Source: Bacillota bacterium
GTDB taxonomy: Bacteria > Sysuimicrobiota > Sysuimicrobiia > Sysuimicrobiales > Segetimicrobiaceae
DNA length: 44,801 bases
Direction: 5' to 3'
Assembly: GCA_021324975.1 (NCBI GenBank)
Contig: JAJPIA010000078.1
Location: 1 to 44,801 of the forward strand
Part shown: positions 1 through 44,801 of the stretch, piece by piece
How positions within the stretch are numbered: the first letter of the stretch is position 1
How the letters are laid out: each line of letters begins with the position of its first letter
The notes under the pieces: generated by a model
What the model was told of the DNA's origin: nothing
The model's database searches: none
The model's input: only the letters and a program-made list of their open reading frames with translations
Made by a program: the position numbers and the translations under genes

Positions 1-458
1 GGCCGCGGCTGCCAATCGTCCCCGGCGTTGGTGGGCACCGGCACCGGCGTGGCCCCCGCGAGCCGCACCTGCTCGGTGTAGGAGACCCACGCGGGGATCG
101 GCACCAGGACCTCGTCGCCCGGATCGCAGATGGCCCGCAGCGTGAAATACAGCGCGGGCTTGCCTCCGGCCGTGACCACGATCTCCTCAGGGTCGTACGC
201 GGCGCCGTACGCCTCGCGCAGGCGCGCCGCGACCGCCGCGCGCAACTCCGGGATGCCCGCGGGACCGGTGTACTTCGTAAAGCCCTCGCGGATCGCCGCG
301 ATGGCGGCGTCCTTGATCGCGTCGGGCGTGTCGAAGTCCGGCTCCCCCGCCGCAAAGCTGAGCACGTCCACGCCCTGCCGCCGCAGCCGCCGCGCGCGGT
401 CGTCCATCCCGATCGTCATCGAGGGCGTGATCGCGCGGGCGGCCGTAGACAGATGCAT
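1..458 (-). CDS. Class I/II aminotransferase (aspartate/aromatic type), partial
   Basis: N-terminal part of a PLP-dependent fold-type I aminotransferase; about 152 codons are visible and the rest lies beyond the window's left edge. The start is ATG at 458, with GGAGG about 8 nt upstream. The reading includes SFAAGEPDFDTPDAIKDAA and TKYTGPAGIPELRAAVA, the typical N-terminal substrate-binding and glycine motifs of aspartate aminotransferase-like enzymes, and then GGKPALYF. The catalytic lysine lies outside the window. The family transfers amino groups between amino acids and 2-oxoacids in the cytoplasm. The exact substrate cannot be read from this fragment. Confidence 0.9.
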   Translation of the reverse strand, partial: MHLSTAARAITPSMTIGMDDRARRLRRQGVDVLSFAAGEPDFDTPDAIKDAAIAAIREGFTKYTGPAGIPELRAAVAARLREAYGAAYDPEEIVVTAGGKPALYFTLRAICDPGDEVLVPIPAWVSYTEQVRLAGATPVPVPTNAGDDWQPR

Positions 459-525
459 CGAGCGGTTCCTCCGAGTCCGTGGCATTGGGCGGCCCGCGGT
501 GGGTGGCCGGGCGCCCACACGACTG

Positions 526-1284
526 CTATTCGCCGCGGGGCGCAGCGCCTCCCCGGCGGGCGTCGGCCGGGCCCTTGTCCCGCCACAGGATGACGTTGAT
601 GAGGATCAGCGTCGGCACCGCGTACATCATCTGCCCCATGACCCACATGAGGGCGCCGCCGAGCTTGAGGTCCTCGAGCGGGGTGAGCCCCCACAGACGC
701 TCAGGGGTCACGTAGCCCGCGTAGAAGGGATGCCCGGCGAACGCCAGCGCGAACCCCAGGATGAAATTGACGACATCTGAGGCGAGCAGGAGCGCGAGAC
801 GCACGCCGTAGGAGGCGCGGACGAGCGCGGGCGCGGGCGCCACGATGACGCCCCAGAAGATCAGGCCGACAACGACAAACGAAGCATGTTCGGCGGCGTG
901 GATCCACGGCGACCGAAGCGTGGCATCGTACGCGGCCGGCAGATGCCAGGCCAGCAGCGTCCCATTGTAGAGGACCAGCGCCGGCACCGGGCGCCAGAGG
1001 GCCCGCAGGATCCGCCGGAGCACGGGCCGCTGGAAGACCCAGCCCAGCAGCGTCGGCGGGACGGACAGGGCGAGCAGCGGCGGGGCCGCGAGCAGGAGCA
1101 GCATGTGCTGCAGCATGTGCAGGGTAAACAGGTACGTCGCCCCGCGATCGAGCGGGGAGAGCAGGGCCAGCGCGAGCACCGCGTAACCGCCGGCAAAGTA
1201 CCACGCCTGCCGGCCGCGCGGCGGGAAGCGCGTAACGATCCACAGGTAGGCGAGCGCGCCGGCGACGAGCGCGCCGAGCACCAT
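526..1284 (-). CDS. ctaG: CtaG-like cytochrome c oxidase assembly membrane protein (caa3_CtaG family)
   Basis: Polytopic membrane protein of 252 aa with several hydrophobic helices and the His-rich segment TLHMLQHMLLLLAAPPLLAL, typical of the caa3-type CtaG family. Other conserved-looking pieces are NGTLLAWHLPAAYDA and WIHAAEHASFVVVGLIFW. The family is needed for copper-dependent assembly of heme-copper oxidases and acts in the cytoplasmic membrane. ATG at 1284 has GGAG about 10 nt upstream. The frame stays open for 17 codons upstream (containing LRWTDWSGDP, which resembles CtaG N-termini) without an ATG or GTG, so a rare upstream start is possible. No oxidase subunit genes are adjacent. Confidence 0.85.
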   Translation of the reverse strand: MVLGALVAGALAYLWIVTRFPPRGRQAWYFAGGYAVLALALLSPLDRGATYLFTLHMLQHMLLLLAAPPLLALSVPPTLLGWVFQRPVLRRILRALWRPVPALVLYNGTLLAWHLPAAYDATLRSPWIHAAEHASFVVVGLIFWGVIVAPAPALVRASYGVRLALLLASDVVNFILGFALAFAGHPFYAGYVTPERLWGLTPLEDLKLGGALMWVMGQMMYAVPTLILINVILWRDKGPADARRGGAAPRGE

Positions 1285-1390
1285 GGGGTCGCCGCTCCAG
1301 TCGGTCCAGCGCAGGGTAACGATGAGCGGTGCACCTCAGCGCGCACTACAGCGACATCGCGGATTGGCGTGGCGCACGGGTTAGGCGGGA

Positions 1391-1440
1391 CGAGGCTCTC
1401 CGCCGCGGGCGTTCGACGCCCGCGATGTACGCCTCTGCGC
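1391..1440 (+). repeat. Intergenic palindromic repeat, copy 1
   Basis: GCGGGCG-TTCGA-CGCCCGC forms a perfect 7-bp stem with a 5-nt loop, at about 1405-1423, in the gap between ctaG and pyrB. The hairpin and its flank resemble, in inverted orientation, the element at 3078-3147. The two share GTTCGACGCCCGCG followed by a similar GC-rich flank and an AT-rich spot before CGCC. This suggests a dispersed palindromic intergenic element; with only two copies seen the assignment is tentative. Confidence 0.4.
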
Positions 1441-1464
1441 GGAGCCCATATCGCCGGGAACGCA

Positions 1465-2478
1465 CTACCGGCCGGCCCAGTGCCGGTGCCGGTCGGTCGC
1501 GCAGGTCAGCCGGAGGAGCGCCATGCGGATGTACATGCCCGCTTCGGTTTGATCGAAGATCACAACGCGCGGATCCGCGTCGACGGCGGTGGGGAGCTCC
1601 GACCGCGGGCCCTCGACCCGGGGCAGCGGGTGCATGACGATGGCGTGCGGCGGCAGGCCGGCCAGGATCTGCGGCGTCACGCTGAACGCGTCGCGCACCC
1701 GCTCGTACGTCTTCAGGTCGTCGCCGAACCGCTCCTTTTGGATGCGGGTCACGTAGAGCACATCCGCGCCGCGGACCGCGGCCGCGAGATCGTCGGTCTG
1801 GACCACCGGCACCCGGTGCCGCCGCAGGTAGGCGACCAGGTCCTCCTTCATCTGCACCGCCTCGGGCGCCACCATCCGCACCGAGACGCCCGGGTACTTC
1901 GCCAGCAGGTAGCAGAGCGACCGCGCGGTCCGGCCGTACAAGAGGTCCCCCGCCACGGCGACGGTGGCGCCCTCCAGGGTCCCGCGATGCCGCCACACGG
2001 TGTAGGCGTCGAGCAGCGCCTGCGTCGGATGCTGCCCCGGCCCGTCGCCCGCGTTGAACACGGGGATCGGCCCGCGCGTGCGCGGGTCGGCGGCGACGGA
2101 CGCGGCACGCTCCGCGGCGCCCTCATGATAGTGGCGGATGACGATCGCGGCCGGACGGTACCGGCAGACGACGCGGATCGTGTCCTCGATCGACTCGCCC
2201 TTCGCCGCGGACGAAAACTCGCGGGCCGCCTCGGACGAGAGCACGCGCCCGCCGAGGTGGTACGTGGCGAACTCGAACGACAGACGCGTGCGCGTGCTCG
2301 GCTCGTAGAACAGCGTGAGCACGATCTTGCCCTTGAGCAGGTTGCTGCCGCCGGCGTTGATGATCTCCTCGGCGAGCCGTGCCTCCTGGAATACCCGATC
2401 CAGGGAAGGGGGATCGAACTGCTGCGCGCGTAGGACGTGCGGCCAACCGGCCCAAAGGAGCGTGGCGGGCGCGACCAT
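1465..2478 (-). CDS. pyrB: Aspartate carbamoyltransferase catalytic subunit
   Basis: Catalyses carbamoyl phosphate + L-aspartate to N-carbamoylaspartate, the first committed step of pyrimidine synthesis. The 337-aa reading carries the carbamoyl-phosphate motif FYEPSTRTRLSFE, then VIRHYHEGAA (the HxxE region), HPTQALLDAYT and VMHPLPRVEG, in family order and spacing. Length fits a catalytic chain. ATG at 2478 is preferred. The frame is open to 2577, but that extension (rich in Pro and Arg) resembles no ATCase N-terminus, and neither candidate has a strong Shine-Dalgarno sequence. No regulatory subunit (pyrI) or other pyr gene is nearby. It is divergent from the NTF2-like gene at 2592. Confidence 0.93.
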   Translation of the reverse strand: MVAPATLLWAGWPHVLRAQQFDPPSLDRVFQEARLAEEIINAGGSNLLKGKIVLTLFYEPSTRTRLSFEFATYHLGGRVLSSEAAREFSSAAKGESIEDTIRVVCRYRPAAIVIRHYHEGAAERAASVAADPRTRGPIPVFNAGDGPGQHPTQALLDAYTVWRHRGTLEGATVAVAGDLLYGRTARSLCYLLAKYPGVSVRMVAPEAVQMKEDLVAYLRRHRVPVVQTDDLAAAVRGADVLYVTRIQKERFGDDLKTYERVRDAFSVTPQILAGLPPHAIVMHPLPRVEGPRSELPTAVDADPRVVIFDQTEAGMYIRMALLRLTCATDRHRHWAGR

Positions 2479-2591
2479 GTCGCCACGAGGCTTCGTGCCG
2501 GGCCGCGGCCGGCCCTCCCGCTCCGCCCCAGGGACCCGCGGGGGTGGGGGAGAATTGGTGTGGCACATCACGACCAAAGGGGGCTAGGCGT

Positions 2592-2984
2592 ATGGTCCCG
2601 CCGGCAGGGACCACCCACTATCACGATCTGCTGGTCGCCCACCTGGCGGCCTGGAGCCGGCACGATATCGAAACGATCATGAGCACGATGACCCAGGACT
2701 GCATCTTCGAGACCTCGGGCGGGCCCGACCCCTGGGGCCGCCGGTACGAAGGGGCCGCCATCGTGCGGGAAGCGATCGAGGAGATCTTCGAGATGCTGTC
2801 CGACATCCGCTACACCAATGCGCGCCACACCGTCTGCGGCGACCGCGGCGTGTCGGAGTGGACGATGATCGCGACCCGGCCCGACGGGAGCCGCATCGAG
2901 GCGCGGGGCTGCGACCTGTTCGAATTCCGGGAGGGCAAGATTCACCGCAAGGACTCGTACCGCAAGCGCCGCCTCGCGCGCTAG
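2592..2984 (+). CDS. NTF2-like / SnoaL-type small protein
   Basis: A 130-aa protein with the NTF2-fold pattern of the SnoaL-like family: an N-terminal helix with HLAAWSRHDIETIMSTMT, an acidic pocket strand (DCIFETSGG), GRRYEGAAIVREAIEEIF, then strands ending in GCDLFEFREGKIHRKDSY. Proteins of this type are small cytoplasmic enzymes or ligand-binding proteins (isomerases, dehydratases, polyketide cyclases), so the function is not fixed. ATG at 2592 follows AAAGGGGG with good spacing, which rules out the longer upstream frame. It stands alone between divergent pyrB and convergent ilvD. Confidence 0.75.
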   Translation: MVPPAGTTHYHDLLVAHLAAWSRHDIETIMSTMTQDCIFETSGGPDPWGRRYEGAAIVREAIEEIFEMLSDIRYTNARHTVCGDRGVSEWTMIATRPDGSRIEARGCDLFEFREGKIHRKDSYRKRRLAR

Positions 2985-3077
2985 CGCGTCCTTGCTGAAC
3001 TTCGGCACTGGTTCGAGCCGGCCGGACCTGTCCTCCGCTCCGCGGCCCGACGCCTACCGATTCCCCGGCAGTCGTCT

Positions 3078-3147
3078 TGTCCGCCGCGCAGGCGAAAATA
3101 CGGGGCCGCACACACATGCACCGCGGGCGTCGAACCCCCGCTCCGGG
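3078..3147 (-). repeat. Intergenic palindromic repeat, copy 2
   Basis: On the minus strand GCGGGGG-TTCGA-CGCCCGC forms a hairpin with one mismatch. It is followed by a flank running through GCGGCCCCGTATTTTCGCC, which resembles the flank of the element at 1391-1440. It sits in the 230-bp gap between the NTF2-like gene and ilvD. Its relation to copy 1 is by eye only. The GTTCGAC loop looks like a tRNA T-loop, but no tRNA body is present. Confidence 0.4.
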
Positions 3148-3194
3148 CAGCTCCGACCGGCCCATCTCCCCTCGTCGAACATCGAAGACACGGC

Positions 3195-3219
3195 GCTAGC
3201 GGTCCCCCGGACCGCTAGC
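3195..3219 (-). terminator. Perfect 11-bp hairpin over the ilvD stop codon
   Basis: GCTAGCGGTCC, a 3-nt loop, then GGACCGCTAGC: a perfect 11-bp inverted repeat that includes the ilvD stop codon (TAG, 3217-3215). No T-run follows on the minus strand, so it is not a classical intrinsic terminator. It could act as an mRNA 3'-end stabiliser or a Rho-dependent end structure, and could also end the convergent NTF2-like transcript. Confidence 0.5.
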
Positions 3220-4897
3220 CGCACACCGCGCCGTGCGCCGCCGACGAGACCAGCTTCGCGTATTTCGCCAGCGCGCCCGTACGGTAGCGGGGCTCGGGCG
3301 CCGTCCACGCGCGCAGGCGCGCCCGCACCTCCTCCGGGTCGACCTCGAGATCGAGCCGCCGCCCCGGCACATCGATGCTCACCGTGTCGCCGTCCCGCAC
3401 GACCGCGATGGGCCCGCCGTGCGCCGCTTCCGGCGCGATGTGCCCGATCACGAAGCCGTGCGAGCCGCCGGAGAACCGGCCGTCGGTGAGGAGCGCGACC
3501 TCTTCGCCAAACCCGGCGCCGGCCAGCGCGCCCGTGACCGCGAGCATCTCGCGCATCCCCGGGCCGCCCCGCGGCCCCTCGTTGCGGATCACGATGACGT
3601 CGCCCGCGGCGATGCGCCGGCGGACGATCGCGTCGAACGCGTCCTCCTCCCGCTCGAACACGCGCGCGGGACCGCGAAACGTCTGGCGCCGGACCCCGGC
3701 CGTCTTGAGCACGGCGCCTTCGGGTGCGAGGGTGCCGGCGAGCACGGCAAGCGTGCCGCTCGGCTCCATGGGCTGGCGAATCGGGTACACGATCGGCTGG
3801 TTCTCCGGCCGCCGCACTCCGCGCAGGTTCTCGGCCATCGTGTGGCCCGTCACCGTGAGCACGTCGCCATGGAGGTAGCCGCCCTCGAGGAGTTCGTGCA
3901 GCACCACCGGCACGCCGCCGATGCGATCCAGATCCGCCATCAGGTACCGGCCGCCGGGGTGCATGTCGGCGATCCGCGGCGTCTCCCGGCTGATGCGGTC
4001 GAAGTCCTGAAGCGCAAGGTCCACGCCGGCCTCCCGGGCGATGGCCAGGAGGTGGAGCACCCCGTTCGTCGATCCGCCCATGGCCACCAGCGTCGCGATC
4101 GCGTTCTCGAACGCCGGGCGCGTCAGGATGTCGCGGGGCCGGATCCCGTCGCGCAGCAGGCGCATCGCCGCCTCGCCGGTGCGCCGGCAGACATCGGCCC
4201 GCCGTGGGTCGAGCGCCGGGATCGAGGCGCTGCCCGGGAGCGACATGCCGAGGGCCTCGATGCAGGATGCCATGGTGTTGGCCGTGTACAGTCCGCCGCA
4301 GGAACCGGCGCCCGGACAGGCCGTGCACTCCAGCCGGTAGAGCTCGTCGTCGCCCATCTTGCCCTCGGCGTGCGCCCCGACCGCCTCGAAGACGTCCACG
4401 ATCGTCACGTCGCGCCCGTCAAACCGGCCGGGCAGGATCGTGCCGCCGTAGAGGAACACGCCGGGCACGTTCAGGCGCGCGAGCGCCAGCATCATGCCCG
4501 GCAGGCTCTTGTCGCACCCCGCGATGGCGGCGAGCCCGTCGAACGCCTCCGCGATGACCATCAACTCGACGGAGTCGGCGATGACCTCGCGGCTCACGAG
4601 CGACGCCTTCATCCCCTCGTGCCCCATGGCGATCGCGTCGCTCACAGCGATGGTCGTAAACTCGATCGGCGTGCCGCCTGCGGCCCGGACGCCGTCCTTG
4701 ACCGAGCGCGCCAGCGTGTCCAGGTGCAGGTTGCACGGCGTGACCTCGTTCCACGACGACGCCACGCCCAAGAGCGGCTTGGCCAGATCGTCGTCACCGA
4801 GCCCCGTGGCCCGCAGCATGGCGCGGTGCGGCGCGCGGGCCGGGCCCTCCGTGACCGCCGATGAACGGCGCTTCATGTCCGTCGTGATCCTTGCCAT
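3215..4897 (-). CDS. ilvD: Dihydroxy-acid dehydratase
   Basis: Fe-S dehydratase of branched-chain amino acid and pantothenate precursor synthesis; it converts 2,3-dihydroxy-3-methylvalerate/-isovalerate to the 2-oxo acids. The 560 aa length is normal. Cluster cysteines are visible in [11 protein letters not shown] and in [20 protein letters not shown]-terminal motifs [15 protein letters not shown] and [19 protein letters not shown] are diagnostic for IlvD/Edd proteins, and the N-terminal [10 protein letters not shown] fits IlvD rather than Edd. The start is ATG at 4897 ([15 protein letters not shown]). No other ilv gene is adjacent. Confidence 0.96.
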
Positions 4898-4993
4898 GGG
4901 TCGATCGGCCTCCTCGCGGGCGTGCGTGGGGCGCAGATGTGCCGGACGTGCCCGCCCTTTCTCCGGAATGCGGTGGGAGCCCTCCCGCGGCCG

Positions 4994-6118
4994 CTACGGT
5001 GCGGCCGGCACCGCTGCCGCGGACGCTCGATGCGGCCCGCTCCCGTTTGCCACCACGGTGACAAACGCGCGCGCCAGGCGATCGCGTGTTGCCTGTCCGA
5101 TCGCCAGGTCCCAGCAGTTGACAATGGCCAGCCGGAATCCGCCGGGCGGCATCGCGTGCTGCGCGAGCGGCCGCCGCGGATCGAACGTGATCTGGATGCT
5201 CGACACCCCTGAGGTCTCGCGCAGCCGGCGCACGACCGCGGGGTCGATCCAATGATACTGTCCGTGAGCGCCGAACAACGCAAGGCTGTAGCCGCGGCGC
5301 GGCGGGACGTCGAACCGCCACCGGCCGCGTGCGTAGAGGTCCACGACGCGCTCCAGCCACCCCGGCCCGTGGAGGTCGATCCATTGCTCCGACATGCGCA
5401 GATGGCACTCGATGATCTTGCCGCTGATGGACTCGAAGTTGACGATGCCGGTGAAGCCGCGGAGGTGACGGCGGATCCAGCGGCGGCAGTACGCCTCCAG
5501 GCGTGGCAGCGGCCGCCCGAGCACGGTCCAGTAGTCGAATCGCCCGCCCGGCAGCCGCCTGCCCTCGGTGTGACTCCACCACCGCGGCGCGCCTCCGACG
5601 AGCGCGACGTCGGTGCTGATGTGGCGCCCCTCAAGCAGCGTCATCCAGAAATGTCCCGGCGTGAAGTGTGCGTCGAGGTCCGCGGCCGACCGCAGGATGA
5701 ATCCGCCGGCGCCCATGCCGTGCAGGTTGACGATCGGCTTGCTGAACACGGGGAAGCGCGGGGGCATGACGCCGTGCGGGGCGTGAGCGATGCCCTGCGT
5801 GGCGCAGATGAAGAGCTTGTTGTACACTTCGCGGAAGCCGGGATAGAGTCCCCAAGCCGCGGCGTCGTCGACCGGCACGGCGACGCGCGCCGGGCAGGCC
5901 ACGCCCTCGAAGTACTGCCAACGCCACGGGTCCACGCCCGGGAACGCCGCCCGCGCGCTAGGGGGTGGCTCGTCGTGCAGGTTGTACAGCTCGAGCAACG
6001 CGTCCCGGGGATCCCCGGCCCCGTTCTCGCGGGTCTGCGAGGGCACGGTCAATGGTCCAGGCGCATCGCGCGATCCGCGTGGCCGTGCGCGCGGCGCGAC
6101 GAGGGCGCCCGTCGCCAT
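4994..6118 (-). CDS. Uncharacterised protein (374 aa), possibly ATP-grasp-like
   Basis: I do not recognise the family. The coherent part begins near MATGALVAP (ATG at 6118). The frame is open up to 6253, but that stretch reads as low-complexity translation and overlaps the upstream gene. Visible segments are SKPIVNLHGMGAGGFILRSA, FWMTLLEGRHISTDVALV, then GIVNFESISGKIIECHLRMS followed by a Trp/Tyr-rich C-terminal part. The order Lys-Pro...Gly-rich, a GxHxSxD strand and an IVxFE...IxExxxR strand loosely recalls ATP-grasp ligases, but the usual metal ligands are not clear. It follows the serine hydrolase gene in the same direction. No signal peptide is seen. Confidence 0.55.
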   Translation of the reverse strand: MATGALVAPRARPRGSRDAPGPLTVPSQTRENGAGDPRDALLELYNLHDEPPPSARAAFPGVDPWRWQYFEGVACPARVAVPVDDAAAWGLYPGFREVYNKLFICATQGIAHAPHGVMPPRFPVFSKPIVNLHGMGAGGFILRSAADLDAHFTPGHFWMTLLEGRHISTDVALVGGAPRWWSHTEGRRLPGGRFDYWTVLGRPLPRLEAYCRRWIRRHLRGFTGIVNFESISGKIIECHLRMSEQWIDLHGPGWLERVVDLYARGRWRFDVPPRRGYSLALFGAHGQYHWIDPAVVRRLRETSGVSSIQITFDPRRPLAQHAMPPGGFRLAIVNCWDLAIGQATRDRLARAFVTVVANGSGPHRASAAAVPAAP

Positions 6119-6236
6119 GCTCGCCGTCACGGCACGCCGCTCCCGCGGTGCGCTGTGTGATCCAGTGTCATCTCGTCCCCCCACCTCCCCTCCGCCCCAC
6201 GCCCGACGCCTGTCCACAGCCGCCGAAAACGCCGCA

Positions 6237-7139
6237 CTAGGCGTACGCGTCATACACCGCGCGCCCCACCTGGCCGATGGCCAGGCGGCCCTTGAGATCG
6301 TCGGCCAGATCGCGCGTGAACACGGTCACCACGCACGTGCTCCGGGGCGCGTACAGGATCGCGGCGTCGTTGCTGACCCGCGAGAGGGAGCCGGTCTTGT
6401 GCGCGATCTCCACCGCCGGCGGCAGCAAGAGCGGCAGCCGGTCCCGAACCTGCTGGCGATGCATGATCTCGAGCATGCCGCGGCACACCGCCTGGGGCAG
6501 CGGTCCATCGCCGGCGGCGCCGTCCATCGTGGGACGGAGCACCGCTTCGAGGAGGCGCCCCATCTCCCGGGGTGTCGTCATGTTGGCCGAGGGATCCCTG
6601 TAGACCCGGGCGTCTGGATCGAGCTCGCGCCGCCGGAGCCGCTCCAGGGCGGTTCGACGCATCTCCGGCGTGTCCTCGGCCGCATCCAGCCGAACCAGAT
6701 TGTACAACAGCTCGCGGCAGCTCATCGTCACCACCGTGCGCTCCAGGCCGCACGCCCGGATGCGCTCGTTGACCGCCTCCTTCGTCACCAACCCCAGCAA
6801 GATGTCCGTCGCCGTGTTGTCGCTGATGATGATCATGAGCGTCGCGAGTTCGCGCAGGGTGAGCGAGAGGCCGGCCGACAACTCCTTGAGCACGCCCGAT
6901 CCCGGCGTCTTCATCGCGTCCGTGAGCGTCACGCGGTCGTCGAGCGATCGCTGCCCGGCGTCCACCTGCGCCAGCAGCTCGGCCAGCACCGGAATCTTGA
7001 ACACGCTCGCCATCTGAAACGGCTCGTCGGCGTTGATCGTGATCGTCTCGCCCGTCGCGGCCGCGTGCACGTACACGCCCATCGTGCCGTCGAGTCGCGA
7101 GGCGATACCGCGGATCCGCCGGCGTAGCGCATCGGCCAT
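6237..7139 (-). CDS. Serine hydrolase, class A beta-lactamase fold
   Basis: A 300-aa penicillin-binding/beta-lactamase-superfamily protein. The three active-site motifs are present in order: SVFK (SxxK, nucleophile Ser), SDN and HKTGS. ATG at 7139 has GGAGGG 7 nt upstream, so the ORF extension up to 7247 is not used. Two features argue against a classical secreted beta-lactamase: no signal peptide precedes MADALRRRIRG, and the omega-loop ExxLN signature is not evident (the region reads RRRELDPDARVYRDP). It may be a cytoplasmic hydrolase of the same fold. Substrate unknown. Confidence 0.8.
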   Translation of the reverse strand: MADALRRRIRGIASRLDGTMGVYVHAAATGETITINADEPFQMASVFKIPVLAELLAQVDAGQRSLDDRVTLTDAMKTPGSGVLKELSAGLSLTLRELATLMIIISDNTATDILLGLVTKEAVNERIRACGLERTVVTMSCRELLYNLVRLDAAEDTPEMRRTALERLRRRELDPDARVYRDPSANMTTPREMGRLLEAVLRPTMDGAAGDGPLPQAVCRGMLEIMHRQQVRDRLPLLLPPAVEIAHKTGSLSRVSNDAAILYAPRSTCVVTVFTRDLADDLKGRLAIGQVGRAVYDAYA

Positions 7140-7301
7140 GCCACTGCCCTCCTCGTGCGGGTATCGTGCGGCCGCGGCCCGCCGGTGAAGCGCCGCCGGA
7201 ACGCACCCGTGGTTGGTTCGGGAGGTGCGCCGCCGGACCCTACCCAATCATATATACTCGCCGCATCGGGGTGCGGCCGTGTCGAAGGGCGGTGAGGTCC
7301 G

Positions 7302-8210
7302 ATGGCGCAGTGGACGATCTTCCCAAACGGCGTGCCGCCCGCGAAGATGGCCGCGCTCGCCGAACAGATCGAACGCGACGGCGGCCACGTCCTGGCCCTG
7401 TACCAGGAGCCGCTCGGCGAGCACTGGCAGATCTTTGGCTTACTGCCGACGGCCAAGGTCGAGGCCACGCCCTACCAGCGTGATCTCTCCCCGACCCACA
7501 TCAAACGCCTGACGGCCGTCGTGAAGAAGCTCGACCGCTTCGTCGACCCGATCGTGGTCATGTCGCCCCAGCCGGGTCAGTATTGGACGCCGAACGGCAA
7601 CCACCGGCGCGAGATCATGCGTAAGCTCAAGGCGGACATGATCGCCGCCATCATCGTCCCGGAGCCCGAGGTGGCCTACGAGATCCTGGCGTTGAACACG
7701 GAGAAGGCGCACAACCTCAAGGAAAAATCACTCGAAGTGATCCGGATGTACCGCGGGCTCGCCGCTGCCGAGCCCGGGCGCGGCGAGAACGATTACGTGT
7801 TCCAGTTCGAGGCGCCGCACTTCATCACGCTGGGCCTGCTCTACGAGACCAACAAGCGGTTCGCCGGCGGCGCGTTCGCGCCCATCCTGCGCCGCGTCGA
7901 CAAGTTTCTCAACGGCGCGTTCCGCAAGACCCTGCCGGAGCGCGAGGAGCGCGCCGCGCTCGTGCGTGCGGCCGACGAGCTGCTCGGCCGCGTGGTCGAG
8001 CGGATCAAACGGCGCGGGATCCGCCACCCGTACGTCAAGAACTACGTGCTCGCGCGCACGACGCCCTTGACGCGTCAGCGCAAGACGCTGCCCAGCTTCG
8101 ATCAGACCTTCACGCGGCTCCGCGGCAACATCGAAGCGTTCGACGTCGACAAGGTCCGGTACGAGGACATTCAGCGCTCCGCGATCATGGCCGCGCCCGC
8201 CGCGGAGTAA
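7302..8210 (+). CDS. Solitary ParB/Srx-like nuclease-domain protein
   Basis: A 302-aa protein with an N-terminal ParB-like fold: PYQRDLSPTHIKRLTAVVKK (the R-x-L set-up of ParB N domains), DPIVVM, then TPNGNHRREIMRKL in the position of the family's GxHR motif. No central helix-turn-helix typical of chromosomal ParB is obvious, and no parA or parS-like repeat is nearby. The C-terminal half is basic (ERIKRRGIRHPYVKN). ATG at 7302 follows GGTGAGG. TATACT (7253-7258) upstream could be a -10 element, but I see no matching -35. Stand-alone ParB-like domains can be CTP switches or nucleases; no role can be assigned here. The 63-aa and oxidoreductase genes follow. Confidence 0.75.
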   Translation: MAQWTIFPNGVPPAKMAALAEQIERDGGHVLALYQEPLGEHWQIFGLLPTAKVEATPYQRDLSPTHIKRLTAVVKKLDRFVDPIVVMSPQPGQYWTPNGNHRREIMRKLKADMIAAIIVPEPEVAYEILALNTEKAHNLKEKSLEVIRMYRGLAAAEPGRGENDYVFQFEAPHFITLGLLYETNKRFAGGAFAPILRRVDKFLNGAFRKTLPEREERAALVRAADELLGRVVERIKRRGIRHPYVKNYVLARTTPLTRQRKTLPSFDQTFTRLRGNIEAFDVDKVRYEDIQRSAIMAAPAAE

Positions 8211-8300
8211 GCCCCGGGGGGCCACCGCGCGAGGACTTGCTCCCGCCGGGCCCGTAGAGTCCAGTGAGGTGTCGCATGCCTTCTCGCTGAGGAGCCGCTG

Positions 8301-8492
8301 ATGCCCGAGGTTGCCAAGATCACGATCGAGGTCCCCGGCGGCGCCGAGACCATCGTGGCGGAGCCGAAGCAGTTCAAGACCGGATCGCGCGGGTTCTACG
8401 GACAGGGCAAGGTGCAGGCCTCCGATGGGCGCCGGTACCAGGTGAGCGTCAACATCGTGGAGATCGGCAGCAAAGGCAAGGGAACCGCATGA
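8301..8492 (+). CDS. Small uncharacterised protein (63 aa)
   Basis: Starts MPEVAKITIEVPGGAETIV and ends VNIVEIGSKGKGTA; mostly short beta-strand-like segments with lysines and glycines. ATG at 8301 has GAGGAG well placed upstream, which supports translation. It lies 90 nt after the ParB-like gene and 25 nt before the oxidoreductase gene, so it probably shares their transcript. Family not recognised. Confidence 0.7.
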   Translation: MPEVAKITIEVPGGAETIVAEPKQFKTGSRGFYGQGKVQASDGRRYQVSVNIVEIGSKGKGTA

Positions 8493-8517
8493 CCCGCGCG
8501 CCGCGTGCAACCAGGCC

Positions 8518-9651
8518 ATGAGCGATGTCATCGTGGTCGGCGGCGGCGTGCTCGGCCTGTCCACGGCCTACCATCTCGTCTGCGAGGGCGCGCAGGTGAC
8601 GCTCGTCGACCGGGGCGATCCGGGGCAGGCGACGGCGGCCGGCGCCGGCATCCTCTCCGGCGGGGCCCTGAGCCGCAACGACGATCCCGTGCACGAGCTC
8701 GCCGTCAAAGCGTTTGACTACTATCCGACGCTGATCGCTCGCCTCGAGGCGGACGATGCGGGCGACACGGGGTACGCTCGCTGTCCGCTGATACTCGTCG
8801 CGAGCGACGAGCGCGACCGCCGCGAGTTCGAGGCGGCCCGTGCCGCGATCTTGGCCAGGCAGGCCGCCACGGGGCGGCCCTCTCCGGAGGACCTGCGCGA
8901 GATCACGCCGGACGAGGCTCGGCGGCTGTTCCCGCCGCTTGGGGACGTGCACGGCGCGCTGCTGTCACGCGCCGCCGCGCGCGTCGACGGACGGCTTCTC
9001 GCCCGCGCGCTGCGCCGCGCCGGCGAGCGCCGCGGGCTCCGCATCCGGCAGGGCAGCGCTGCGCGGCTGCTGGCCGAGCGCGGGCGCGCCGGCGGCGTCG
9101 TCGTCGATCACGAGGACGTGCGGGCCTCGAGCGTCGTGATCGCCGGGGGCGCGTGGTCCCCGGCGCTCACCGACGTGCTGGGCATCCCGCTCCAGGTCGC
9201 GCCGCAGCGCGGCCAGATTATTCACCTGCGCCTCGCCGGCCGCCCCACCCACGAGTGGGCCATCATCAGCGGCTTCCGGGAACACTACATCGTGGCATGG
9301 CCGGACGGCCGGATCGTCGCGGGCGCGACGCGCGAGACCGGATCGGGATTCGAGCCCGTGCTCACGGCCGGTGGAGTCCGCGAGGTGCTCGCGCAGGCTA
9401 TGCGGGTGGCGCCGGGACTGGCGCCCGCGGAGGTCGTGGAGATGCGCGTCGGCCTGCGGCCGCTGTCGGCCGACGGCCTGCCCGTGCTCGGACCGCTGCC
9501 CTCCATCGAGGGCGCGTACGTGGCGACCGGCCACGGCCCGAGCGGGCTGCAGCTCGGGCCGTTCAGCGGCAAGATCGTTGCCGACGCCGTGCTCGGCCGG
9601 GCCGCGGGCGTGGATCTCGCCCCGTTCTCGCCCGCCCGCTTTCGCGCCTAG
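8518..9651 (+). CDS. FAD-dependent amino-acid oxidase (DAO family, glycine oxidase-like)
   Basis: A 377-aa flavoprotein beginning VIVVGGGVLGLSTAYHL, the GxGxxG dinucleotide-binding motif, with the DAO-family second half (VVIAGGAWSPAL; VGLRPLSADGLPVLGPLP) and the FAD-contacting C-terminal end YVATGHGPSGLQLGPFSGK. The family oxidises amines or D-/glycine-type amino acids to imino acids with FAD. Overall order resembles ThiO/glycine oxidase, but no thi gene is nearby, so a thiamine role is not supported. The ribosome-binding site is weak; the ATG at 8518 is the only start that leaves the FAD motif intact. Confidence 0.85.
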   Translation: MSDVIVVGGGVLGLSTAYHLVCEGAQVTLVDRGDPGQATAAGAGILSGGALSRNDDPVHELAVKAFDYYPTLIARLEADDAGDTGYARCPLILVASDERDRREFEAARAAILARQAATGRPSPEDLREITPDEARRLFPPLGDVHGALLSRAAARVDGRLLARALRRAGERRGLRIRQGSAARLLAERGRAGGVVVDHEDVRASSVVIAGGAWSPALTDVLGIPLQVAPQRGQIIHLRLAGRPTHEWAIISGFREHYIVAWPDGRIVAGATRETGSGFEPVLTAGGVREVLAQAMRVAPGLAPAEVVEMRVGLRPLSADGLPVLGPLPSIEGAYVATGHGPSGLQLGPFSGKIVADAVLGRAAGVDLAPFSPARFRA

Positions 9652-9798
9652 CGCTAACTATAACGAGACCGCACCGCCCGCACGTCTCGCGTCGTGGCCG
9701 TGAGCGCGAGCGCACGCGGATGCGCGATCGCTACCTCACCCACAGCGACGGTGTGCCGGGCCCCGCCGGCGCGTTGCTCGTGCCCGTCGTCCGACATT

Positions 9799-11928
9799 CT
9801 ATCGTCCGTGCGCGGGCGCCGGCTCGATGATGACGCTACCGCTCGTGTGGACGCGGGCGACCTGCCCCGGATACACGACGGTCGTCGTGTCGTCCTGATC
9901 CAGGATCGCCGGTCCCGGCACCGTCGCGCCGGGTGGCAACGCGAAGCGGTCGTACACGGGAACGGCGTGATGCCCGTGCCCGGCGAAGTGCGCGTCGCGC
10001 GTCCCGGCGCTCGCCGGGCCCGCCGCCGATGCATCGGCCGGACGCGACACCGGCGCCGGCAGCGTGTACGCGTGGACGCCCCGCAGGCTCACCAATTCGA
10101 CCTCGCTCTCGTCGCTGTGGTGGCCGTAGTAGCGGTCGTGCACCTCGTCGAAGCGCCGGCGCAGCGCCGTGAGCGCCGCCGCGTCGATCGGTGCGTCCGG
10201 GAGCGGCACGCTCAGCTCGTACGACTGACCGATGTACCGCATCTCCGCGTATCGGTGCACCGTGACGCGCTCCAGAGGGACCTGTTCGACGCGCATCGCC
10301 TCGGCGCAGTGGGCGTCAATGGCCGCAAACGCCGCGGCCACCTCGGCCGCCGACGCCCGCGCCATCGGCCGCGGATACGGACGCACCTGCTCATGCCGGA
10401 TGTCCGCCATGAGCAGCCCGTAGGCCGAGCCGACCCCCGGTCGCGGCGGCACGACGACGGCCCGCGCGCCCAGGAGCGCCGCGAGCCGCCCGGCGTGCAC
10501 CGGCCCCGCGCCGCCCATCGCCACGAGCGCGATCCCGCGCAGGTCGTAGCCGCGCCGCACCGACACCAGCCGCACCGCCTCCGCCATCTGCGTGTTCACG
10601 ATGTCGTGGATGCCCGCGGCCGCCTGCAGCACGTCCATGCCGAGCGGCCCGGCGATGCGCCTGACGATGGCCTCGCGCGCGAGCTCGGGGTACAACTCGA
10701 ACCCGCCGCCGGCGTATCGCGCGGGGTTGAGGTACCCGAGCGCCAGGCCGGCGTCGGTCACGGTCGGCTCCGTGCCGCCCTTGCCGTAGCATGCCGGTCC
10801 CGGCTGCGCCCCGGCGCTCTCGGGCCCGACCTTCAACCCGCCCGCGGCGTCCAAGAACGCGATGCTCCCGCCGCCGGCGCCGATCGTGTGCACGTCCACC
10901 ATGGGCACGCGGAGCGGGTACTTGTCGATCCGCCCTTCGGTGCTCGTCTCGATGCGGCCGTCCCGTACCATCGCCACGTCGAAGCTCGTTCCGCCCATGT
11001 CCAGGGTGACGAGATCGCGAAACCCGGCATCGCGCCCCGCCGCGGCGCCGGCGACGACCCCGGCGGCGGGACCCGACAGCATCGTGCCCACCGGACGCTC
11101 GACCGCGAGCCGCGAGGCGGAGATCCCGCCGTGCGACTGCATGATCTGGAACGGGCAGCGAAACCCGTGCCCGGCGAGCCGCTCTTCCAGGCTGCGCAGA
11201 TAGGACGAGACGGCCGGACGCAGGTACGCGTCGAAGGCGGTGACCACGAGGCGCTCGTACTCGCGGAACCTGGGATCCACGGCGGACGACAGCGACACCG
11301 GGAGATCGGGCCAGCGCCCGTGGATCAGGGCGGCCGTGCGCTCCTCGTGCTCCGGACAGAGAAACGAGAACAGGTAGCACACCGCGATCGCCTCGACGCC
11401 GTGCTCGTCCCTGAGGCGGCCGACGGCCGCGAGCACGGCTTCCTCGTCGAGCGCACGAAGCACGGTACCGTGCGCGTCCACTCGCTCGGGAATGCCGATG
11501 ATCCGGCGTCGCGGCGCCAGGAACAACGGTTCCTCCGGGTCCGCGTTGAGGTCGTACATCTCCGCCCGCTTCATCCGGCCCATCGGCAGGATGTCCTCGA
11601 ACCCCGCGGTCGTGAGGATCCCGAGCGTCGCCCCCTTGTGCTCGAGCACGGCGTTCGTGCCGATCGTCGTGCCGTGCACGACGCGCTCGACATCGTCCGG
11701 GCGGCGGCCTGCGAGCGCCACGGCGCGGCGCAGGCCCTCGAGAAAGGCGCCGGCCGGATCCCGCGGCTGCGACGGCACCTTGACGGCCACGAGCGCCTGC
11801 TGCTCCCGATCCAGCGCCACGACATCGGTAAACGTCCCGCCGACGTCGATGCCGACGATGAGCCGGCCCCTGCGCTCGCCCACCGCGTTTCCCCCGTTCC
11901 CCGTGGCACCCGTGTCCGTGGACGACAT
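9799..11928 (-). CDS. hyuA: Hydantoinase/oxoprolinase subunit A (HyuA-like)
   Basis: ATP-dependent cyclic-amide hydrolase subunit, 709 aa. ASKHA phosphate motifs are visible: IVGIDVGGTFTDVVALD near the N-terminus and LDMGGTSFDVAMV mid-protein; VHGTTIGTNAVLEHKGA and GAGGGSIAFLD are also typical of the hydantoinase A/oxoprolinase family. ATG at 11928 shares its A with the HyuB stop codon (TGATG), so translation is probably coupled; the in-frame extension to 12321 is only the shadow of hyuB. With HyuB it would open a five-membered ring (hydantoin, N-methylhydantoin or 5-oxoproline) using ATP. Acetone carboxylase-like activity is an alternative, but the third subunit is absent. Confidence 0.92.
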   Translation of the reverse strand: MSSTDTGATGNGGNAVGERRGRLIVGIDVGGTFTDVVALDREQQALVAVKVPSQPRDPAGAFLEGLRRAVALAGRRPDDVERVVHGTTIGTNAVLEHKGATLGILTTAGFEDILPMGRMKRAEMYDLNADPEEPLFLAPRRRIIGIPERVDAHGTVLRALDEEAVLAAVGRLRDEHGVEAIAVCYLFSFLCPEHEERTAALIHGRWPDLPVSLSSAVDPRFREYERLVVTAFDAYLRPAVSSYLRSLEERLAGHGFRCPFQIMQSHGGISASRLAVERPVGTMLSGPAAGVVAGAAAGRDAGFRDLVTLDMGGTSFDVAMVRDGRIETSTEGRIDKYPLRVPMVDVHTIGAGGGSIAFLDAAGGLKVGPESAGAQPGPACYGKGGTEPTVTDAGLALGYLNPARYAGGGFELYPELAREAIVRRIAGPLGMDVLQAAAGIHDIVNTQMAEAVRLVSVRRGYDLRGIALVAMGGAGPVHAGRLAALLGARAVVVPPRPGVGSAYGLLMADIRHEQVRPYPRPMARASAAEVAAAFAAIDAHCAEAMRVEQVPLERVTVHRYAEMRYIGQSYELSVPLPDAPIDAAALTALRRRFDEVHDRYYGHHSDESEVELVSLRGVHAYTLPAPVSRPADASAAGPASAGTRDAHFAGHGHHAVPVYDRFALPPGATVPGPAILDQDDTTTVVYPGQVARVHTSGSVIIEPAPAHGR

Positions 11929-13718
11929 CACGCCGGGCCCGCGCCGTCCCGGGGGTGGGCCCGCAACGCCTGTGTCGCCGCGGAGTCGACGCGCGAGCCG
12001 CTCGGATCGAGGACGACGCCGTACTCCCGGCGCGCCGCTTCCATAGAGACGCGTCCGTCCAGCACGTCCGCAAGCACCCGGTCGGGGTCGCGCGTCAGCG
12101 GGTCTCCGTACCCTCCGCCGCCGGTCGTGAAAAACTGCAGCGTATCGCCCTCGTCGAGATGGGTCAGGATCTTCGACGGCAGCTCTTCGACCCGGCCGTC
12201 GCGCCGCGCGACGACGGTCCGGCACAGCGGGGCGGCCTGGCCGCCGTAGAGACCCCACGGCCGGAAGTTGTGCCGGTCGCGCCGGTGTGAGAACACAACC
12301 GGCCCGCCGGTCCAGCGGCACACCGCGACGTATCCCAGGCCGCCGCGATGCCGGCCGGCGCCACCGGAGTCCGTCCAGAGCTGCAGGCGGTCGAACTGCA
12401 CCGGCGACTCCATCTCGCAGGCCTCGATCGGGTAGCTGGTGCAGTTGTTGATGTCCGTCTCCACGACGTCGATGCCATCCTTGCCCGGCCGCGCGCCCCC
12501 GCCGCCGGAAAACGGCACGCCGAGAAATCCGACGAACAGCTTGTTGGTGTCCCTGCGGCGGCCGCCGACCAGCATGAGCGAGATCTGGCCATGCGACGCC
12601 GCGGGGATCCTATCCGGCAGCGCCTGCGCCAGCGCCCCCAGGAGCACGTCCACGATCCGCTTGATGGTGTACGACCGGAGGCCGACCGGCGCGGGCGGCA
12701 GGGGATTGACCAGCGTTCCCTCCGGCGCGTCGATCTCCACGCACCGGTAGCACCCCTGGTTGTTCGGCACGCGCGAGCCCGCGAGCGCGCGCACGACGTA
12801 GTACACCGCCGACATCGTCGACGCGGGCACGGAGTTGATGGGCCCCTTGGCCTGCGCATCGGTGCCGGCGAAGTCCACGCGAAGCCGGGAGCCGCGCACG
12901 GAGACCGTGGCGCGGATGCGAAGCGGGCGGTCGCGCTCCACCCCGTCGTGATCGAGGAAGTCCTCGAACGCGTAGTCCCCGTCCGGGATCCCCTCGACCG
13001 CGAGACGCGTCAGGCGCTCCGCGTAGTCCTGCAGCTCGTCAAACGCGGCGAGCATCGTCGGGGCGGGGCACTCGCCGAACAGCTCCTCGAGCCGCCGCCG
13101 GCCGATGTTGCCGGCGGCAAGTTGCGCGCGCAGATCGCCGAGGAGGGTCTCGGGCACCCGCGTGTTGAGCCGGAGGATCTCCCAGACGTCGCGGTTCGGC
13201 TGGCCGTCGACGAGCAGGCGCACGGGCGGCAGGCGGAGCCCCTCCGCAAAGATCTCCGTGACGTTCGGCGGGGTGCTCCCCGGTGCGGCGCCGCCCACGT
13301 CCTGATGGTGCGCCATCGTGACGCTGAGCGCGACGACCTCGCCGTCCCAGAAGACCGGGACGACAACCGTGATGTCCGGCAGGTGCGTGCCGCCCTCGTA
13401 CACTTCGTTGAAGGCGTACACGTCGCCGGGACGCATCGCCTGCGACGGAAACGCCTCCAGGATGCGCCGGACGGCCGGGATCATCATGCCGAGATGCCCC
13501 GGAAGCGCCGCGGCCTGGGCCAGGGTGTTGCCGCCGCGGTCGAACAACGCCGAGGAAGCGTCCATCGCTTCCTTGACGATGCTCGAGAACGCGCTGCGGC
13601 ACAGGCTCGTCTCCATCTCGTCCGCGATGGACTGGAGCCGCTGATTGACGACTTCCAGGGTGATGGGATCCACCGTCCGCGCAGCGGCCGGGACGGCGCC
13701 CTCATGCGTCAGCCTCAT
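11928..13718 (-). CDS. hyuB: Hydantoinase/oxoprolinase subunit B (HyuB-like)
   Basis: A 596-aa partner of HyuA. Family landmarks are DPITLEVVNQRLQSIADEM at the N-terminus, RGGNTLAQAAALPGHLG, GDVYAFNEVYEGGTHLPDI, AHHQDVGG and the C-terminal TTGGGGYGDPLTRDP. GGAGGAGG just upstream of ATG 13718 gives a strong start. It follows dppC by about 40 nt and overlaps hyuA by one base, so it is part of the binding protein-DppB-DppC-HyuB-HyuA operon. The context indicates that the imported compound is the hydrolase substrate or its precursor (inference). Confidence 0.93.
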   Translation of the reverse strand: MRLTHEGAVPAAARTVDPITLEVVNQRLQSIADEMETSLCRSAFSSIVKEAMDASSALFDRGGNTLAQAAALPGHLGMMIPAVRRILEAFPSQAMRPGDVYAFNEVYEGGTHLPDITVVVPVFWDGEVVALSVTMAHHQDVGGAAPGSTPPNVTEIFAEGLRLPPVRLLVDGQPNRDVWEILRLNTRVPETLLGDLRAQLAAGNIGRRRLEELFGECPAPTMLAAFDELQDYAERLTRLAVEGIPDGDYAFEDFLDHDGVERDRPLRIRATVSVRGSRLRVDFAGTDAQAKGPINSVPASTMSAVYYVVRALAGSRVPNNQGCYRCVEIDAPEGTLVNPLPPAPVGLRSYTIKRIVDVLLGALAQALPDRIPAASHGQISLMLVGGRRRDTNKLFVGFLGVPFSGGGGARPGKDGIDVVETDINNCTSYPIEACEMESPVQFDRLQLWTDSGGAGRHRGGLGYVAVCRWTGGPVVFSHRRDRHNFRPWGLYGGQAAPLCRTVVARRDGRVEELPSKILTHLDEGDTLQFFTTGGGGYGDPLTRDPDRVLADVLDGRVSMEAARREYGVVLDPSGSRVDSAATQALRAHPRDGAGPA

Positions 13719-13761
13719 GTCATGCCTCCTCCTGCGAACGCACGGTACCCGCGGGCCCCGA

Positions 13762-14613
13762 TCACAGTGCCGCCTTCGTGTCCAGCGCGTCCCGCAGGCC
13801 GTCCGCGAACAAGTTGAACCCCAACACCGTGAACGCGATCGCCAGCCCGGCGAACGTCGCGATGTGGGGCGCCTCGAGCAGGTAGTCGCGTCCCGTGCTG
13901 ATCATCACGCCCCACGACGCCGCCGGCGGCTGCACGCCGAGCCCGAGGAACGACAGCGCCGCCTCGAGCAGGATCGCGTTGGCCATGTAGAGCGCCGCGT
14001 AGACGATCAACACCGACACGCAGTTCGGCAGCACGTGCCGCAGGATGATGCGGGCGGTGCGCGCGCCGATCGCGCGCGACGCGTCCACGTACTCCTGCCC
14101 GGCGACGAGGAGCACGAGGCCGCGGATCACCCGCGCGAAGCCCGGCGTCGCCCACAGGCCCACCGCCAGGATCGTGCTGCGCACGTTGGCCCCGAGCACG
14201 CTCACGACGAGGATGGCGAGCAGCAGGTAGGGAAACGCGAGCAGCACGTCGAGCGCGCGCATCGTCAGCTCGTCCGCGATCCCGCCCCAGTACGCCGCGA
14301 TCGTGCCGAGCGCCGTGCCCAGCGCGAGCCCGACGAGCACGGACGCCACCCCGACCGCGAGTTCCACGCGGCTGCCGAAGATGAGCCGGCTCAGCACGTC
14401 ACGGCCGAACTCGTCGGTGCCGAGGAGGTGGCGCGCGGTCGGCCCGGCGAGCTTGTCCGCGAGCGATTGGTGCGCCGGATCGTACGGCGCGAGGTACGGG
14501 GCGAGCGCCGCCACGATCAGCAGCACGCCGATCATGACGCCGCCGCCGAGCGCGAGCCGGTTGCGGCGGAGCCGCCGCCACAACGCGGATGCGGGCGAAC
14601 GATGGACGTTCAC
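13762..14613 (-). CDS. Dpp/Opp-type ABC transporter permease (DppC family), hydantoinase operon
   Basis: A 283-aa inner-membrane permease with an N-terminal OppC-type segment followed by the binding-protein-dependent permease domain. LLGTDEFGRDVLSRLIFGSR is the diagnostic DppC motif; the EAA-loop region reads EYVDASRAIGARTARIILRH, followed by EAALSFLGLGVQPPAASWG. The start is GTG at 14613, overlapping the DppB stop by four bases (GTGA). It forms the channel with DppB for the solute delivered by the binding protein at 15591-17201. No ATPase gene follows. Confidence 0.93.
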   Translation of the reverse strand: MNVHRSPASALWRRLRRNRLALGGGVMIGVLLIVAALAPYLAPYDPAHQSLADKLAGPTARHLLGTDEFGRDVLSRLIFGSRVELAVGVASVLVGLALGTALGTIAAYWGGIADELTMRALDVLLAFPYLLLAILVVSVLGANVRSTILAVGLWATPGFARVIRGLVLLVAGQEYVDASRAIGARTARIILRHVLPNCVSVLIVYAALYMANAILLEAALSFLGLGVQPPAASWGVMISTGRDYLLEAPHIATFAGLAIAFTVLGFNLFADGLRDALDTKAAL

Positions 14614-15530
14614 CGGTAGACGACGCGCGGGTCGAGGTAGGCGTAAGCGACGTCGACCGCCAGGTTGGTCACGACGAACGTGGCCGCAAGCAGCAGCACC
14701 CCGCCCTCCACCAGAATGTAATCTCTCGACGAGATCGCCTGGACGAGCAGGCGGCCGACGCCGGGCCAGGAAAACACGGTCTCCGTCAGGATCGCGCCGC
14801 CGAGCAACTGCCCGAGCTGCAGCCCCAGCACCGTGACCACCGGGATGAGCGCGTTGCGCAGCGCGTGGTGAAACAACACCGCCGCGTCACGCGCGCCCTT
14901 CGCATACGCCGTGCGGACGTAGTCCTCGTGCAGCACGCCGAGCATGGCGGACCGGGTGACGCGGGCGATCGTCGCCGTGCTCGGGATCGCCAGCGTGACG
15001 GCGGGGAGCACGAGGTGCGGCCAGGCCCCGCGGCCGCCGCTTGGGAGCCACCGCAGCTCCAGGCTGAAGACGAGAATGAACACGATCCCCGTCCAGAACA
15101 CCGGCATCGACAGCCCCACGAGCGCCAGCACCCGGCTGGCCCCGTCGAACACGGAGTCCTGCCGGTGCGCCGCGAGCACACCGATCGTCACCCCGCCGAG
15201 CACCGTGAGCACCAGCGCGGCCGCGCCGAGCTCGAGCGTCGCCGTCCACGCCTGCCTGATCTCCTCGGAAACGGGCCGGCCATCGACGATGGAGCGGCCC
15301 AGGTCGCCCCGCAGTAAGCGCCCGAGATAGTCCACGTACCGCACGGCGAGGGGCCGGTCCAGGCCCAGCTCCGCCCGCAGCCGCGTGACCATGTCCTGGG
15401 TTGCGCCCTGCCCGAGCATCATCGCCGCGGGATCGCCCGGGATCACGTCCATCGTGCCCATCACGATGAAGACGACCCCGAGCATGATCGGGATCGCCGC
15501 GACGACTCGCCGGACGAGAAAGCGTGTCAC
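14610..15530 (-). CDS. Dpp/Opp-type ABC transporter permease (DppB family), hydantoinase operon
   Basis: A 306-aa membrane protein starting MTRFLVRRVVAAIPIMLGVV, the usual DppB first helix, then IPGDPAAMML, LGLDRPLAVRYVDYL and the EAA-type loop DYVRTAYAKGARDAAVLF. It ends in DVAYAYLDPRVVYR, the family C-terminus. It is 60 nt downstream of the binding-protein gene and overlaps DppC. Substrate class (peptides, nickel, glutathione or small amides) is not defined by sequence; hydantoinase linkage favours a cyclic amide or amino-acid derivative. Confidence 0.93.
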   Translation of the reverse strand: MTRFLVRRVVAAIPIMLGVVFIVMGTMDVIPGDPAAMMLGQGATQDMVTRLRAELGLDRPLAVRYVDYLGRLLRGDLGRSIVDGRPVSEEIRQAWTATLELGAAALVLTVLGGVTIGVLAAHRQDSVFDGASRVLALVGLSMPVFWTGIVFILVFSLELRWLPSGGRGAWPHLVLPAVTLAIPSTATIARVTRSAMLGVLHEDYVRTAYAKGARDAAVLFHHALRNALIPVVTVLGLQLGQLLGGAILTETVFSWPGVGRLLVQAISSRDYILVEGGVLLLAATFVVTNLAVDVAYAYLDPRVVYR

Positions 15531-15590
15531 CCGGCCGGCCCCCGGGCGCGGGCGGCCGGCCTCCGACGCACGGTCACGGGAGTGCTCGGC

Positions 15591-17201
15591 CTACTTCTGG
15601 AGCCAGACCTGCGCCACGCGCAGGTCGTACTCCACCGGATGGGGCACGAAGCCCTTCACGTAGGACCGCATGACCGCGATGTTGTCCATGTTGTAGAACG
15701 GGACCGCGGGGACGTCGCGGGCCACCACGTCCTGCGCCTGGGCGTACAGTTGCTTGCGCTCGGCGGTGTTGAGGCTGACCCGTGCCGCCTTGACGAGCTT
15801 GTCGTACGCGGGGTTGATGTACCGGAACGTGTTCCACCCGGCCGGGGGGACCTGGTCCGACTCGAAACAGTTCACGAGCGAAAAATCGGCGTCCCCCGTC
15901 AGGTTGCCGTACGCGGAGAACAGCACGTGGACGTTGAGCGTCGGCGTCCGCAACGCGTTGATCACCACCGGATACTCCGGAAGCTGCAGATCCACGCGGA
16001 TGCCGAGATCGTGCATCTGCGCCTGAAACGCCTGCGCGATCTCCGCGTCCTTGGGATACCGCCCGCGCGACCCGATCATCGACAGCACAAGCGGGGACCC
16101 GCCGCGCTCGAGGGCGCCGCCCGCGCCGGGCCGGTAGCCGGCGGAGGCCAGGAGCGCGCGCGCCGCCTTCGGATCGTACGGGTAGCGGCTCTCGAGGTGC
16201 ATCGGCGCGTAGCCGAACGTCGTCGGCGTGATCACGCTGTCGGCGAGCGTCCCCGCCGACTGCACCAGGTTCGCCTCGATGGACTTCCGATCGGTCGCCA
16301 TCATGATCGCGCGGCGCACCCGCACGTCGTCCATCGGCGGCTGGGTCAGCGTGAGCGACAGAAACACGACCCGCGTGCCGACGATGCCGGCGACCGTGTA
16401 GTTCGGGTCGCGCCGCAGCGCGGGTAGCTGGTCGACCAGCGGCACGAGCACCATGTCCGCCTCGCCGGTGCGCAGCGCGATCATCCGCGCCGAGTCGTCC
16501 GGGATGACCTTGAAGACGATGCGGTCGAGCGGCGGCTTCTCACCCCAGTAATCGTCGTTGCGCGAGAGGGTGATGTGATCCCGAGGCTGCCACTCCTCGA
16601 ACTTGAAGGGGCCGGTGCCGACGGGATGCCGGCCGAAGTCCGCGCCGTACTTGCGCACCGCCGCCGGGCTCACCATCCCGCCGTGCACCATGCTCATGTT
16701 GAGCAGCAGCGGCGCAAATGGTTCGGTGGCGACGACGTCCACCGTAGCGTCGTCGACCACCTGCAGCTCCTTCACCGGCCCGGCGAAGCTCGCCCAGATC
16801 CCGGGCTTCTTCGGGTCGAAGGTGCGGTCGAAGTTGAACTTGATCGCGGCCGCGTCGCACGGCGTTCCGTCGTGGAACTTGACGCCCTTGCGCAGCGTGA
16901 ACCGGATGGTCGTCGGCGACAGCACCCGCCAGCTGGACGCCAGGCCCGGTCCCACGCGCATGGCCGAATCCAGCGTCACCAGGGGCTCGTAGATGAGCCC
17001 GTACACCCACGACGCGGGCGCGCTGCTGTCCGTGAACAGATCGAGCGACGTCGCATCCACGGGCCGGGCGATCGTGAGGGTGCCCCCGCGAACCGCGGCC
17101 GCGGACGCCTGCCGCACCGCCGCGGACGCCAGTGCCGCGCCCGCCAGCGAGCCCATCGATCGACGAACAAACTGGCGTCGCGTCATCCGGTTCCCGGGCA
17201 T
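15591..17201 (-). CDS. Family-5 extracellular solute-binding protein, hydantoinase operon
   Basis: A 536-aa periplasmic or surface-bound binding protein of the DppA/OppA family. The N-terminus has a Tat-like signal (TRRQFVRRSMGSLAGAALA). Family motifs include GVKFHDGTPCDAAAIKFNF, HPVGTGPFKFEEWQPRD and NDDYWGEKPPLDRIVFKV. ATG at 17201 is preceded by GGAGGAGAG. First gene of the operon running through DppB, DppC, HyuB and HyuA. The promoter should lie in the 136-bp gap shared with the divergent STAS gene. Confidence 0.93.
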   Translation of the reverse strand: MPGNRMTRRQFVRRSMGSLAGAALASAAVRQASAAAVRGGTLTIARPVDATSLDLFTDSSAPASWVYGLIYEPLVTLDSAMRVGPGLASSWRVLSPTTIRFTLRKGVKFHDGTPCDAAAIKFNFDRTFDPKKPGIWASFAGPVKELQVVDDATVDVVATEPFAPLLLNMSMVHGGMVSPAAVRKYGADFGRHPVGTGPFKFEEWQPRDHITLSRNDDYWGEKPPLDRIVFKVIPDDSARMIALRTGEADMVLVPLVDQLPALRRDPNYTVAGIVGTRVVFLSLTLTQPPMDDVRVRRAIMMATDRKSIEANLVQSAGTLADSVITPTTFGYAPMHLESRYPYDPKAARALLASAGYRPGAGGALERGGSPLVLSMIGSRGRYPKDAEIAQAFQAQMHDLGIRVDLQLPEYPVVINALRTPTLNVHVLFSAYGNLTGDADFSLVNCFESDQVPPAGWNTFRYINPAYDKLVKAARVSLNTAERKQLYAQAQDVVARDVPAVPFYNMDNIAVMRSYVKGFVPHPVEYDLRVAQVWLQK

Positions 17202-17235
17202 GGGCTCTCCTCCGTCGTTGCGTGTGGGACATGCA

Positions 17236-17266
17236 GTGACGCCGCGTGCGAGGTGCCTCGCGTCAC
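17236..17266. promoter_or_regulatory. Nested inverted repeat between divergent binding-protein and STAS genes
   Basis: GTGACGC (17236-17242) and GCGTCAC (17260-17266) form a 7-bp inverted repeat enclosing a smaller GAGG-TG-CCTC hairpin. It lies 34-65 nt upstream of the binding-protein start and on the shared promoter side of the STAS gene. Either an operator for a dimeric regulator or a 5'-UTR hairpin is possible; no -35/-10 pair is convincing here. Confidence 0.35.
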
Positions 17267-17379
17267 GGATCTGTAAACTGCCCGTGCTTTACGATGCGAT
17301 GCGGCGGAGTTCCTGTAGAGGCTAAGATCGTGTCTCCGTGGGCAGACGTAGAGTAGATGCCCTGTGGAGCGGTGATGCG

Positions 17380-17856
17380 ATGAGTGCACGTCGCGGGCCA
17401 CGCCGGCCGTGGCGCCCCGGCTGGATGTCGGCCGGGAAGTTTCCATGGCTCTCCTGGAGCATCGAGACGGCCGGCGCCGCCGTGGTCCTCTCGGTATCGG
17501 GGACGGCGGACGTGGAGACCGCCTCCGTGTTTGCGCGCGCGCTCGACGATGCCACGTCCTGCGGCCTCCCGGTCATTCTCGACTGCGCGAACGTCGACCG
17601 CATGGATGGAACGGGGTTGGACGTGCTGGTGGAGTACCGGCAGCGGGTGCCCCGCATGCTCCTCGCGAGACCGGCCGCGTGTATCCGAACCGCAGTCGAC
17701 ACGCAGTTCCTCGGCGCCTTCTTCCCCGCCTACGACTCCCTGGACGCGGCGGCCGCGGCGCTCGGACCCGCCTCGCCCCCGCCGTTGCGCGCCGGCTGCG
17801 ATCATCGCCGATTTGGACGCTGGCAGCCCGCGATGCGCCGCCACCGAGGCCGCTAA
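17380..17856 (+). CDS. STAS-domain protein (anti-sigma factor antagonist-like), non-canonical phosphosite
   Basis: A 158-aa protein with an STAS fold around LSWSIETAGAAVVLSVSG and LDCANVDRMDGTGLDVLVEY. In the SpoIIAA family the Asp-Ser of the loop carries the phosphorylated Ser; here the loop reads MDGTG, so that Ser is replaced by Gly with Thr next. ATG at 17380 is chosen; GTG 17338 and ATG 17425 are alternatives, and GGAG lies about 10 nt upstream of 17380. The C-terminal tail is Arg-rich and reads like run-on sequence. It ends overlapping the other STAS gene tail to tail. A role in partner-switching control of a sigma factor or phosphatase is a family inference. Confidence 0.7.
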   Translation: MSARRGPRRPWRPGWMSAGKFPWLSWSIETAGAAVVLSVSGTADVETASVFARALDDATSCGLPVILDCANVDRMDGTGLDVLVEYRQRVPRMLLARPAACIRTAVDTQFLGAFFPAYDSLDAAAAALGPASPPPLRAGCDHRRFGRWQPAMRRHRGR

Positions 17857-18290
17857 CTCAGATCCGCGTCTCGCGGCCGTCGCCGGGCCACGAAGTGGCC
17901 TCGGGCGAACGGGATGTTTGCGAAGATCCGAAACTTGTGGTCGAGGGACACGGCGGCGCAGATCCGTTGGACCAACCGGTTCGTCGCCACGGCAAACGGC
18001 ACGCCGTGGGTTCGACACTGCTCGTGCGCCCGCAGGAGCGCGTGGATGCCGGTGCTGTCGATGTACTGGATCTTCGTGAGATCGACGAGAACCGGCAGGC
18101 CCCGACTCGAAAGTTGGCTGAGCGCGCTGCCGAGTACGTGCGCGTTGGCGAGGTCGATCTCGCCCTGAACGGTGATGAGGCTCACGTCCGGCAGCCGGAA
18201 GACTTTATAGTGGAGACCGTCGGGAAACGACTCGCCGCCGCGCGCACGGGACAGAGGGCGCTCGCGGGGAACCGGGGTCATTGAATCCAT
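17853..18290 (-). CDS. STAS-domain anti-sigma factor antagonist (SpoIIAA/RsbV-like)
   Basis: A 145-aa protein (ATG 18290; ATG 18281 is also possible). The STAS domain spans most of it: VSLITVQGEIDLANAHVLGS, then VLVDLTKIQYIDSTGIHALL with the canonical D-S-T-G loop whose Ser is the phosphorylation site in the family, and a C-terminal helix region. Such proteins bind anti-sigma kinases and release a sigma factor when unphosphorylated. No kinase, phosphatase or sigma gene is in the window. The frame is open to 18407, but that extension covers the likely promoter and leader. Confidence 0.87.
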   Translation of the reverse strand: MDSMTPVPRERPLSRARGGESFPDGLHYKVFRLPDVSLITVQGEIDLANAHVLGSALSQLSSRGLPVLVDLTKIQYIDSTGIHALLRAHEQCRTHGVPFAVATNRLVQRICAAVSLDHKFRIFANIPFARGHFVARRRPRDADLS

Positions 18291-18407
18291 CCGCGGCCCG
18301 CGCGGCCGCACGATCTCGCCTGCTCGATCATCTCCGTGCACTCTCGCGATCGAGATGGGTCGTACGCGCGCCCGCGTACGCCGCGGCTGCGACGCCGAGC
18401 CACGCAC

Positions 18408-18436
18408 ATGCTATGCAATCCCCGCGGTCGCGTCAA
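18408..18436 (-). promoter_or_regulatory. Putative sigma-70-type promoter for the STAS gene
   Basis: On the minus strand TTGACG (18436-18431), a 17-bp spacer and TAGCAT (18413-18408) give a good -35 and a fair -10. The first ATG of the STAS gene is about 118 nt further, leaving a moderate leader. Judged by eye from consensus only. Confidence 0.45.
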
Positions 18437-18502
18437 CAACACGGGGACATGTCCACAGACGGTTCCATACGTCGTCGCCGGCGACCTTGCGAGACACCCC
18501 GT

Positions 18503-18850
18503 CTACCAGATGCGGCCGGCGAGGAACGCCAGCCCGAGGGCGATCATGATGAGCGCGCCCGTGTTGCGGCCGCCCACGTAGTTGGTCGCGAGAAGCGCCA
18601 GGCCAAGGCCGATCAGCACAAGGCCGCCCGTCGACCCACGGCGTCCGCCCGCGGGCGGCACACGGCCCATGGATTCCAAAAATCGCCGCGGCTCGCGCCG
18701 GGCCGTGAGAACCCAGAGCCCGAGTGCGATGAGAATCACGGGCCACCACTGGTCCAGCGCGGGCGGAACATAGCCGAGATTACGGAGCAGGAATACCACG
18801 CCGACGACGATCAGAGCCAGCGGCCACCAGAGACCGCGCCGGTACGCCAT
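18503..18850 (-). CDS. Small membrane protein, LiaF/DUF5668-like transmembrane region
   Basis: A 115-aa protein beginning MAYRRGLWWPLALIVVGVVF, with paired hydrophobic segments of the WWPxILIALG type: LDQWWPVILIALGLWVLTA, LVLIGLGLALLATNYVG and GALIMIALGLAFLAGRIW. Such four-helix modules occur in LiaF-type stress-sensing membrane proteins and as stand-alone small proteins. ATG at 18850 has GGAGGGACGGAG immediately upstream, so the longer frame to 19246 (antisense to the next gene) is not used. Function otherwise unknown. Confidence 0.8.
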   Translation of the reverse strand: MAYRRGLWWPLALIVVGVVFLLRNLGYVPPALDQWWPVILIALGLWVLTARREPRRFLESMGRVPPAGGRRGSTGGLVLIGLGLALLATNYVGGRNTGALIMIALGLAFLAGRIW

Positions 18851-19013
18851 CTCCGTCCCTCCCGTGCGAGGCGGTCGAGTTCGACGCGGGCCGCCGCGCC
18901 GAACGGTCGCGTTGCGGATGCCGAATGCCCCCCTTGTTTCGCGCCGGCCCGGACGATCTCCCGGCGGGAGCGCGAGGATGTAGCGCCCATCATCCCGGCG
19001 AAGTTCTCTTCCC

Positions 19014-20129
19014 ATGAGACGTTGCGTCGTGATTGGAGCCGGCGTGGTCGGGGCGTCGGTCGCGTACCGGCTCGCGGAGGCCGGCGCCGCGGTGACCGTC
19101 CTGGAACGGGATCTACCGGGCGGGGGGACATCCGCAACGAGCTTCTCCTGGACCAACTCGAACAACAAGCCTCCGCGCACGTACCATGATCTGAACGTCG
19201 CGGGCATGCGGGCCCACGCGGCGCTTCGTGCGGAGTTTGGGGACATCCCCTGGTGGCACGGCGGCGGGAGCCTGGAATGGGAGTTTGATGAACCCGAGCG
19301 ACGGGCGCAGCGCGAGCGCGTGGAACGGCTGCGCGCGTGGGGCTACGCGGCCGAATGGATCACGCCGGCGCAGCTACGAGAGATCGAGCCCGACGTGAGC
19401 CTCGACGCGGTCCGCGACGCGCCGATCGCATACTTCCCCGATGAAGGATGGCTGGACCCGGTTGTCTTTGCGCACGCCATGCTCGCGGCGGCCGCCCTCC
19501 ATGGTGCGCGCATCCAAACGGGGGTGCGCGTCACCAACCTGGTGCTCGAGGCCGGCCGGATTGCCGGCGTGGACACGGCGGGTCGCGGCCGGGTCACCGC
19601 CGACATCGTCGTCAACTGCGCCGGCCGGTGGGCAAACGAGGCTGTGCAAGCCACCGAGCTGCATATCCCGCTCGCGCCCACGATCGGGTTTCTCGTCTTT
19701 ACGCCCCCTGTGCCGGGGCGGCTGCGCCGCGTCGTCCGAGCCCCGCAGTGCCATCTCCGCCCGGATGGGGCGGGCCGGCTCATGTTGCATCGAGACGAAA
19801 CGGACGAGGGGCTACCGCGGGACATCCGGCCGGACCCCCGCTCGCCGGAGGCGCTCGACCTGGTGCGCCGCGCGGCCCAGATCCTGCCGGGCATCGCCGG
19901 CGTGCTCCCGGAAGCGGTACGGATCGGATTTCGCCCGTATCCGGCCGATGGCTACTCGGCGGTGGGGCCGATCCCGGGCGTCTCAGGCTACTATATAGTA
20001 GTCACGCACAGCGGCGTCACGCTCGCCCCGTTCCTCGGCCGCGCCGTTGCCGAGGAGTTGATCGGCGGGCGCGACACGCCCGAATTGGCGCCGTTCCGTC
20101 CCAGCCGGTTCTTCAAGTCTGCAGGTTGA
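19014..20129 (+). CDS. FAD-dependent oxidoreductase (DAO family)
   Basis: A 371-aa flavoenzyme with the N-terminal VVIGAGVVGASVAYRLAEAG dinucleotide motif, an SWTNSNNKPPRTYHDLNVAG substrate-side segment, and the C-terminal RPYPADGYSAVGPIPGVSGY / VVTHSGVTLAPFLGR part that closes the FAD site. It belongs to the D-amino-acid oxidase / sarcosine oxidase-like superfamily; the substrate is unknown. It is only distantly like the flavoprotein at 8518. The M20 peptidase gene follows after 56 nt, suggesting joint use on an N-substituted amino acid (inference). Confidence 0.87.
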   Translation: MRRCVVIGAGVVGASVAYRLAEAGAAVTVLERDLPGGGTSATSFSWTNSNNKPPRTYHDLNVAGMRAHAALRAEFGDIPWWHGGGSLEWEFDEPERRAQRERVERLRAWGYAAEWITPAQLREIEPDVSLDAVRDAPIAYFPDEGWLDPVVFAHAMLAAAALHGARIQTGVRVTNLVLEAGRIAGVDTAGRGRVTADIVVNCAGRWANEAVQATELHIPLAPTIGFLVFTPPVPGRLRRVVRAPQCHLRPDGAGRLMLHRDETDEGLPRDIRPDPRSPEALDLVRRAAQILPGIAGVLPEAVRIGFRPYPADGYSAVGPIPGVSGYYIVVTHSGVTLAPFLGRAVAEELIGGRDTPELAPFRPSRFFKSAG

Positions 20130-20185
20130 TTCCCAAGCTCGCGCTGCCCCAAGATGGCCGGCGTCGGCGCTGAGGGGAGCACGTC

Positions 20186-21379
20186 ATGAAGGCCGAGATC
20201 CTCGAGATCCGTGGCGCGATCGAGCGCGACGCACAGGCCATACTGGAGTTCACCCGCGACCTTATCGCCATTCCTTCGGAGAATCCGCCGGGGAAGCACT
20301 ACGGAGACGCAGTCGAAGCACTTGCCGGACAGTTGAAGAAGCTCGGTTTCACGTCGCAGGTTCACGGCGATTGTGTGTTGTCCTTCATCGGCGATGGGGA
20401 CGACCGGACCCTGTACCTGAGCGGGCACTATGACGTGGTGCCCGCGCACGATACCGAGCAGTTCGTCCCTACCGTGAGGGGCAAGAACCTGTTCGGACGG
20501 GGATCGTCGGATATGAAAGGCGCCCTGGCCGCCATGATCTATGCTGCCAAGGCGGTCCGTGACAGCGGGATGAAGCTCGACGGCCGGATCGGCCTGGTAT
20601 TTGTCCCCGACGAGGAAACCGCCGGGCCGCGTGGCTCTCGGTTCCTCGAGCGAGAGGGTCTGCTTGGGCAGGGCGCCGTGGGGATGCTGACGCCAGAGCC
20701 GACCGGAGGAGTCGTCTGGAACGCCAATCGAGGGGCGATCAGCCTGCGGATCACAGCTCGCGGCAAATCCGCGCACGTCGGACGGCAGTTCCAAGGCGTC
20801 AACGCTTTCGAAGGAATGATGCGCTGTGCGGGTCTGTTGGCGGAGCTGAAGCGAGAAGTGGAAGTGCGGACCACAGCGTTCGACGTTCAGCCGTCGCAAG
20901 CCAGGCACTCGATTCTGTTGCTGGGCGGGCACACTGGCGGGGGCGCAAATTTCAACGCGGTTCCCGAGTCGTGCTGGTTTACGGTCGACCGTCGAATCAA
21001 TCCCGAAGAGGATTTCGCCGCGGAAAGGGAGCGGCTGCTGTCACTCATCAAGCTGGCAAGCGACGGGCGGTGCAAGATCGAAGTCGATATCCTTCAGGAG
21101 GGTCTGCCTGCCGGCACGCCTGCGGATACCCCCCTTGGAATTTGCCTTGCCACGAGTATCATGCGGGTGACGGGGGCCGCCCCTCGTTTCGAAATGTGTC
21201 CGGGTCTCTTGGAGACGCGTTTTTACGCGGCGCGCGGCATTCCAGCGTATGCCTACGGACCCGGACTGTTGACGGTGTCGCACGGACCGAACGAGTTCGT
21301 GCCGATCGACAATCTGGTCGACTGCGCATCCGTCTATGCATCAACCGCGCTCGAACTGCTCGGCGTAGAGCGGTCATGA
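20186..21379 (+). CDS. M20 family metallopeptidase (ArgE/DapE-like)
   Basis: A 397-aa zinc amidohydrolase. Metal and catalytic residues are in YLSGHYDVVP, LFGRGSSDMKGALAAMI, VFVPDEETAGPRGS (general-base Glu pair), LTPEPTGG and the late SHGPNEFVPID. The dimerisation domain is seen at GKSAHVGRQFQGVNAFEGMM. The family hydrolyses N-acyl amino acids, succinyl-diaminopimelate or dipeptides; sequence alone does not choose. Its base composition looks somewhat less GC-rich than its neighbours. ATG at 20186 fits; GAGGGGAG lies upstream. The stop overlaps the start of the CoA-transferase remnant (ATGA). Confidence 0.92.
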   Translation: MKAEILEIRGAIERDAQAILEFTRDLIAIPSENPPGKHYGDAVEALAGQLKKLGFTSQVHGDCVLSFIGDGDDRTLYLSGHYDVVPAHDTEQFVPTVRGKNLFGRGSSDMKGALAAMIYAAKAVRDSGMKLDGRIGLVFVPDEETAGPRGSRFLEREGLLGQGAVGMLTPEPTGGVVWNANRGAISLRITARGKSAHVGRQFQGVNAFEGMMRCAGLLAELKREVEVRTTAFDVQPSQARHSILLLGGHTGGGANFNAVPESCWFTVDRRINPEEDFAAERERLLSLIKLASDGRCKIEVDILQEGLPAGTPADTPLGICLATSIMRVTGAAPRFEMCPGLLETRFYAARGIPAYAYGPGLLTVSHGPNEFVPIDNLVDCASVYASTALELLGVERS

Positions 21380-22017
21380 TCGCGGGGCGGTCCGTGTCAG
21401 GGCTCGGCACGCGCATCGACGCCGCGATGGCTGACGCCGTTGTGGCCCTCCTGGGTCCGGATATCGGGCGCGCGTCGATCGAAGGCGCGCCTCCATCTCG
21501 CCCCAACGTCTCCTTCATCCCGCATTACGGTCTCTTTCCGTGCGCCGATGGGCGCTGGATGAGCCTCGGGATTGTCCACGAGGATCACTTCTGGGAGAGG
21601 TTTCTGTCGGGCGGCCGGGCTTGATGATCTTGCCGCGCTCACGTTTTCTGAGCGAGTCGCGCAAGCGGAGCGGGTCGGCGCAGCCCTCCATCAGACGTTC
21701 CTTCGCCGCCCCGCCGCCGAGTGGGAAGGACCCTCACCGCTTCCGGCGTGCCGGTCGCGGCGGTGAACACCCTCAGCGACGTGCTGGAGTCGCCACAATT
21801 CCGCGCGCGCGGCCTGTTCGCCCAGCTCCGCGGAATTTGCTACGTGGCGCAGCCGATGCGCTTCTCAGGTGACACCATCGCACCGGCCGCGGGACCTCCG
21901 GCGCTCGGCGAGCACACGAATGCGATCCTCGCGGAGCTCGAGGCGGCGCAGATGATAGACCCCTCCGTGGCCGACGGGCTCCGCGCCCCCGAAAACCAAC
22001 ATAGAACTTCAGGCTGA
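21376..22017 (+). pseudogene. Truncated, frameshifted family III CoA-transferase (CaiB/BaiF-like)
   Basis: Three readable blocks in family order. Frame 1 (21376-21624) has GLGTRIDAAMADAVVALLG and NVSFIPHYGLFPCADGRWM and stops after FWERFLSGGRA. The next frame (to about 21766) has AAGLDDLAALTFSERVAQ. The first frame resumes from about 21721 with LTASGVPVAAVNTLSDVLES and RARGLFAQLRG. The two shifts compensate each other within roughly 120 bases. The N-terminal half, with the CoA site and the catalytic Asp, is missing. The ATG overlaps the M20 stop, so any product starts there. Sequencing error could explain the shifts, but not the missing half. Confidence 0.75.
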
Positions 22018-22066
22018 GGGGGATCGCCGGCGCGGTAGCGGTCGTCGTTCGCGCAATCGCGCTGAG

Positions 22067-23011
22067 CTAGTGCGGAGCAACGACCGGCGTCTCGAGCACG
22101 CCCAACCCGCTGATCGACACGCGCACCACGTCGCCGGCGCGGAGCCACCGCGGCGGCGTCCTGGCAAATCCGACGCCGCTCGGCGTGCCGGTCGCGATGA
22201 TGTCGCCCGGTTCGAGCGTGAGGGCGCGCGACACGTCCGCGATGAGATAGGCCACCGAAAAGATCATGGTCTGCGTGTCCGCCTCCTGCATGCGCTCGCC
22301 GCTCACCTCGACCGTGAGCGTCAACCGCTGCGGATCGGGGACCTCGTCTCGCGTCACGAGGACCGGGCCAAGCGGCCCGCTGCGGTCGAAGTTCTTGCCG
22401 ATCATCCACTGCGATGTCCGGCGCTGGAAGTCGCGGATCGAGATGTCGTTGAAGATCGTGTACCCGGCCACGTGCTGGAGCGCCCTGCCTTCGTCGACGT
22501 GATAGCCGCTCCGGCCGATCACGACCGCCAGCTCGCCCTCAAAGTCCACCTGCGTGCTGGCTCGCGGCAACACGTACGGTGCGCCGGGCGCAAGCAGGCT
22601 GTGCGGAAACCGGCCGAAGTAGATGGGGATTTCCGGCGGCGCGGCGCCACCCTCCCGCGCGTGCTCGGCGTAGTTGCGGCCCACGCATATGATCTTGGGC
22701 GGCGCGGGCACGGGGGGCAACAGGCGCACCTCGCCACGCGCCCACGCGATGCCGTCCTGCCGCAGCGTCTCCGCGCGCGCCGGATCGGCCAGCGCCGGGC
22801 CGATGGCCGTCACGGTTTCGCGCGCGAGAGCGATGGCGTCGTCCCCGTGCGCCAGCAACCGCCACATCGACGAGGGCAACGCCGCGCCGCGCCGTCCCGC
22901 GGACGCGCGTGCCTCCCGCAGGCGCGAGGCGCGGCCGAGATCGACGACCCAGTCGCCTTGGAGCGCGCCCGCGCGGATCTGCCCGCGCGCGGCGTACGTT
23001 ACGAGCCGCAT
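22067..23011 (-). CDS. Fumarylacetoacetate hydrolase (FAH) family protein
   Basis: A 314-aa protein with an N-terminal subdomain (MRLVTYAARGQIRAGALQGD) and the FAH catalytic core: KIICVGRNYAEHAREGG, VDFEGELAVVIGRSGYHVDE (metal-binding Glu residues), GYTIFNDISIRDFQRR, KNFDRSGPLGP and DIIATGTPSGVGFARTPP. The family cleaves or decarboxylates acylpyruvates and related 2,4-diketo or hydroxymuconate acids using Mg or Mn in the cytoplasm. Its role here could be late aromatic or sugar-acid catabolism. Monocistronic; no partner dehydratase or aldolase is nearby. Confidence 0.92.
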   Translation of the reverse strand: MRLVTYAARGQIRAGALQGDWVVDLGRASRLREARASAGRRGAALPSSMWRLLAHGDDAIALARETVTAIGPALADPARAETLRQDGIAWARGEVRLLPPVPAPPKIICVGRNYAEHAREGGAAPPEIPIYFGRFPHSLLAPGAPYVLPRASTQVDFEGELAVVIGRSGYHVDEGRALQHVAGYTIFNDISIRDFQRRTSQWMIGKNFDRSGPLGPVLVTRDEVPDPQRLTLTVEVSGERMQEADTQTMIFSVAYLIADVSRALTLEPGDIIATGTPSGVGFARTPPRWLRAGDVVRVSISGLGVLETPVVAPH

Positions 23012-23398
23012 CGCTCACCTCCACACAACACAACACCGCCGATCCCTTCGGCGCGGCGCGTTTGGTCCTCCTCCGCACGCGAGCCGATCGGCCTCGGCCC
23101 TGCGACCCGACGACGCGTCCAGCGTTGCTGAGCGCGTCTCGACCTCAAGTACCCGCTTGGGCTTCGACTCTGCTCGATAAGGACAACTCGTCGCCCCCGA
23201 AGCGGGAAGCAAGATCCGATCTCCACGATCACCACCGCGACACACTCGCCGCGTTGGCGGTAGGCGGAGCAGCGTCACGTGACCAGTGCGAATGGTGCTC
23301 CCCCCCTCGGCGGGAGGCCACGCGTGCGGATGTGCTGACGGAGAGTGTTGGAGCAAGGCGGGCGGGCCGGCGGCGCGCCGGCCCACCCGCCGGCTAGC
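23012..23398. other. 387-bp intergenic region
   Basis: Lies between the start of the FAH gene and the end of the 111-aa gene, both on the minus strand. It should carry the FAH promoter, but I find no convincing -35/-10 pair. Its left-hand end contains only scattered GC-rich repeats and its right-hand end holds the strong hairpin at 23357-23391. No supported ORF or RNA gene. Confidence 0.6.
23357..23391 (-). terminator. Strong GC hairpin downstream of the 111-aa gene
   Basis: GGGCCGGCG (23364-23372), loop GCG, CGCCGGCCC (23376-23384) is a perfect 9-bp stem, extended after a single C/A mismatch by GGCGGG/CCCGCC. It begins a few bases after the stop at 23399 on the minus strand. No U-tract follows, so it is a terminator-like or 3'-stabilising structure rather than a proven intrinsic terminator. 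Confidence 0.5.
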
Positions 23399-23734
23399 TC
23401 ACTGTGGATCCTTCATCTCCCGGGCTTGGATGTCTTGCAGATACGCTTCGTTCCGCCGCCTCGCAAACTCCTGGTCCGGCGCCGCCGTCAGCATCTCCAC
23501 CGTCGCGGTCCCGCTGCCTTCCTGCGCCCAGGAGATCTCCACGCGATCACCCTTGCGGCGCTTGGGCGTGGTGGGGAGCATCCGGAGCCGGAACTCGGTA
23601 TCCGGCATCTCCTCAAGGTGAAACACCAAGTATCTCTCGCCGTTGTCCCCCGCGATCTTCGGTTCGTCGGAAATGCGGCCAATCACGTGGTGGGAACGCC
23701 GTCCGCCCCTGCGAAATGCATCGAACAGTCCCAT
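23399..23734 (-). CDS. Uncharacterised protein (111 aa)
   Basis: Starts MGLFDAFRRGGRRSHHVIGR with GGGAGGG placed 6 nt upstream of ATG 23734, so the upstream ATG at 23758 is not used. The middle reads as beta strands (RYLVFHLEEMPDTEFRLRML; GDRVEISWAQEGSGTATVEM), ending in an acidic and basic helix (DQEFARRRNEAYLQDIQARE). No membrane segment. Family not recognised. It lies 60 nt downstream of the small secreted-type gene on the same strand and may be co-transcribed with it. Confidence 0.65.
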   Translation of the reverse strand: MGLFDAFRRGGRRSHHVIGRISDEPKIAGDNGERYLVFHLEEMPDTEFRLRMLPTTPKRRKGDRVEISWAQEGSGTATVEMLTAAPDQEFARRRNEAYLQDIQAREMKDPQ

Positions 23735-23793
23735 ACTAATCCCTCCCACTGGAAACATGCGGCCCGCTCAGGGGCCGTGGGATGCCCTGCCGA

Positions 23794-24126
23794 TCAGGCG
23801 GGCGACGGCGGTGGGAGGGATATTTGCGTGACGCTCGAACGACGCACCGATTGGAGCGCGTCGAGCACCGCGTGGAGGCCAACGTGTGAGCGCGCCCCCG
23901 CTCCAGGGGGGATGCCGGGCCGGTCGAGCGCAGGCGCCGGCCATATACTGACGCTTCCTTCAACGTCCGAGGCTTGGTCGGCAACGACCGCGCGCGCGGG
24001 CGGCAACACGGCTCCTCGGTGCGCCGCCACCCCCACACGCAGCACGCCGGAGCCAAGCACACCGGCCAGGGCCAGCCCCAGGATCGCAAAATTACGCAGC
24101 CGCTTCGCAGCGGCGCCGCCCGTCAT
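23794..24126 (-). CDS. Small uncharacterised membrane-anchored or secreted protein (110 aa)
   Basis: The N-terminus MTGGAAAKRLRNFAILGLAL followed by AGVLGSGVLRVGVAA is a basic region plus one hydrophobic segment, a signal peptide or anchor. The remainder is Pro/Ala/Ser-rich without a recognisable domain. ATG 24126 is preceded by GAGGA. The opposite strand is also open across part of it, so confidence that it is coding is moderate. Confidence 0.45.
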   Translation of the reverse strand: MTGGAAAKRLRNFAILGLALAGVLGSGVLRVGVAAHRGAVLPPARAVVADQASDVEGSVSIWPAPALDRPGIPPGAGARSHVGLHAVLDALQSVRRSSVTQISLPPPSPA

Positions 24127-24411
24127 CACCCGTCCTCAGTCGCGGCGACTGTAGAACGCCTCAGACTCCCCCCGTTTATGTTCAACGCCGGATCGGAAAC
24201 GAAGGTTCCACGCATCTTACACACGCTTGGGGCGCGTTGAGGGTTGTCGAGCATAAAACCGTCCGTGATGGTTGAATATTACATATAAGGACAAGGAGCT
24301 TCAGACGTACGCTGGGGTATTTTGTGGTGGTACGCCGACACAGGCGGAGCAGTGTGAAGGACCGCGCGCCGCGAGCCGACTATTGCAGCCGGTCGAACCG
24401 GAAGCGATCTG

Positions 24412-24448
24412 ACAAAAAGCCGGCGCGGGGCAAGCTACCCCGCGCCGG
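24412..24448 (-). terminator. Rho-independent terminator
   Basis: On the minus strand CCGGCGCGGGG, a 7-nt loop, CCCCGCGCCGG, then CTTTTT. The 11-bp perfect GC stem followed by a T-run is a textbook intrinsic terminator. It lies 30 nt after the stop codon of the 22-codon ORF at 24479-24547, the only minus-strand candidate gene directly upstream. Confidence 0.85.
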
Positions 24449-24478
24449 TCCCAGTCCACCCCTTACAATTGCGTCCGA

Positions 24479-24547
24479 TTAACGGACGATCATATGCCCC
24501 GTCAGGATCAGGAGCCCCGCACCCAGCAACAGCAAGGCCAGTAGCAT
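24479..24547 (-). CDS. Putative 22-aa hydrophobic micro-protein
   Basis: ATG at 24547, TAA at 24481-24479. The peptide begins MLLALLLLGAGLLILTG and ends in HMIVR, a single membrane-spanning helix with a basic C-terminal residue. TAGGGGGG lies at good spacing before the ATG. A small CGTCCG-ATTAA-CGGACG hairpin covers the stop codon, and a strong intrinsic terminator follows 30 nt later. Leu/Ile-rich single-helix peptides of this kind include toxic peptides and small transporter subunits such as KdpF; no partner gene is adjacent. Translation is inferred, not shown. Confidence 0.55.
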   Translation of the reverse strand: MLLALLLLGAGLLILTGHMIVR

Positions 24548-24791
24548 CGTGCACCCCCCTACTCAGTTTTTCCTCTTGTGCGTATTTTCCCCAGAGCAGT
24601 TCTCAACCTATCCGATCGAAAGGATGGCCTGCGCCGCTGGCATTACGATACCTCGCGTCCGCCGTGACGCCGGAATTGCGCGCAACTTGCCTTGAATTCG
24701 CGTGCGGCAACGCGGCCGGCGGACCAGCAATGTCTATGCCGATTTACGCGCAGCCTATTGGCGCGGCCGGGGCAGTACCTCGTCGGGGTAC

Positions 24792-24821
24792 ATGACGCTC
24801 CGATAAGGCGCTTGGTATACT
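24792..24821 (+). promoter_or_regulatory. Putative promoter of the luciferase-like gene
   Basis: ATGACG (24792-24797), 18-bp spacer, TATACT (24816-24821). The -10 is close to consensus and the -35 is partial. The -10 lies inside the TTGGTAT-N8-ATACC element, so a bound regulator would block it. Confidence 0.45.
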
Positions 24822-24831
24822 CAAGAATACC
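24812..24831. promoter_or_regulatory. Candidate operator, site 1 (TTGGTAT-N8-ATACC)
   Basis: Inverted repeat TGGTAT/ATACCA with an 8-bp spacer, 134 bp upstream of the luciferase-like start and overlapping its likely -10. The same half-sites with the same spacing occur at 35558-35577 and, with one half-site change, at 42211-42230. The size and GTATAC-rich half-sites suit a FadR/FCD-type GntR dimer (inference). Confidence 0.55.
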
Positions 24832-24964
24832 AGCAGTTGCGTCGAGGATGGCCACCCCCGACGTGGCCGCCCTCATCGCGACCGGGCGGAGCGCTCCGCC
24901 GCCAGACGAGGGTCCGATCCGAGCGCACAGCGACAGGCCGTCAACGACGGGGGGATCACGAGGC

Positions 24965-25978
24965 ATGGCAATCCGCTTCGGTGCCGGCTTTCCCGGCTGC
25001 CGCGAGGGCACGGCATATCCAGTCGGATTTGTGAGCCCCGAGAACCTGACCACCTTCGCGCGCAGGGCCGAGGAACTCGGCTACTACTCGATCTGGTCCA
25101 ATGATCACCTGACGTCTCGGCAGGGTATCCGCGAGACACAGGCGGGCACTCCGAACTTCTATGAGCCGCTGGTCACCTACGCCAGCCTCGTCAATGTCAC
25201 GGAGCGGCTCCGCTTCATGCTCAGCACGATCGTCGTGCCCCAGCGCGACATCGTGCTCCTCGCGAAGCAGGTGGCCACGCTCGACCGGCTGAGCGGGGGC
25301 CGCGTCATGCTCGGCGTGGGCCTCGGCTCTAACCGGGAGGAATTCGAAGCGCTGCACCCCGCCCACAAACACGTCCACCGCGGCCGGTGGCTCGAAGAAG
25401 GCATCCGGGGTCTCCGCCTCCTCTTCGGGGACGCGCCCGCCAGCCTCCAAGGAGAGTACGTGCAGTTTGCGGGCGTCGAGCTGGCCCCGAAACCGAGCCA
25501 GGCGCCCTTTCCTGTGTACCTCGCGGCGCACAAGCCCGTCGGCCTACAACGGGTCGGCCGTCTGGCCGACGGGCTGATCCTGGCCGGACTCTCACCGGAG
25601 CGAGCCGGTCGGGCCTGGGACGCGGTGAAGGCCGCGGCGGCGGCGCACGGTAGGGATCCAAATGGGTTCAGCCTTCACGTGCAAACGTGGCTGACTTTCG
25701 GCGATGGCCAGCGGGACGCGGAGATCCGCGCCTTGCGCTCTCAACACCTCCGGAGAATGGCGGCGGAGACTCGCCGCTCCGAGGCCGACATCCTGGCCGG
25801 CTACCGTGCCGGCAACCTGCTCGGCACCCCGGCCGAGATCGTGGACCAGATTCGAGCATTTGAGGCCATCGGCGCGACGCACCTCGGCATCGTGTTTGTC
25901 GTGGACACGATGGAGGAGTTGCTGCACGATGTAGACGTCTTTGCGCGGAGCGTCATGCCGGCGTTTGCGGCAGCCTGA
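24965..25978 (+). CDS. LLM-class flavin-dependent oxidoreductase
   Basis: A 337-aa bacterial-luciferase-like TIM-barrel enzyme using reduced FMN or F420. Typical features are SPENLTTFARRAEELGYYS, IWSNDHL, STIVVPQRDIVLLAKQVATL, LSGGRVMLGVGLGSNREEFE and the C-terminal GTPAEIVDQIRAFEAIGATH. ATG 24965 opens the first strand (MAIRFGAGFPG). The Shine-Dalgarno is weak (GAGG close to the ATG, GGGGGA further up). Substrate unknown. The gene converges on the TcuB-like gene and has candidate operator site 1 upstream, linking it to the ALDH/GntR and DUF3830 promoters. Confidence 0.92.
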   Translation: MAIRFGAGFPGCREGTAYPVGFVSPENLTTFARRAEELGYYSIWSNDHLTSRQGIRETQAGTPNFYEPLVTYASLVNVTERLRFMLSTIVVPQRDIVLLAKQVATLDRLSGGRVMLGVGLGSNREEFEALHPAHKHVHRGRWLEEGIRGLRLLFGDAPASLQGEYVQFAGVELAPKPSQAPFPVYLAAHKPVGLQRVGRLADGLILAGLSPERAGRAWDAVKAAAAAHGRDPNGFSLHVQTWLTFGDGQRDAEIRALRSQHLRRMAAETRRSEADILAGYRAGNLLGTPAEIVDQIRAFEAIGATHLGIVFVVDTMEELLHDVDVFARSVMPAFAAA

Positions 25979-25989
25979 ACAACATGCAC

Positions 25990-26030
25990 CGCGCCGGCCC
26001 ATCGCCGGCCGGCCAAGCCCGGCCGGCGCG
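25990..26030. terminator. Bidirectional terminator-like inverted repeat
   Basis: CGCGCCGGCC (25990-25999) and GGCCGGCGCG (26021-26030) form a perfect 10-bp inverted repeat with a GC-rich loop that can itself pair. It fills the 52-bp gap between the convergent luciferase-like and TcuB-like stops. No T-run on either side. Confidence 0.5.
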
Positions 26031-27206
26031 CTACGGCTCCGCGGGGCGACCGTCTGAGTCGTGTTCCATCCGGCGGCGCACGAGCGCGAGGTATCGATAG
26101 ATCGCGTGAACGAATTTGCCATAAGGTGCCGTCACGAACAGCGCGGCCACGATCGCGAGGTGAATTACGAGGGTTGGGCCCAAGACGCGCGTGCTCCGCA
26201 GCGCCAGCGTAAGCAGGCCGCTCAGCGACGCCAGCCCAAGCGTGATCACGAACACGGCCTCGATGCCGGACATCGGGCCCGAGGCCGGCCGCCGGTCGCT
26301 CCGTCCCTTGGCAACGAGCATGCCCACCGCCCCGAGGATCATCGCCACGCCGCCGAGCGTCCCCAACACAACAGGGGCGCTCGCCAGCGGATACGGCGGA
26401 AGCCGCCCCAGCAGGTCCTGGTAGATCGCGGCAATCGTGGTGGAAGCCGCGGCAGCGAGAAAGCCGTAGAATACGAGGCTGTGCAGAACGGCACGGGCGC
26501 GCGACGGGTGCTCATCCGGGTACGGGCATCCGGGCCCGCCGCCGCGAAGCCACCGCAGCACCAGGACGTCCCACGCCGCCCCGAGGGCGGCGCGCGGCGA
26601 CGGGGCCCGGCCCTGCATGTCGATGTCGCGCCAGAACACGCGCGCGCCCGCCGCCCAGACGCCGAGCCAGTAGCAGAATAGTCCCAGCCCGGGGAGCACG
26701 ATCGCCCAGTACGGCACGATCTGGTAGAACGCGCCCGCGCCGCGCTGCGCGGTAAGCATCCGCGCGGGGCCGACGAGCCACAAGGCGAGTCCCACCACAA
26801 GCGCGGCCACGGCGCAGGCCGCGAGCACCTCCGGGGTCGCGGCGAACAAGCCCGCGCCGGTGCGCGGCCGGGCGTGTCTCCGGTAGCCGTCGCGCCGGAC
26901 TTCGGCGAGCGCCTGTGGAATGTTGATCCCAAACTCGTGGGGCGGGGCGTACATGCACGCGTAGTAGCACGCGCGGCAATCGTGGCATAAGTTGGCGAGG
27001 TAGGTGACGTCGCCCCGGGTCAGCGCCCGGCGGAGCTCGAGCGCCGGGTACACGGCACAGTAGCCCTCGCAGTACCGGCACGCGTTGCACACCGTGAGCT
27101 GACGCGCCGCTTCCTCGAAGACGCCGGCCTGGGACACGCTCGCCGCCTCTCGCACGACGAGCGGCCACACAGCGCCGTCAATCGTCGGTTTCCCGGTTGT
27201 GGGCAT
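26031..27206 (-). CDS. tcuB: TcuB/CobZ-like membrane electron-transfer protein
   Basis: A 391-aa protein resembling the tricarballylate utilisation protein TcuB (citrate utilisation protein B). Two iron-sulphur Cys sets lie near the N-terminus, CNACRYCEGYCAVYPA and CHDCRACYYACMYAPPHEFG, followed by about six hydrophobic segments with His residues suited to heme b. TcuB re-oxidises the flavin of the dehydrogenase TcuA and passes electrons to the quinone pool. No tcuA-like flavoprotein is adjacent, so its partner is unknown; the flavoproteins elsewhere in the window are DAO-type. ATG 27206 lacks a clear Shine-Dalgarno and lies close to a 16-bp palindrome. Confidence 0.88.
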   Translation of the reverse strand: MPTTGKPTIDGAVWPLVVREAASVSQAGVFEEAARQLTVCNACRYCEGYCAVYPALELRRALTRGDVTYLANLCHDCRACYYACMYAPPHEFGINIPQALAEVRRDGYRRHARPRTGAGLFAATPEVLAACAVAALVVGLALWLVGPARMLTAQRGAGAFYQIVPYWAIVLPGLGLFCYWLGVWAAGARVFWRDIDMQGRAPSPRAALGAAWDVLVLRWLRGGGPGCPYPDEHPSRARAVLHSLVFYGFLAAAASTTIAAIYQDLLGRLPPYPLASAPVVLGTLGGVAMILGAVGMLVAKGRSDRRPASGPMSGIEAVFVITLGLASLSGLLTLALRSTRVLGPTLVIHLAIVAALFVTAPYGKFVHAIYRYLALVRRRMEHDSDGRPAEP

Positions 27207-27221
27207 GGTGAGGATACTTTG

Positions 27222-27237
27222 GAATACGAACGTATTC
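27222..27237. promoter_or_regulatory. 16-bp palindrome in the tcuB / binding-protein divergent promoter
   Basis: GAATACG-AA-CGTATTC, a perfect 7-bp inverted repeat with a 2-bp centre, 16-31 bp upstream of the tcuB start. A compact operator for a dimeric regulator is the simplest reading. It differs from the TTGGTAT-N8-ATACC element. Confidence 0.5.
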
Positions 27238-27299
27238 TTCCTGTGTCGCTACCCGGGTCATTCGCGGGGCACCGGCCACGGGGGCCGGAGGAGACGCTG

Positions 27300-27326
27300 G
27301 ATGAGGTACTTTAGATGAGGTACCTC
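27300..27326. repeat. Short direct repeat with nested palindrome upstream of the orphan binding protein
   Basis: GATGAGGTAC occurs at 27300-27309 and again at 27314-27323 (14-bp period). The second copy continues into the palindrome GAGGTACCTC (27317-27326). It is about 100 bp before the start of the binding-protein gene and may be a regulator site, or chance. Confidence 0.35.
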
Positions 27327-27424
27327 CAGTGGAAGGAGTCCGGGAGCGAAAATGGAACCCGGCAGACATGGTGCTGGTGAGCGTGGACCGCTAAGAAATT
27401 CTGTGACGTAAGGGGGAGATCAGG

Positions 27425-29089
27425 ATGTCCTCGGTGTCCCAGCCGCGTCCGGAGCAACTCAGCCGGCGACGTCTCCTGCAGGGAGCCCTCGGTGTGGCCG
27501 GATCGGTCAGTGTCGCCAAACTCCTCGCCATCTATGGTGGCGGCGAGCTCACGCACGCCGTGGCGGCAGAGAGCGGGAAGAAAGGCGGCACCCTGGTCTC
27601 CATGGTCGTGGCCGAGCCCACGTCGATGGACATCGCCTCGGGGACGGGCCAGCACAATTATGCCGTGATGAGCAACGTCTTCGAAAACCTCCTCTATTGG
27701 GATGACAAGAGCTTGGCCGTCAAAGGCGGGTTGGCCGAGAGCTACGAGGTCTCGAAGGACGGTCTATTCTGGACCTTCAAGCTTCGCAAGGGCGTGCGAT
27801 TCCATGATGGAACAGAGATGGACGCGGAGGCAGTGAAATTCAGCTATGAGCGCGTGCTGGACGCGCAGAACGAATACTACAAACTGGGCCAACCCTTTCC
27901 TCTGATGGATTTCTGGTATGGGGCCATTGATCCGAGACGGACAATCGTACGTGACAAATACACGGTAACCCTGGCGCTGAAGTATCCGTATTCCCCGCTT
28001 GAGGATGCGCTGGCGTGGCCGGCCGCGGCGATCGTGAGCCCCACGGCGGTCAAGAAATACCGGGGTGCGTTCAGGGACCATCCGGTCGGGACCGGACCAT
28101 TCAAGTTCGACTCGTGGATCCACAATCAAAAGGTGACATTCACGCGCTTCGATGACTACTGGGGAGCTCGCGTACCGGAGGTAGGCGGAGCCTATCTCGA
28201 CAGCGTCGTCTTCCGGCCGATCGTTGAAGAGCAAACACGCGTCACTGAACTCCTGGCCGGCAACATTGACCTCGCCTACGATCTTCCTCCTGATAACGTG
28301 GCTCAGGTCAAAGGAAACCCGCGGGTTCAGTTTCTCGAGACGCCTCTGGGTCACGTGTGGTATCTGGTGTTCAACACGAAGGCCACGCCGACCAAGGATG
28401 TGAGAGTTCGGCGCGCGATCTCTTATGCCGTCGACAAGAAAGCGATTATCGCAGACATTCTCAAGGGCACCGGAGCGCCGACCACCGGTCCTGTTCCCTC
28501 GGTCATCAAATACGCATACAAAGAGGAACGATCGCTCTACGACCCCGCCAAGGCCAAGCAACTGCTACGGGAAGCCGGGTATCCGCACGGGTTCACGACA
28601 AAATTCTGGGTGCCGGAATCGGGCTCCGGGATGCAGTCGCCAAAGCCAATGGGCGAGGCGGTCCAGGCCATGCTACAGCAGGTCGGTGTTCGACTGCAGA
28701 TCCAGGTCTTCGAGTGGGGAGCCTATATTGCCCATTACGCAAAGGGCCTTCCGGACGACGTTGGAATGGCCGAATGCAGCTGGTTTACGATTGACGCGCA
28801 GAATATCCCACACCTCACCGTGACGTGCGCCACCGTATCCCCCAAGGGCTACAATGCCGGATACTATTGCAACCCGGCGGTGGACGACCTCCTCAAGCGA
28901 TTTTGGGCGACGCTGGACAAACCCAAGCAGGCGGACTTGATGGCCAAGCTGCAGGACATCGTGGCCCAGGATATCCCGAATGTGTACATCGACACGCAGC
29001 TCGACACGGCGGGGCTTTCGAAGAAGTTTACGGGATTCAGCCTCCATCCCTCACAGCTGCTGCGCTTCTGGAAGACACACTTGGCGTAA
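27425..29089 (+). CDS. Orphan family-5 extracellular solute-binding protein
   Basis: A 554-aa DppA/OppA-family binding protein with a Tat-type signal (SRRRLLQGALGVAGSVSVAK). Motifs are KGVRFHDGTEMDAEAVKFSY, DHPVGTGPFKFDSWIH, FDDYWGARVPEVGGAYLDS and VRVRRAISYAVDKKAII. GGGGGAG upstream supports ATG 27425. Unlike the other three binding proteins here it has no permease genes next to it: tcuB is divergent and the GntR gene convergent. Its codons use more A and T than its neighbours, which hints at separate acquisition. Confidence 0.92.
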   Translation: MSSVSQPRPEQLSRRRLLQGALGVAGSVSVAKLLAIYGGGELTHAVAAESGKKGGTLVSMVVAEPTSMDIASGTGQHNYAVMSNVFENLLYWDDKSLAVKGGLAESYEVSKDGLFWTFKLRKGVRFHDGTEMDAEAVKFSYERVLDAQNEYYKLGQPFPLMDFWYGAIDPRRTIVRDKYTVTLALKYPYSPLEDALAWPAAAIVSPTAVKKYRGAFRDHPVGTGPFKFDSWIHNQKVTFTRFDDYWGARVPEVGGAYLDSVVFRPIVEEQTRVTELLAGNIDLAYDLPPDNVAQVKGNPRVQFLETPLGHVWYLVFNTKATPTKDVRVRRAISYAVDKKAIIADILKGTGAPTTGPVPSVIKYAYKEERSLYDPAKAKQLLREAGYPHGFTTKFWVPESGSGMQSPKPMGEAVQAMLQQVGVRLQIQVFEWGAYIAHYAKGLPDDVGMAECSWFTIDAQNIPHLTVTCATVSPKGYNAGYYCNPAVDDLLKRFWATLDKPKQADLMAKLQDIVAQDIPNVYIDTQLDTAGLSKKFTGFSLHPSQLLRFWKTHLA

Positions 29090-29164
29090 TTCGTCTGACG
29101 TCACACGCCGGGCGCCCGGGATGCGCTGACGCTGCAGTGGCGCGGGAACCACGGTAGCTCGACG

Positions 29165-29929
29165 CTACGCGCCGCTCGCGGCCGTGCGGGGATGTTCCAG
29201 ATGATGGGCGGCCGCGTACATGGCGACCCGCACTTCCTTCGCGTGGGCCATGTGCTCTTGTCCGATACGTTCGGCGGCCTCGGGATCCCGGCGCCGGATC
29301 GCCTCGATCAGCGCTCGGTGCTCCGCCACGCTCTGCGCCCCGCGCGCCGGATCGGACAGCGTGGTGCGGCCCAGGCGTTGCACGAAGTCATGCAGCCGCG
29401 TGGTCAGGGCGGTCAGCCGCGAGTTCTTGGCGGCACGGCACAACTCATCGTGAAAGCGCGCGTTGAGGATCGTCATCGCATCGACGTCGCCGCGTGCCAG
29501 GGCCGCTTCGATCTGCTCCTCGATGTGGTGCATGACCGTCAGATCGCTCTCCGTCGCGACCTTGGCGGCGAGCCGCGCCGCGACCCCCTCGAGCGCGACG
29601 CGCAGGACGTAGATGTCCTCGATGTCCTGGAGGGTCAGCGGGGCGACGACAAAGCCCTGCCGCGGGTCGCTGCTGATGAAGCCCTCCGAGTTGAGCCGCT
29701 GCAACGCCGCGCGCACCGGGGTGCGGCTGACGCCGAGCGCGTCCGCGAGTTGCCGCTCCTGCAGCCGCTCCCCGTCGTGGAGCAACCCGCGAAAGATCAC
29801 CTCGCGCACCGTGCGATACACGCGCTCCGCGAGGTCACGCACCCGCGCGTGGCGGCGGTACACGTCTGCGAACTGGGTCCGGCGGGCAGGCGCTTCTCGC
29901 GGCACCGGGGACCGTTTGGGCCTAGGCAC
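29165..29929 (-). CDS. GntR-family regulator with FCD domain (distal gene of ALDH operon)
   Basis: A 254-aa repressor-type protein. The winged helix-turn-helix lies at about residues 35-95 (RLQERQLADALGVSRTPVRA). The all-helical FCD ligand domain follows, with metal-site residues in ILNARFHDEL, EHRALIEAIRRRD and EHMAHAKEV. FadR/FCD regulators respond to carboxylic acid ligands such as pyruvate, lactate, gluconate or dicarboxylates. It is downstream of the DppC gene at 30019 (90-nt gap) on the same strand and may regulate its own operon. The ATG at 29929 gives the long basic N-terminus; a shorter start is possible. Confidence 0.92.
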   Translation of the reverse strand: MPRPKRSPVPREAPARRTQFADVYRRHARVRDLAERVYRTVREVIFRGLLHDGERLQERQLADALGVSRTPVRAALQRLNSEGFISSDPRQGFVVAPLTLQDIEDIYVLRVALEGVAARLAAKVATESDLTVMHHIEEQIEAALARGDVDAMTILNARFHDELCRAAKNSRLTALTTRLHDFVQRLGRTTLSDPARGAQSVAEHRALIEAIRRRDPEAAERIGQEHMAHAKEVRVAMYAAAHHLEHPRTAASGA

Positions 29930-30018
29930 GATGGCACGTCTCGGGCTGCATTTGCGTCGACCCGTTCTTTCGTCGCTGTGAGGTCAACTCCTACGGTTCG
30001 GTGCTCGTGGCCGGCGCG

Positions 30019-30903
30019 CTACATGCGATCGCGCTGGACGACCCGGCGGGCGCCTTCCCCCGCGGGGTAAAAGCCGAGCACCGTCACAAAAACCGCGACC
30101 CCGGCCGCGAGCGACGGCCAGGGCGTGATGGCGAGGTACGAGTACCCTTCCTGCAGGATCCGGCCCCAACTCGGGGCCGGCGGCGGCGTCCCGAAGCCGA
30201 GAAAGGACAGGCTCGCCTCCGTGAGAATCGCCCCGCCCATGTAGATCGCGCCGAGGACCGCCACGAGGTCGAGAACGTTGGGAATGACGTGGCGGGCGAT
30301 GATCCGGGAGCCACGCGCCCCGACCGCGACGGCGGCGATCATGAAGTCGCGCTCGCGGAGCGCCAGCACCTCGCCGCGAACGACGCGGGCCAGCGCCGGC
30401 ATGATCGTGACCCCCAGCGCGACGATGACGTTGCCGACGCCCGCGCCCAGCAGGGCCCGAATCACGAGCGCCAGCACCAGCGACGGGAACACGAGCACGA
30501 GGTCCGCCAGCCTCATGAGCAGATACCCCGACGGCCCGCCGGAGAAGCCGCTCGCCAGGCCCCATGGGAGCCCGCCGAGGGTACCGAGGGCGACGGCGCC
30601 CAGGCCGACGACAAGCGACAACCGCGCCCCGTAGATATCCTGGCTGAGGTTGTCCCGGCCGAGATCATCCGTCCCAAGCGGAAACGCCCGTGTCGGACCC
30701 TCCAGCGTGTGGTTCGGGTGGATGGCCAACGGGTCATAGGGGGCGAGCGCCGGCGCGGCGATCGCCACGATCGTCATCGCGATGCTCAGCACCGTGCCGG
30801 CCGCAAGCGCGCGATTACGCCCGAGCACGCGCCACCGCGCGGTTCGCAGGCCGGCCGCCGGCCGGCCCGCGAGCACACCTCGAGCGGCCTCCAGGTTACC
30901 CAT
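30019..30903 (-). CDS. Dpp/Opp-type permease (DppC family), ALDH/DUF3830 operon
   Basis: A 294-aa inner-membrane protein. The DppC hallmark is FPLGTDDLGRDNLSQDIYGA; the EAA-loop region reads RDFMIAAVAVGARGSRIIAR, followed by TEASLSFLGFGTPPPAPSWG. It starts 8 bp inside the end of the DppB gene, so the two are coupled. The C-terminus deviates from the usual DGLRDxLDPR ending (GFYPAGEGARRVVQRDRM). No ATPase gene follows; the next gene is a GntR regulator. Confidence 0.92.
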   Translation of the reverse strand: MGNLEAARGVLAGRPAAGLRTARWRVLGRNRALAAGTVLSIAMTIVAIAAPALAPYDPLAIHPNHTLEGPTRAFPLGTDDLGRDNLSQDIYGARLSLVVGLGAVALGTLGGLPWGLASGFSGGPSGYLLMRLADLVLVFPSLVLALVIRALLGAGVGNVIVALGVTIMPALARVVRGEVLALRERDFMIAAVAVGARGSRIIARHVIPNVLDLVAVLGAIYMGGAILTEASLSFLGFGTPPPAPSWGRILQEGYSYLAITPWPSLAAGVAVFVTVLGFYPAGEGARRVVQRDRM

Positions 30904-31840
30904 ACGACACCCGGGGATCGAGCCAGGCGTAGGAGAGATCCACCGCGAGGTTGACGAACAGCACCCCGAACGTCATCAGCACCACGACCGCCTGCACCAC
31001 GGGGAAGTCGCGGCCGAGAATCGCGTCCACGAGCAAGCGCCCGACCCCGGGGAGCGCGAAGACGGTTTCCGTCACCACGGCACCGCCGAAGAGCCGGCCG
31101 AACTCGATGCCGAGCACGCTCAGGACCGGGATCAGGGAGTTGCGCAGCGCGTGCCGCACGAGCACGCGACGCTCGACGAGGCCCTTGGCCCTGGCGGTTT
31201 GCACATAGAGCGCGCCGAGCGTGGCGCGGAGGCTGGATTTGAGCACCAAGCTCAGGATCCCGACGTAGGCGACGCTGAGGGTAACGATCGGCAGCGCCAT
31301 GTGCTGCAGGTTGGCGCCCGGGTTCGGGAAGAGCGGCACGAACCCCCCGCTGGGGACCCAGCGCAGCGTGAGCGCAAAGACGAGGATCAGGCTGATGCCG
31401 AGCAGGAAGTTCGGCAGCGTCACGCCGATCACGCACAGGCTCGACACCCCGAAATCCGCCGCCGACCCGTACCACGCGCCGGCGACCGTCCCGAGCACCA
31501 GGGCCGCCGCGGCGGCCAGCGCCATCGACGCAAGGGTCAGTTCGGCGGTAGGCCCGAGCCGCTCCCGAATGGCCTGCGCCACCGGCTCCCGCGTCCGCAG
31601 CGAGCGGCCGAGATCGCCGCGCGCCGCGCCGCCGAGCCAGTCGAGGTACTGCACGTCCAGCGGCCGGTCGAGTCCTAACTCGTGCCGCAGCCTCGCGGCC
31701 GTCTGCGGGTCTGCGTCCCGGCCGAGGATGAGGAGCGTCGGATCTCCAAGGAGCCCGTGCAGGAGCCAGAACACCGCCATCGTGACCAGCACCGTCATCG
31801 GGATGACGGCGGCGATCCGGGCGATGATGTACCGCCACAC
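30896..31840 (-). CDS. Dpp/Opp-type permease (DppB family), ALDH/DUF3830 operon
   Basis: A 314-aa membrane protein with the DppB landmarks LGLDRPLDVQYLDWLGGAAR, TLRWVPSGGFVPLF, the EAA loop LYVQTARAKGLVERRVLVRH and the ending LSYAWLDPRVSYG. The start is GTG at 31840, only 6 nt after the binding-protein stop, consistent with one polycistronic message. Confidence 0.93.
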   Translation of the reverse strand: MWRYIIARIAAVIPMTVLVTMAVFWLLHGLLGDPTLLILGRDADPQTAARLRHELGLDRPLDVQYLDWLGGAARGDLGRSLRTREPVAQAIRERLGPTAELTLASMALAAAAALVLGTVAGAWYGSAADFGVSSLCVIGVTLPNFLLGISLILVFALTLRWVPSGGFVPLFPNPGANLQHMALPIVTLSVAYVGILSLVLKSSLRATLGALYVQTARAKGLVERRVLVRHALRNSLIPVLSVLGIEFGRLFGGAVVTETVFALPGVGRLLVDAILGRDFPVVQAVVVLMTFGVLFVNLAVDLSYAWLDPRVSYG

Positions 31841-31846
31841 GCGCGG

Positions 31847-33460
31847 TTACTTCGTCAGCCACACGCTCCGATACCGCGGCACCGAATCGGGAATCCACGC
31901 GTAGTTCTGGACCGCCGTGCGCATCGGCGCGTCCTCGGACGGATAGAAGACCCACACGTACGGCGCGTCGTCGAGCACCTGCTGGTCGATCTGCGCGTAC
32001 AGCTTCTTGCGGGCATTGCGGTCGTACGTCGAGTTGGCCTGATCGAGGAGCTTGTCCACGGTCGGATTCGAGTACCCGGTCGAGTTCGCGTAGTTGCCGG
32101 TGTAGAAAAGGATGCGTAGCAGACCGTCGGGGTCGGCGCGCAGGGTCCAATCCGTCCGCGTCCAGTTCACCTTTTGCTGCAGGACCTGCTGATACAGGTT
32201 CGAGGGGTCCACCGGATTGATCGTGAGCGTGATGTTGAGACGCTTGAGCTGGGCCTGCAGCAGCTGGGCGAACTGCAGTCCCACGGGGGTGTTGTCGGTT
32301 GAAAACTCCGCCGAGAATCCTTTTTGATACCCGGCCTCGGCCAACAACCGCTTGGCGCGCTCAGGGTCGTACGTGTACGCCCGCGCGGGTTGGCTGTACC
32401 ACCACACGATCGACGGCGTGGGTCCGTTGGCAACGCTCCCGCGCCCTCCGAGCATGATCTTCACGAACTCGTCGCGGTCCACGCCGTAGGCGATGGCCTG
32501 GCGGAGGGCCTTGTTGTTGAAGGGCGGCCGGTCGACGCGCCACTGGATGCCCCACCAATGGCCGGATGGATTCTCGCTCACTACCTTCACGCCGGGAGCC
32601 CGCTGGAGCACGGGTACGTCCTTGGGGTCCGGCTCGCTCGTGATGTCCAGCTCGGCGGTCCGCACCATGGTGTCGCGGACCGCGGGATCGGGGACGACCT
32701 TGTAGGTGATGCCGTCGAGGTAACTCTTCGTCCCCCAGTACCCGTCGAACCGCTTGATCGCCACGTGATCGTCCGGCAGCCACTCCACAAACTGGTACAT
32801 CCCGCTCCCCACCGGGTTCCGTCCGAAGTCCTTCCCGTACTTTTGGTAGGCGGCCGGCGAGACGATGAATCCCGGACGCTCCGTGAAGGCCGCGAGGAAC
32901 CCGGCGTAGGGCTTCTTGAGCCGGAACGTCACCGTTGTCGGTCCGCCCGCGTCCACGCCGGCGAGGAACGGTTGCAGCTGCTTGAACTGCGGCGAGTTGT
33001 TGGCCTGGTTCAGGATGAAGTCGATGTTCCACTTGACGGCCGCCGCGTCGCACGCGGTTCCGTCATGAAACCTGACGTCGGGCGCGAGCGACGCCGTGAT
33101 GGACAGGCCGTCCGGCGACACCTTCCAGGACCGCGCCAGCTCGGGCGCGATCTCAAACGTCGGCGTCGCGGACACCAGCGTATTGTAGATCGCGTACATC
33201 ACCGGGCGCTCGGACCAATCGACCGAGTAGTGCGGATCGAGCGTATGGACGTCCGCGACGGCGCCCACGCGCAGCGTACCGCCCTGCTGCGGCGCCGCCG
33301 CGCCGCGCGCGGCCGGCACCCCGGCGGCATACCGGCCCAGCGCGATCCCGAATCCCGCCGCGGCGCTCGTCCGCAGCAGGTCCCGGCGCGTCAGGCGTCG
33401 CCGGCGGAGAATAGACGCCGGCCGGTGCAAGGAATCGGCTCGAGGATGCCTCCGCTGCAT
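31847..33460 (-). CDS. Family-5 solute-binding protein, ALDH/DUF3830 operon
   Basis: A 537-aa DppA/OppA-family protein with a Tat-like signal after a basic N-terminus (TRRDLLRTSAAAGFGIALG). Motifs are VRFHDGTACDAAAVKWNIDF, NPVGSGMYQFVEWLPDDHVA, FDGYWGTKSYLDGITYKV and NKALRQAIAYGVDRDEFV. GGAGGGAG precedes ATG 33460. It is encoded between DUF3830 and the DppBC pair. Ligand unknown; the family binds peptides and many unrelated small solutes. Confidence 0.93.
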   Translation of the reverse strand: MQRRHPRADSLHRPASILRRRRLTRRDLLRTSAAAGFGIALGRYAAGVPAARGAAAPQQGGTLRVGAVADVHTLDPHYSVDWSERPVMYAIYNTLVSATPTFEIAPELARSWKVSPDGLSITASLAPDVRFHDGTACDAAAVKWNIDFILNQANNSPQFKQLQPFLAGVDAGGPTTVTFRLKKPYAGFLAAFTERPGFIVSPAAYQKYGKDFGRNPVGSGMYQFVEWLPDDHVAIKRFDGYWGTKSYLDGITYKVVPDPAVRDTMVRTAELDITSEPDPKDVPVLQRAPGVKVVSENPSGHWWGIQWRVDRPPFNNKALRQAIAYGVDRDEFVKIMLGGRGSVANGPTPSIVWWYSQPARAYTYDPERAKRLLAEAGYQKGFSAEFSTDNTPVGLQFAQLLQAQLKRLNITLTINPVDPSNLYQQVLQQKVNWTRTDWTLRADPDGLLRILFYTGNYANSTGYSNPTVDKLLDQANSTYDRNARKKLYAQIDQQVLDDAPYVWVFYPSEDAPMRTAVQNYAWIPDSVPRYRSVWLTK

Positions 33461-33488
33461 GGCTCTCCCTCCTCGTCCACTCGCGTCT

Positions 33489-33523
33489 CCGCGGGTGTCG
33501 AGCCGACGGCGCGACGCCCGCGG
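33489..33523 (-). promoter_or_regulatory. 12-bp intercistronic hairpin between DUF3830 and binding-protein genes
   Basis: CCGCGGGTGTCG (33489-33500) pairs with CGACGCCCGCGG (33512-33523) through one G-T wobble, loop 11 nt. It lies within the 112-bp gap inside the presumed operon, just upstream of the binding-protein ribosome-binding site. It may stabilise the distal message or act as an internal attenuator, a common arrangement before highly expressed binding proteins (inference). Confidence 0.45.
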
Positions 33524-33572
33524 CGCCGAATCCTCTCGGGGCCCGTTCGCCGGTGCCGCGTTCCCGCGAGGC

Positions 33573-33992
33573 TCAGGGAGCGAGGCGAATCACCAGGGGC
33601 TGCGGGCCGTGAAACAACACCGCGTCGCTTGCCTTCACGAGCGCTTCGAGATTGTCGGTGACCCTGCCGATCCGCGCGACATAGAGCTCGCCTTTGTCGT
33701 CGCGCCACTGGCTCGTGCCGTAGACGAACGCCACCTTGTACAAGTCGTACCGCGGATCGTCGTAGTAGATGATGTCGCCGACGTCCAGCCACGTGGCCCG
33801 GTTCTCGACGTCCCCAACCCGGAGTGGATAGTTCTTTTCAGTTCGCCACGCCGCGCCGGACCAACGCACGTGGATCGTCCGATCCGCCAGGGGAAGGTGC
33901 GCCAGCAGCGCGGCCACCGTCTTGGGCGCACGCTCGTCCCACAGCTCGCCGCCCGCCTTGGTCCCGCCGAGCTCGATCGCGATCTTGCGCAC
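33573..33992 (-). CDS. DUF3830 (cyclophilin-like) protein, subtype A/B
   Basis: A 139-aa single-domain protein. The DUF3830 pattern is visible in order: an N-terminal strand (KIAIELGG), APKTVAALLAHLPL, HVRWSGAAWRTEKNY, GDVENRATWLDVGDIIYYDD, VAFVYGTSQW and a last helix/strand (LVKASDAVLFHGPQPLVIRL). GTG start at 33992 has GAAGAGG upstream. It sits between ALDH and the binding-protein gene. The fold is related to cyclophilins, but no biochemical activity is established that I know of. Closest in this window to the protein at 40768 (shared WSGxAWRT and GDVEN segments). Confidence 0.88.
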   Translation of the reverse strand: MRKIAIELGGTKAGGELWDERAPKTVAALLAHLPLADRTIHVRWSGAAWRTEKNYPLRVGDVENRATWLDVGDIIYYDDPRYDLYKVAFVYGTSQWRDDKGELYVARIGRVTDNLEALVKASDAVLFHGPQPLVIRLAP

Positions 33993-34034
33993 GTCCTCTT
34001 CTCCGCCCGCCGGCTCCGCCCGGTCACCCGCGCG

Positions 34035-35531
34035 CTACCGCATCACAAACGGATCCCGCGTCGCGGTGGACAGCTCGATCCAGACGCTCTTGACCTGCGT
34101 GTACTCGTCGATGGTCCCGTGCCAGTTCTCCCGCCCGTAGCCGCTGGCCTTGTACCCGCCGAACGGCGACGCGGGGGACACGGCCCGATACGTGTTCACC
34201 CACACCGTCCCCGCCTCCAATGCGCGCGCCACGCGGTGGGCGCGCTGGAGATCCCGCGTCCACACGCCGGCCGCCAGCCCGTACGGCACGCTGTTGGCGG
34301 TGGCAATGGCGTCCTCTTCGGTGGCAAACCGAACGGCCGCCAGCACGGGGCCAAAGATCTCCTCCTGAGCGATGCGGCTCGTGTTCGCAACATTCGTGAA
34401 GATCGTCGGCTCGAAATAAAACCCGCCGCCGAGCGCCGGGTCATCCGGCGAGTCGCCGCCCCATGCGACCGCCGCCCCTTCGTCGATGCCCAACTCCACA
34501 TACTGCTTGATCTTGTCGAGCTGGGCCCGCGTGGCCGCCGGTCCCATCTCCGTCTCCCAGTCGAGCGGGTCTCCGAGCTTGATCCGCTTGGCGCGCTCCA
34601 CGAGGTGGCCCACGAGCTCATCGTGCACCCGCGCATGGGCGAGCAGGCGCGATCCCGCGATGCAGGTCTGCCCCGACGCGGCGAAGATCCCGGCGATCAC
34701 GCCGTTCATCGCCGCGTCGAGCGGGGCGTCGTCGAAGACGATGTTGGGCGACTTCCCGCCGAGCTCGAGCGTCAGCCGGGCGAGATTCTGCGCCGTCCCC
34801 CGGATGATGGCCCGGGCCGTCTCCGTGCCGCCCGTAAAGCTCACCTTGGCCACGCCCGGGTGGGAGACGAGCGCCGCGCCGGCCTGCGGACCGTATCCCG
34901 TCACGACGTTCACCACGCCGTCCGGGAACCCCACCTCCTTCATCAGCCGGACGAGCTCGAGGGCCGTGATCGGCGTCGTGTCGGCCGGCTTCAGCACAAC
35001 CGTGTTGCCGGCGGCGAGCGCCGGCGCGAGCTTCCAGGTCGCCAGCAGGAGCGGCGAGTTCCACGGGACGATCATCGCCACGACGCCGAGCGGCTCCCGG
35101 AGCGTGTAGTTCAGCACGGAGGTCTTTTCCAGCGGGATCGTCTCGCCGAAGATCTTGTCCGCCGCCCCGGCGAAGTAGTGAAACCAGTTCGGGATGACGT
35201 TCATCTGGGCGGCCGTCTCGCGGATGATCTTACCGTTGGCCCTGGTCTCGAGCTCGGCCAAGCGCTTGGCGTCCTGCTTGATGCGCTCCGCCAGCCGATG
35301 CAACAACTCCGCCCTGGCCATCGGCGAGATCTCGCGCCAGGCCGGATCGCGCAGCGCGCGGCGCGCCGCCGCCACGGCGCGATCGATGTCCACGGCCTCC
35401 GCCGCCGGGACCGACGCCCACGGCTTTCCCGTGGCGGGGTTGAGGATGTCCATCCACTTGTCGGCATCGCTCCCGACGAACTCGCCGCCGATCGCCATGC
35501 CGTACCGCTCGATCAGCTCAGGGCTCGCCAT
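34035..35531 (-). CDS. NAD(P)-dependent aldehyde dehydrogenase
   Basis: A 498-aa ALDH-superfamily enzyme oxidising an aldehyde to the carboxylic acid. NAD-binding and catalytic motifs are VPWNSPLLLATWKLAPALAA with VLKPAD, SFTGGTETARAI, LELGGKSPN (general-base Glu) and FAASGQTCIAGSR (nucleophile Cys), then EEIFGPVLAAVRF and the C-terminal SPFGGYKASGYGRE. ATG 35531 follows GGGGGA. First gene of the minus-strand operon that continues with DUF3830, binding protein, DppB, DppC and GntR. Candidate operator site 2 starts 27 bp upstream of the ATG. The physiological aldehyde is unknown. Confidence 0.95.
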   Translation of the reverse strand: MASPELIERYGMAIGGEFVGSDADKWMDILNPATGKPWASVPAAEAVDIDRAVAAARRALRDPAWREISPMARAELLHRLAERIKQDAKRLAELETRANGKIIRETAAQMNVIPNWFHYFAGAADKIFGETIPLEKTSVLNYTLREPLGVVAMIVPWNSPLLLATWKLAPALAAGNTVVLKPADTTPITALELVRLMKEVGFPDGVVNVVTGYGPQAGAALVSHPGVAKVSFTGGTETARAIIRGTAQNLARLTLELGGKSPNIVFDDAPLDAAMNGVIAGIFAASGQTCIAGSRLLAHARVHDELVGHLVERAKRIKLGDPLDWETEMGPAATRAQLDKIKQYVELGIDEGAAVAWGGDSPDDPALGGGFYFEPTIFTNVANTSRIAQEEIFGPVLAAVRFATEEDAIATANSVPYGLAAGVWTRDLQRAHRVARALEAGTVWVNTYRAVSPASPFGGYKASGYGRENWHGTIDEYTQVKSVWIELSTATRDPFVMR

Positions 35532-35557
35532 TGGGTCCCCCGATTACCGGCGGTACA

Positions 35558-35577
35558 TTGGTATTTGCTTGTATACC
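35558..35577. promoter_or_regulatory. Candidate operator, site 2 (TTGGTAT-N8-ATACC)
   Basis: Same half-sites and spacing as site 1, placed 27-46 bp upstream of the ALDH start and in the divergent gap with the GntR gene at 35810. The right half extends to TTGTATACC, like known FCD-GntR operators built on GTATAC cores (family knowledge). Autoregulation of the divergent pair by this GntR protein is the simplest hypothesis. Confidence 0.6.
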
Positions 35578-35809
35578 GATTCTACGGTTCTGGACGCCTC
35601 CGCGTTCATCCTCCCGCGGGCGCGTCGCGGTCCGCCCGGCCGGTGCGCTCCGTGCGCGGTCGGAGGGGACGCGTCCGCCGCCCGACGCCGCGCGGATTTG
35701 ACTTGCGCGAACGAGCATGGTATGCAAGAAAAAGCACCGGTGTACCACACGATGCGAGCTCGCCGAGTTGAGCGACGCGCGCCCGGCCTCGCGGGTGCAT
35801 GGAGTGACC

Positions 35810-36526
35810 ATGCCAGAGATGCACGCGCTGCAAGAACTGGCGTCCGAGCGACTCAAGCACGCCAAGCCAAAGGCGCTCGGCGAAGCCGTGTATCACACGC
35901 TGCGCGAAGCGATCATCCGCAACCTGCTGCCGCCCGGGACCGCGACGAACGAGCGGGCGCTCGCCGAGGCGATGCAGGTGAGCCGGACGCCGGTGCGCGA
36001 GGCCCTCCGGCAGCTCACGGTCGAGGGGTTCCTGACGAACGCCGCGCGGCAGGGGCTCGTCGTCACCGACTTGAGCCTCAAAGATATCGAGGAGATCTAT
36101 ATGATGCGGGCCGCGCTGGAGGGCGCGGCCGCGCGGGTGTCCGCGCAGATGATCTCCCCGAGCGAACTCGTGATCTTAGAGAACGTCTGCGCCCAGATGG
36201 CGGAGGCCACGGAGCAGAACGACATCGAACGGTTCCTGGCCCTGAACGGGCGATTCCACGAGTTCCTATGCAGCACGGCGCGCAACAAGCGCCTGACGGA
36301 GCAGGTGCTGCGGCTGTACGATGCCGTGCGGCCGATCTGCCGCGATTCGCTCGCGGAGCCGGCGCGGGCCCGCAAGTCGCTCCAGGAGCACGAGGCGCTT
36401 GTCGCCGCCATCCGGCGTCGCGATCCCGACGAGGCCGAACGGCTGGCGCGCGAGCACATGACCCAGGCGATGCTCGTGCGCATGCAGCTCCACCAGACAG
36501 AGCGTCTCGACCTCGTGCGTCGATGA
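35810..36526 (+). CDS. GntR-family regulator with FCD domain (divergent operon)
   Basis: A 238-aa protein. The helix-turn-helix reads TNERALAEAMQVSRTPVREA; the FCD domain has FLALNGRFHEFLC, EHEALVAAIRRRDPDEAERL and EHMTQAML, the usual metal/ligand residues. ATG 35810 has GGAG 5 nt upstream and begins MPEMHALQELAS; the frame is open to 35717, but that extension lacks a ribosome-binding site. Heads the plus-strand operon, overlapping the isochorismatase-like gene by four bases (ATGA). Probable regulator of both divergent operons through site 2 (inference). Confidence 0.93.
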   Translation: MPEMHALQELASERLKHAKPKALGEAVYHTLREAIIRNLLPPGTATNERALAEAMQVSRTPVREALRQLTVEGFLTNAARQGLVVTDLSLKDIEEIYMMRAALEGAAARVSAQMISPSELVILENVCAQMAEATEQNDIERFLALNGRFHEFLCSTARNKRLTEQVLRLYDAVRPICRDSLAEPARARKSLQEHEALVAAIRRRDPDEAERLAREHMTQAMLVRMQLHQTERLDLVRR

Positions 36527-37182
36527 ACGCCTGGGACGGACTCCTGGGCGCGGACGAATTGGAGGTGTACCGGCGCGCGGGTTACGGCCGGCTGCCGGCG
36601 GAGGGACGGCGGCCCGCGGTCCTGGTCGTGGACATGGAGTACAATTTCACGGGCGACAAGGCTGAACCGATCCTCGTGTCGATCGCCAAGTTCCGGAACA
36701 GCTGCGGCGAGACGGCGTGGCGCAGCATCCCGAAGATCGCGAGGCTGCTGCGGGCCGCACGCGCGCGCGGCGTGCCGGTCGTGTACACGCACGGGGTCCC
36801 GCAGCGCACGGGAGCGACGCGGCACGAGGCCCGCATGGGGACCGACATCGTGCGGGAGATCGCACCGCATCGCGGCGACCAAGTGTACCGGAAGTCAGGT
36901 GCGAGCGCGTTCTTCGGCACGCCCCTCCCCGGCTACCTCATCGGCCTCGGCGTGGACACGCTGGTCGTCGCCGGCTGCACCACGAGTGGGTGCGTTCGGG
37001 CATCCGTCGTGGACGCGCACGACTACCGGTTCCGCGTGATCGTCGTCGAGGAGTGCGTGTTCGACCGTGCCGTCACCCCCCACCGCCTGAACCTGTTCGA
37101 CATGGCGCAAAAGTACGCGCGGGTGCGCCCGCTCGCCGGCGTCGAAGCGTGGCTCCGTCGTACCCGTGTCGCCCCGGCCTGA
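36523..37182 (+). CDS. Isochorismatase-like cysteine hydrolase
   Basis: A 219-aa cysteine hydrolase. Catalytic triad candidates are Asp in AVLVVDMEYNFTG, Lys in VYRKSGASAFFGTPL and Cys in VVAGCTTSGCVRASVVDA. This branch contains N-carbamoyl-amino acid, nicotinamide and biuret-type amidohydrolases as well as true isochorismatases; with no siderophore genes around, amide hydrolysis is more likely. Length is normal for the family. Translation is coupled to the GntR gene by an ATGA overlap. The binding protein for the next importer follows after about 120 nt. Confidence 0.92.
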   Translation: MNAWDGLLGADELEVYRRAGYGRLPAEGRRPAVLVVDMEYNFTGDKAEPILVSIAKFRNSCGETAWRSIPKIARLLRAARARGVPVVYTHGVPQRTGATRHEARMGTDIVREIAPHRGDQVYRKSGASAFFGTPLPGYLIGLGVDTLVVAGCTTSGCVRASVVDAHDYRFRVIVVEECVFDRAVTPHRLNLFDMAQKYARVRPLAGVEAWLRRTRVAPA

Positions 37183-37301
37183 CCGGGGCGCCCACCCGCG
37201 CCACGCGTGCTCGGGGGCGGCAGGCCGCGCGGGATGCGCCGACCGACCCATCCGGGCGCGGGGCGGCCGCGCCGACGACCGGATACGGAGGTGCTGATCG
37301 C

Positions 37302-38852
37302 ATGCGTCGCCTGACTCGCCGCCGGCTGCTGGGCACCGCCGGCGCCGCCGCCCTTGCCCTCGCGAGATCCGAGCGTCGCGCGCGCGGTGCCGTCGCGGCG
37401 CCCACGAACGGCGGGACGCTGCGCGTCGGCATCACGGGAGGATGGTCCACGCTGGACCCGCCGCACTACACGAACGTGTCCGAGCGCCAGATCTTCTACT
37501 CCATCTATAGCCCGCTGTTTTCGCTGACCCCACAGTTCACGATTGGACCGGGCCTGGTGCAGTCGTGGAACGCCTCGCCGGACGGCCTGCGGCTCCGGTT
37601 CCAGTTGCAGCCGGGCGTCCGGTTTCATGACGGGACGCCGTGTGACGCCGCCGCGGTCAAGTTCAACATCGAGCGCATTCTCGACCCGGCCACCGGCTCC
37701 GCGTTCCGGACCATCCTCTCGCCGATCCGGGAGGTCCGCGTGGCGAACCCCGTGACCGTGGACCTCGCGCTGAGCCAACCCTTCACGCCGCTCTTGAGCT
37801 GGTTCACCGAGGGGCCGGGGTTCATGAGCTCACCGGACGCCGTTCGCAAGTGGGGCGCCCAGTACGGCCAGCACCCGGTCGGGACGGGCCCGTTTGCGTT
37901 CGCGGAGTGGGTCAAGGACGATCACATCACGCTCAAGCGGTTCCCGGGGTTCTGGCAACGGGGCCTGCCGCATTTGGACGGCGTCGTCTACCGGCCGTTG
38001 AACGACGAGACCGTGAAGATGGCGGACCTACGCGCGGGCAGCCTCGACCTCGTGGACACCGTGCCGGCGCAGCAGCAGCGCGCGATCCGCAACGACCAGC
38101 GATTCCAGACGATGGTCCTCCCGGGCACCCGCTGGCCAATGATCCGCTTGAACAACGCCGCGCCGCCGTTCAACAACAAGGCGCTCCGCCAGGCCGTCTC
38201 CTACGCGGTCGATCGCGTGCAGATCGTCACGGCGATCTACTTCGATCAGGCGCAGCCCGCCTATGGTCCAATCTCGCCGGTCTATCGCGAGTACTACGAT
38301 CCCGCGGTCTCCCGCTACGGCTACGGGCACGATCCTCAGAAGGCGCGGGCGAAGCTCGCGGAGGGGGGCCAGCCGAACGGGTTCAGCTTTACCCTCGAGA
38401 TCTTCACGTCGCCGGAGCAGACCCGGCTGGCGGAGCTGATCAAGGCGCACCTGGCCGAGGTCGGCATCACCGCGAACATCCAGGCCTACGAGCTCACGAC
38501 CCTGCAGGACCGCATCACGGGAAAACGCTACCAGGCCGTCATCGGCTCGTGGACCCCGCGGCCGGACATTGACGGCACGATGTACAACCACTTCAGCTCG
38601 CGCGGGAACGTGAACTCGATGTCCTATCACAATGCTACCGTCGACGACCTCCTCGAGCGAACCCGCACGGTCCCGAACGGGGCGGAGCGCATCCGCCTCT
38701 ACCGGCAGATCCAACGGCTCGTCGTGGAGGACGCCCCCTGGGTGTTCCTGATCTTCGAAAACCTGATGATCGGCATGTCGAAGGACGTGCACGGGCTCCC
38801 CGCGATCCCGGACGCGATCATGCGGTTCCAATCGACCTGGATCGGGGCGTGA
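37302..38852 (+). CDS. Family-5 solute-binding protein, GntR/isochorismatase operon
   Basis: A 516-aa DppA/OppA-family protein. A twin-Arg N-terminus (MRRLTRRRLLGTAGAAALAL) precedes a short Ala-rich signal. Motifs are VRFHDGTPCDAAAVKFNIER, HPVGTGPFAFAEWVKDDHIT and KALRQAVSYAVDRVQIVTAI. GGAGG lies about 10 nt before ATG 37302. It is the binding component for the DppB/DppC pair directly downstream. It resembles the binding protein of the divergent operon in overall order, suggesting related ligands; identity cannot be measured here. Confidence 0.93.
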   Translation: MRRLTRRRLLGTAGAAALALARSERRARGAVAAPTNGGTLRVGITGGWSTLDPPHYTNVSERQIFYSIYSPLFSLTPQFTIGPGLVQSWNASPDGLRLRFQLQPGVRFHDGTPCDAAAVKFNIERILDPATGSAFRTILSPIREVRVANPVTVDLALSQPFTPLLSWFTEGPGFMSSPDAVRKWGAQYGQHPVGTGPFAFAEWVKDDHITLKRFPGFWQRGLPHLDGVVYRPLNDETVKMADLRAGSLDLVDTVPAQQQRAIRNDQRFQTMVLPGTRWPMIRLNNAAPPFNNKALRQAVSYAVDRVQIVTAIYFDQAQPAYGPISPVYREYYDPAVSRYGYGHDPQKARAKLAEGGQPNGFSFTLEIFTSPEQTRLAELIKAHLAEVGITANIQAYELTTLQDRITGKRYQAVIGSWTPRPDIDGTMYNHFSSRGNVNSMSYHNATVDDLLERTRTVPNGAERIRLYRQIQRLVVEDAPWVFLIFENLMIGMSKDVHGLPAIPDAIMRFQSTWIGA

Positions 38853-38865
38853 TCGCCGGGGTTCG

Positions 38866-39813
38866 ATGCTGCGGTTCGTCGCTCACCGGGTGATCCTCAC
38901 CGTGCCGATGCTGGTGCTCCTCAGCATCGGCATCTTTCTGATGCTGCACCTGGCGCCGGGCGACGTGGTCACGCTCCTCCTGCCCGAAGACCTGCAGAAC
39001 CCCCAGGTCGCACGGGACCTGCGGCACCAGCTCGGCTTGGATCAACCGCTCTACGTGCAGTACTGGAGGTGGGTCACCCACGCGGCCCGGGGCGACCTGG
39101 GGTATTCGTACCGGTCGCGGGCGTACGTGGGGCCCGAGGTGGCGGCGCGGATACCCGTCACCTTCGAGCTCACCGCCCTGGCAATGGCCGGCGCCGTGGC
39201 CGCGGCGTTGCCGCTGGGCGTCATCGGGGCGTTGCGGCGCAATACCACGGTGGACGCGTTGATCTCCGGCTTCGCGGCCCTGGGGCTGGCGATGCCGGCG
39301 TTCTGGCTCGGCGTGCTGCTGATCCTCCTGTTTGCCGTGAACCTGCACTGGCTGCCGCCGTCGGGCTACGCGCCGCCCGGCCAGGGGATCGGCGCGAACC
39401 TCCGGCCCATGATTCTCCCCACGGTCACGCTCGGCATTCCATACGCGGCGGTCGTGCTGCGCTTCGTCAGGCTGAGCGTTCTGGACGTCGTCGAGGCGGA
39501 CTATGTCCGGACCGCGCGGGCCAAAGGCGTCGGGCGGTGGCGCGTGATCGTGTGGCACGTCCTCCGCGGCGCCCTCATCCCGATCATCACGGTGGTCGCG
39601 CTCGAGACGGGCCGGCTGCTCGGCGGCGCCGTGGTAACCGAGACGATCTTTTCGCTGCCGGGCGTGGGCCGGCTTGCCGTGGACTCGGTGCTCAGCCGGG
39701 ATCTCCCCATCCTGCAGGCCGTCACGCTGTTCATGGCGCTGGCGCTCATCGCGGCGAACTTCGCCGCCGACGTGCTGTACGCGTGGGCGGATCCCCGGGT
39801 CAAATACCAGTGA
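38866..39813 (+). CDS. Dpp/Opp-type permease (DppB family), GntR/isochorismatase operon
   Basis: A 315-aa membrane protein with the DppB first helix (MLRFVAHRVILTVPMLVLLS), LAPGDVVTLLLPED, LGLDQPLYVQYWRWV, the EAA loop DYVRTARAKGVGRWRVIVWH and the family ending VLYAWADPRVKYQ. It starts 13 nt after the binding-protein stop. Confidence 0.93.
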   Translation: MLRFVAHRVILTVPMLVLLSIGIFLMLHLAPGDVVTLLLPEDLQNPQVARDLRHQLGLDQPLYVQYWRWVTHAARGDLGYSYRSRAYVGPEVAARIPVTFELTALAMAGAVAAALPLGVIGALRRNTTVDALISGFAALGLAMPAFWLGVLLILLFAVNLHWLPPSGYAPPGQGIGANLRPMILPTVTLGIPYAAVVLRFVRLSVLDVVEADYVRTARAKGVGRWRVIVWHVLRGALIPIITVVALETGRLLGGAVVTETIFSLPGVGRLAVDSVLSRDLPILQAVTLFMALALIAANFAADVLYAWADPRVKYQ

Positions 39814-39849
39814 CGGGCGCTCCACTTAGCATGATGCGCGCTCCGCGTC

Positions 39850-40746
39850 ATGGGTGAGACGGCCGGCGCCGGGGCGCCCGCCAGGCCACGGGGGCTCCCC
39901 GGCCCGCGGACGGCAACCATGGGCATCGCCCGCCGGACCGCGCGCTACCGGCTGGTAGTGTGGGGCGGCACGATCGCCGCCGGCGTCGCCGCGGCCGTCC
40001 TGATCGGGCCCGCGCTCGACCGCGTCCCGCCCGACGCCGTGCACGTGGCGGCGATGATGCGCCCACCGTCGCCGGCCTGGCCGCTTGGCACAGATGACCT
40101 GGGGCGCGACATCTTGAGCCGCCTGCTTACCGGCGGCCGCGTGTCGCTCGGGGTCGGCCTCGCGGCGACGATCGCCGCCGCCGGCGTCGGGGTGCCGGCC
40201 GGGCTCCTGAGCGGCTTCTGGCGCGCGTGGGTCGACACGGCGCTGATGCGGCTGATGGACCTCCTGTTCTCATTTCCAACGATGGCGCTCGCGGTCGCGA
40301 TCGTGGGCGTGCTCGGACCCAGCCTGCGCGATGCGATCCTGGCGATCGCGGTGGTGGCCATGCCGCGGTTTGCGCGCCTCGTGCGCGGCCAGGTGCTGGC
40401 GCTGCGGGAACAGGACTTCATCGAGGCGGCCCGCGCCATCGGCGTGCCGGCCGGCGGCATCATCCGGCGGCACGTGCTACCAAACCTCCTCGGGCTCATC
40501 GTGATCGAAGGCACGCTGACCGTCAGCTTCGGCATCCTCACCGAAGCCTCGCTCTCGTTCCTCGGTCTCGGGGTACAGCCCCCGGCCGCGTCATGGGGCT
40601 CGATGCTGCGGTACGGCTACCCCTTCCTGGACCAGGCCCCCTGGATCTCGATCGTCCCCGGCATCGCGATCATGGTCACCATCCTCGGGCTCAACCTGCT
40701 CGGCGACGGCATCCGCGATCTGCTCGATCCTCGGCTGCGTCGATGA
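39850..40746 (+). CDS. Dpp/Opp-type permease (DppC family), GntR/isochorismatase operon
   Basis: A 298-aa membrane protein with WPLGTDDLGRDILSRLLTGG, the EAA-loop region QDFIEAARAIGVPAGGIIRR, TEASLSFLGLGVQPPAASWG and the canonical ending DGIRDLLDPRLRR. ATG 39850 gives a Pro/Ala-rich lead; ATG 39919 (MGIARRTARYR) would start nearer the first helix. Neither has a strong Shine-Dalgarno. Last gene of the plus-strand operon; it converges on the DUF3830 gene at 40768 with only 21 bp between stops. Confidence 0.92.
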   Translation: MGETAGAGAPARPRGLPGPRTATMGIARRTARYRLVVWGGTIAAGVAAAVLIGPALDRVPPDAVHVAAMMRPPSPAWPLGTDDLGRDILSRLLTGGRVSLGVGLAATIAAAGVGVPAGLLSGFWRAWVDTALMRLMDLLFSFPTMALAVAIVGVLGPSLRDAILAIAVVAMPRFARLVRGQVLALREQDFIEAARAIGVPAGGIIRRHVLPNLLGLIVIEGTLTVSFGILTEASLSFLGLGVQPPAASWGSMLRYGYPFLDQAPWISIVPGIAIMVTILGLNLLGDGIRDLLDPRLRR

Positions 40747-40767
40747 GGCACAGGTCGCGCGGTGAGG

Positions 40768-41178
40768 CTACTCGACGCGGCGCAGCTCCAGGGGCTGGGC
40801 CCCCTCCAGCCAGACGCGCTGGCTCGCGGCCACGAGTCCCTCGAGGTTCGCGGCGACCTTGCCGATTACGGACACGCGCAGATGCACCGCCAAGTCCGGG
40901 TGTCGCCACTCCGCCCGCCCGTATGCGAACCCGATCTTCTTCATCCGGGGATAGTAGATGACGTCGCCGGCCGCGAGCGTGTGCCCTTCGTTCTCGACGT
41001 CGCCGACCCCGATGTCGTAGTCGCCGTGGGTCCGCCACGCATCGCCCGACCATTTGACCTGGACGGCCCGGTCCGCGATCGGGAGCGCCGCCCAGAGGGC
41101 GGCGGTGGTCCGCGGGGCGGGTCCGTCGAGCAGGCGCACGCGGCCGGTTACGCCGGCCACCGTCATGGTGAGCTCCAC
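40768..41178 (-). CDS. DUF3830 (cyclophilin-like) protein, subtype A/B
   Basis: A 136-aa single domain: APRTTAALWAALPIADRAVQ, VKWSGDAWRTHGDYD, GDVENEGHTLAAGDVIYYPR, IGFAYGRAEWR and a final WLEGAQPLELRRVE. The start is GTG 41178, with AAGGAGG 6 nt upstream, one base after the stop of the tandem DUF3830 gene, so the two are co-translated. Most like the DUF3830 protein of the ALDH operon. Function unknown. Confidence 0.87.
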   Translation of the reverse strand: MELTMTVAGVTGRVRLLDGPAPRTTAALWAALPIADRAVQVKWSGDAWRTHGDYDIGVGDVENEGHTLAAGDVIYYPRMKKIGFAYGRAEWRHPDLAVHLRVSVIGKVAANLEGLVAASQRVWLEGAQPLELRRVE

Positions 41179-41179
41179 G

Positions 41180-42052
41180 CTACGCCTCCTTGCGTCGAAT
41201 CGTCATCGCCTTGGCGCCCTCGAACATGATGGCCGCGGCTTTTGTCCTGAGCGCGCTCCAGTCTCCCGTGATCCTGGCGAGCGGCGTGAGCGTCGAGACG
41301 CTCGTCGGCCCGCTCTGTTGGGCCTGCCCGTAGCAGATACGAATGCCCCGGTACGTCGGGTGGTAGTAGACGTACCCCGGCCAGTGCAGCACCTGCCCGT
41401 CTTCCGGCGCGTCGAGCTTGATCGGCACTTCGCCCCGCTCCCCGTCGGAGCCCCAGAAGCGCATCATCTGACCGCTCCACTTCGTGTTCGTGACCCGCCC
41501 CTTGAGCGGCAGGGCGTCCCAGAGCGCCTGCGCCGTTTTGGGCGCCGTCGCGTCGAGCAGCGACGCGACCGCCCTCGCCCCATCCATCTCGATCTCAATC
41601 TGACGGCCTGCGCCCGTCCGCGTGGGTGCCGGGGTCGCCGCCGCGCCCTCGGCCCGGCGAAACTGGATGGGCTTGGTCCCGTCCCACTGGAGCCGCTCGG
41701 CCGCCTTCGCCAGGCGCGGGATCTCCCCATCACGGATCACGCCAAGGGGCGTCAGGTACACGAAGCCCGCGGTTCCCCGGAATCGAGCGGCGCCATACGC
41801 GATCGCGATCTCCTTGATCGGCGGAAAGTAGACGATCTCGCCCGGGTACTGAAACGACTCGCGGCTCTCCATCTCCTCGACGGCGATGGGCGCGTGCTCG
41901 AACATCCGAAACATGTCGCCGCTGAGCTGCGCGTGCACCGCCCGGCCGCCAAACGGCAGCGCGCGCAGCAGCGCCTCCGTCGTCTTTGGTGCCGTCTCTG
42001 TAAACAGCGTCGCGTGAAACACCTCGTCGCCGAGCACTACCTCGATCCGCAT
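41180..42052 (-). CDS. Tandem DUF3830 protein (two cyclophilin-like domains)
   Basis: A 290-aa protein with two DUF3830 domains joined by an Ala/Pro/Thr linker at about residues 135-149. Domain 1 has APKTTEALLRALP, LSGDMFRMFEHAP, GEIVYFPPIKEIAIAYGAAR and AAERLQWDGTKP. Domain 2 has APKTAQALWDALP, RVTNTKWSGQMMRFW, YVYYHP, CYGQAQQSGPTS and FEGAKAMTIRR. ATG 42052 follows GGGAGGAAG; the frame extends to 42154, but without a better site. Domain 1 matches the partial gene at 44601 and domain 2 the gene at 44186, so this is a fused version of that pair. Candidate operator site 3 lies 159 bp upstream. Confidence 0.88.
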   Translation of the reverse strand: MRIEVVLGDEVFHATLFTETAPKTTEALLRALPFGGRAVHAQLSGDMFRMFEHAPIAVEEMESRESFQYPGEIVYFPPIKEIAIAYGAARFRGTAGFVYLTPLGVIRDGEIPRLAKAAERLQWDGTKPIQFRRAEGAAATPAPTRTGAGRQIEIEMDGARAVASLLDATAPKTAQALWDALPLKGRVTNTKWSGQMMRFWGSDGERGEVPIKLDAPEDGQVLHWPGYVYYHPTYRGIRICYGQAQQSGPTSVSTLTPLARITGDWSALRTKAAAIMFEGAKAMTIRRKEA

Positions 42053-42210
42053 CGTGGGCTTCCTCCCTTCGATCTCATTGCAGATTTCATTGCGCCGTTC
42101 TTCAACGACCCAAGGTGTTCGCGAGGGATTGCACCGGCTCAAGCCGGCCGGCACGGGCCGCGCTCACCTGCCCGCGGACCGGCCGCGAACCGGGACTGCA
42201 GTGTCTGGAA

Positions 42211-42230
42211 TTGGGATACCGCTGTATACC
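42211..42230. promoter_or_regulatory. Candidate operator, site 3 (TTGGGAT-N8-ATACC)
   Basis: Matches sites 1 and 2 in half-sites and 8-bp spacing except for one base in the left half. On the complementary strand sites 2 and 3 both begin GGTATACA and end CCAAT. It is 159 bp upstream of the tandem DUF3830 gene and probably overlaps or flanks its promoter. Confidence 0.5.
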
Positions 42231-42410
42231 AGTGCGCCGATATGTGTTCGTCCAGGACGTGACACCTCCTGCGGATGCTCCCTCGATTTCACCTAGGCTC
42301 CGGCCCCCGCATAGCCCGTCGCAAAACATGCCGCCGAGCCGTGAGCGTTGACGAAGTTCGGAGAATCTGGCACGGCCCCCAGCGAATCAGGCAAGCGCCC
42401 GAGGGACCGG

Positions 42411-42613
42411 CCAGGTACGCTGGCCTTGCTCGACGCGAAGCCGACAGCTGTAAGGAGACGACGCTGCACAGGCGCCGTTTCGGGGAAAGCATCGGCGCAG
42501 CCGCCGTCGAACTGACACTCGACGATCTTGGTGAGATTGACGACGTGTTCGCTGAGATTCCGGTCCGGGGGGCCCGTTACCCGGAGCATCTGCAGCGGCT
42601 CGTCGGTCGCTGA
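42411..42613 (+). pseudogene. Aldo/keto reductase C-terminal remnant
   Basis: The last ~45 codons read LHRRRFGESIGAAAVELT, LDDLGEIDDVF and ARYPEHLQRLVGR, the C-terminal end of aldo/keto reductases of the type ending in IPVQGARYP-like sequence. Just upstream, in another frame (42411-42452), LALLDAKPTAV resembles the preceding AKR helix. The rest of the ~320-residue enzyme, including the catalytic Asp-Tyr-Lys-His residues, is gone. It abuts the cupin gene. Confidence 0.65.
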
Positions 42614-42653
42614 GCAGCGCTGAGTCAAAGGCGGCCGAGCGAGGAGATTCCAG

Positions 42654-43064
42654 ATGGACATCAAGCGAAGCGGATCACAGCCTTCCGGCAGAGGACCGGC
42701 CGAGTATTTTTCGGGTGCGGTGCGCATTGACCCGCTGTTCCAGGCACCCGATCCGGCGCGCGCGGCCGGGGCCAGCGTCACGTTCGAGCCCGGTGCTCGG
42801 ACGGCGTGGCACGCGCACCCGCTCGGCCAGACCCTGATCGTAACGGCCGGCTGCGGCCTGGCACAGCGCTGGGGCGGCCCCGTCGAGGAGATTCGGCCCG
42901 GGGACGTGATCTGGTTTCCGCCCGGCGAGAAGCACTGGCACGGCGCGGCCCCAACCACGGCGATGACGCACATCGCGGTTCAGGAACGGCTCGACGGCAA
43001 GGGAGCCGAGTGGATGGAAAAGGTCAGCGACGAGCAATACCTGGCCGGACCGAGAGCCGGATGA
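42654..43064 (+). CDS. Small cupin-domain protein
   Basis: A 136-aa single-domain cupin. The metal-binding core is visible: [20 protein letters not shown] (cupin motif 1 with His-x-His) and [20 protein letters not shown] (motif 2 with His). GAGGAG precedes ATG 42654. Proteins of this size often sit beside aldo/keto reductases or carboxymuconolactone decarboxylase-like genes; here the aldo/keto reductase has decayed, so the cupin may be the survivor of a former operon. Enzymatic activity not assignable. Confidence 0.88.
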
Positions 43065-43148
43065 ACGCGGGATTCGGGAAGAGGCCGAGCGACTGGCCGG
43101 CTTTCTCGGCGCGCCAAACGCATATGTGAAATTGTGATACGTCCCGCC

Positions 43149-44165
43149 TCAGGCGAGCAGCACGTGCCGGGCGCAGACCCAGGCCCCGAGCAGCACATCC
43201 AGCGCCACGCTCCCGGGCGCGCGCACGCACACGATCTCGCCCTCGCGCTCGCGCGCGGGCTTTCGCCCGGCGATGATCTCCCAGAGTTCCGCGTCCACGT
43301 CGGCCTCGTTTAGGCGCCCCGCCGTGATGAGGCGGCGGATGTCGGCGCGCTCGGCGCACTCGCGCCAGTTCGAGACCACGAGCCGCACGGGTCCGCGCTC
43401 GGCCCGCGCGAGGAGGTCCTCGGGGAGCTCTGCGCCCGCGCCCAGGCCATACACCGTCGCACCCGGCTTGACCCAACCCGAGGCGATGATGGGTGTGGAT
43501 GCCGTGGTGGCCGTGACGAGAAAGTCGGCCTGCGCCACCGCGTCGCGCACGTCGCGCGCCGCGTACGCGTGCTGGAAGCCGCCGTCCCTGAGGGTGCGCA
43601 CCAGGCGTTCCCTCGACGCCGGCTGTCGCGACGCCACCAGGATCTTGCCGGCCGCGCCGGCTTCGATCAGCGCCTCGAGGACGGCGCGCGCCAGCCGCCC
43701 GGCGCCGACCATCCCGACCGTGGGCCGTGCGACGGGAATCGTATGGACCGCGGCGACCACGGCCAGCGCCGCGATGCGGAGGAGATACGTCAAATGCTCG
43801 TCGATCGTCGCGAGCAGCCTCCGCCTCTCGAGGCTCACGATGTGCACGTAGCGCACGGGATCCTCGCCGCCGATGGACCCAACGAAGCGGTACCCGGCGA
43901 TGCCGAGCTCGGGGACCGCGCAGCACTTGGCCATCGCGGCCACGCCGCGGTCGTCATTACCCGGCAGCGTCAGCTGCAGCAGAAGGCGGCGCGCCTCGGG
44001 CACAGCGATCTTGCCCGTCCCCTCCCACAGCACCCCGTCCCGCACAAGCGCCATCGCGTCGGCGAGCGATATGAGGCTCCGGGCGTCGCGCGCGCCGATG
44101 ACGCGGGGCTCGTGCTGCCCGGCCCGCGCGAGCCCCTCTCTCATGGACGCTGCCCACGACGCCAC
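43149..44165 (-). CDS. Ornithine cyclodeaminase / mu-crystallin family protein, divergent active site
   Basis: A 338-aa NAD(P)-binding protein. The Rossmann motif VGMVGAGRLARAVLEALIEA and later LVTATTASTPIIASGWVKPG place it in the OCD/mu-crystallin family (ornithine cyclodeaminase, ketimine reductase, alanine dehydrogenase-like). Some normally conserved parts are altered: the LLRTxAxSAxAA helix reads LTYLLRIAALAVVAAVHTI, and the GADxPGKxEL segment carrying the catalytic Asp reads GLGAGAELP. GTG 44165 is preferred (GGAGG about 10 nt upstream); ATG 44144 is possible. It is 20 nt downstream of the DUF3830 gene at 44186, so it belongs to that operon. Confidence 0.82.
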   Translation of the reverse strand: MASWAASMREGLARAGQHEPRVIGARDARSLISLADAMALVRDGVLWEGTGKIAVPEARRLLLQLTLPGNDDRGVAAMAKCCAVPELGIAGYRFVGSIGGEDPVRYVHIVSLERRRLLATIDEHLTYLLRIAALAVVAAVHTIPVARPTVGMVGAGRLARAVLEALIEAGAAGKILVASRQPASRERLVRTLRDGGFQHAYAARDVRDAVAQADFLVTATTASTPIIASGWVKPGATVYGLGAGAELPEDLLARAERGPVRLVVSNWRECAERADIRRLITAGRLNEADVDAELWEIIAGRKPAREREGEIVCVRAPGSVALDVLLGAWVCARHVLLA

Positions 44166-44185
44166 GGCGCGTCCGCCTCCGTCCC

Positions 44186-44587
44186 CTAGGCCCGCCGGAC
44201 CCGAAGCCGGACGGCTCCCTCCCACTCGACCCGCTTCCCGAGCGCGGCCAGGTCCTCGACGCCGTCGAGCATACGGCCGACGAGCGGCGTCGGCGAGGCG
44301 CCGCTCGGCCCCTGCATTCGTGCCTGCCCGTACACGAAGCGGAGCCCGTTCCACTTGTGCAGGAAGATGATGTCCCCCGGATTTTGCAGCTGCGAGAGGT
44401 TCTCCCGCTCCTCGGGCTCCGGGATCTCGACCCACAGGCGAAGCATGTCGCCGCTCCACTTAGTGTTGGTGACCGGTCCTTCCAGCGGCAATGCGTTCCA
44501 GATGTTGCCGCAGATCACGGGCGCCTGGTCGTCGAACAGCATCGCGTCGAACGCCTTGCCGTCAAACTCGACCACAATCCGTTTCAT
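44186..44587 (-). CDS. DUF3830 (cyclophilin-like) protein, subtype of tandem domain 2
   Basis: A 133-aa single domain starting MKRIVVEFDGKAF, with ALPLEGPVTNTKWSGDMLRL, NPGDIIFLHKWNGLRFVYGQ, ARMQGPSGASPTPL and VEWEGAVRLRVRRA. GGGAGGGCGAGG precedes ATG 44587. The VTNTKWSG and YGQAxxxGP segments match domain 2 of the tandem protein at 41180-42052. Located 13 nt downstream of another DUF3830 gene and 20 nt upstream of the OCD-like gene. Confidence 0.87.
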   Translation of the reverse strand: MKRIVVEFDGKAFDAMLFDDQAPVICGNIWNALPLEGPVTNTKWSGDMLRLWVEIPEPEERENLSQLQNPGDIIFLHKWNGLRFVYGQARMQGPSGASPTPLVGRMLDGVEDLAALGKRVEWEGAVRLRVRRA

Positions 44588-44600
44588 CCTCGCCCTCCCG

Positions 44601-44801
44601 TCACGTGGGCGACAGCGGCCGGAGCACCAGGCGCTTCGCGCCGTCCCACTGCAGCCGCTCCGCCTTCTTCGCGAACTCTCCCAGATCGCTCTCAATGCGG
44701 CCGATCCCGGAGACCATCATCGGCCCGATCACCCACGCGAACCGCGCCGACCCGTACGCGATCGCGATCTCCTTCGCGGCCGGCAGATACACGATGTCGC
44801 C
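44601..44801 (-). CDS. DUF3830 (cyclophilin-like) protein, subtype of tandem domain 1, partial
   Basis: The C-terminal 66 codons and the stop are present; the start lies beyond the window's right edge. The reading has GDIVYLPAAKEIAIAYGSAR, then IGRIESDLGEFAKKAERLQ followed by WDGAKRLVLRPLS. KEIAIAYGxAR and AERLQWDGxK match domain 1 of the tandem DUF3830 protein almost exactly. Together with the next gene it is the unfused counterpart of that protein. Confidence 0.85.
   Translation of the reverse strand, partial: GDIVYLPAAKEIAIAYGSARFAWVIGPMMVSGIGRIESDLGEFAKKAERLQWDGAKRLVLRPLSPT

Follow-up and report, generated by a model that had tools for sequence, protein, structure and literature searches.

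TGH microproteins, a paralogous family of 20–23-residue putative membrane peptides in one Sysuimicrobiota family, and the sigmaB-type promoter motif found on about half of their genes

Does a hydrophobic ORF of only 22 codons encode a protein, and, if so, what kind of protein is it and where else does it occur? The ORF in question lies on the minus strand of the window, that is, the whole stretch of 44,801 nucleotides that was analysed. A previous sequence-only reading had taken it for a real, independently transcribed small gene, and had offered a regulatory RNA, a toxic peptide or a membrane microprotein as its product. The gene and its signals are as follows.

24479 to 24547, minus strand: putative membrane microprotein gene MLLALLLLGAGLLILTGHMIVR, 22 codons plus TAA, member of the TGH family described below
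24552 to 24560, minus strand: Shine–Dalgarno sequence AGGGGGGTG, AGGGGGG(TG), ending 4 nt before the ATG
24583 to 24591, minus strand: sigmaB-type −10 box GGGAAAATA, 44 nt 5′ of the ATG
24607 to 24613, minus strand: presumed −35 region GGATAGG, a poor match to GTTTGG (spacer 15, score 13.0)
24472 to 24488, minus strand: 6-bp hairpin over the stop codon, CGTCCG-TTAAT-CGGACG, read from the sequence
24414 to 24448, minus strand: intrinsic terminator, with GC stem, loop and CTTTTT tail
24968 to 25978, plus strand: luciferase-like (LLM-type) monooxygenase/oxidoreductase (Pfam E 8e-48), the divergent upstream neighbour, given for context only

The ORF was found exactly as had been claimed, and its own ribosome site, the Shine–Dalgarno sequence at 24560–24552, was present. 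The terminator proved real, with a 13-pair stem (24448–24420) followed by CTTTTTG, and no other terminator-like site was detected on the minus strand over the 1.2 kb scanned. No neighbour shares the transcript, as had also been stated: the upstream gene is divergent, an arrangement that is the same in a second genome of the genus (G002), and the next called gene downstream lies 792 nt past the stop codon, gene calls and orthologue assignments being those of a simple codon-score caller written for this analysis and not of a standard tool. Because a promoter-like element and a terminator are present and co-directional neighbours are absent, the claim of an independently transcribed small gene is supported. 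Rfam and ARAGORN searches of the window gave no match. An alternative GTG frame starting at 24554, which overlaps the ORF, was rejected, since the window and G002 products of this frame (a 327-aa open frame) diverge on comparison by eye.

The choice between peptide and RNA was then made on the codon pattern, a check that the sequence-only reading had itself proposed. The G002 genome carries the window locus at 80% DNA identity, and its gene differs from that of the window genome (G000) by seven synonymous and no nonsynonymous codon changes, the peptide being identical. A copy in a further genome of the genus (G001), which sits in a different neighbourhood, differs by 14 synonymous and no nonsynonymous changes, again with an identical peptide, whereas a random single change in the window ORF would have a 32% chance of being silent. 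Taken together, the G000/G002 orthologues, six in all, show 28 synonymous and no nonsynonymous changes; a tandem pair among them was compared over just its final 20 and 18 codons. Between G000 and G002 the −10 element GGGAAAATA (similar also in G001), the Shine–Dalgarno core GGGGGGTG and the terminator stem, with a poorer T run, were kept. In contrast, the stop-codon hairpin, which is present in the window as had been described, was lost: its counterpart in G002 reads CGTCCG-CTAAG-CCGCTACG, and it is not kept in the G001 copy either, so that this hairpin is probably incidental. Frameshifts with retained hairpins had been named as the mark of an RNA, whereas the codon changes observed were all silent. 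Together with the loss of the stop-codon hairpin, this shows that the peptide is under selection, and by this codon evidence we regard the ORF as a real protein gene. One further DNA match, of 27 bases in G041 (L003), looks like chance.

We use 'TGH microproteins' as our own label for the family of the window peptide. A protein search at E≤10 of 12 genomes of the same GTDB family detected relatives in 10, most of them full-length, and a profile built from 18 rows (A2) identified members in 12 of 12. A second profile, built from 54 distinct peptides (A3), gave 67 matches at E≤0.01, with 3–12 per genome; over 43 genomes of the phylum its matches were confined to 12, all of the window's GTDB family, and none was found in the 31 other Sysuimicrobiota genomes. 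Over 386 genomes, mostly of other phyla, A2 likewise detected nothing in the 374 beyond the same 12. The window peptide scored E 1.1e-8 with A2 and 3.8e-5 with A3, being in both training sets. In a collection of 84,980 species, the degenerate DNA pattern WATGHxxxR-stop, which catches WATGH-type members only, was found in nine stretches, all in metagenome-assembled genomes named 'Terrabacteria group bacterium ANGP1' or 'Bacillota bacterium Centralia_MAG_45/47'. The NCBI taxonomy of ANGP1 is Ca. Segetimicrobium genomatis, Ca. Segetimicrobiaceae, Sysuimicrobiota, and the host family of the TGH copies is apparently the uncultured Ca. Segetimicrobiaceae, whose members are soil bacteria.

For 18 members, Pfam returned weak matches only (the strongest to Bombesin, at E 0.019, and the window peptide having no match) and NCBIfam no match at E≤1. 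No relative was detected in the PDB at E≤10, no pattern match in viral contigs, and no tblastn match in plasmids or phages with the L108 peptide, a kind of query that the BLAST low-complexity filter may mask. No description of the family was found in the open-licence literature searched. The TGH family is thus undescribed, absent from the libraries searched and confined in our searches to one Sysuimicrobiota family. The core LWATGH(L/M) resembles the C terminus of vertebrate neuromedin B/bombesin, and Pfam Bombesin weakly matches 9 of the 18 members; this likeness is almost certainly a coincidence.

We tabulated 66 loci and kept 64 for the peptide and promoter counts, dropping G000:C81 (L056; internal TGA, E 0.1) and G009:C40, which is cut by the contig end and is probably the same locus as C82. 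Two copies examined later (G006:C5 and C34) stand outside the 64. All 64 copies encode 20–23 residues, and 32 encode 22. Counted from the C terminus of the 54 distinct peptides, T at −7 and G at −6 are invariant (54/54 each), H at −5 occurs in 53, A at −8 in 48 and G at −13 in 40, while the chain ends in R (46 peptides), Q (five) or H (three). The C-terminal signature is A-T-G-H-(M/L)-(I/V)-(L/V)-R, and the chain always stops four residues past the H position, with no copy longer. The window peptide has the features that define the family: 20–23 residues, one hydrophobic helix, and T-G-H with H fifth from the end. Mean hydropathy is 1.9, and charged residues are nearly absent outside the C-terminal end. 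By the positive-inside rule, an established principle of membrane topology, this composition, with charge nearly confined to one end, suggests an N-out/C-in orientation. The glycines at −13 and −6, seven residues apart, would share one helix face, and they recall the mid-helix glycine required for dimerisation of the E. coli protein YohP (PMC7549839).

Based on the upstream regions, a common motif, GTTTGG-N14/15-GGG(T/A)AAA, was identified on about half of the copies. In-sample, 39 of the 64 copies scored above 9, compared with 10 of 297 other genes, while ten random draws of 64 background sequences, fitted identically, gave 12–17. In held-out tests at a threshold of 8, a model trained on the other genera detected 14 of 24 copies in the window's genus (5/125 other genes), and the reverse test detected 19 of 40 copies in the other genera (5/172 other genes). 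The exact motif occurs at five sites in the 4.4 Mb of G000, two of them at TGH genes, and at 63 sites in the 12 genomes, where the reversed pattern, used as a control, matched 12 times. Sixteen of these 63 sites are correctly oriented and no more than 110 nt upstream of a copy, where 0.004 would be expected, an enrichment whose P value is not unbiased, as the exact pattern was derived from the same sequences. The fairer evidence is that of the held-out tests and of two later copies; the motif was present in L137 and L138, which were outside the training. No good promoter match was found in 21 of the 64 copies.

The published sigmaB consensus is GTTTAA-N15(±2)-GGGTAT, for which a spacer of 14 appears optimal (PMC9847131), and −35 elements are described as less conserved in the sigmaB regulon of S. 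coelicolor (PMC9847131, PMC8346170). The TGH motif resembles the sigmaB promoters of B. subtilis and S. coelicolor in its −35 GTTT, its spacer of about 14 and its −10 GGG(T/A)A (PMC9847131, PMC8346170), but it leans towards GTTTGG at −35, and exact matches are few across the genome. For the window copy itself, sigmaB-type control is less certain than for the family, because its −10 box is good and conserved but its −35 region is GGATAGG instead of GTTTGG.

Genes for SigB/F/G-type sigma factors were matched in 43 of 43 phylum genomes, in 18 of them above the curated cut-off. Since such matches include the 31 phylum genomes without the TGH family, the regulator is not TGH-specific. One of these genes in G000 is the following.

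5819 to 4989 of L126 (G000:C55), minus strand: SigB/F/G-type sigma gene with the motif; counterparts L129 (G002) and L128 (G001)

This second SigB/F/G-type gene has the motif upstream in G000, G001 and G002 (scores 13.8, 14.9 and 13.8, respectively), in G000 about 110 nt before the ATG, which suggests that it is autoregulated. In G000 and G001 the first SigB-type gene (L125, for which only 232 nt of upstream sequence were available, and L127) showed no such motif, and none was seen in L130–L133 and L135.

The copies are mostly scattered solo genes in unrelated neighbourhoods. The gap to the upstream gene has a median of 174 nt and a minimum of 50, a same-strand gene follows within 60 nt in only 6 of 63 copies, and a strong hairpin (score at least 11) follows the stop codon in 26 of 64 copies, compared with 1 of 320 shuffles. 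Several orthologue groups hold their position across species: an amidohydrolase adjoins L055, L060, L070, L073 and L086 (by Pfam for L055, by sequence similarity for the rest), and a tandem pair, with copies about 200 nt apart, is found at L053 (G000:C97), L058, L068 and L096, with a divergent cupin gene on one side and, on the other, a TPR protein that looks secreted (Pfam on L053 only). The second copy of this pair has a sigmaB-type promoter and the first does not. Guilt by association was tried and gave no functional theme: 73 representative neighbours fell into 83 Pfam families, none in more than four members, and stress-regulator domains among them were limited to STAS in two and SpoIIE in one.

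Some individual loci are of note in their own right. At L072 and L077 (G007:C32 and G009:C41), the microprotein gene is convergent with that of a 1117–1135-aa PAS-GAF-SpoIIE phosphatase-HATPase_c_2-STAS fusion, a whole partner-switch module in one chain, and a STAS protein adjoins one G005 copy. In G001, three copies of the window's LTGH subtype (C69, C60 and C3) lie at unrelated loci, and such similarity as was detected between them does not extend beyond about 100 nt around the ORF, which would fit joint duplication or movement of promoter, ORF and terminator.

Among known systems, the TGH family resembles YohP, which is a single gene in E. coli, in kind, but is not detectably homologous to it (hhalign probability 5%, 6 aligned columns). 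Both have a single helix (predicted for the TGH peptides) with a mid-helix glycine and a later T-G (IGLLVVTGV in YohP), whereas YohP lacks the H-x-x-x-R end and has lysines. The YjcZ-type proteins of Bacillus (TIGR01732/PF09680) are lineage-restricted, multi-paralogue membrane proteins of about 25 residues, but the TGH members gave neither an NCBIfam match (18 members, E≤1) nor a YjcZ-type Pfam match. YohP is described as a 27-residue inner-membrane protein, produced under stress and starvation, which dimerises and is mainly N-out/C-in (PMC7549839, PMC12719787), lowers the membrane potential and protects against stress (PMC12719787).

Other explanations of the family were also weighed. That the locus yields only a regulatory RNA, with an incidental ORF, fits the terminator stem kept in G002, but is largely refuted by the synonymous-only changes, the loss of the stop-codon hairpin, the divergent untranslated regions and the empty Rfam search of the window, and is barely credible; of the three options offered previously, the membrane microprotein is best supported and the regulatory RNA is rejected on the codon pattern. 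The C-terminal eight residues, as the most conserved part, could be exported and cleaved as a pheromone, but the C-terminal Arg/His and the uncharged N terminus predict a C terminus on the inside, and no peptidase, transporter or regulator recurs among the neighbours; we consider such a signal precursor very improbable. CydX, KdpF and AcrZ are small accessory subunits of membrane complexes, and each TGH peptide might likewise serve one membrane complex, with paralogues for different, related complexes. The strict T-G-H at a fixed C-terminal distance suggests a specific binding site and several orthologue groups persist across genera, but no conserved partner gene lies beside the copies, as the neighbour count above indicates, and scattered solo genes with their own promoters would be unusual for dedicated subunits. 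This proposal is possible, although we hold it only tentatively.

TisB and Ibs are type I toxin peptides, and a toxin of this kind would be silenced by an antisense RNA and depolarise the membrane on release. The TGH genes share with those of DinQ, TisB and Ibs the organization of solo genes for short hydrophobic peptides, putatively stress-controlled in the TGH case; their multiple copies, which toxin genes sometimes have too, and their terminators also speak for this reading. However, cross-species sequence constraint is much stronger on the TGH peptides than on type I toxin peptides, and their cross-species identity and invariant polar T-G-H are not obviously needed for membrane disruption. 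DinQ, a peptide with a single TM segment, is reported to depolarise the membrane and to be paired with an antisense antitoxin (PMC3567139). The search for an antisense antitoxin suggested by the sequence-only reading was run as a promoter scan, in which antisense sigma70-like promoters downstream of the copies showed no clear excess (6/64 compared with 31/640 shuffles at a score of at least 8; 1/64 compared with 3/640 at a score of at least 9), and antisense sigmaB-like sites were found in 1 of 64. We consider a type I toxin unlikely.

The explanation that we consider probable is that the TGH peptides are monocistronic, stress-induced, single-helix membrane microproteins under sigmaB-type control, which would oligomerise or bind a membrane partner. 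From the conserved peptide, its fixed size and signature, its many paralogues and the promoter motif that about half of the genes carry, we infer the regulation, packing and effector function as follows. A SigB/F/G-type alternative sigma factor, freed by partner-switch signalling under stress or starvation, would turn on the gene set together. Each peptide would insert into the inner membrane so that the uncharged N terminus faces outwards and the His/Arg end faces the cytoplasm, and may pack, with itself or with a partner, via a small-residue face formed by the G/A seven residues before the invariant G; such oligomerisation is suggested by composition. A putative membrane partner would read the T-G-H motif, and the effect during stress would be to adjust either the properties of the membrane or how active a complex within it is. 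More speculatively, the most recognizable targets of the SigB-type factor might be an expandable set of near-identical 22-residue helices, the stress response then acting largely through interchangeable microproteins that share a T-G-H contact, and not through large effector enzymes; we regard this as conceivable, but doubtful.

Proteins this short are smaller than gene finders usually accept. A global smORF catalogue notes that, at a length of about 20 residues, a match can hardly be distinguished from chance even when it is identical (PMC11364881). This 22-residue family is statistically secure through several features taken together: its paralogues, codon changes that are all synonymous, a promoter in common and a fixed signature. 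Stress-linked small membrane proteins are a known kind; what is new here is a set of paralogues that extends across a lineage and shares an invariant motif. The biology of small membrane proteins thereby gains a family whose invariant motif is directly mutable, and a phylum that has hardly been studied provides a link between such peptides and a sigma factor of the general-stress type.

Follow-up and report, generated by a model that had tools for sequence, protein, structure and literature searches.

In a 44,801-nt stretch of a soil Bacillota genome of 4.43 Mb (the window, by which we mean the whole stretch of DNA that was analysed), genes for nutrient use that lie scattered are very probably turned on and off as a group by a neighbouring putative GntR-type repressor, to judge from one operator-like element that recurs ahead of them. 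The control system is of a familiar bacterial type and this example of it is new. The original prediction placed the same element at 24812, 35558 and 42211, and the letters read directly from the window match it at all three places: site 1 is TTGGTATACTCAAGAATACC, site 2 is TTGGTATTTGCTTGTATACC and site 3 is TTGGGATACCGCTGTATACC. To these we add a fourth putative operator, absent from that prediction, at the promoter of the GntR gene itself. The dyad of sites 1-3 reaches 22 bp.

24812..24833, + strand: putative operator 1, ahead of the luciferase-like (LLM) oxidoreductase gene, with boxes TGGTATACTC and AAGAATACCA whose centres are 10 bp apart; -10-like TATACT at 24816-24821, inside the left box
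35558..35579, - strand: putative operator 2, 27 bp upstream of the aldehyde dehydrogenase (ALDH) start
42211..42232, - strand: putative operator 3, upstream of the tandem DUF3830 gene
35718..35747, + strand: putative operator 4, at the GntR gene promoter; boxes TGGTATGCAA and CGGTGTACCA with centres 20 bp apart
35698..35726, + strand: GntR promoter, with -35 TTGACT at 35698-35703, a 17-bp spacer and -10 TATGCA at 35721-35726

The genes that these sites would serve are as follows, the extents of the operons being taken from gene order and strand.

24965..25978, + strand: luciferase-like monooxygenase-family (LLM) protein (TIGR03619 above cut-off), behind operator 1
34035..35531, - strand: ALDH, first gene behind operator 2
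33573-33992, - strand: single DUF3830 gene, behind operator 2, after ALDH
31847-33460, - strand: substrate-binding protein (SBP), behind operator 2
30896-31840 and 30019-30903, - strand: two permeases, behind operator 2
29165-29929, - strand: second FCD-type GntR (GntR-29165), final gene in the operator 2 unit
about 41180-42052, - strand: tandem DUF3830 gene, behind operator 3, its frame open to 42154
40768-41178, - strand: single DUF3830 gene, behind operator 3
35810..36526, + strand: FCD-type GntR regulator (GntR-35810), VanR-like, most likely the reader of the four operators
36523..37182, + strand: isochorismatase-like hydrolase, overlapping the GntR stop and in the same operon as GntR-35810
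37302..38852, + strand: ABC substrate-binding protein (SBP_bac_5), downstream of GntR-35810
38866-39813 and 39850-40746, + strand: two ABC permease genes

As originally described, sites 1-3 lie in non-coding DNA, which for site 3 rests on the likely DUF3830 start; this is most probably ATG 42052, because a 13-nt indel in the sister species falls within the stretch upstream of it. On the reverse strand, sites 2 and 3 both give GGTATACA...CCAAT, as stated. What had been missed is that orientation matches the genes: site 1 faces the + strand and sites 2 and 3 the - strand, so that all three share the gene-direction form tNGGTATAC-N5-6-ATACCA shortly upstream of a start (TTGGTATACTCAAGAATACCAG for site 1 on the + strand, TCGGTATACAAGCAAATACCAA and CTGGTATACAGCGGTATCCCAA for sites 2 and 3 on the - strand).

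Matches to the pattern with at most two mismatches number seven in the window against 1.02 expected, a count that none of 100 shuffles reached. We examined the genome by pattern searches as well, and across its 4.43 Mb the full 22-bp pattern, again at up to two mismatches, was found only at sites 1-3 and at one further place in a coding frame. Near-pattern matches on contigs C78 and C107 were dismissed, both lying in coding frames. A look-elsewhere control nevertheless found, in about 10% of random windows, some trio of inverted repeats that shared one fixed spacing and had three or more A/T in an arm. The window by itself is therefore merely suggestive: once post-hoc selection is allowed for, repetition within one window is not decisive, and it is cross-species conservation that settles the reality of the sites.

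Just three close genomes exist for this comparison. G002 (Bacillota MAG Centralia_MAG_47) is a second species of the same genus and G003 belongs to a sister genus; their orthologs of GntR-35810 are 95% and 80% identical, respectively. In G002, site 1 is identical at 21/22 positions as compared to 53% in flanking DNA, site 2 at 20/22 as compared to 74%, and site 3 at 20/22 as compared to 63%. Two of these lie on contig C94 and the third on C65, ahead of the DUF3830 ortholog. G003 keeps site 2, between ALDH and GntR. The element is thus retained upstream of orthologous genes in relatives, and we regard sites 1-3 as real elements and putative operators. In G002 an internal deletion has left only the first and last codons of ALDH (L049 8437-8640) with operator 2 intact, which there stands beside the ALDH remnant and fronts an SBP-permease operon. 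The luciferase-DUF3830 operon of G003 (contig C21) is without the element, though the GntR is present in that genome. G006, G007 and G009 carry the structural genes without a close GntR-35810 ortholog, and the regions taken from them hold no element; in a scan of the contigs of the genomes, the relatives found besides G002 were at no more than 37% identity, too distant for motif transfer. A match on contig C158 of G003 was dismissed as having no homology with the window, and a perfect match in G027 as lying inside a malate-synthase-like frame. Orthologs of the LLM and tandem DUF3830 genes are adjacent and co-directional with transporter genes in G003, G007 and G009; the genes behind sites 1 and 3 thus form one operon in sister genera, which provides independent support for a single regulon.

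The element makes most sense when re-read as two abutting 10-bp boxes of the FCD-GntR type, TKGTATACMA, a reading that the earlier work had missed. The distance between box centres is exactly 10 bp at each of sites 1-3, and at the GntR promoter it doubles to 20 bp. Strong single boxes number four in the 44.8 kb (TGGTATACTC, TTGTATACCG, CTGTATACCA and TGGTATGCAA), all within the four operators, and mononucleotide shuffles give an expectation of about 0.03 box pairs at 10-bp spacing per window. FCD operators carry TKGT/ACMA boxes with 2-3 nt from GT to AC, and by sequence the present boxes fall in the 2-nt class (PMC4494728). By inspection, the right-hand box of sites 1 and 2 is degenerate, with three to four mismatches, making simultaneous occupancy of both boxes uncertain there. 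A LysR-type (T-N11-A) reading was ruled out by the arm geometry. An exact single TKGTATACMA occurs twice in the genome, on C72, where it lies within an SBP coding frame, and on C118, where no operator context was found, so a lone box is no mark of regulation; neither was retained as an operator.

The fourth site emerged from an alignment of the ALDH-GntR gap, which contains a second conserved block, TTGACT-N17-TATGCA with TGGTATGCAAGAAAAAGCACCGGTGTACCA, at 35698-35747. Operator 4 is identical at 29/30 positions in G002 and 27/30 in G003 as compared to 52% in the flank, and its pattern, at zero or one mismatch, has a single match in the genome. Its arms are 18 bp apart rather than the 8 bp of sites 1-3, that is, one helical turn more. 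The -10 of the GntR promoter sits within the left box, and its -35, TTGACT, is conserved in three genomes; among the four promoters a good -35 hexamer is clear at this one only, and the single sigma-70-like match at site 1 is not above shuffle level. GntR-35810 is most likely autoregulated through this putative operator.

Alternatively, one dimer, of a GntR or of another family (e.g., TetR-like), might span the whole 20-bp palindrome TGGTAT-N8-ATACCA by its outer arms. The element is indeed a good 22-bp dyad, and across seven listed sites conservation of the outer arms TGG/CCA equals that of the cores. We nonetheless think this rather unlikely: at the GntR promoter the same arms stand 10 bp further apart, too far for a single rigid dimer to bridge; boxes of 10-12 bp are established targets of FCD regulators (PMC4494728, PMC7797058); and single good boxes with an intact GTATAC occur upstream of related GntR genes. 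The variant with 10 bp of added spacing favours two dimers bound side by side, as in NanR, over one that spans the dyad.

Box pairs of this kind recur in other genomes. G020 has two tandem GntR genes, each with a GTATAC-type box pair upstream at 20 bp; the GntR gene of G005 is preceded by ATATACTGAAGTATAC, with boxes at 10 bp; and in the g17 genus the boxes upstream of GntR are 41 bp apart. This leads us to speculate, tentatively and as a possibility that we would not yet favour, that this GntR clade uses a spacing code in which identical 10-bp boxes are spaced by full turns of the helix (10, 20 and about 41 bp) across operators and genomes. If true, cooperative dimer assemblies on one face of the DNA could repress structural genes (10 bp) and the regulator (20 bp) to different degrees, and the arrangement would be an inverted-repeat counterpart of the NanR assembly. 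Traces of three abutting 10-bp boxes are seen at L023 (about 2293-2322) and L082 (6397-6426); the NanR operator likewise has three repeats.

As to the protein that reads the boxes, the original prediction joined three transcription units 17 kb apart into one putative regulon under GntR-35810, and this remains the best reading, supported by the conserved sites, the operon linkage, the boxes at the gene's own promoter and the GTATAC target of a relative. Both GntR proteins of the window are of the FCD subfamily, with PF00392 and PF07729 well above cut-offs, and the predicted structure of GntR-35810 has an all-helical C-terminal domain (pLDDT 90). Its nearest solved relative by sequence in the PDB, and its top fold match, is Atu1419 (about 30% identity), an FCD/PF07729 GntR of the VanR group from Agrobacterium fabrum (PDB 6z74, 6za0, 6za3, 6za7 and 6zab; PMC7797058). 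Atu1419, a tetramer, represses a catabolic pathway as well as its own gene from a proven 10-mer operator, ATGTATACAT, with a GTATAC core overlapping -10 boxes (PMC7797058). By alignment, its DNA contacts E34, R45 (base-contacting), T46 and R49 correspond to E48, R59, T60 and R63 of GntR-35810, and its metal ligands N137, H141, H192 and H214 to N146, H150, H194 and H216, so that the residues of both functions are kept. The likeness extends to the 10-bp GTATAC-core box overlapping the -10 and to a predicted role as autoregulated repressor of a catabolic cluster. Unlike here, where boxes are 10 or 20 bp apart, the palindromes of Atu1419 lie 109-190 bp apart and are bridged by the tetramer through looping. 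We consider it likely, by analogy and from the residues and sites described, that GntR-35810 represses this cluster and its own gene and is released by a ligand.

A further alternative has the second FCD GntR, GntR-29165, bind the operators, alone or together with GntR-35810; encoded at the end of the operator 2 unit, it would then be a feedback regulator. The two proteins are 46% identical and share the SRTPVR recognition helix, and a tree groups GntR-29165 and the GntRs of G005 and G020 with the GntR-35810 orthologs (support 92/80). These nearest non-orthologous GntRs, the closest relatives of GntR-29165, also have GTATAC-type double boxes upstream. We hold this option to be improbable: G003 keeps site 2, the autoregulatory operator and the GntR-35810 ortholog, and has no GntR-29165 ortholog (the best matches there being the GntR-35810 ortholog at 48% and then one at 34%), and GntR-35810, not GntR-29165, has an operator at its own promoter. 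That the likeness reflects nothing but a shared -10 sequence (TATACT/TATACA) and chance is very improbable, for while the conserved GGTATAC holds a -10-like hexamer at all sites and inverted-repeat trios are not rare in random windows, the right arm is conserved too, far from any -10 role, sites 1-3 are islands of near-identity in diverged DNA, and other full-pattern matches in the genome are rare, both of those inspected (C78 and C107) lying in coding frames.

Among other known systems, NanR of Escherichia coli is likewise an FCD GntR, whose GGTATA boxes follow one another at a constant short distance; several dimers bind its (GGTATA)3 operator cooperatively (PMC8012715). Its boxes are direct repeats as compared to the inverted dyad seen here, and its cooperativity needs a 32-residue N-terminal extension, where about 20 residues precede the winged helix of GntR-35810 (Pfam match). 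With this dyad, this short N-terminus, a distant relationship (E 3.7e-7) and 69 bits against a cut-off of 260 in the NCBIfam NanR model, the protein is not a NanR. The best NCBIfam model for both GntR proteins of the window is phnR_burk (TIGR03338), and they fall outside that family too, at 140.6 and 118.8 bits against a cut-off of 271.5; McbR/YncC (PDB 4p9f) is a close fold match. FadR-subfamily operators with a 2-nt GT-AC spacing include those of UxuR, GntR, MdcY, PrpR and HpxS (Suvorova 2015, PMC4494728). Such operators share with ours the TKGT..ACMA boxes, the GT-AT-AC core and a divergent regulator/catabolic layout with a separate site for each side, and differ in being described as single palindromes per site, whereas here two boxes abut in helical register (PMC4494728).

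In the mechanism that we infer, which covers binding by GntR-35810, two-box occupancy, repression and a ligand, this FCD (VanR-like) winged-helix protein would be the reader of the element, and each operator would be a pair of 10-bp TKGTATACMA boxes. At spacings of 10 bp (structural promoters) or 20 bp (its own promoter) the two boxes would be exposed on one side of the helix. With dimers, or a dimer of dimers, bound to the boxes, the -10 hexamer contained in one of them would be covered and RNA polymerase blocked; we favour repression because the sites overlap -10 sequences and because of the Atu1419 precedent. A small ligand, probably a carboxylate, taken up together with a metal by the FCD domain, might then release the protein, with joint induction of the LLM oxidoreductase gene, the unit of ALDH, DUF3830 and transporter genes, the tandem DUF3830 unit and the operon of GntR, hydrolase and transporter genes, the last implying negative autoregulation of GntR-35810.

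The conserved putative operator is real as a sequence element and a local regulon is credible from the sequence comparisons; their interest lies in what they would connect. The regulon would join an LLM oxidoreductase, an ALDH, an isochorismatase-like hydrolase, two ABC uptake systems and three DUF3830 genes, and membership would make the substrate and role of the uncharacterised DUF3830 testable through the ligand or inducer of the GntR; our literature search on DUF3830 found no paper. It would also show an FCD regulator whose double boxes keep helical register at two different spacings, a good case for the question of how spacing sets cooperativity.

There is also one weaker candidate.

27209..27230, no strand assigned: weak candidate site GGATACTTTGGAATACG, immediately before the tcuB-like gene, low confidence

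It scores 14.8 as compared to 28-33 for the true sites and fits another palindrome, GAATACGAACGTATTC. The surrounding GGATACTTTGGAATACGAACGTATTC at 27209-27244, which immediately precedes the start of the tcuB-like gene, has 32/36 positions conserved in G002 and contains GAATACG-AA-CGTATTC; this palindrome may belong to another regulator. The tcuB-like gene itself (26031-27206, - strand) scores 346 bits against a cut-off of 246.6 for TIGR02484 (TcuB/CitB, tricarballylate utilisation 4Fe-4S), has no Pfam match, and stands between the luciferase-like gene and an SBP gene at 27425-29089. That SBP gene is missing at the matching place in G002, where 193 bp rather than 1914 bp separate the conserved flanks, and was thus gained or lost within the genus. 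A frame at 23345-24154 (+ strand), without a Pfam or NCBIfam match, is conserved in G002 as two pieces at 69-73% protein identity. In another part of the genome from which the window comes, at C72:9736-12002, a second cluster holds several DUF3830 copies together with a luciferase-like gene (33% identical).
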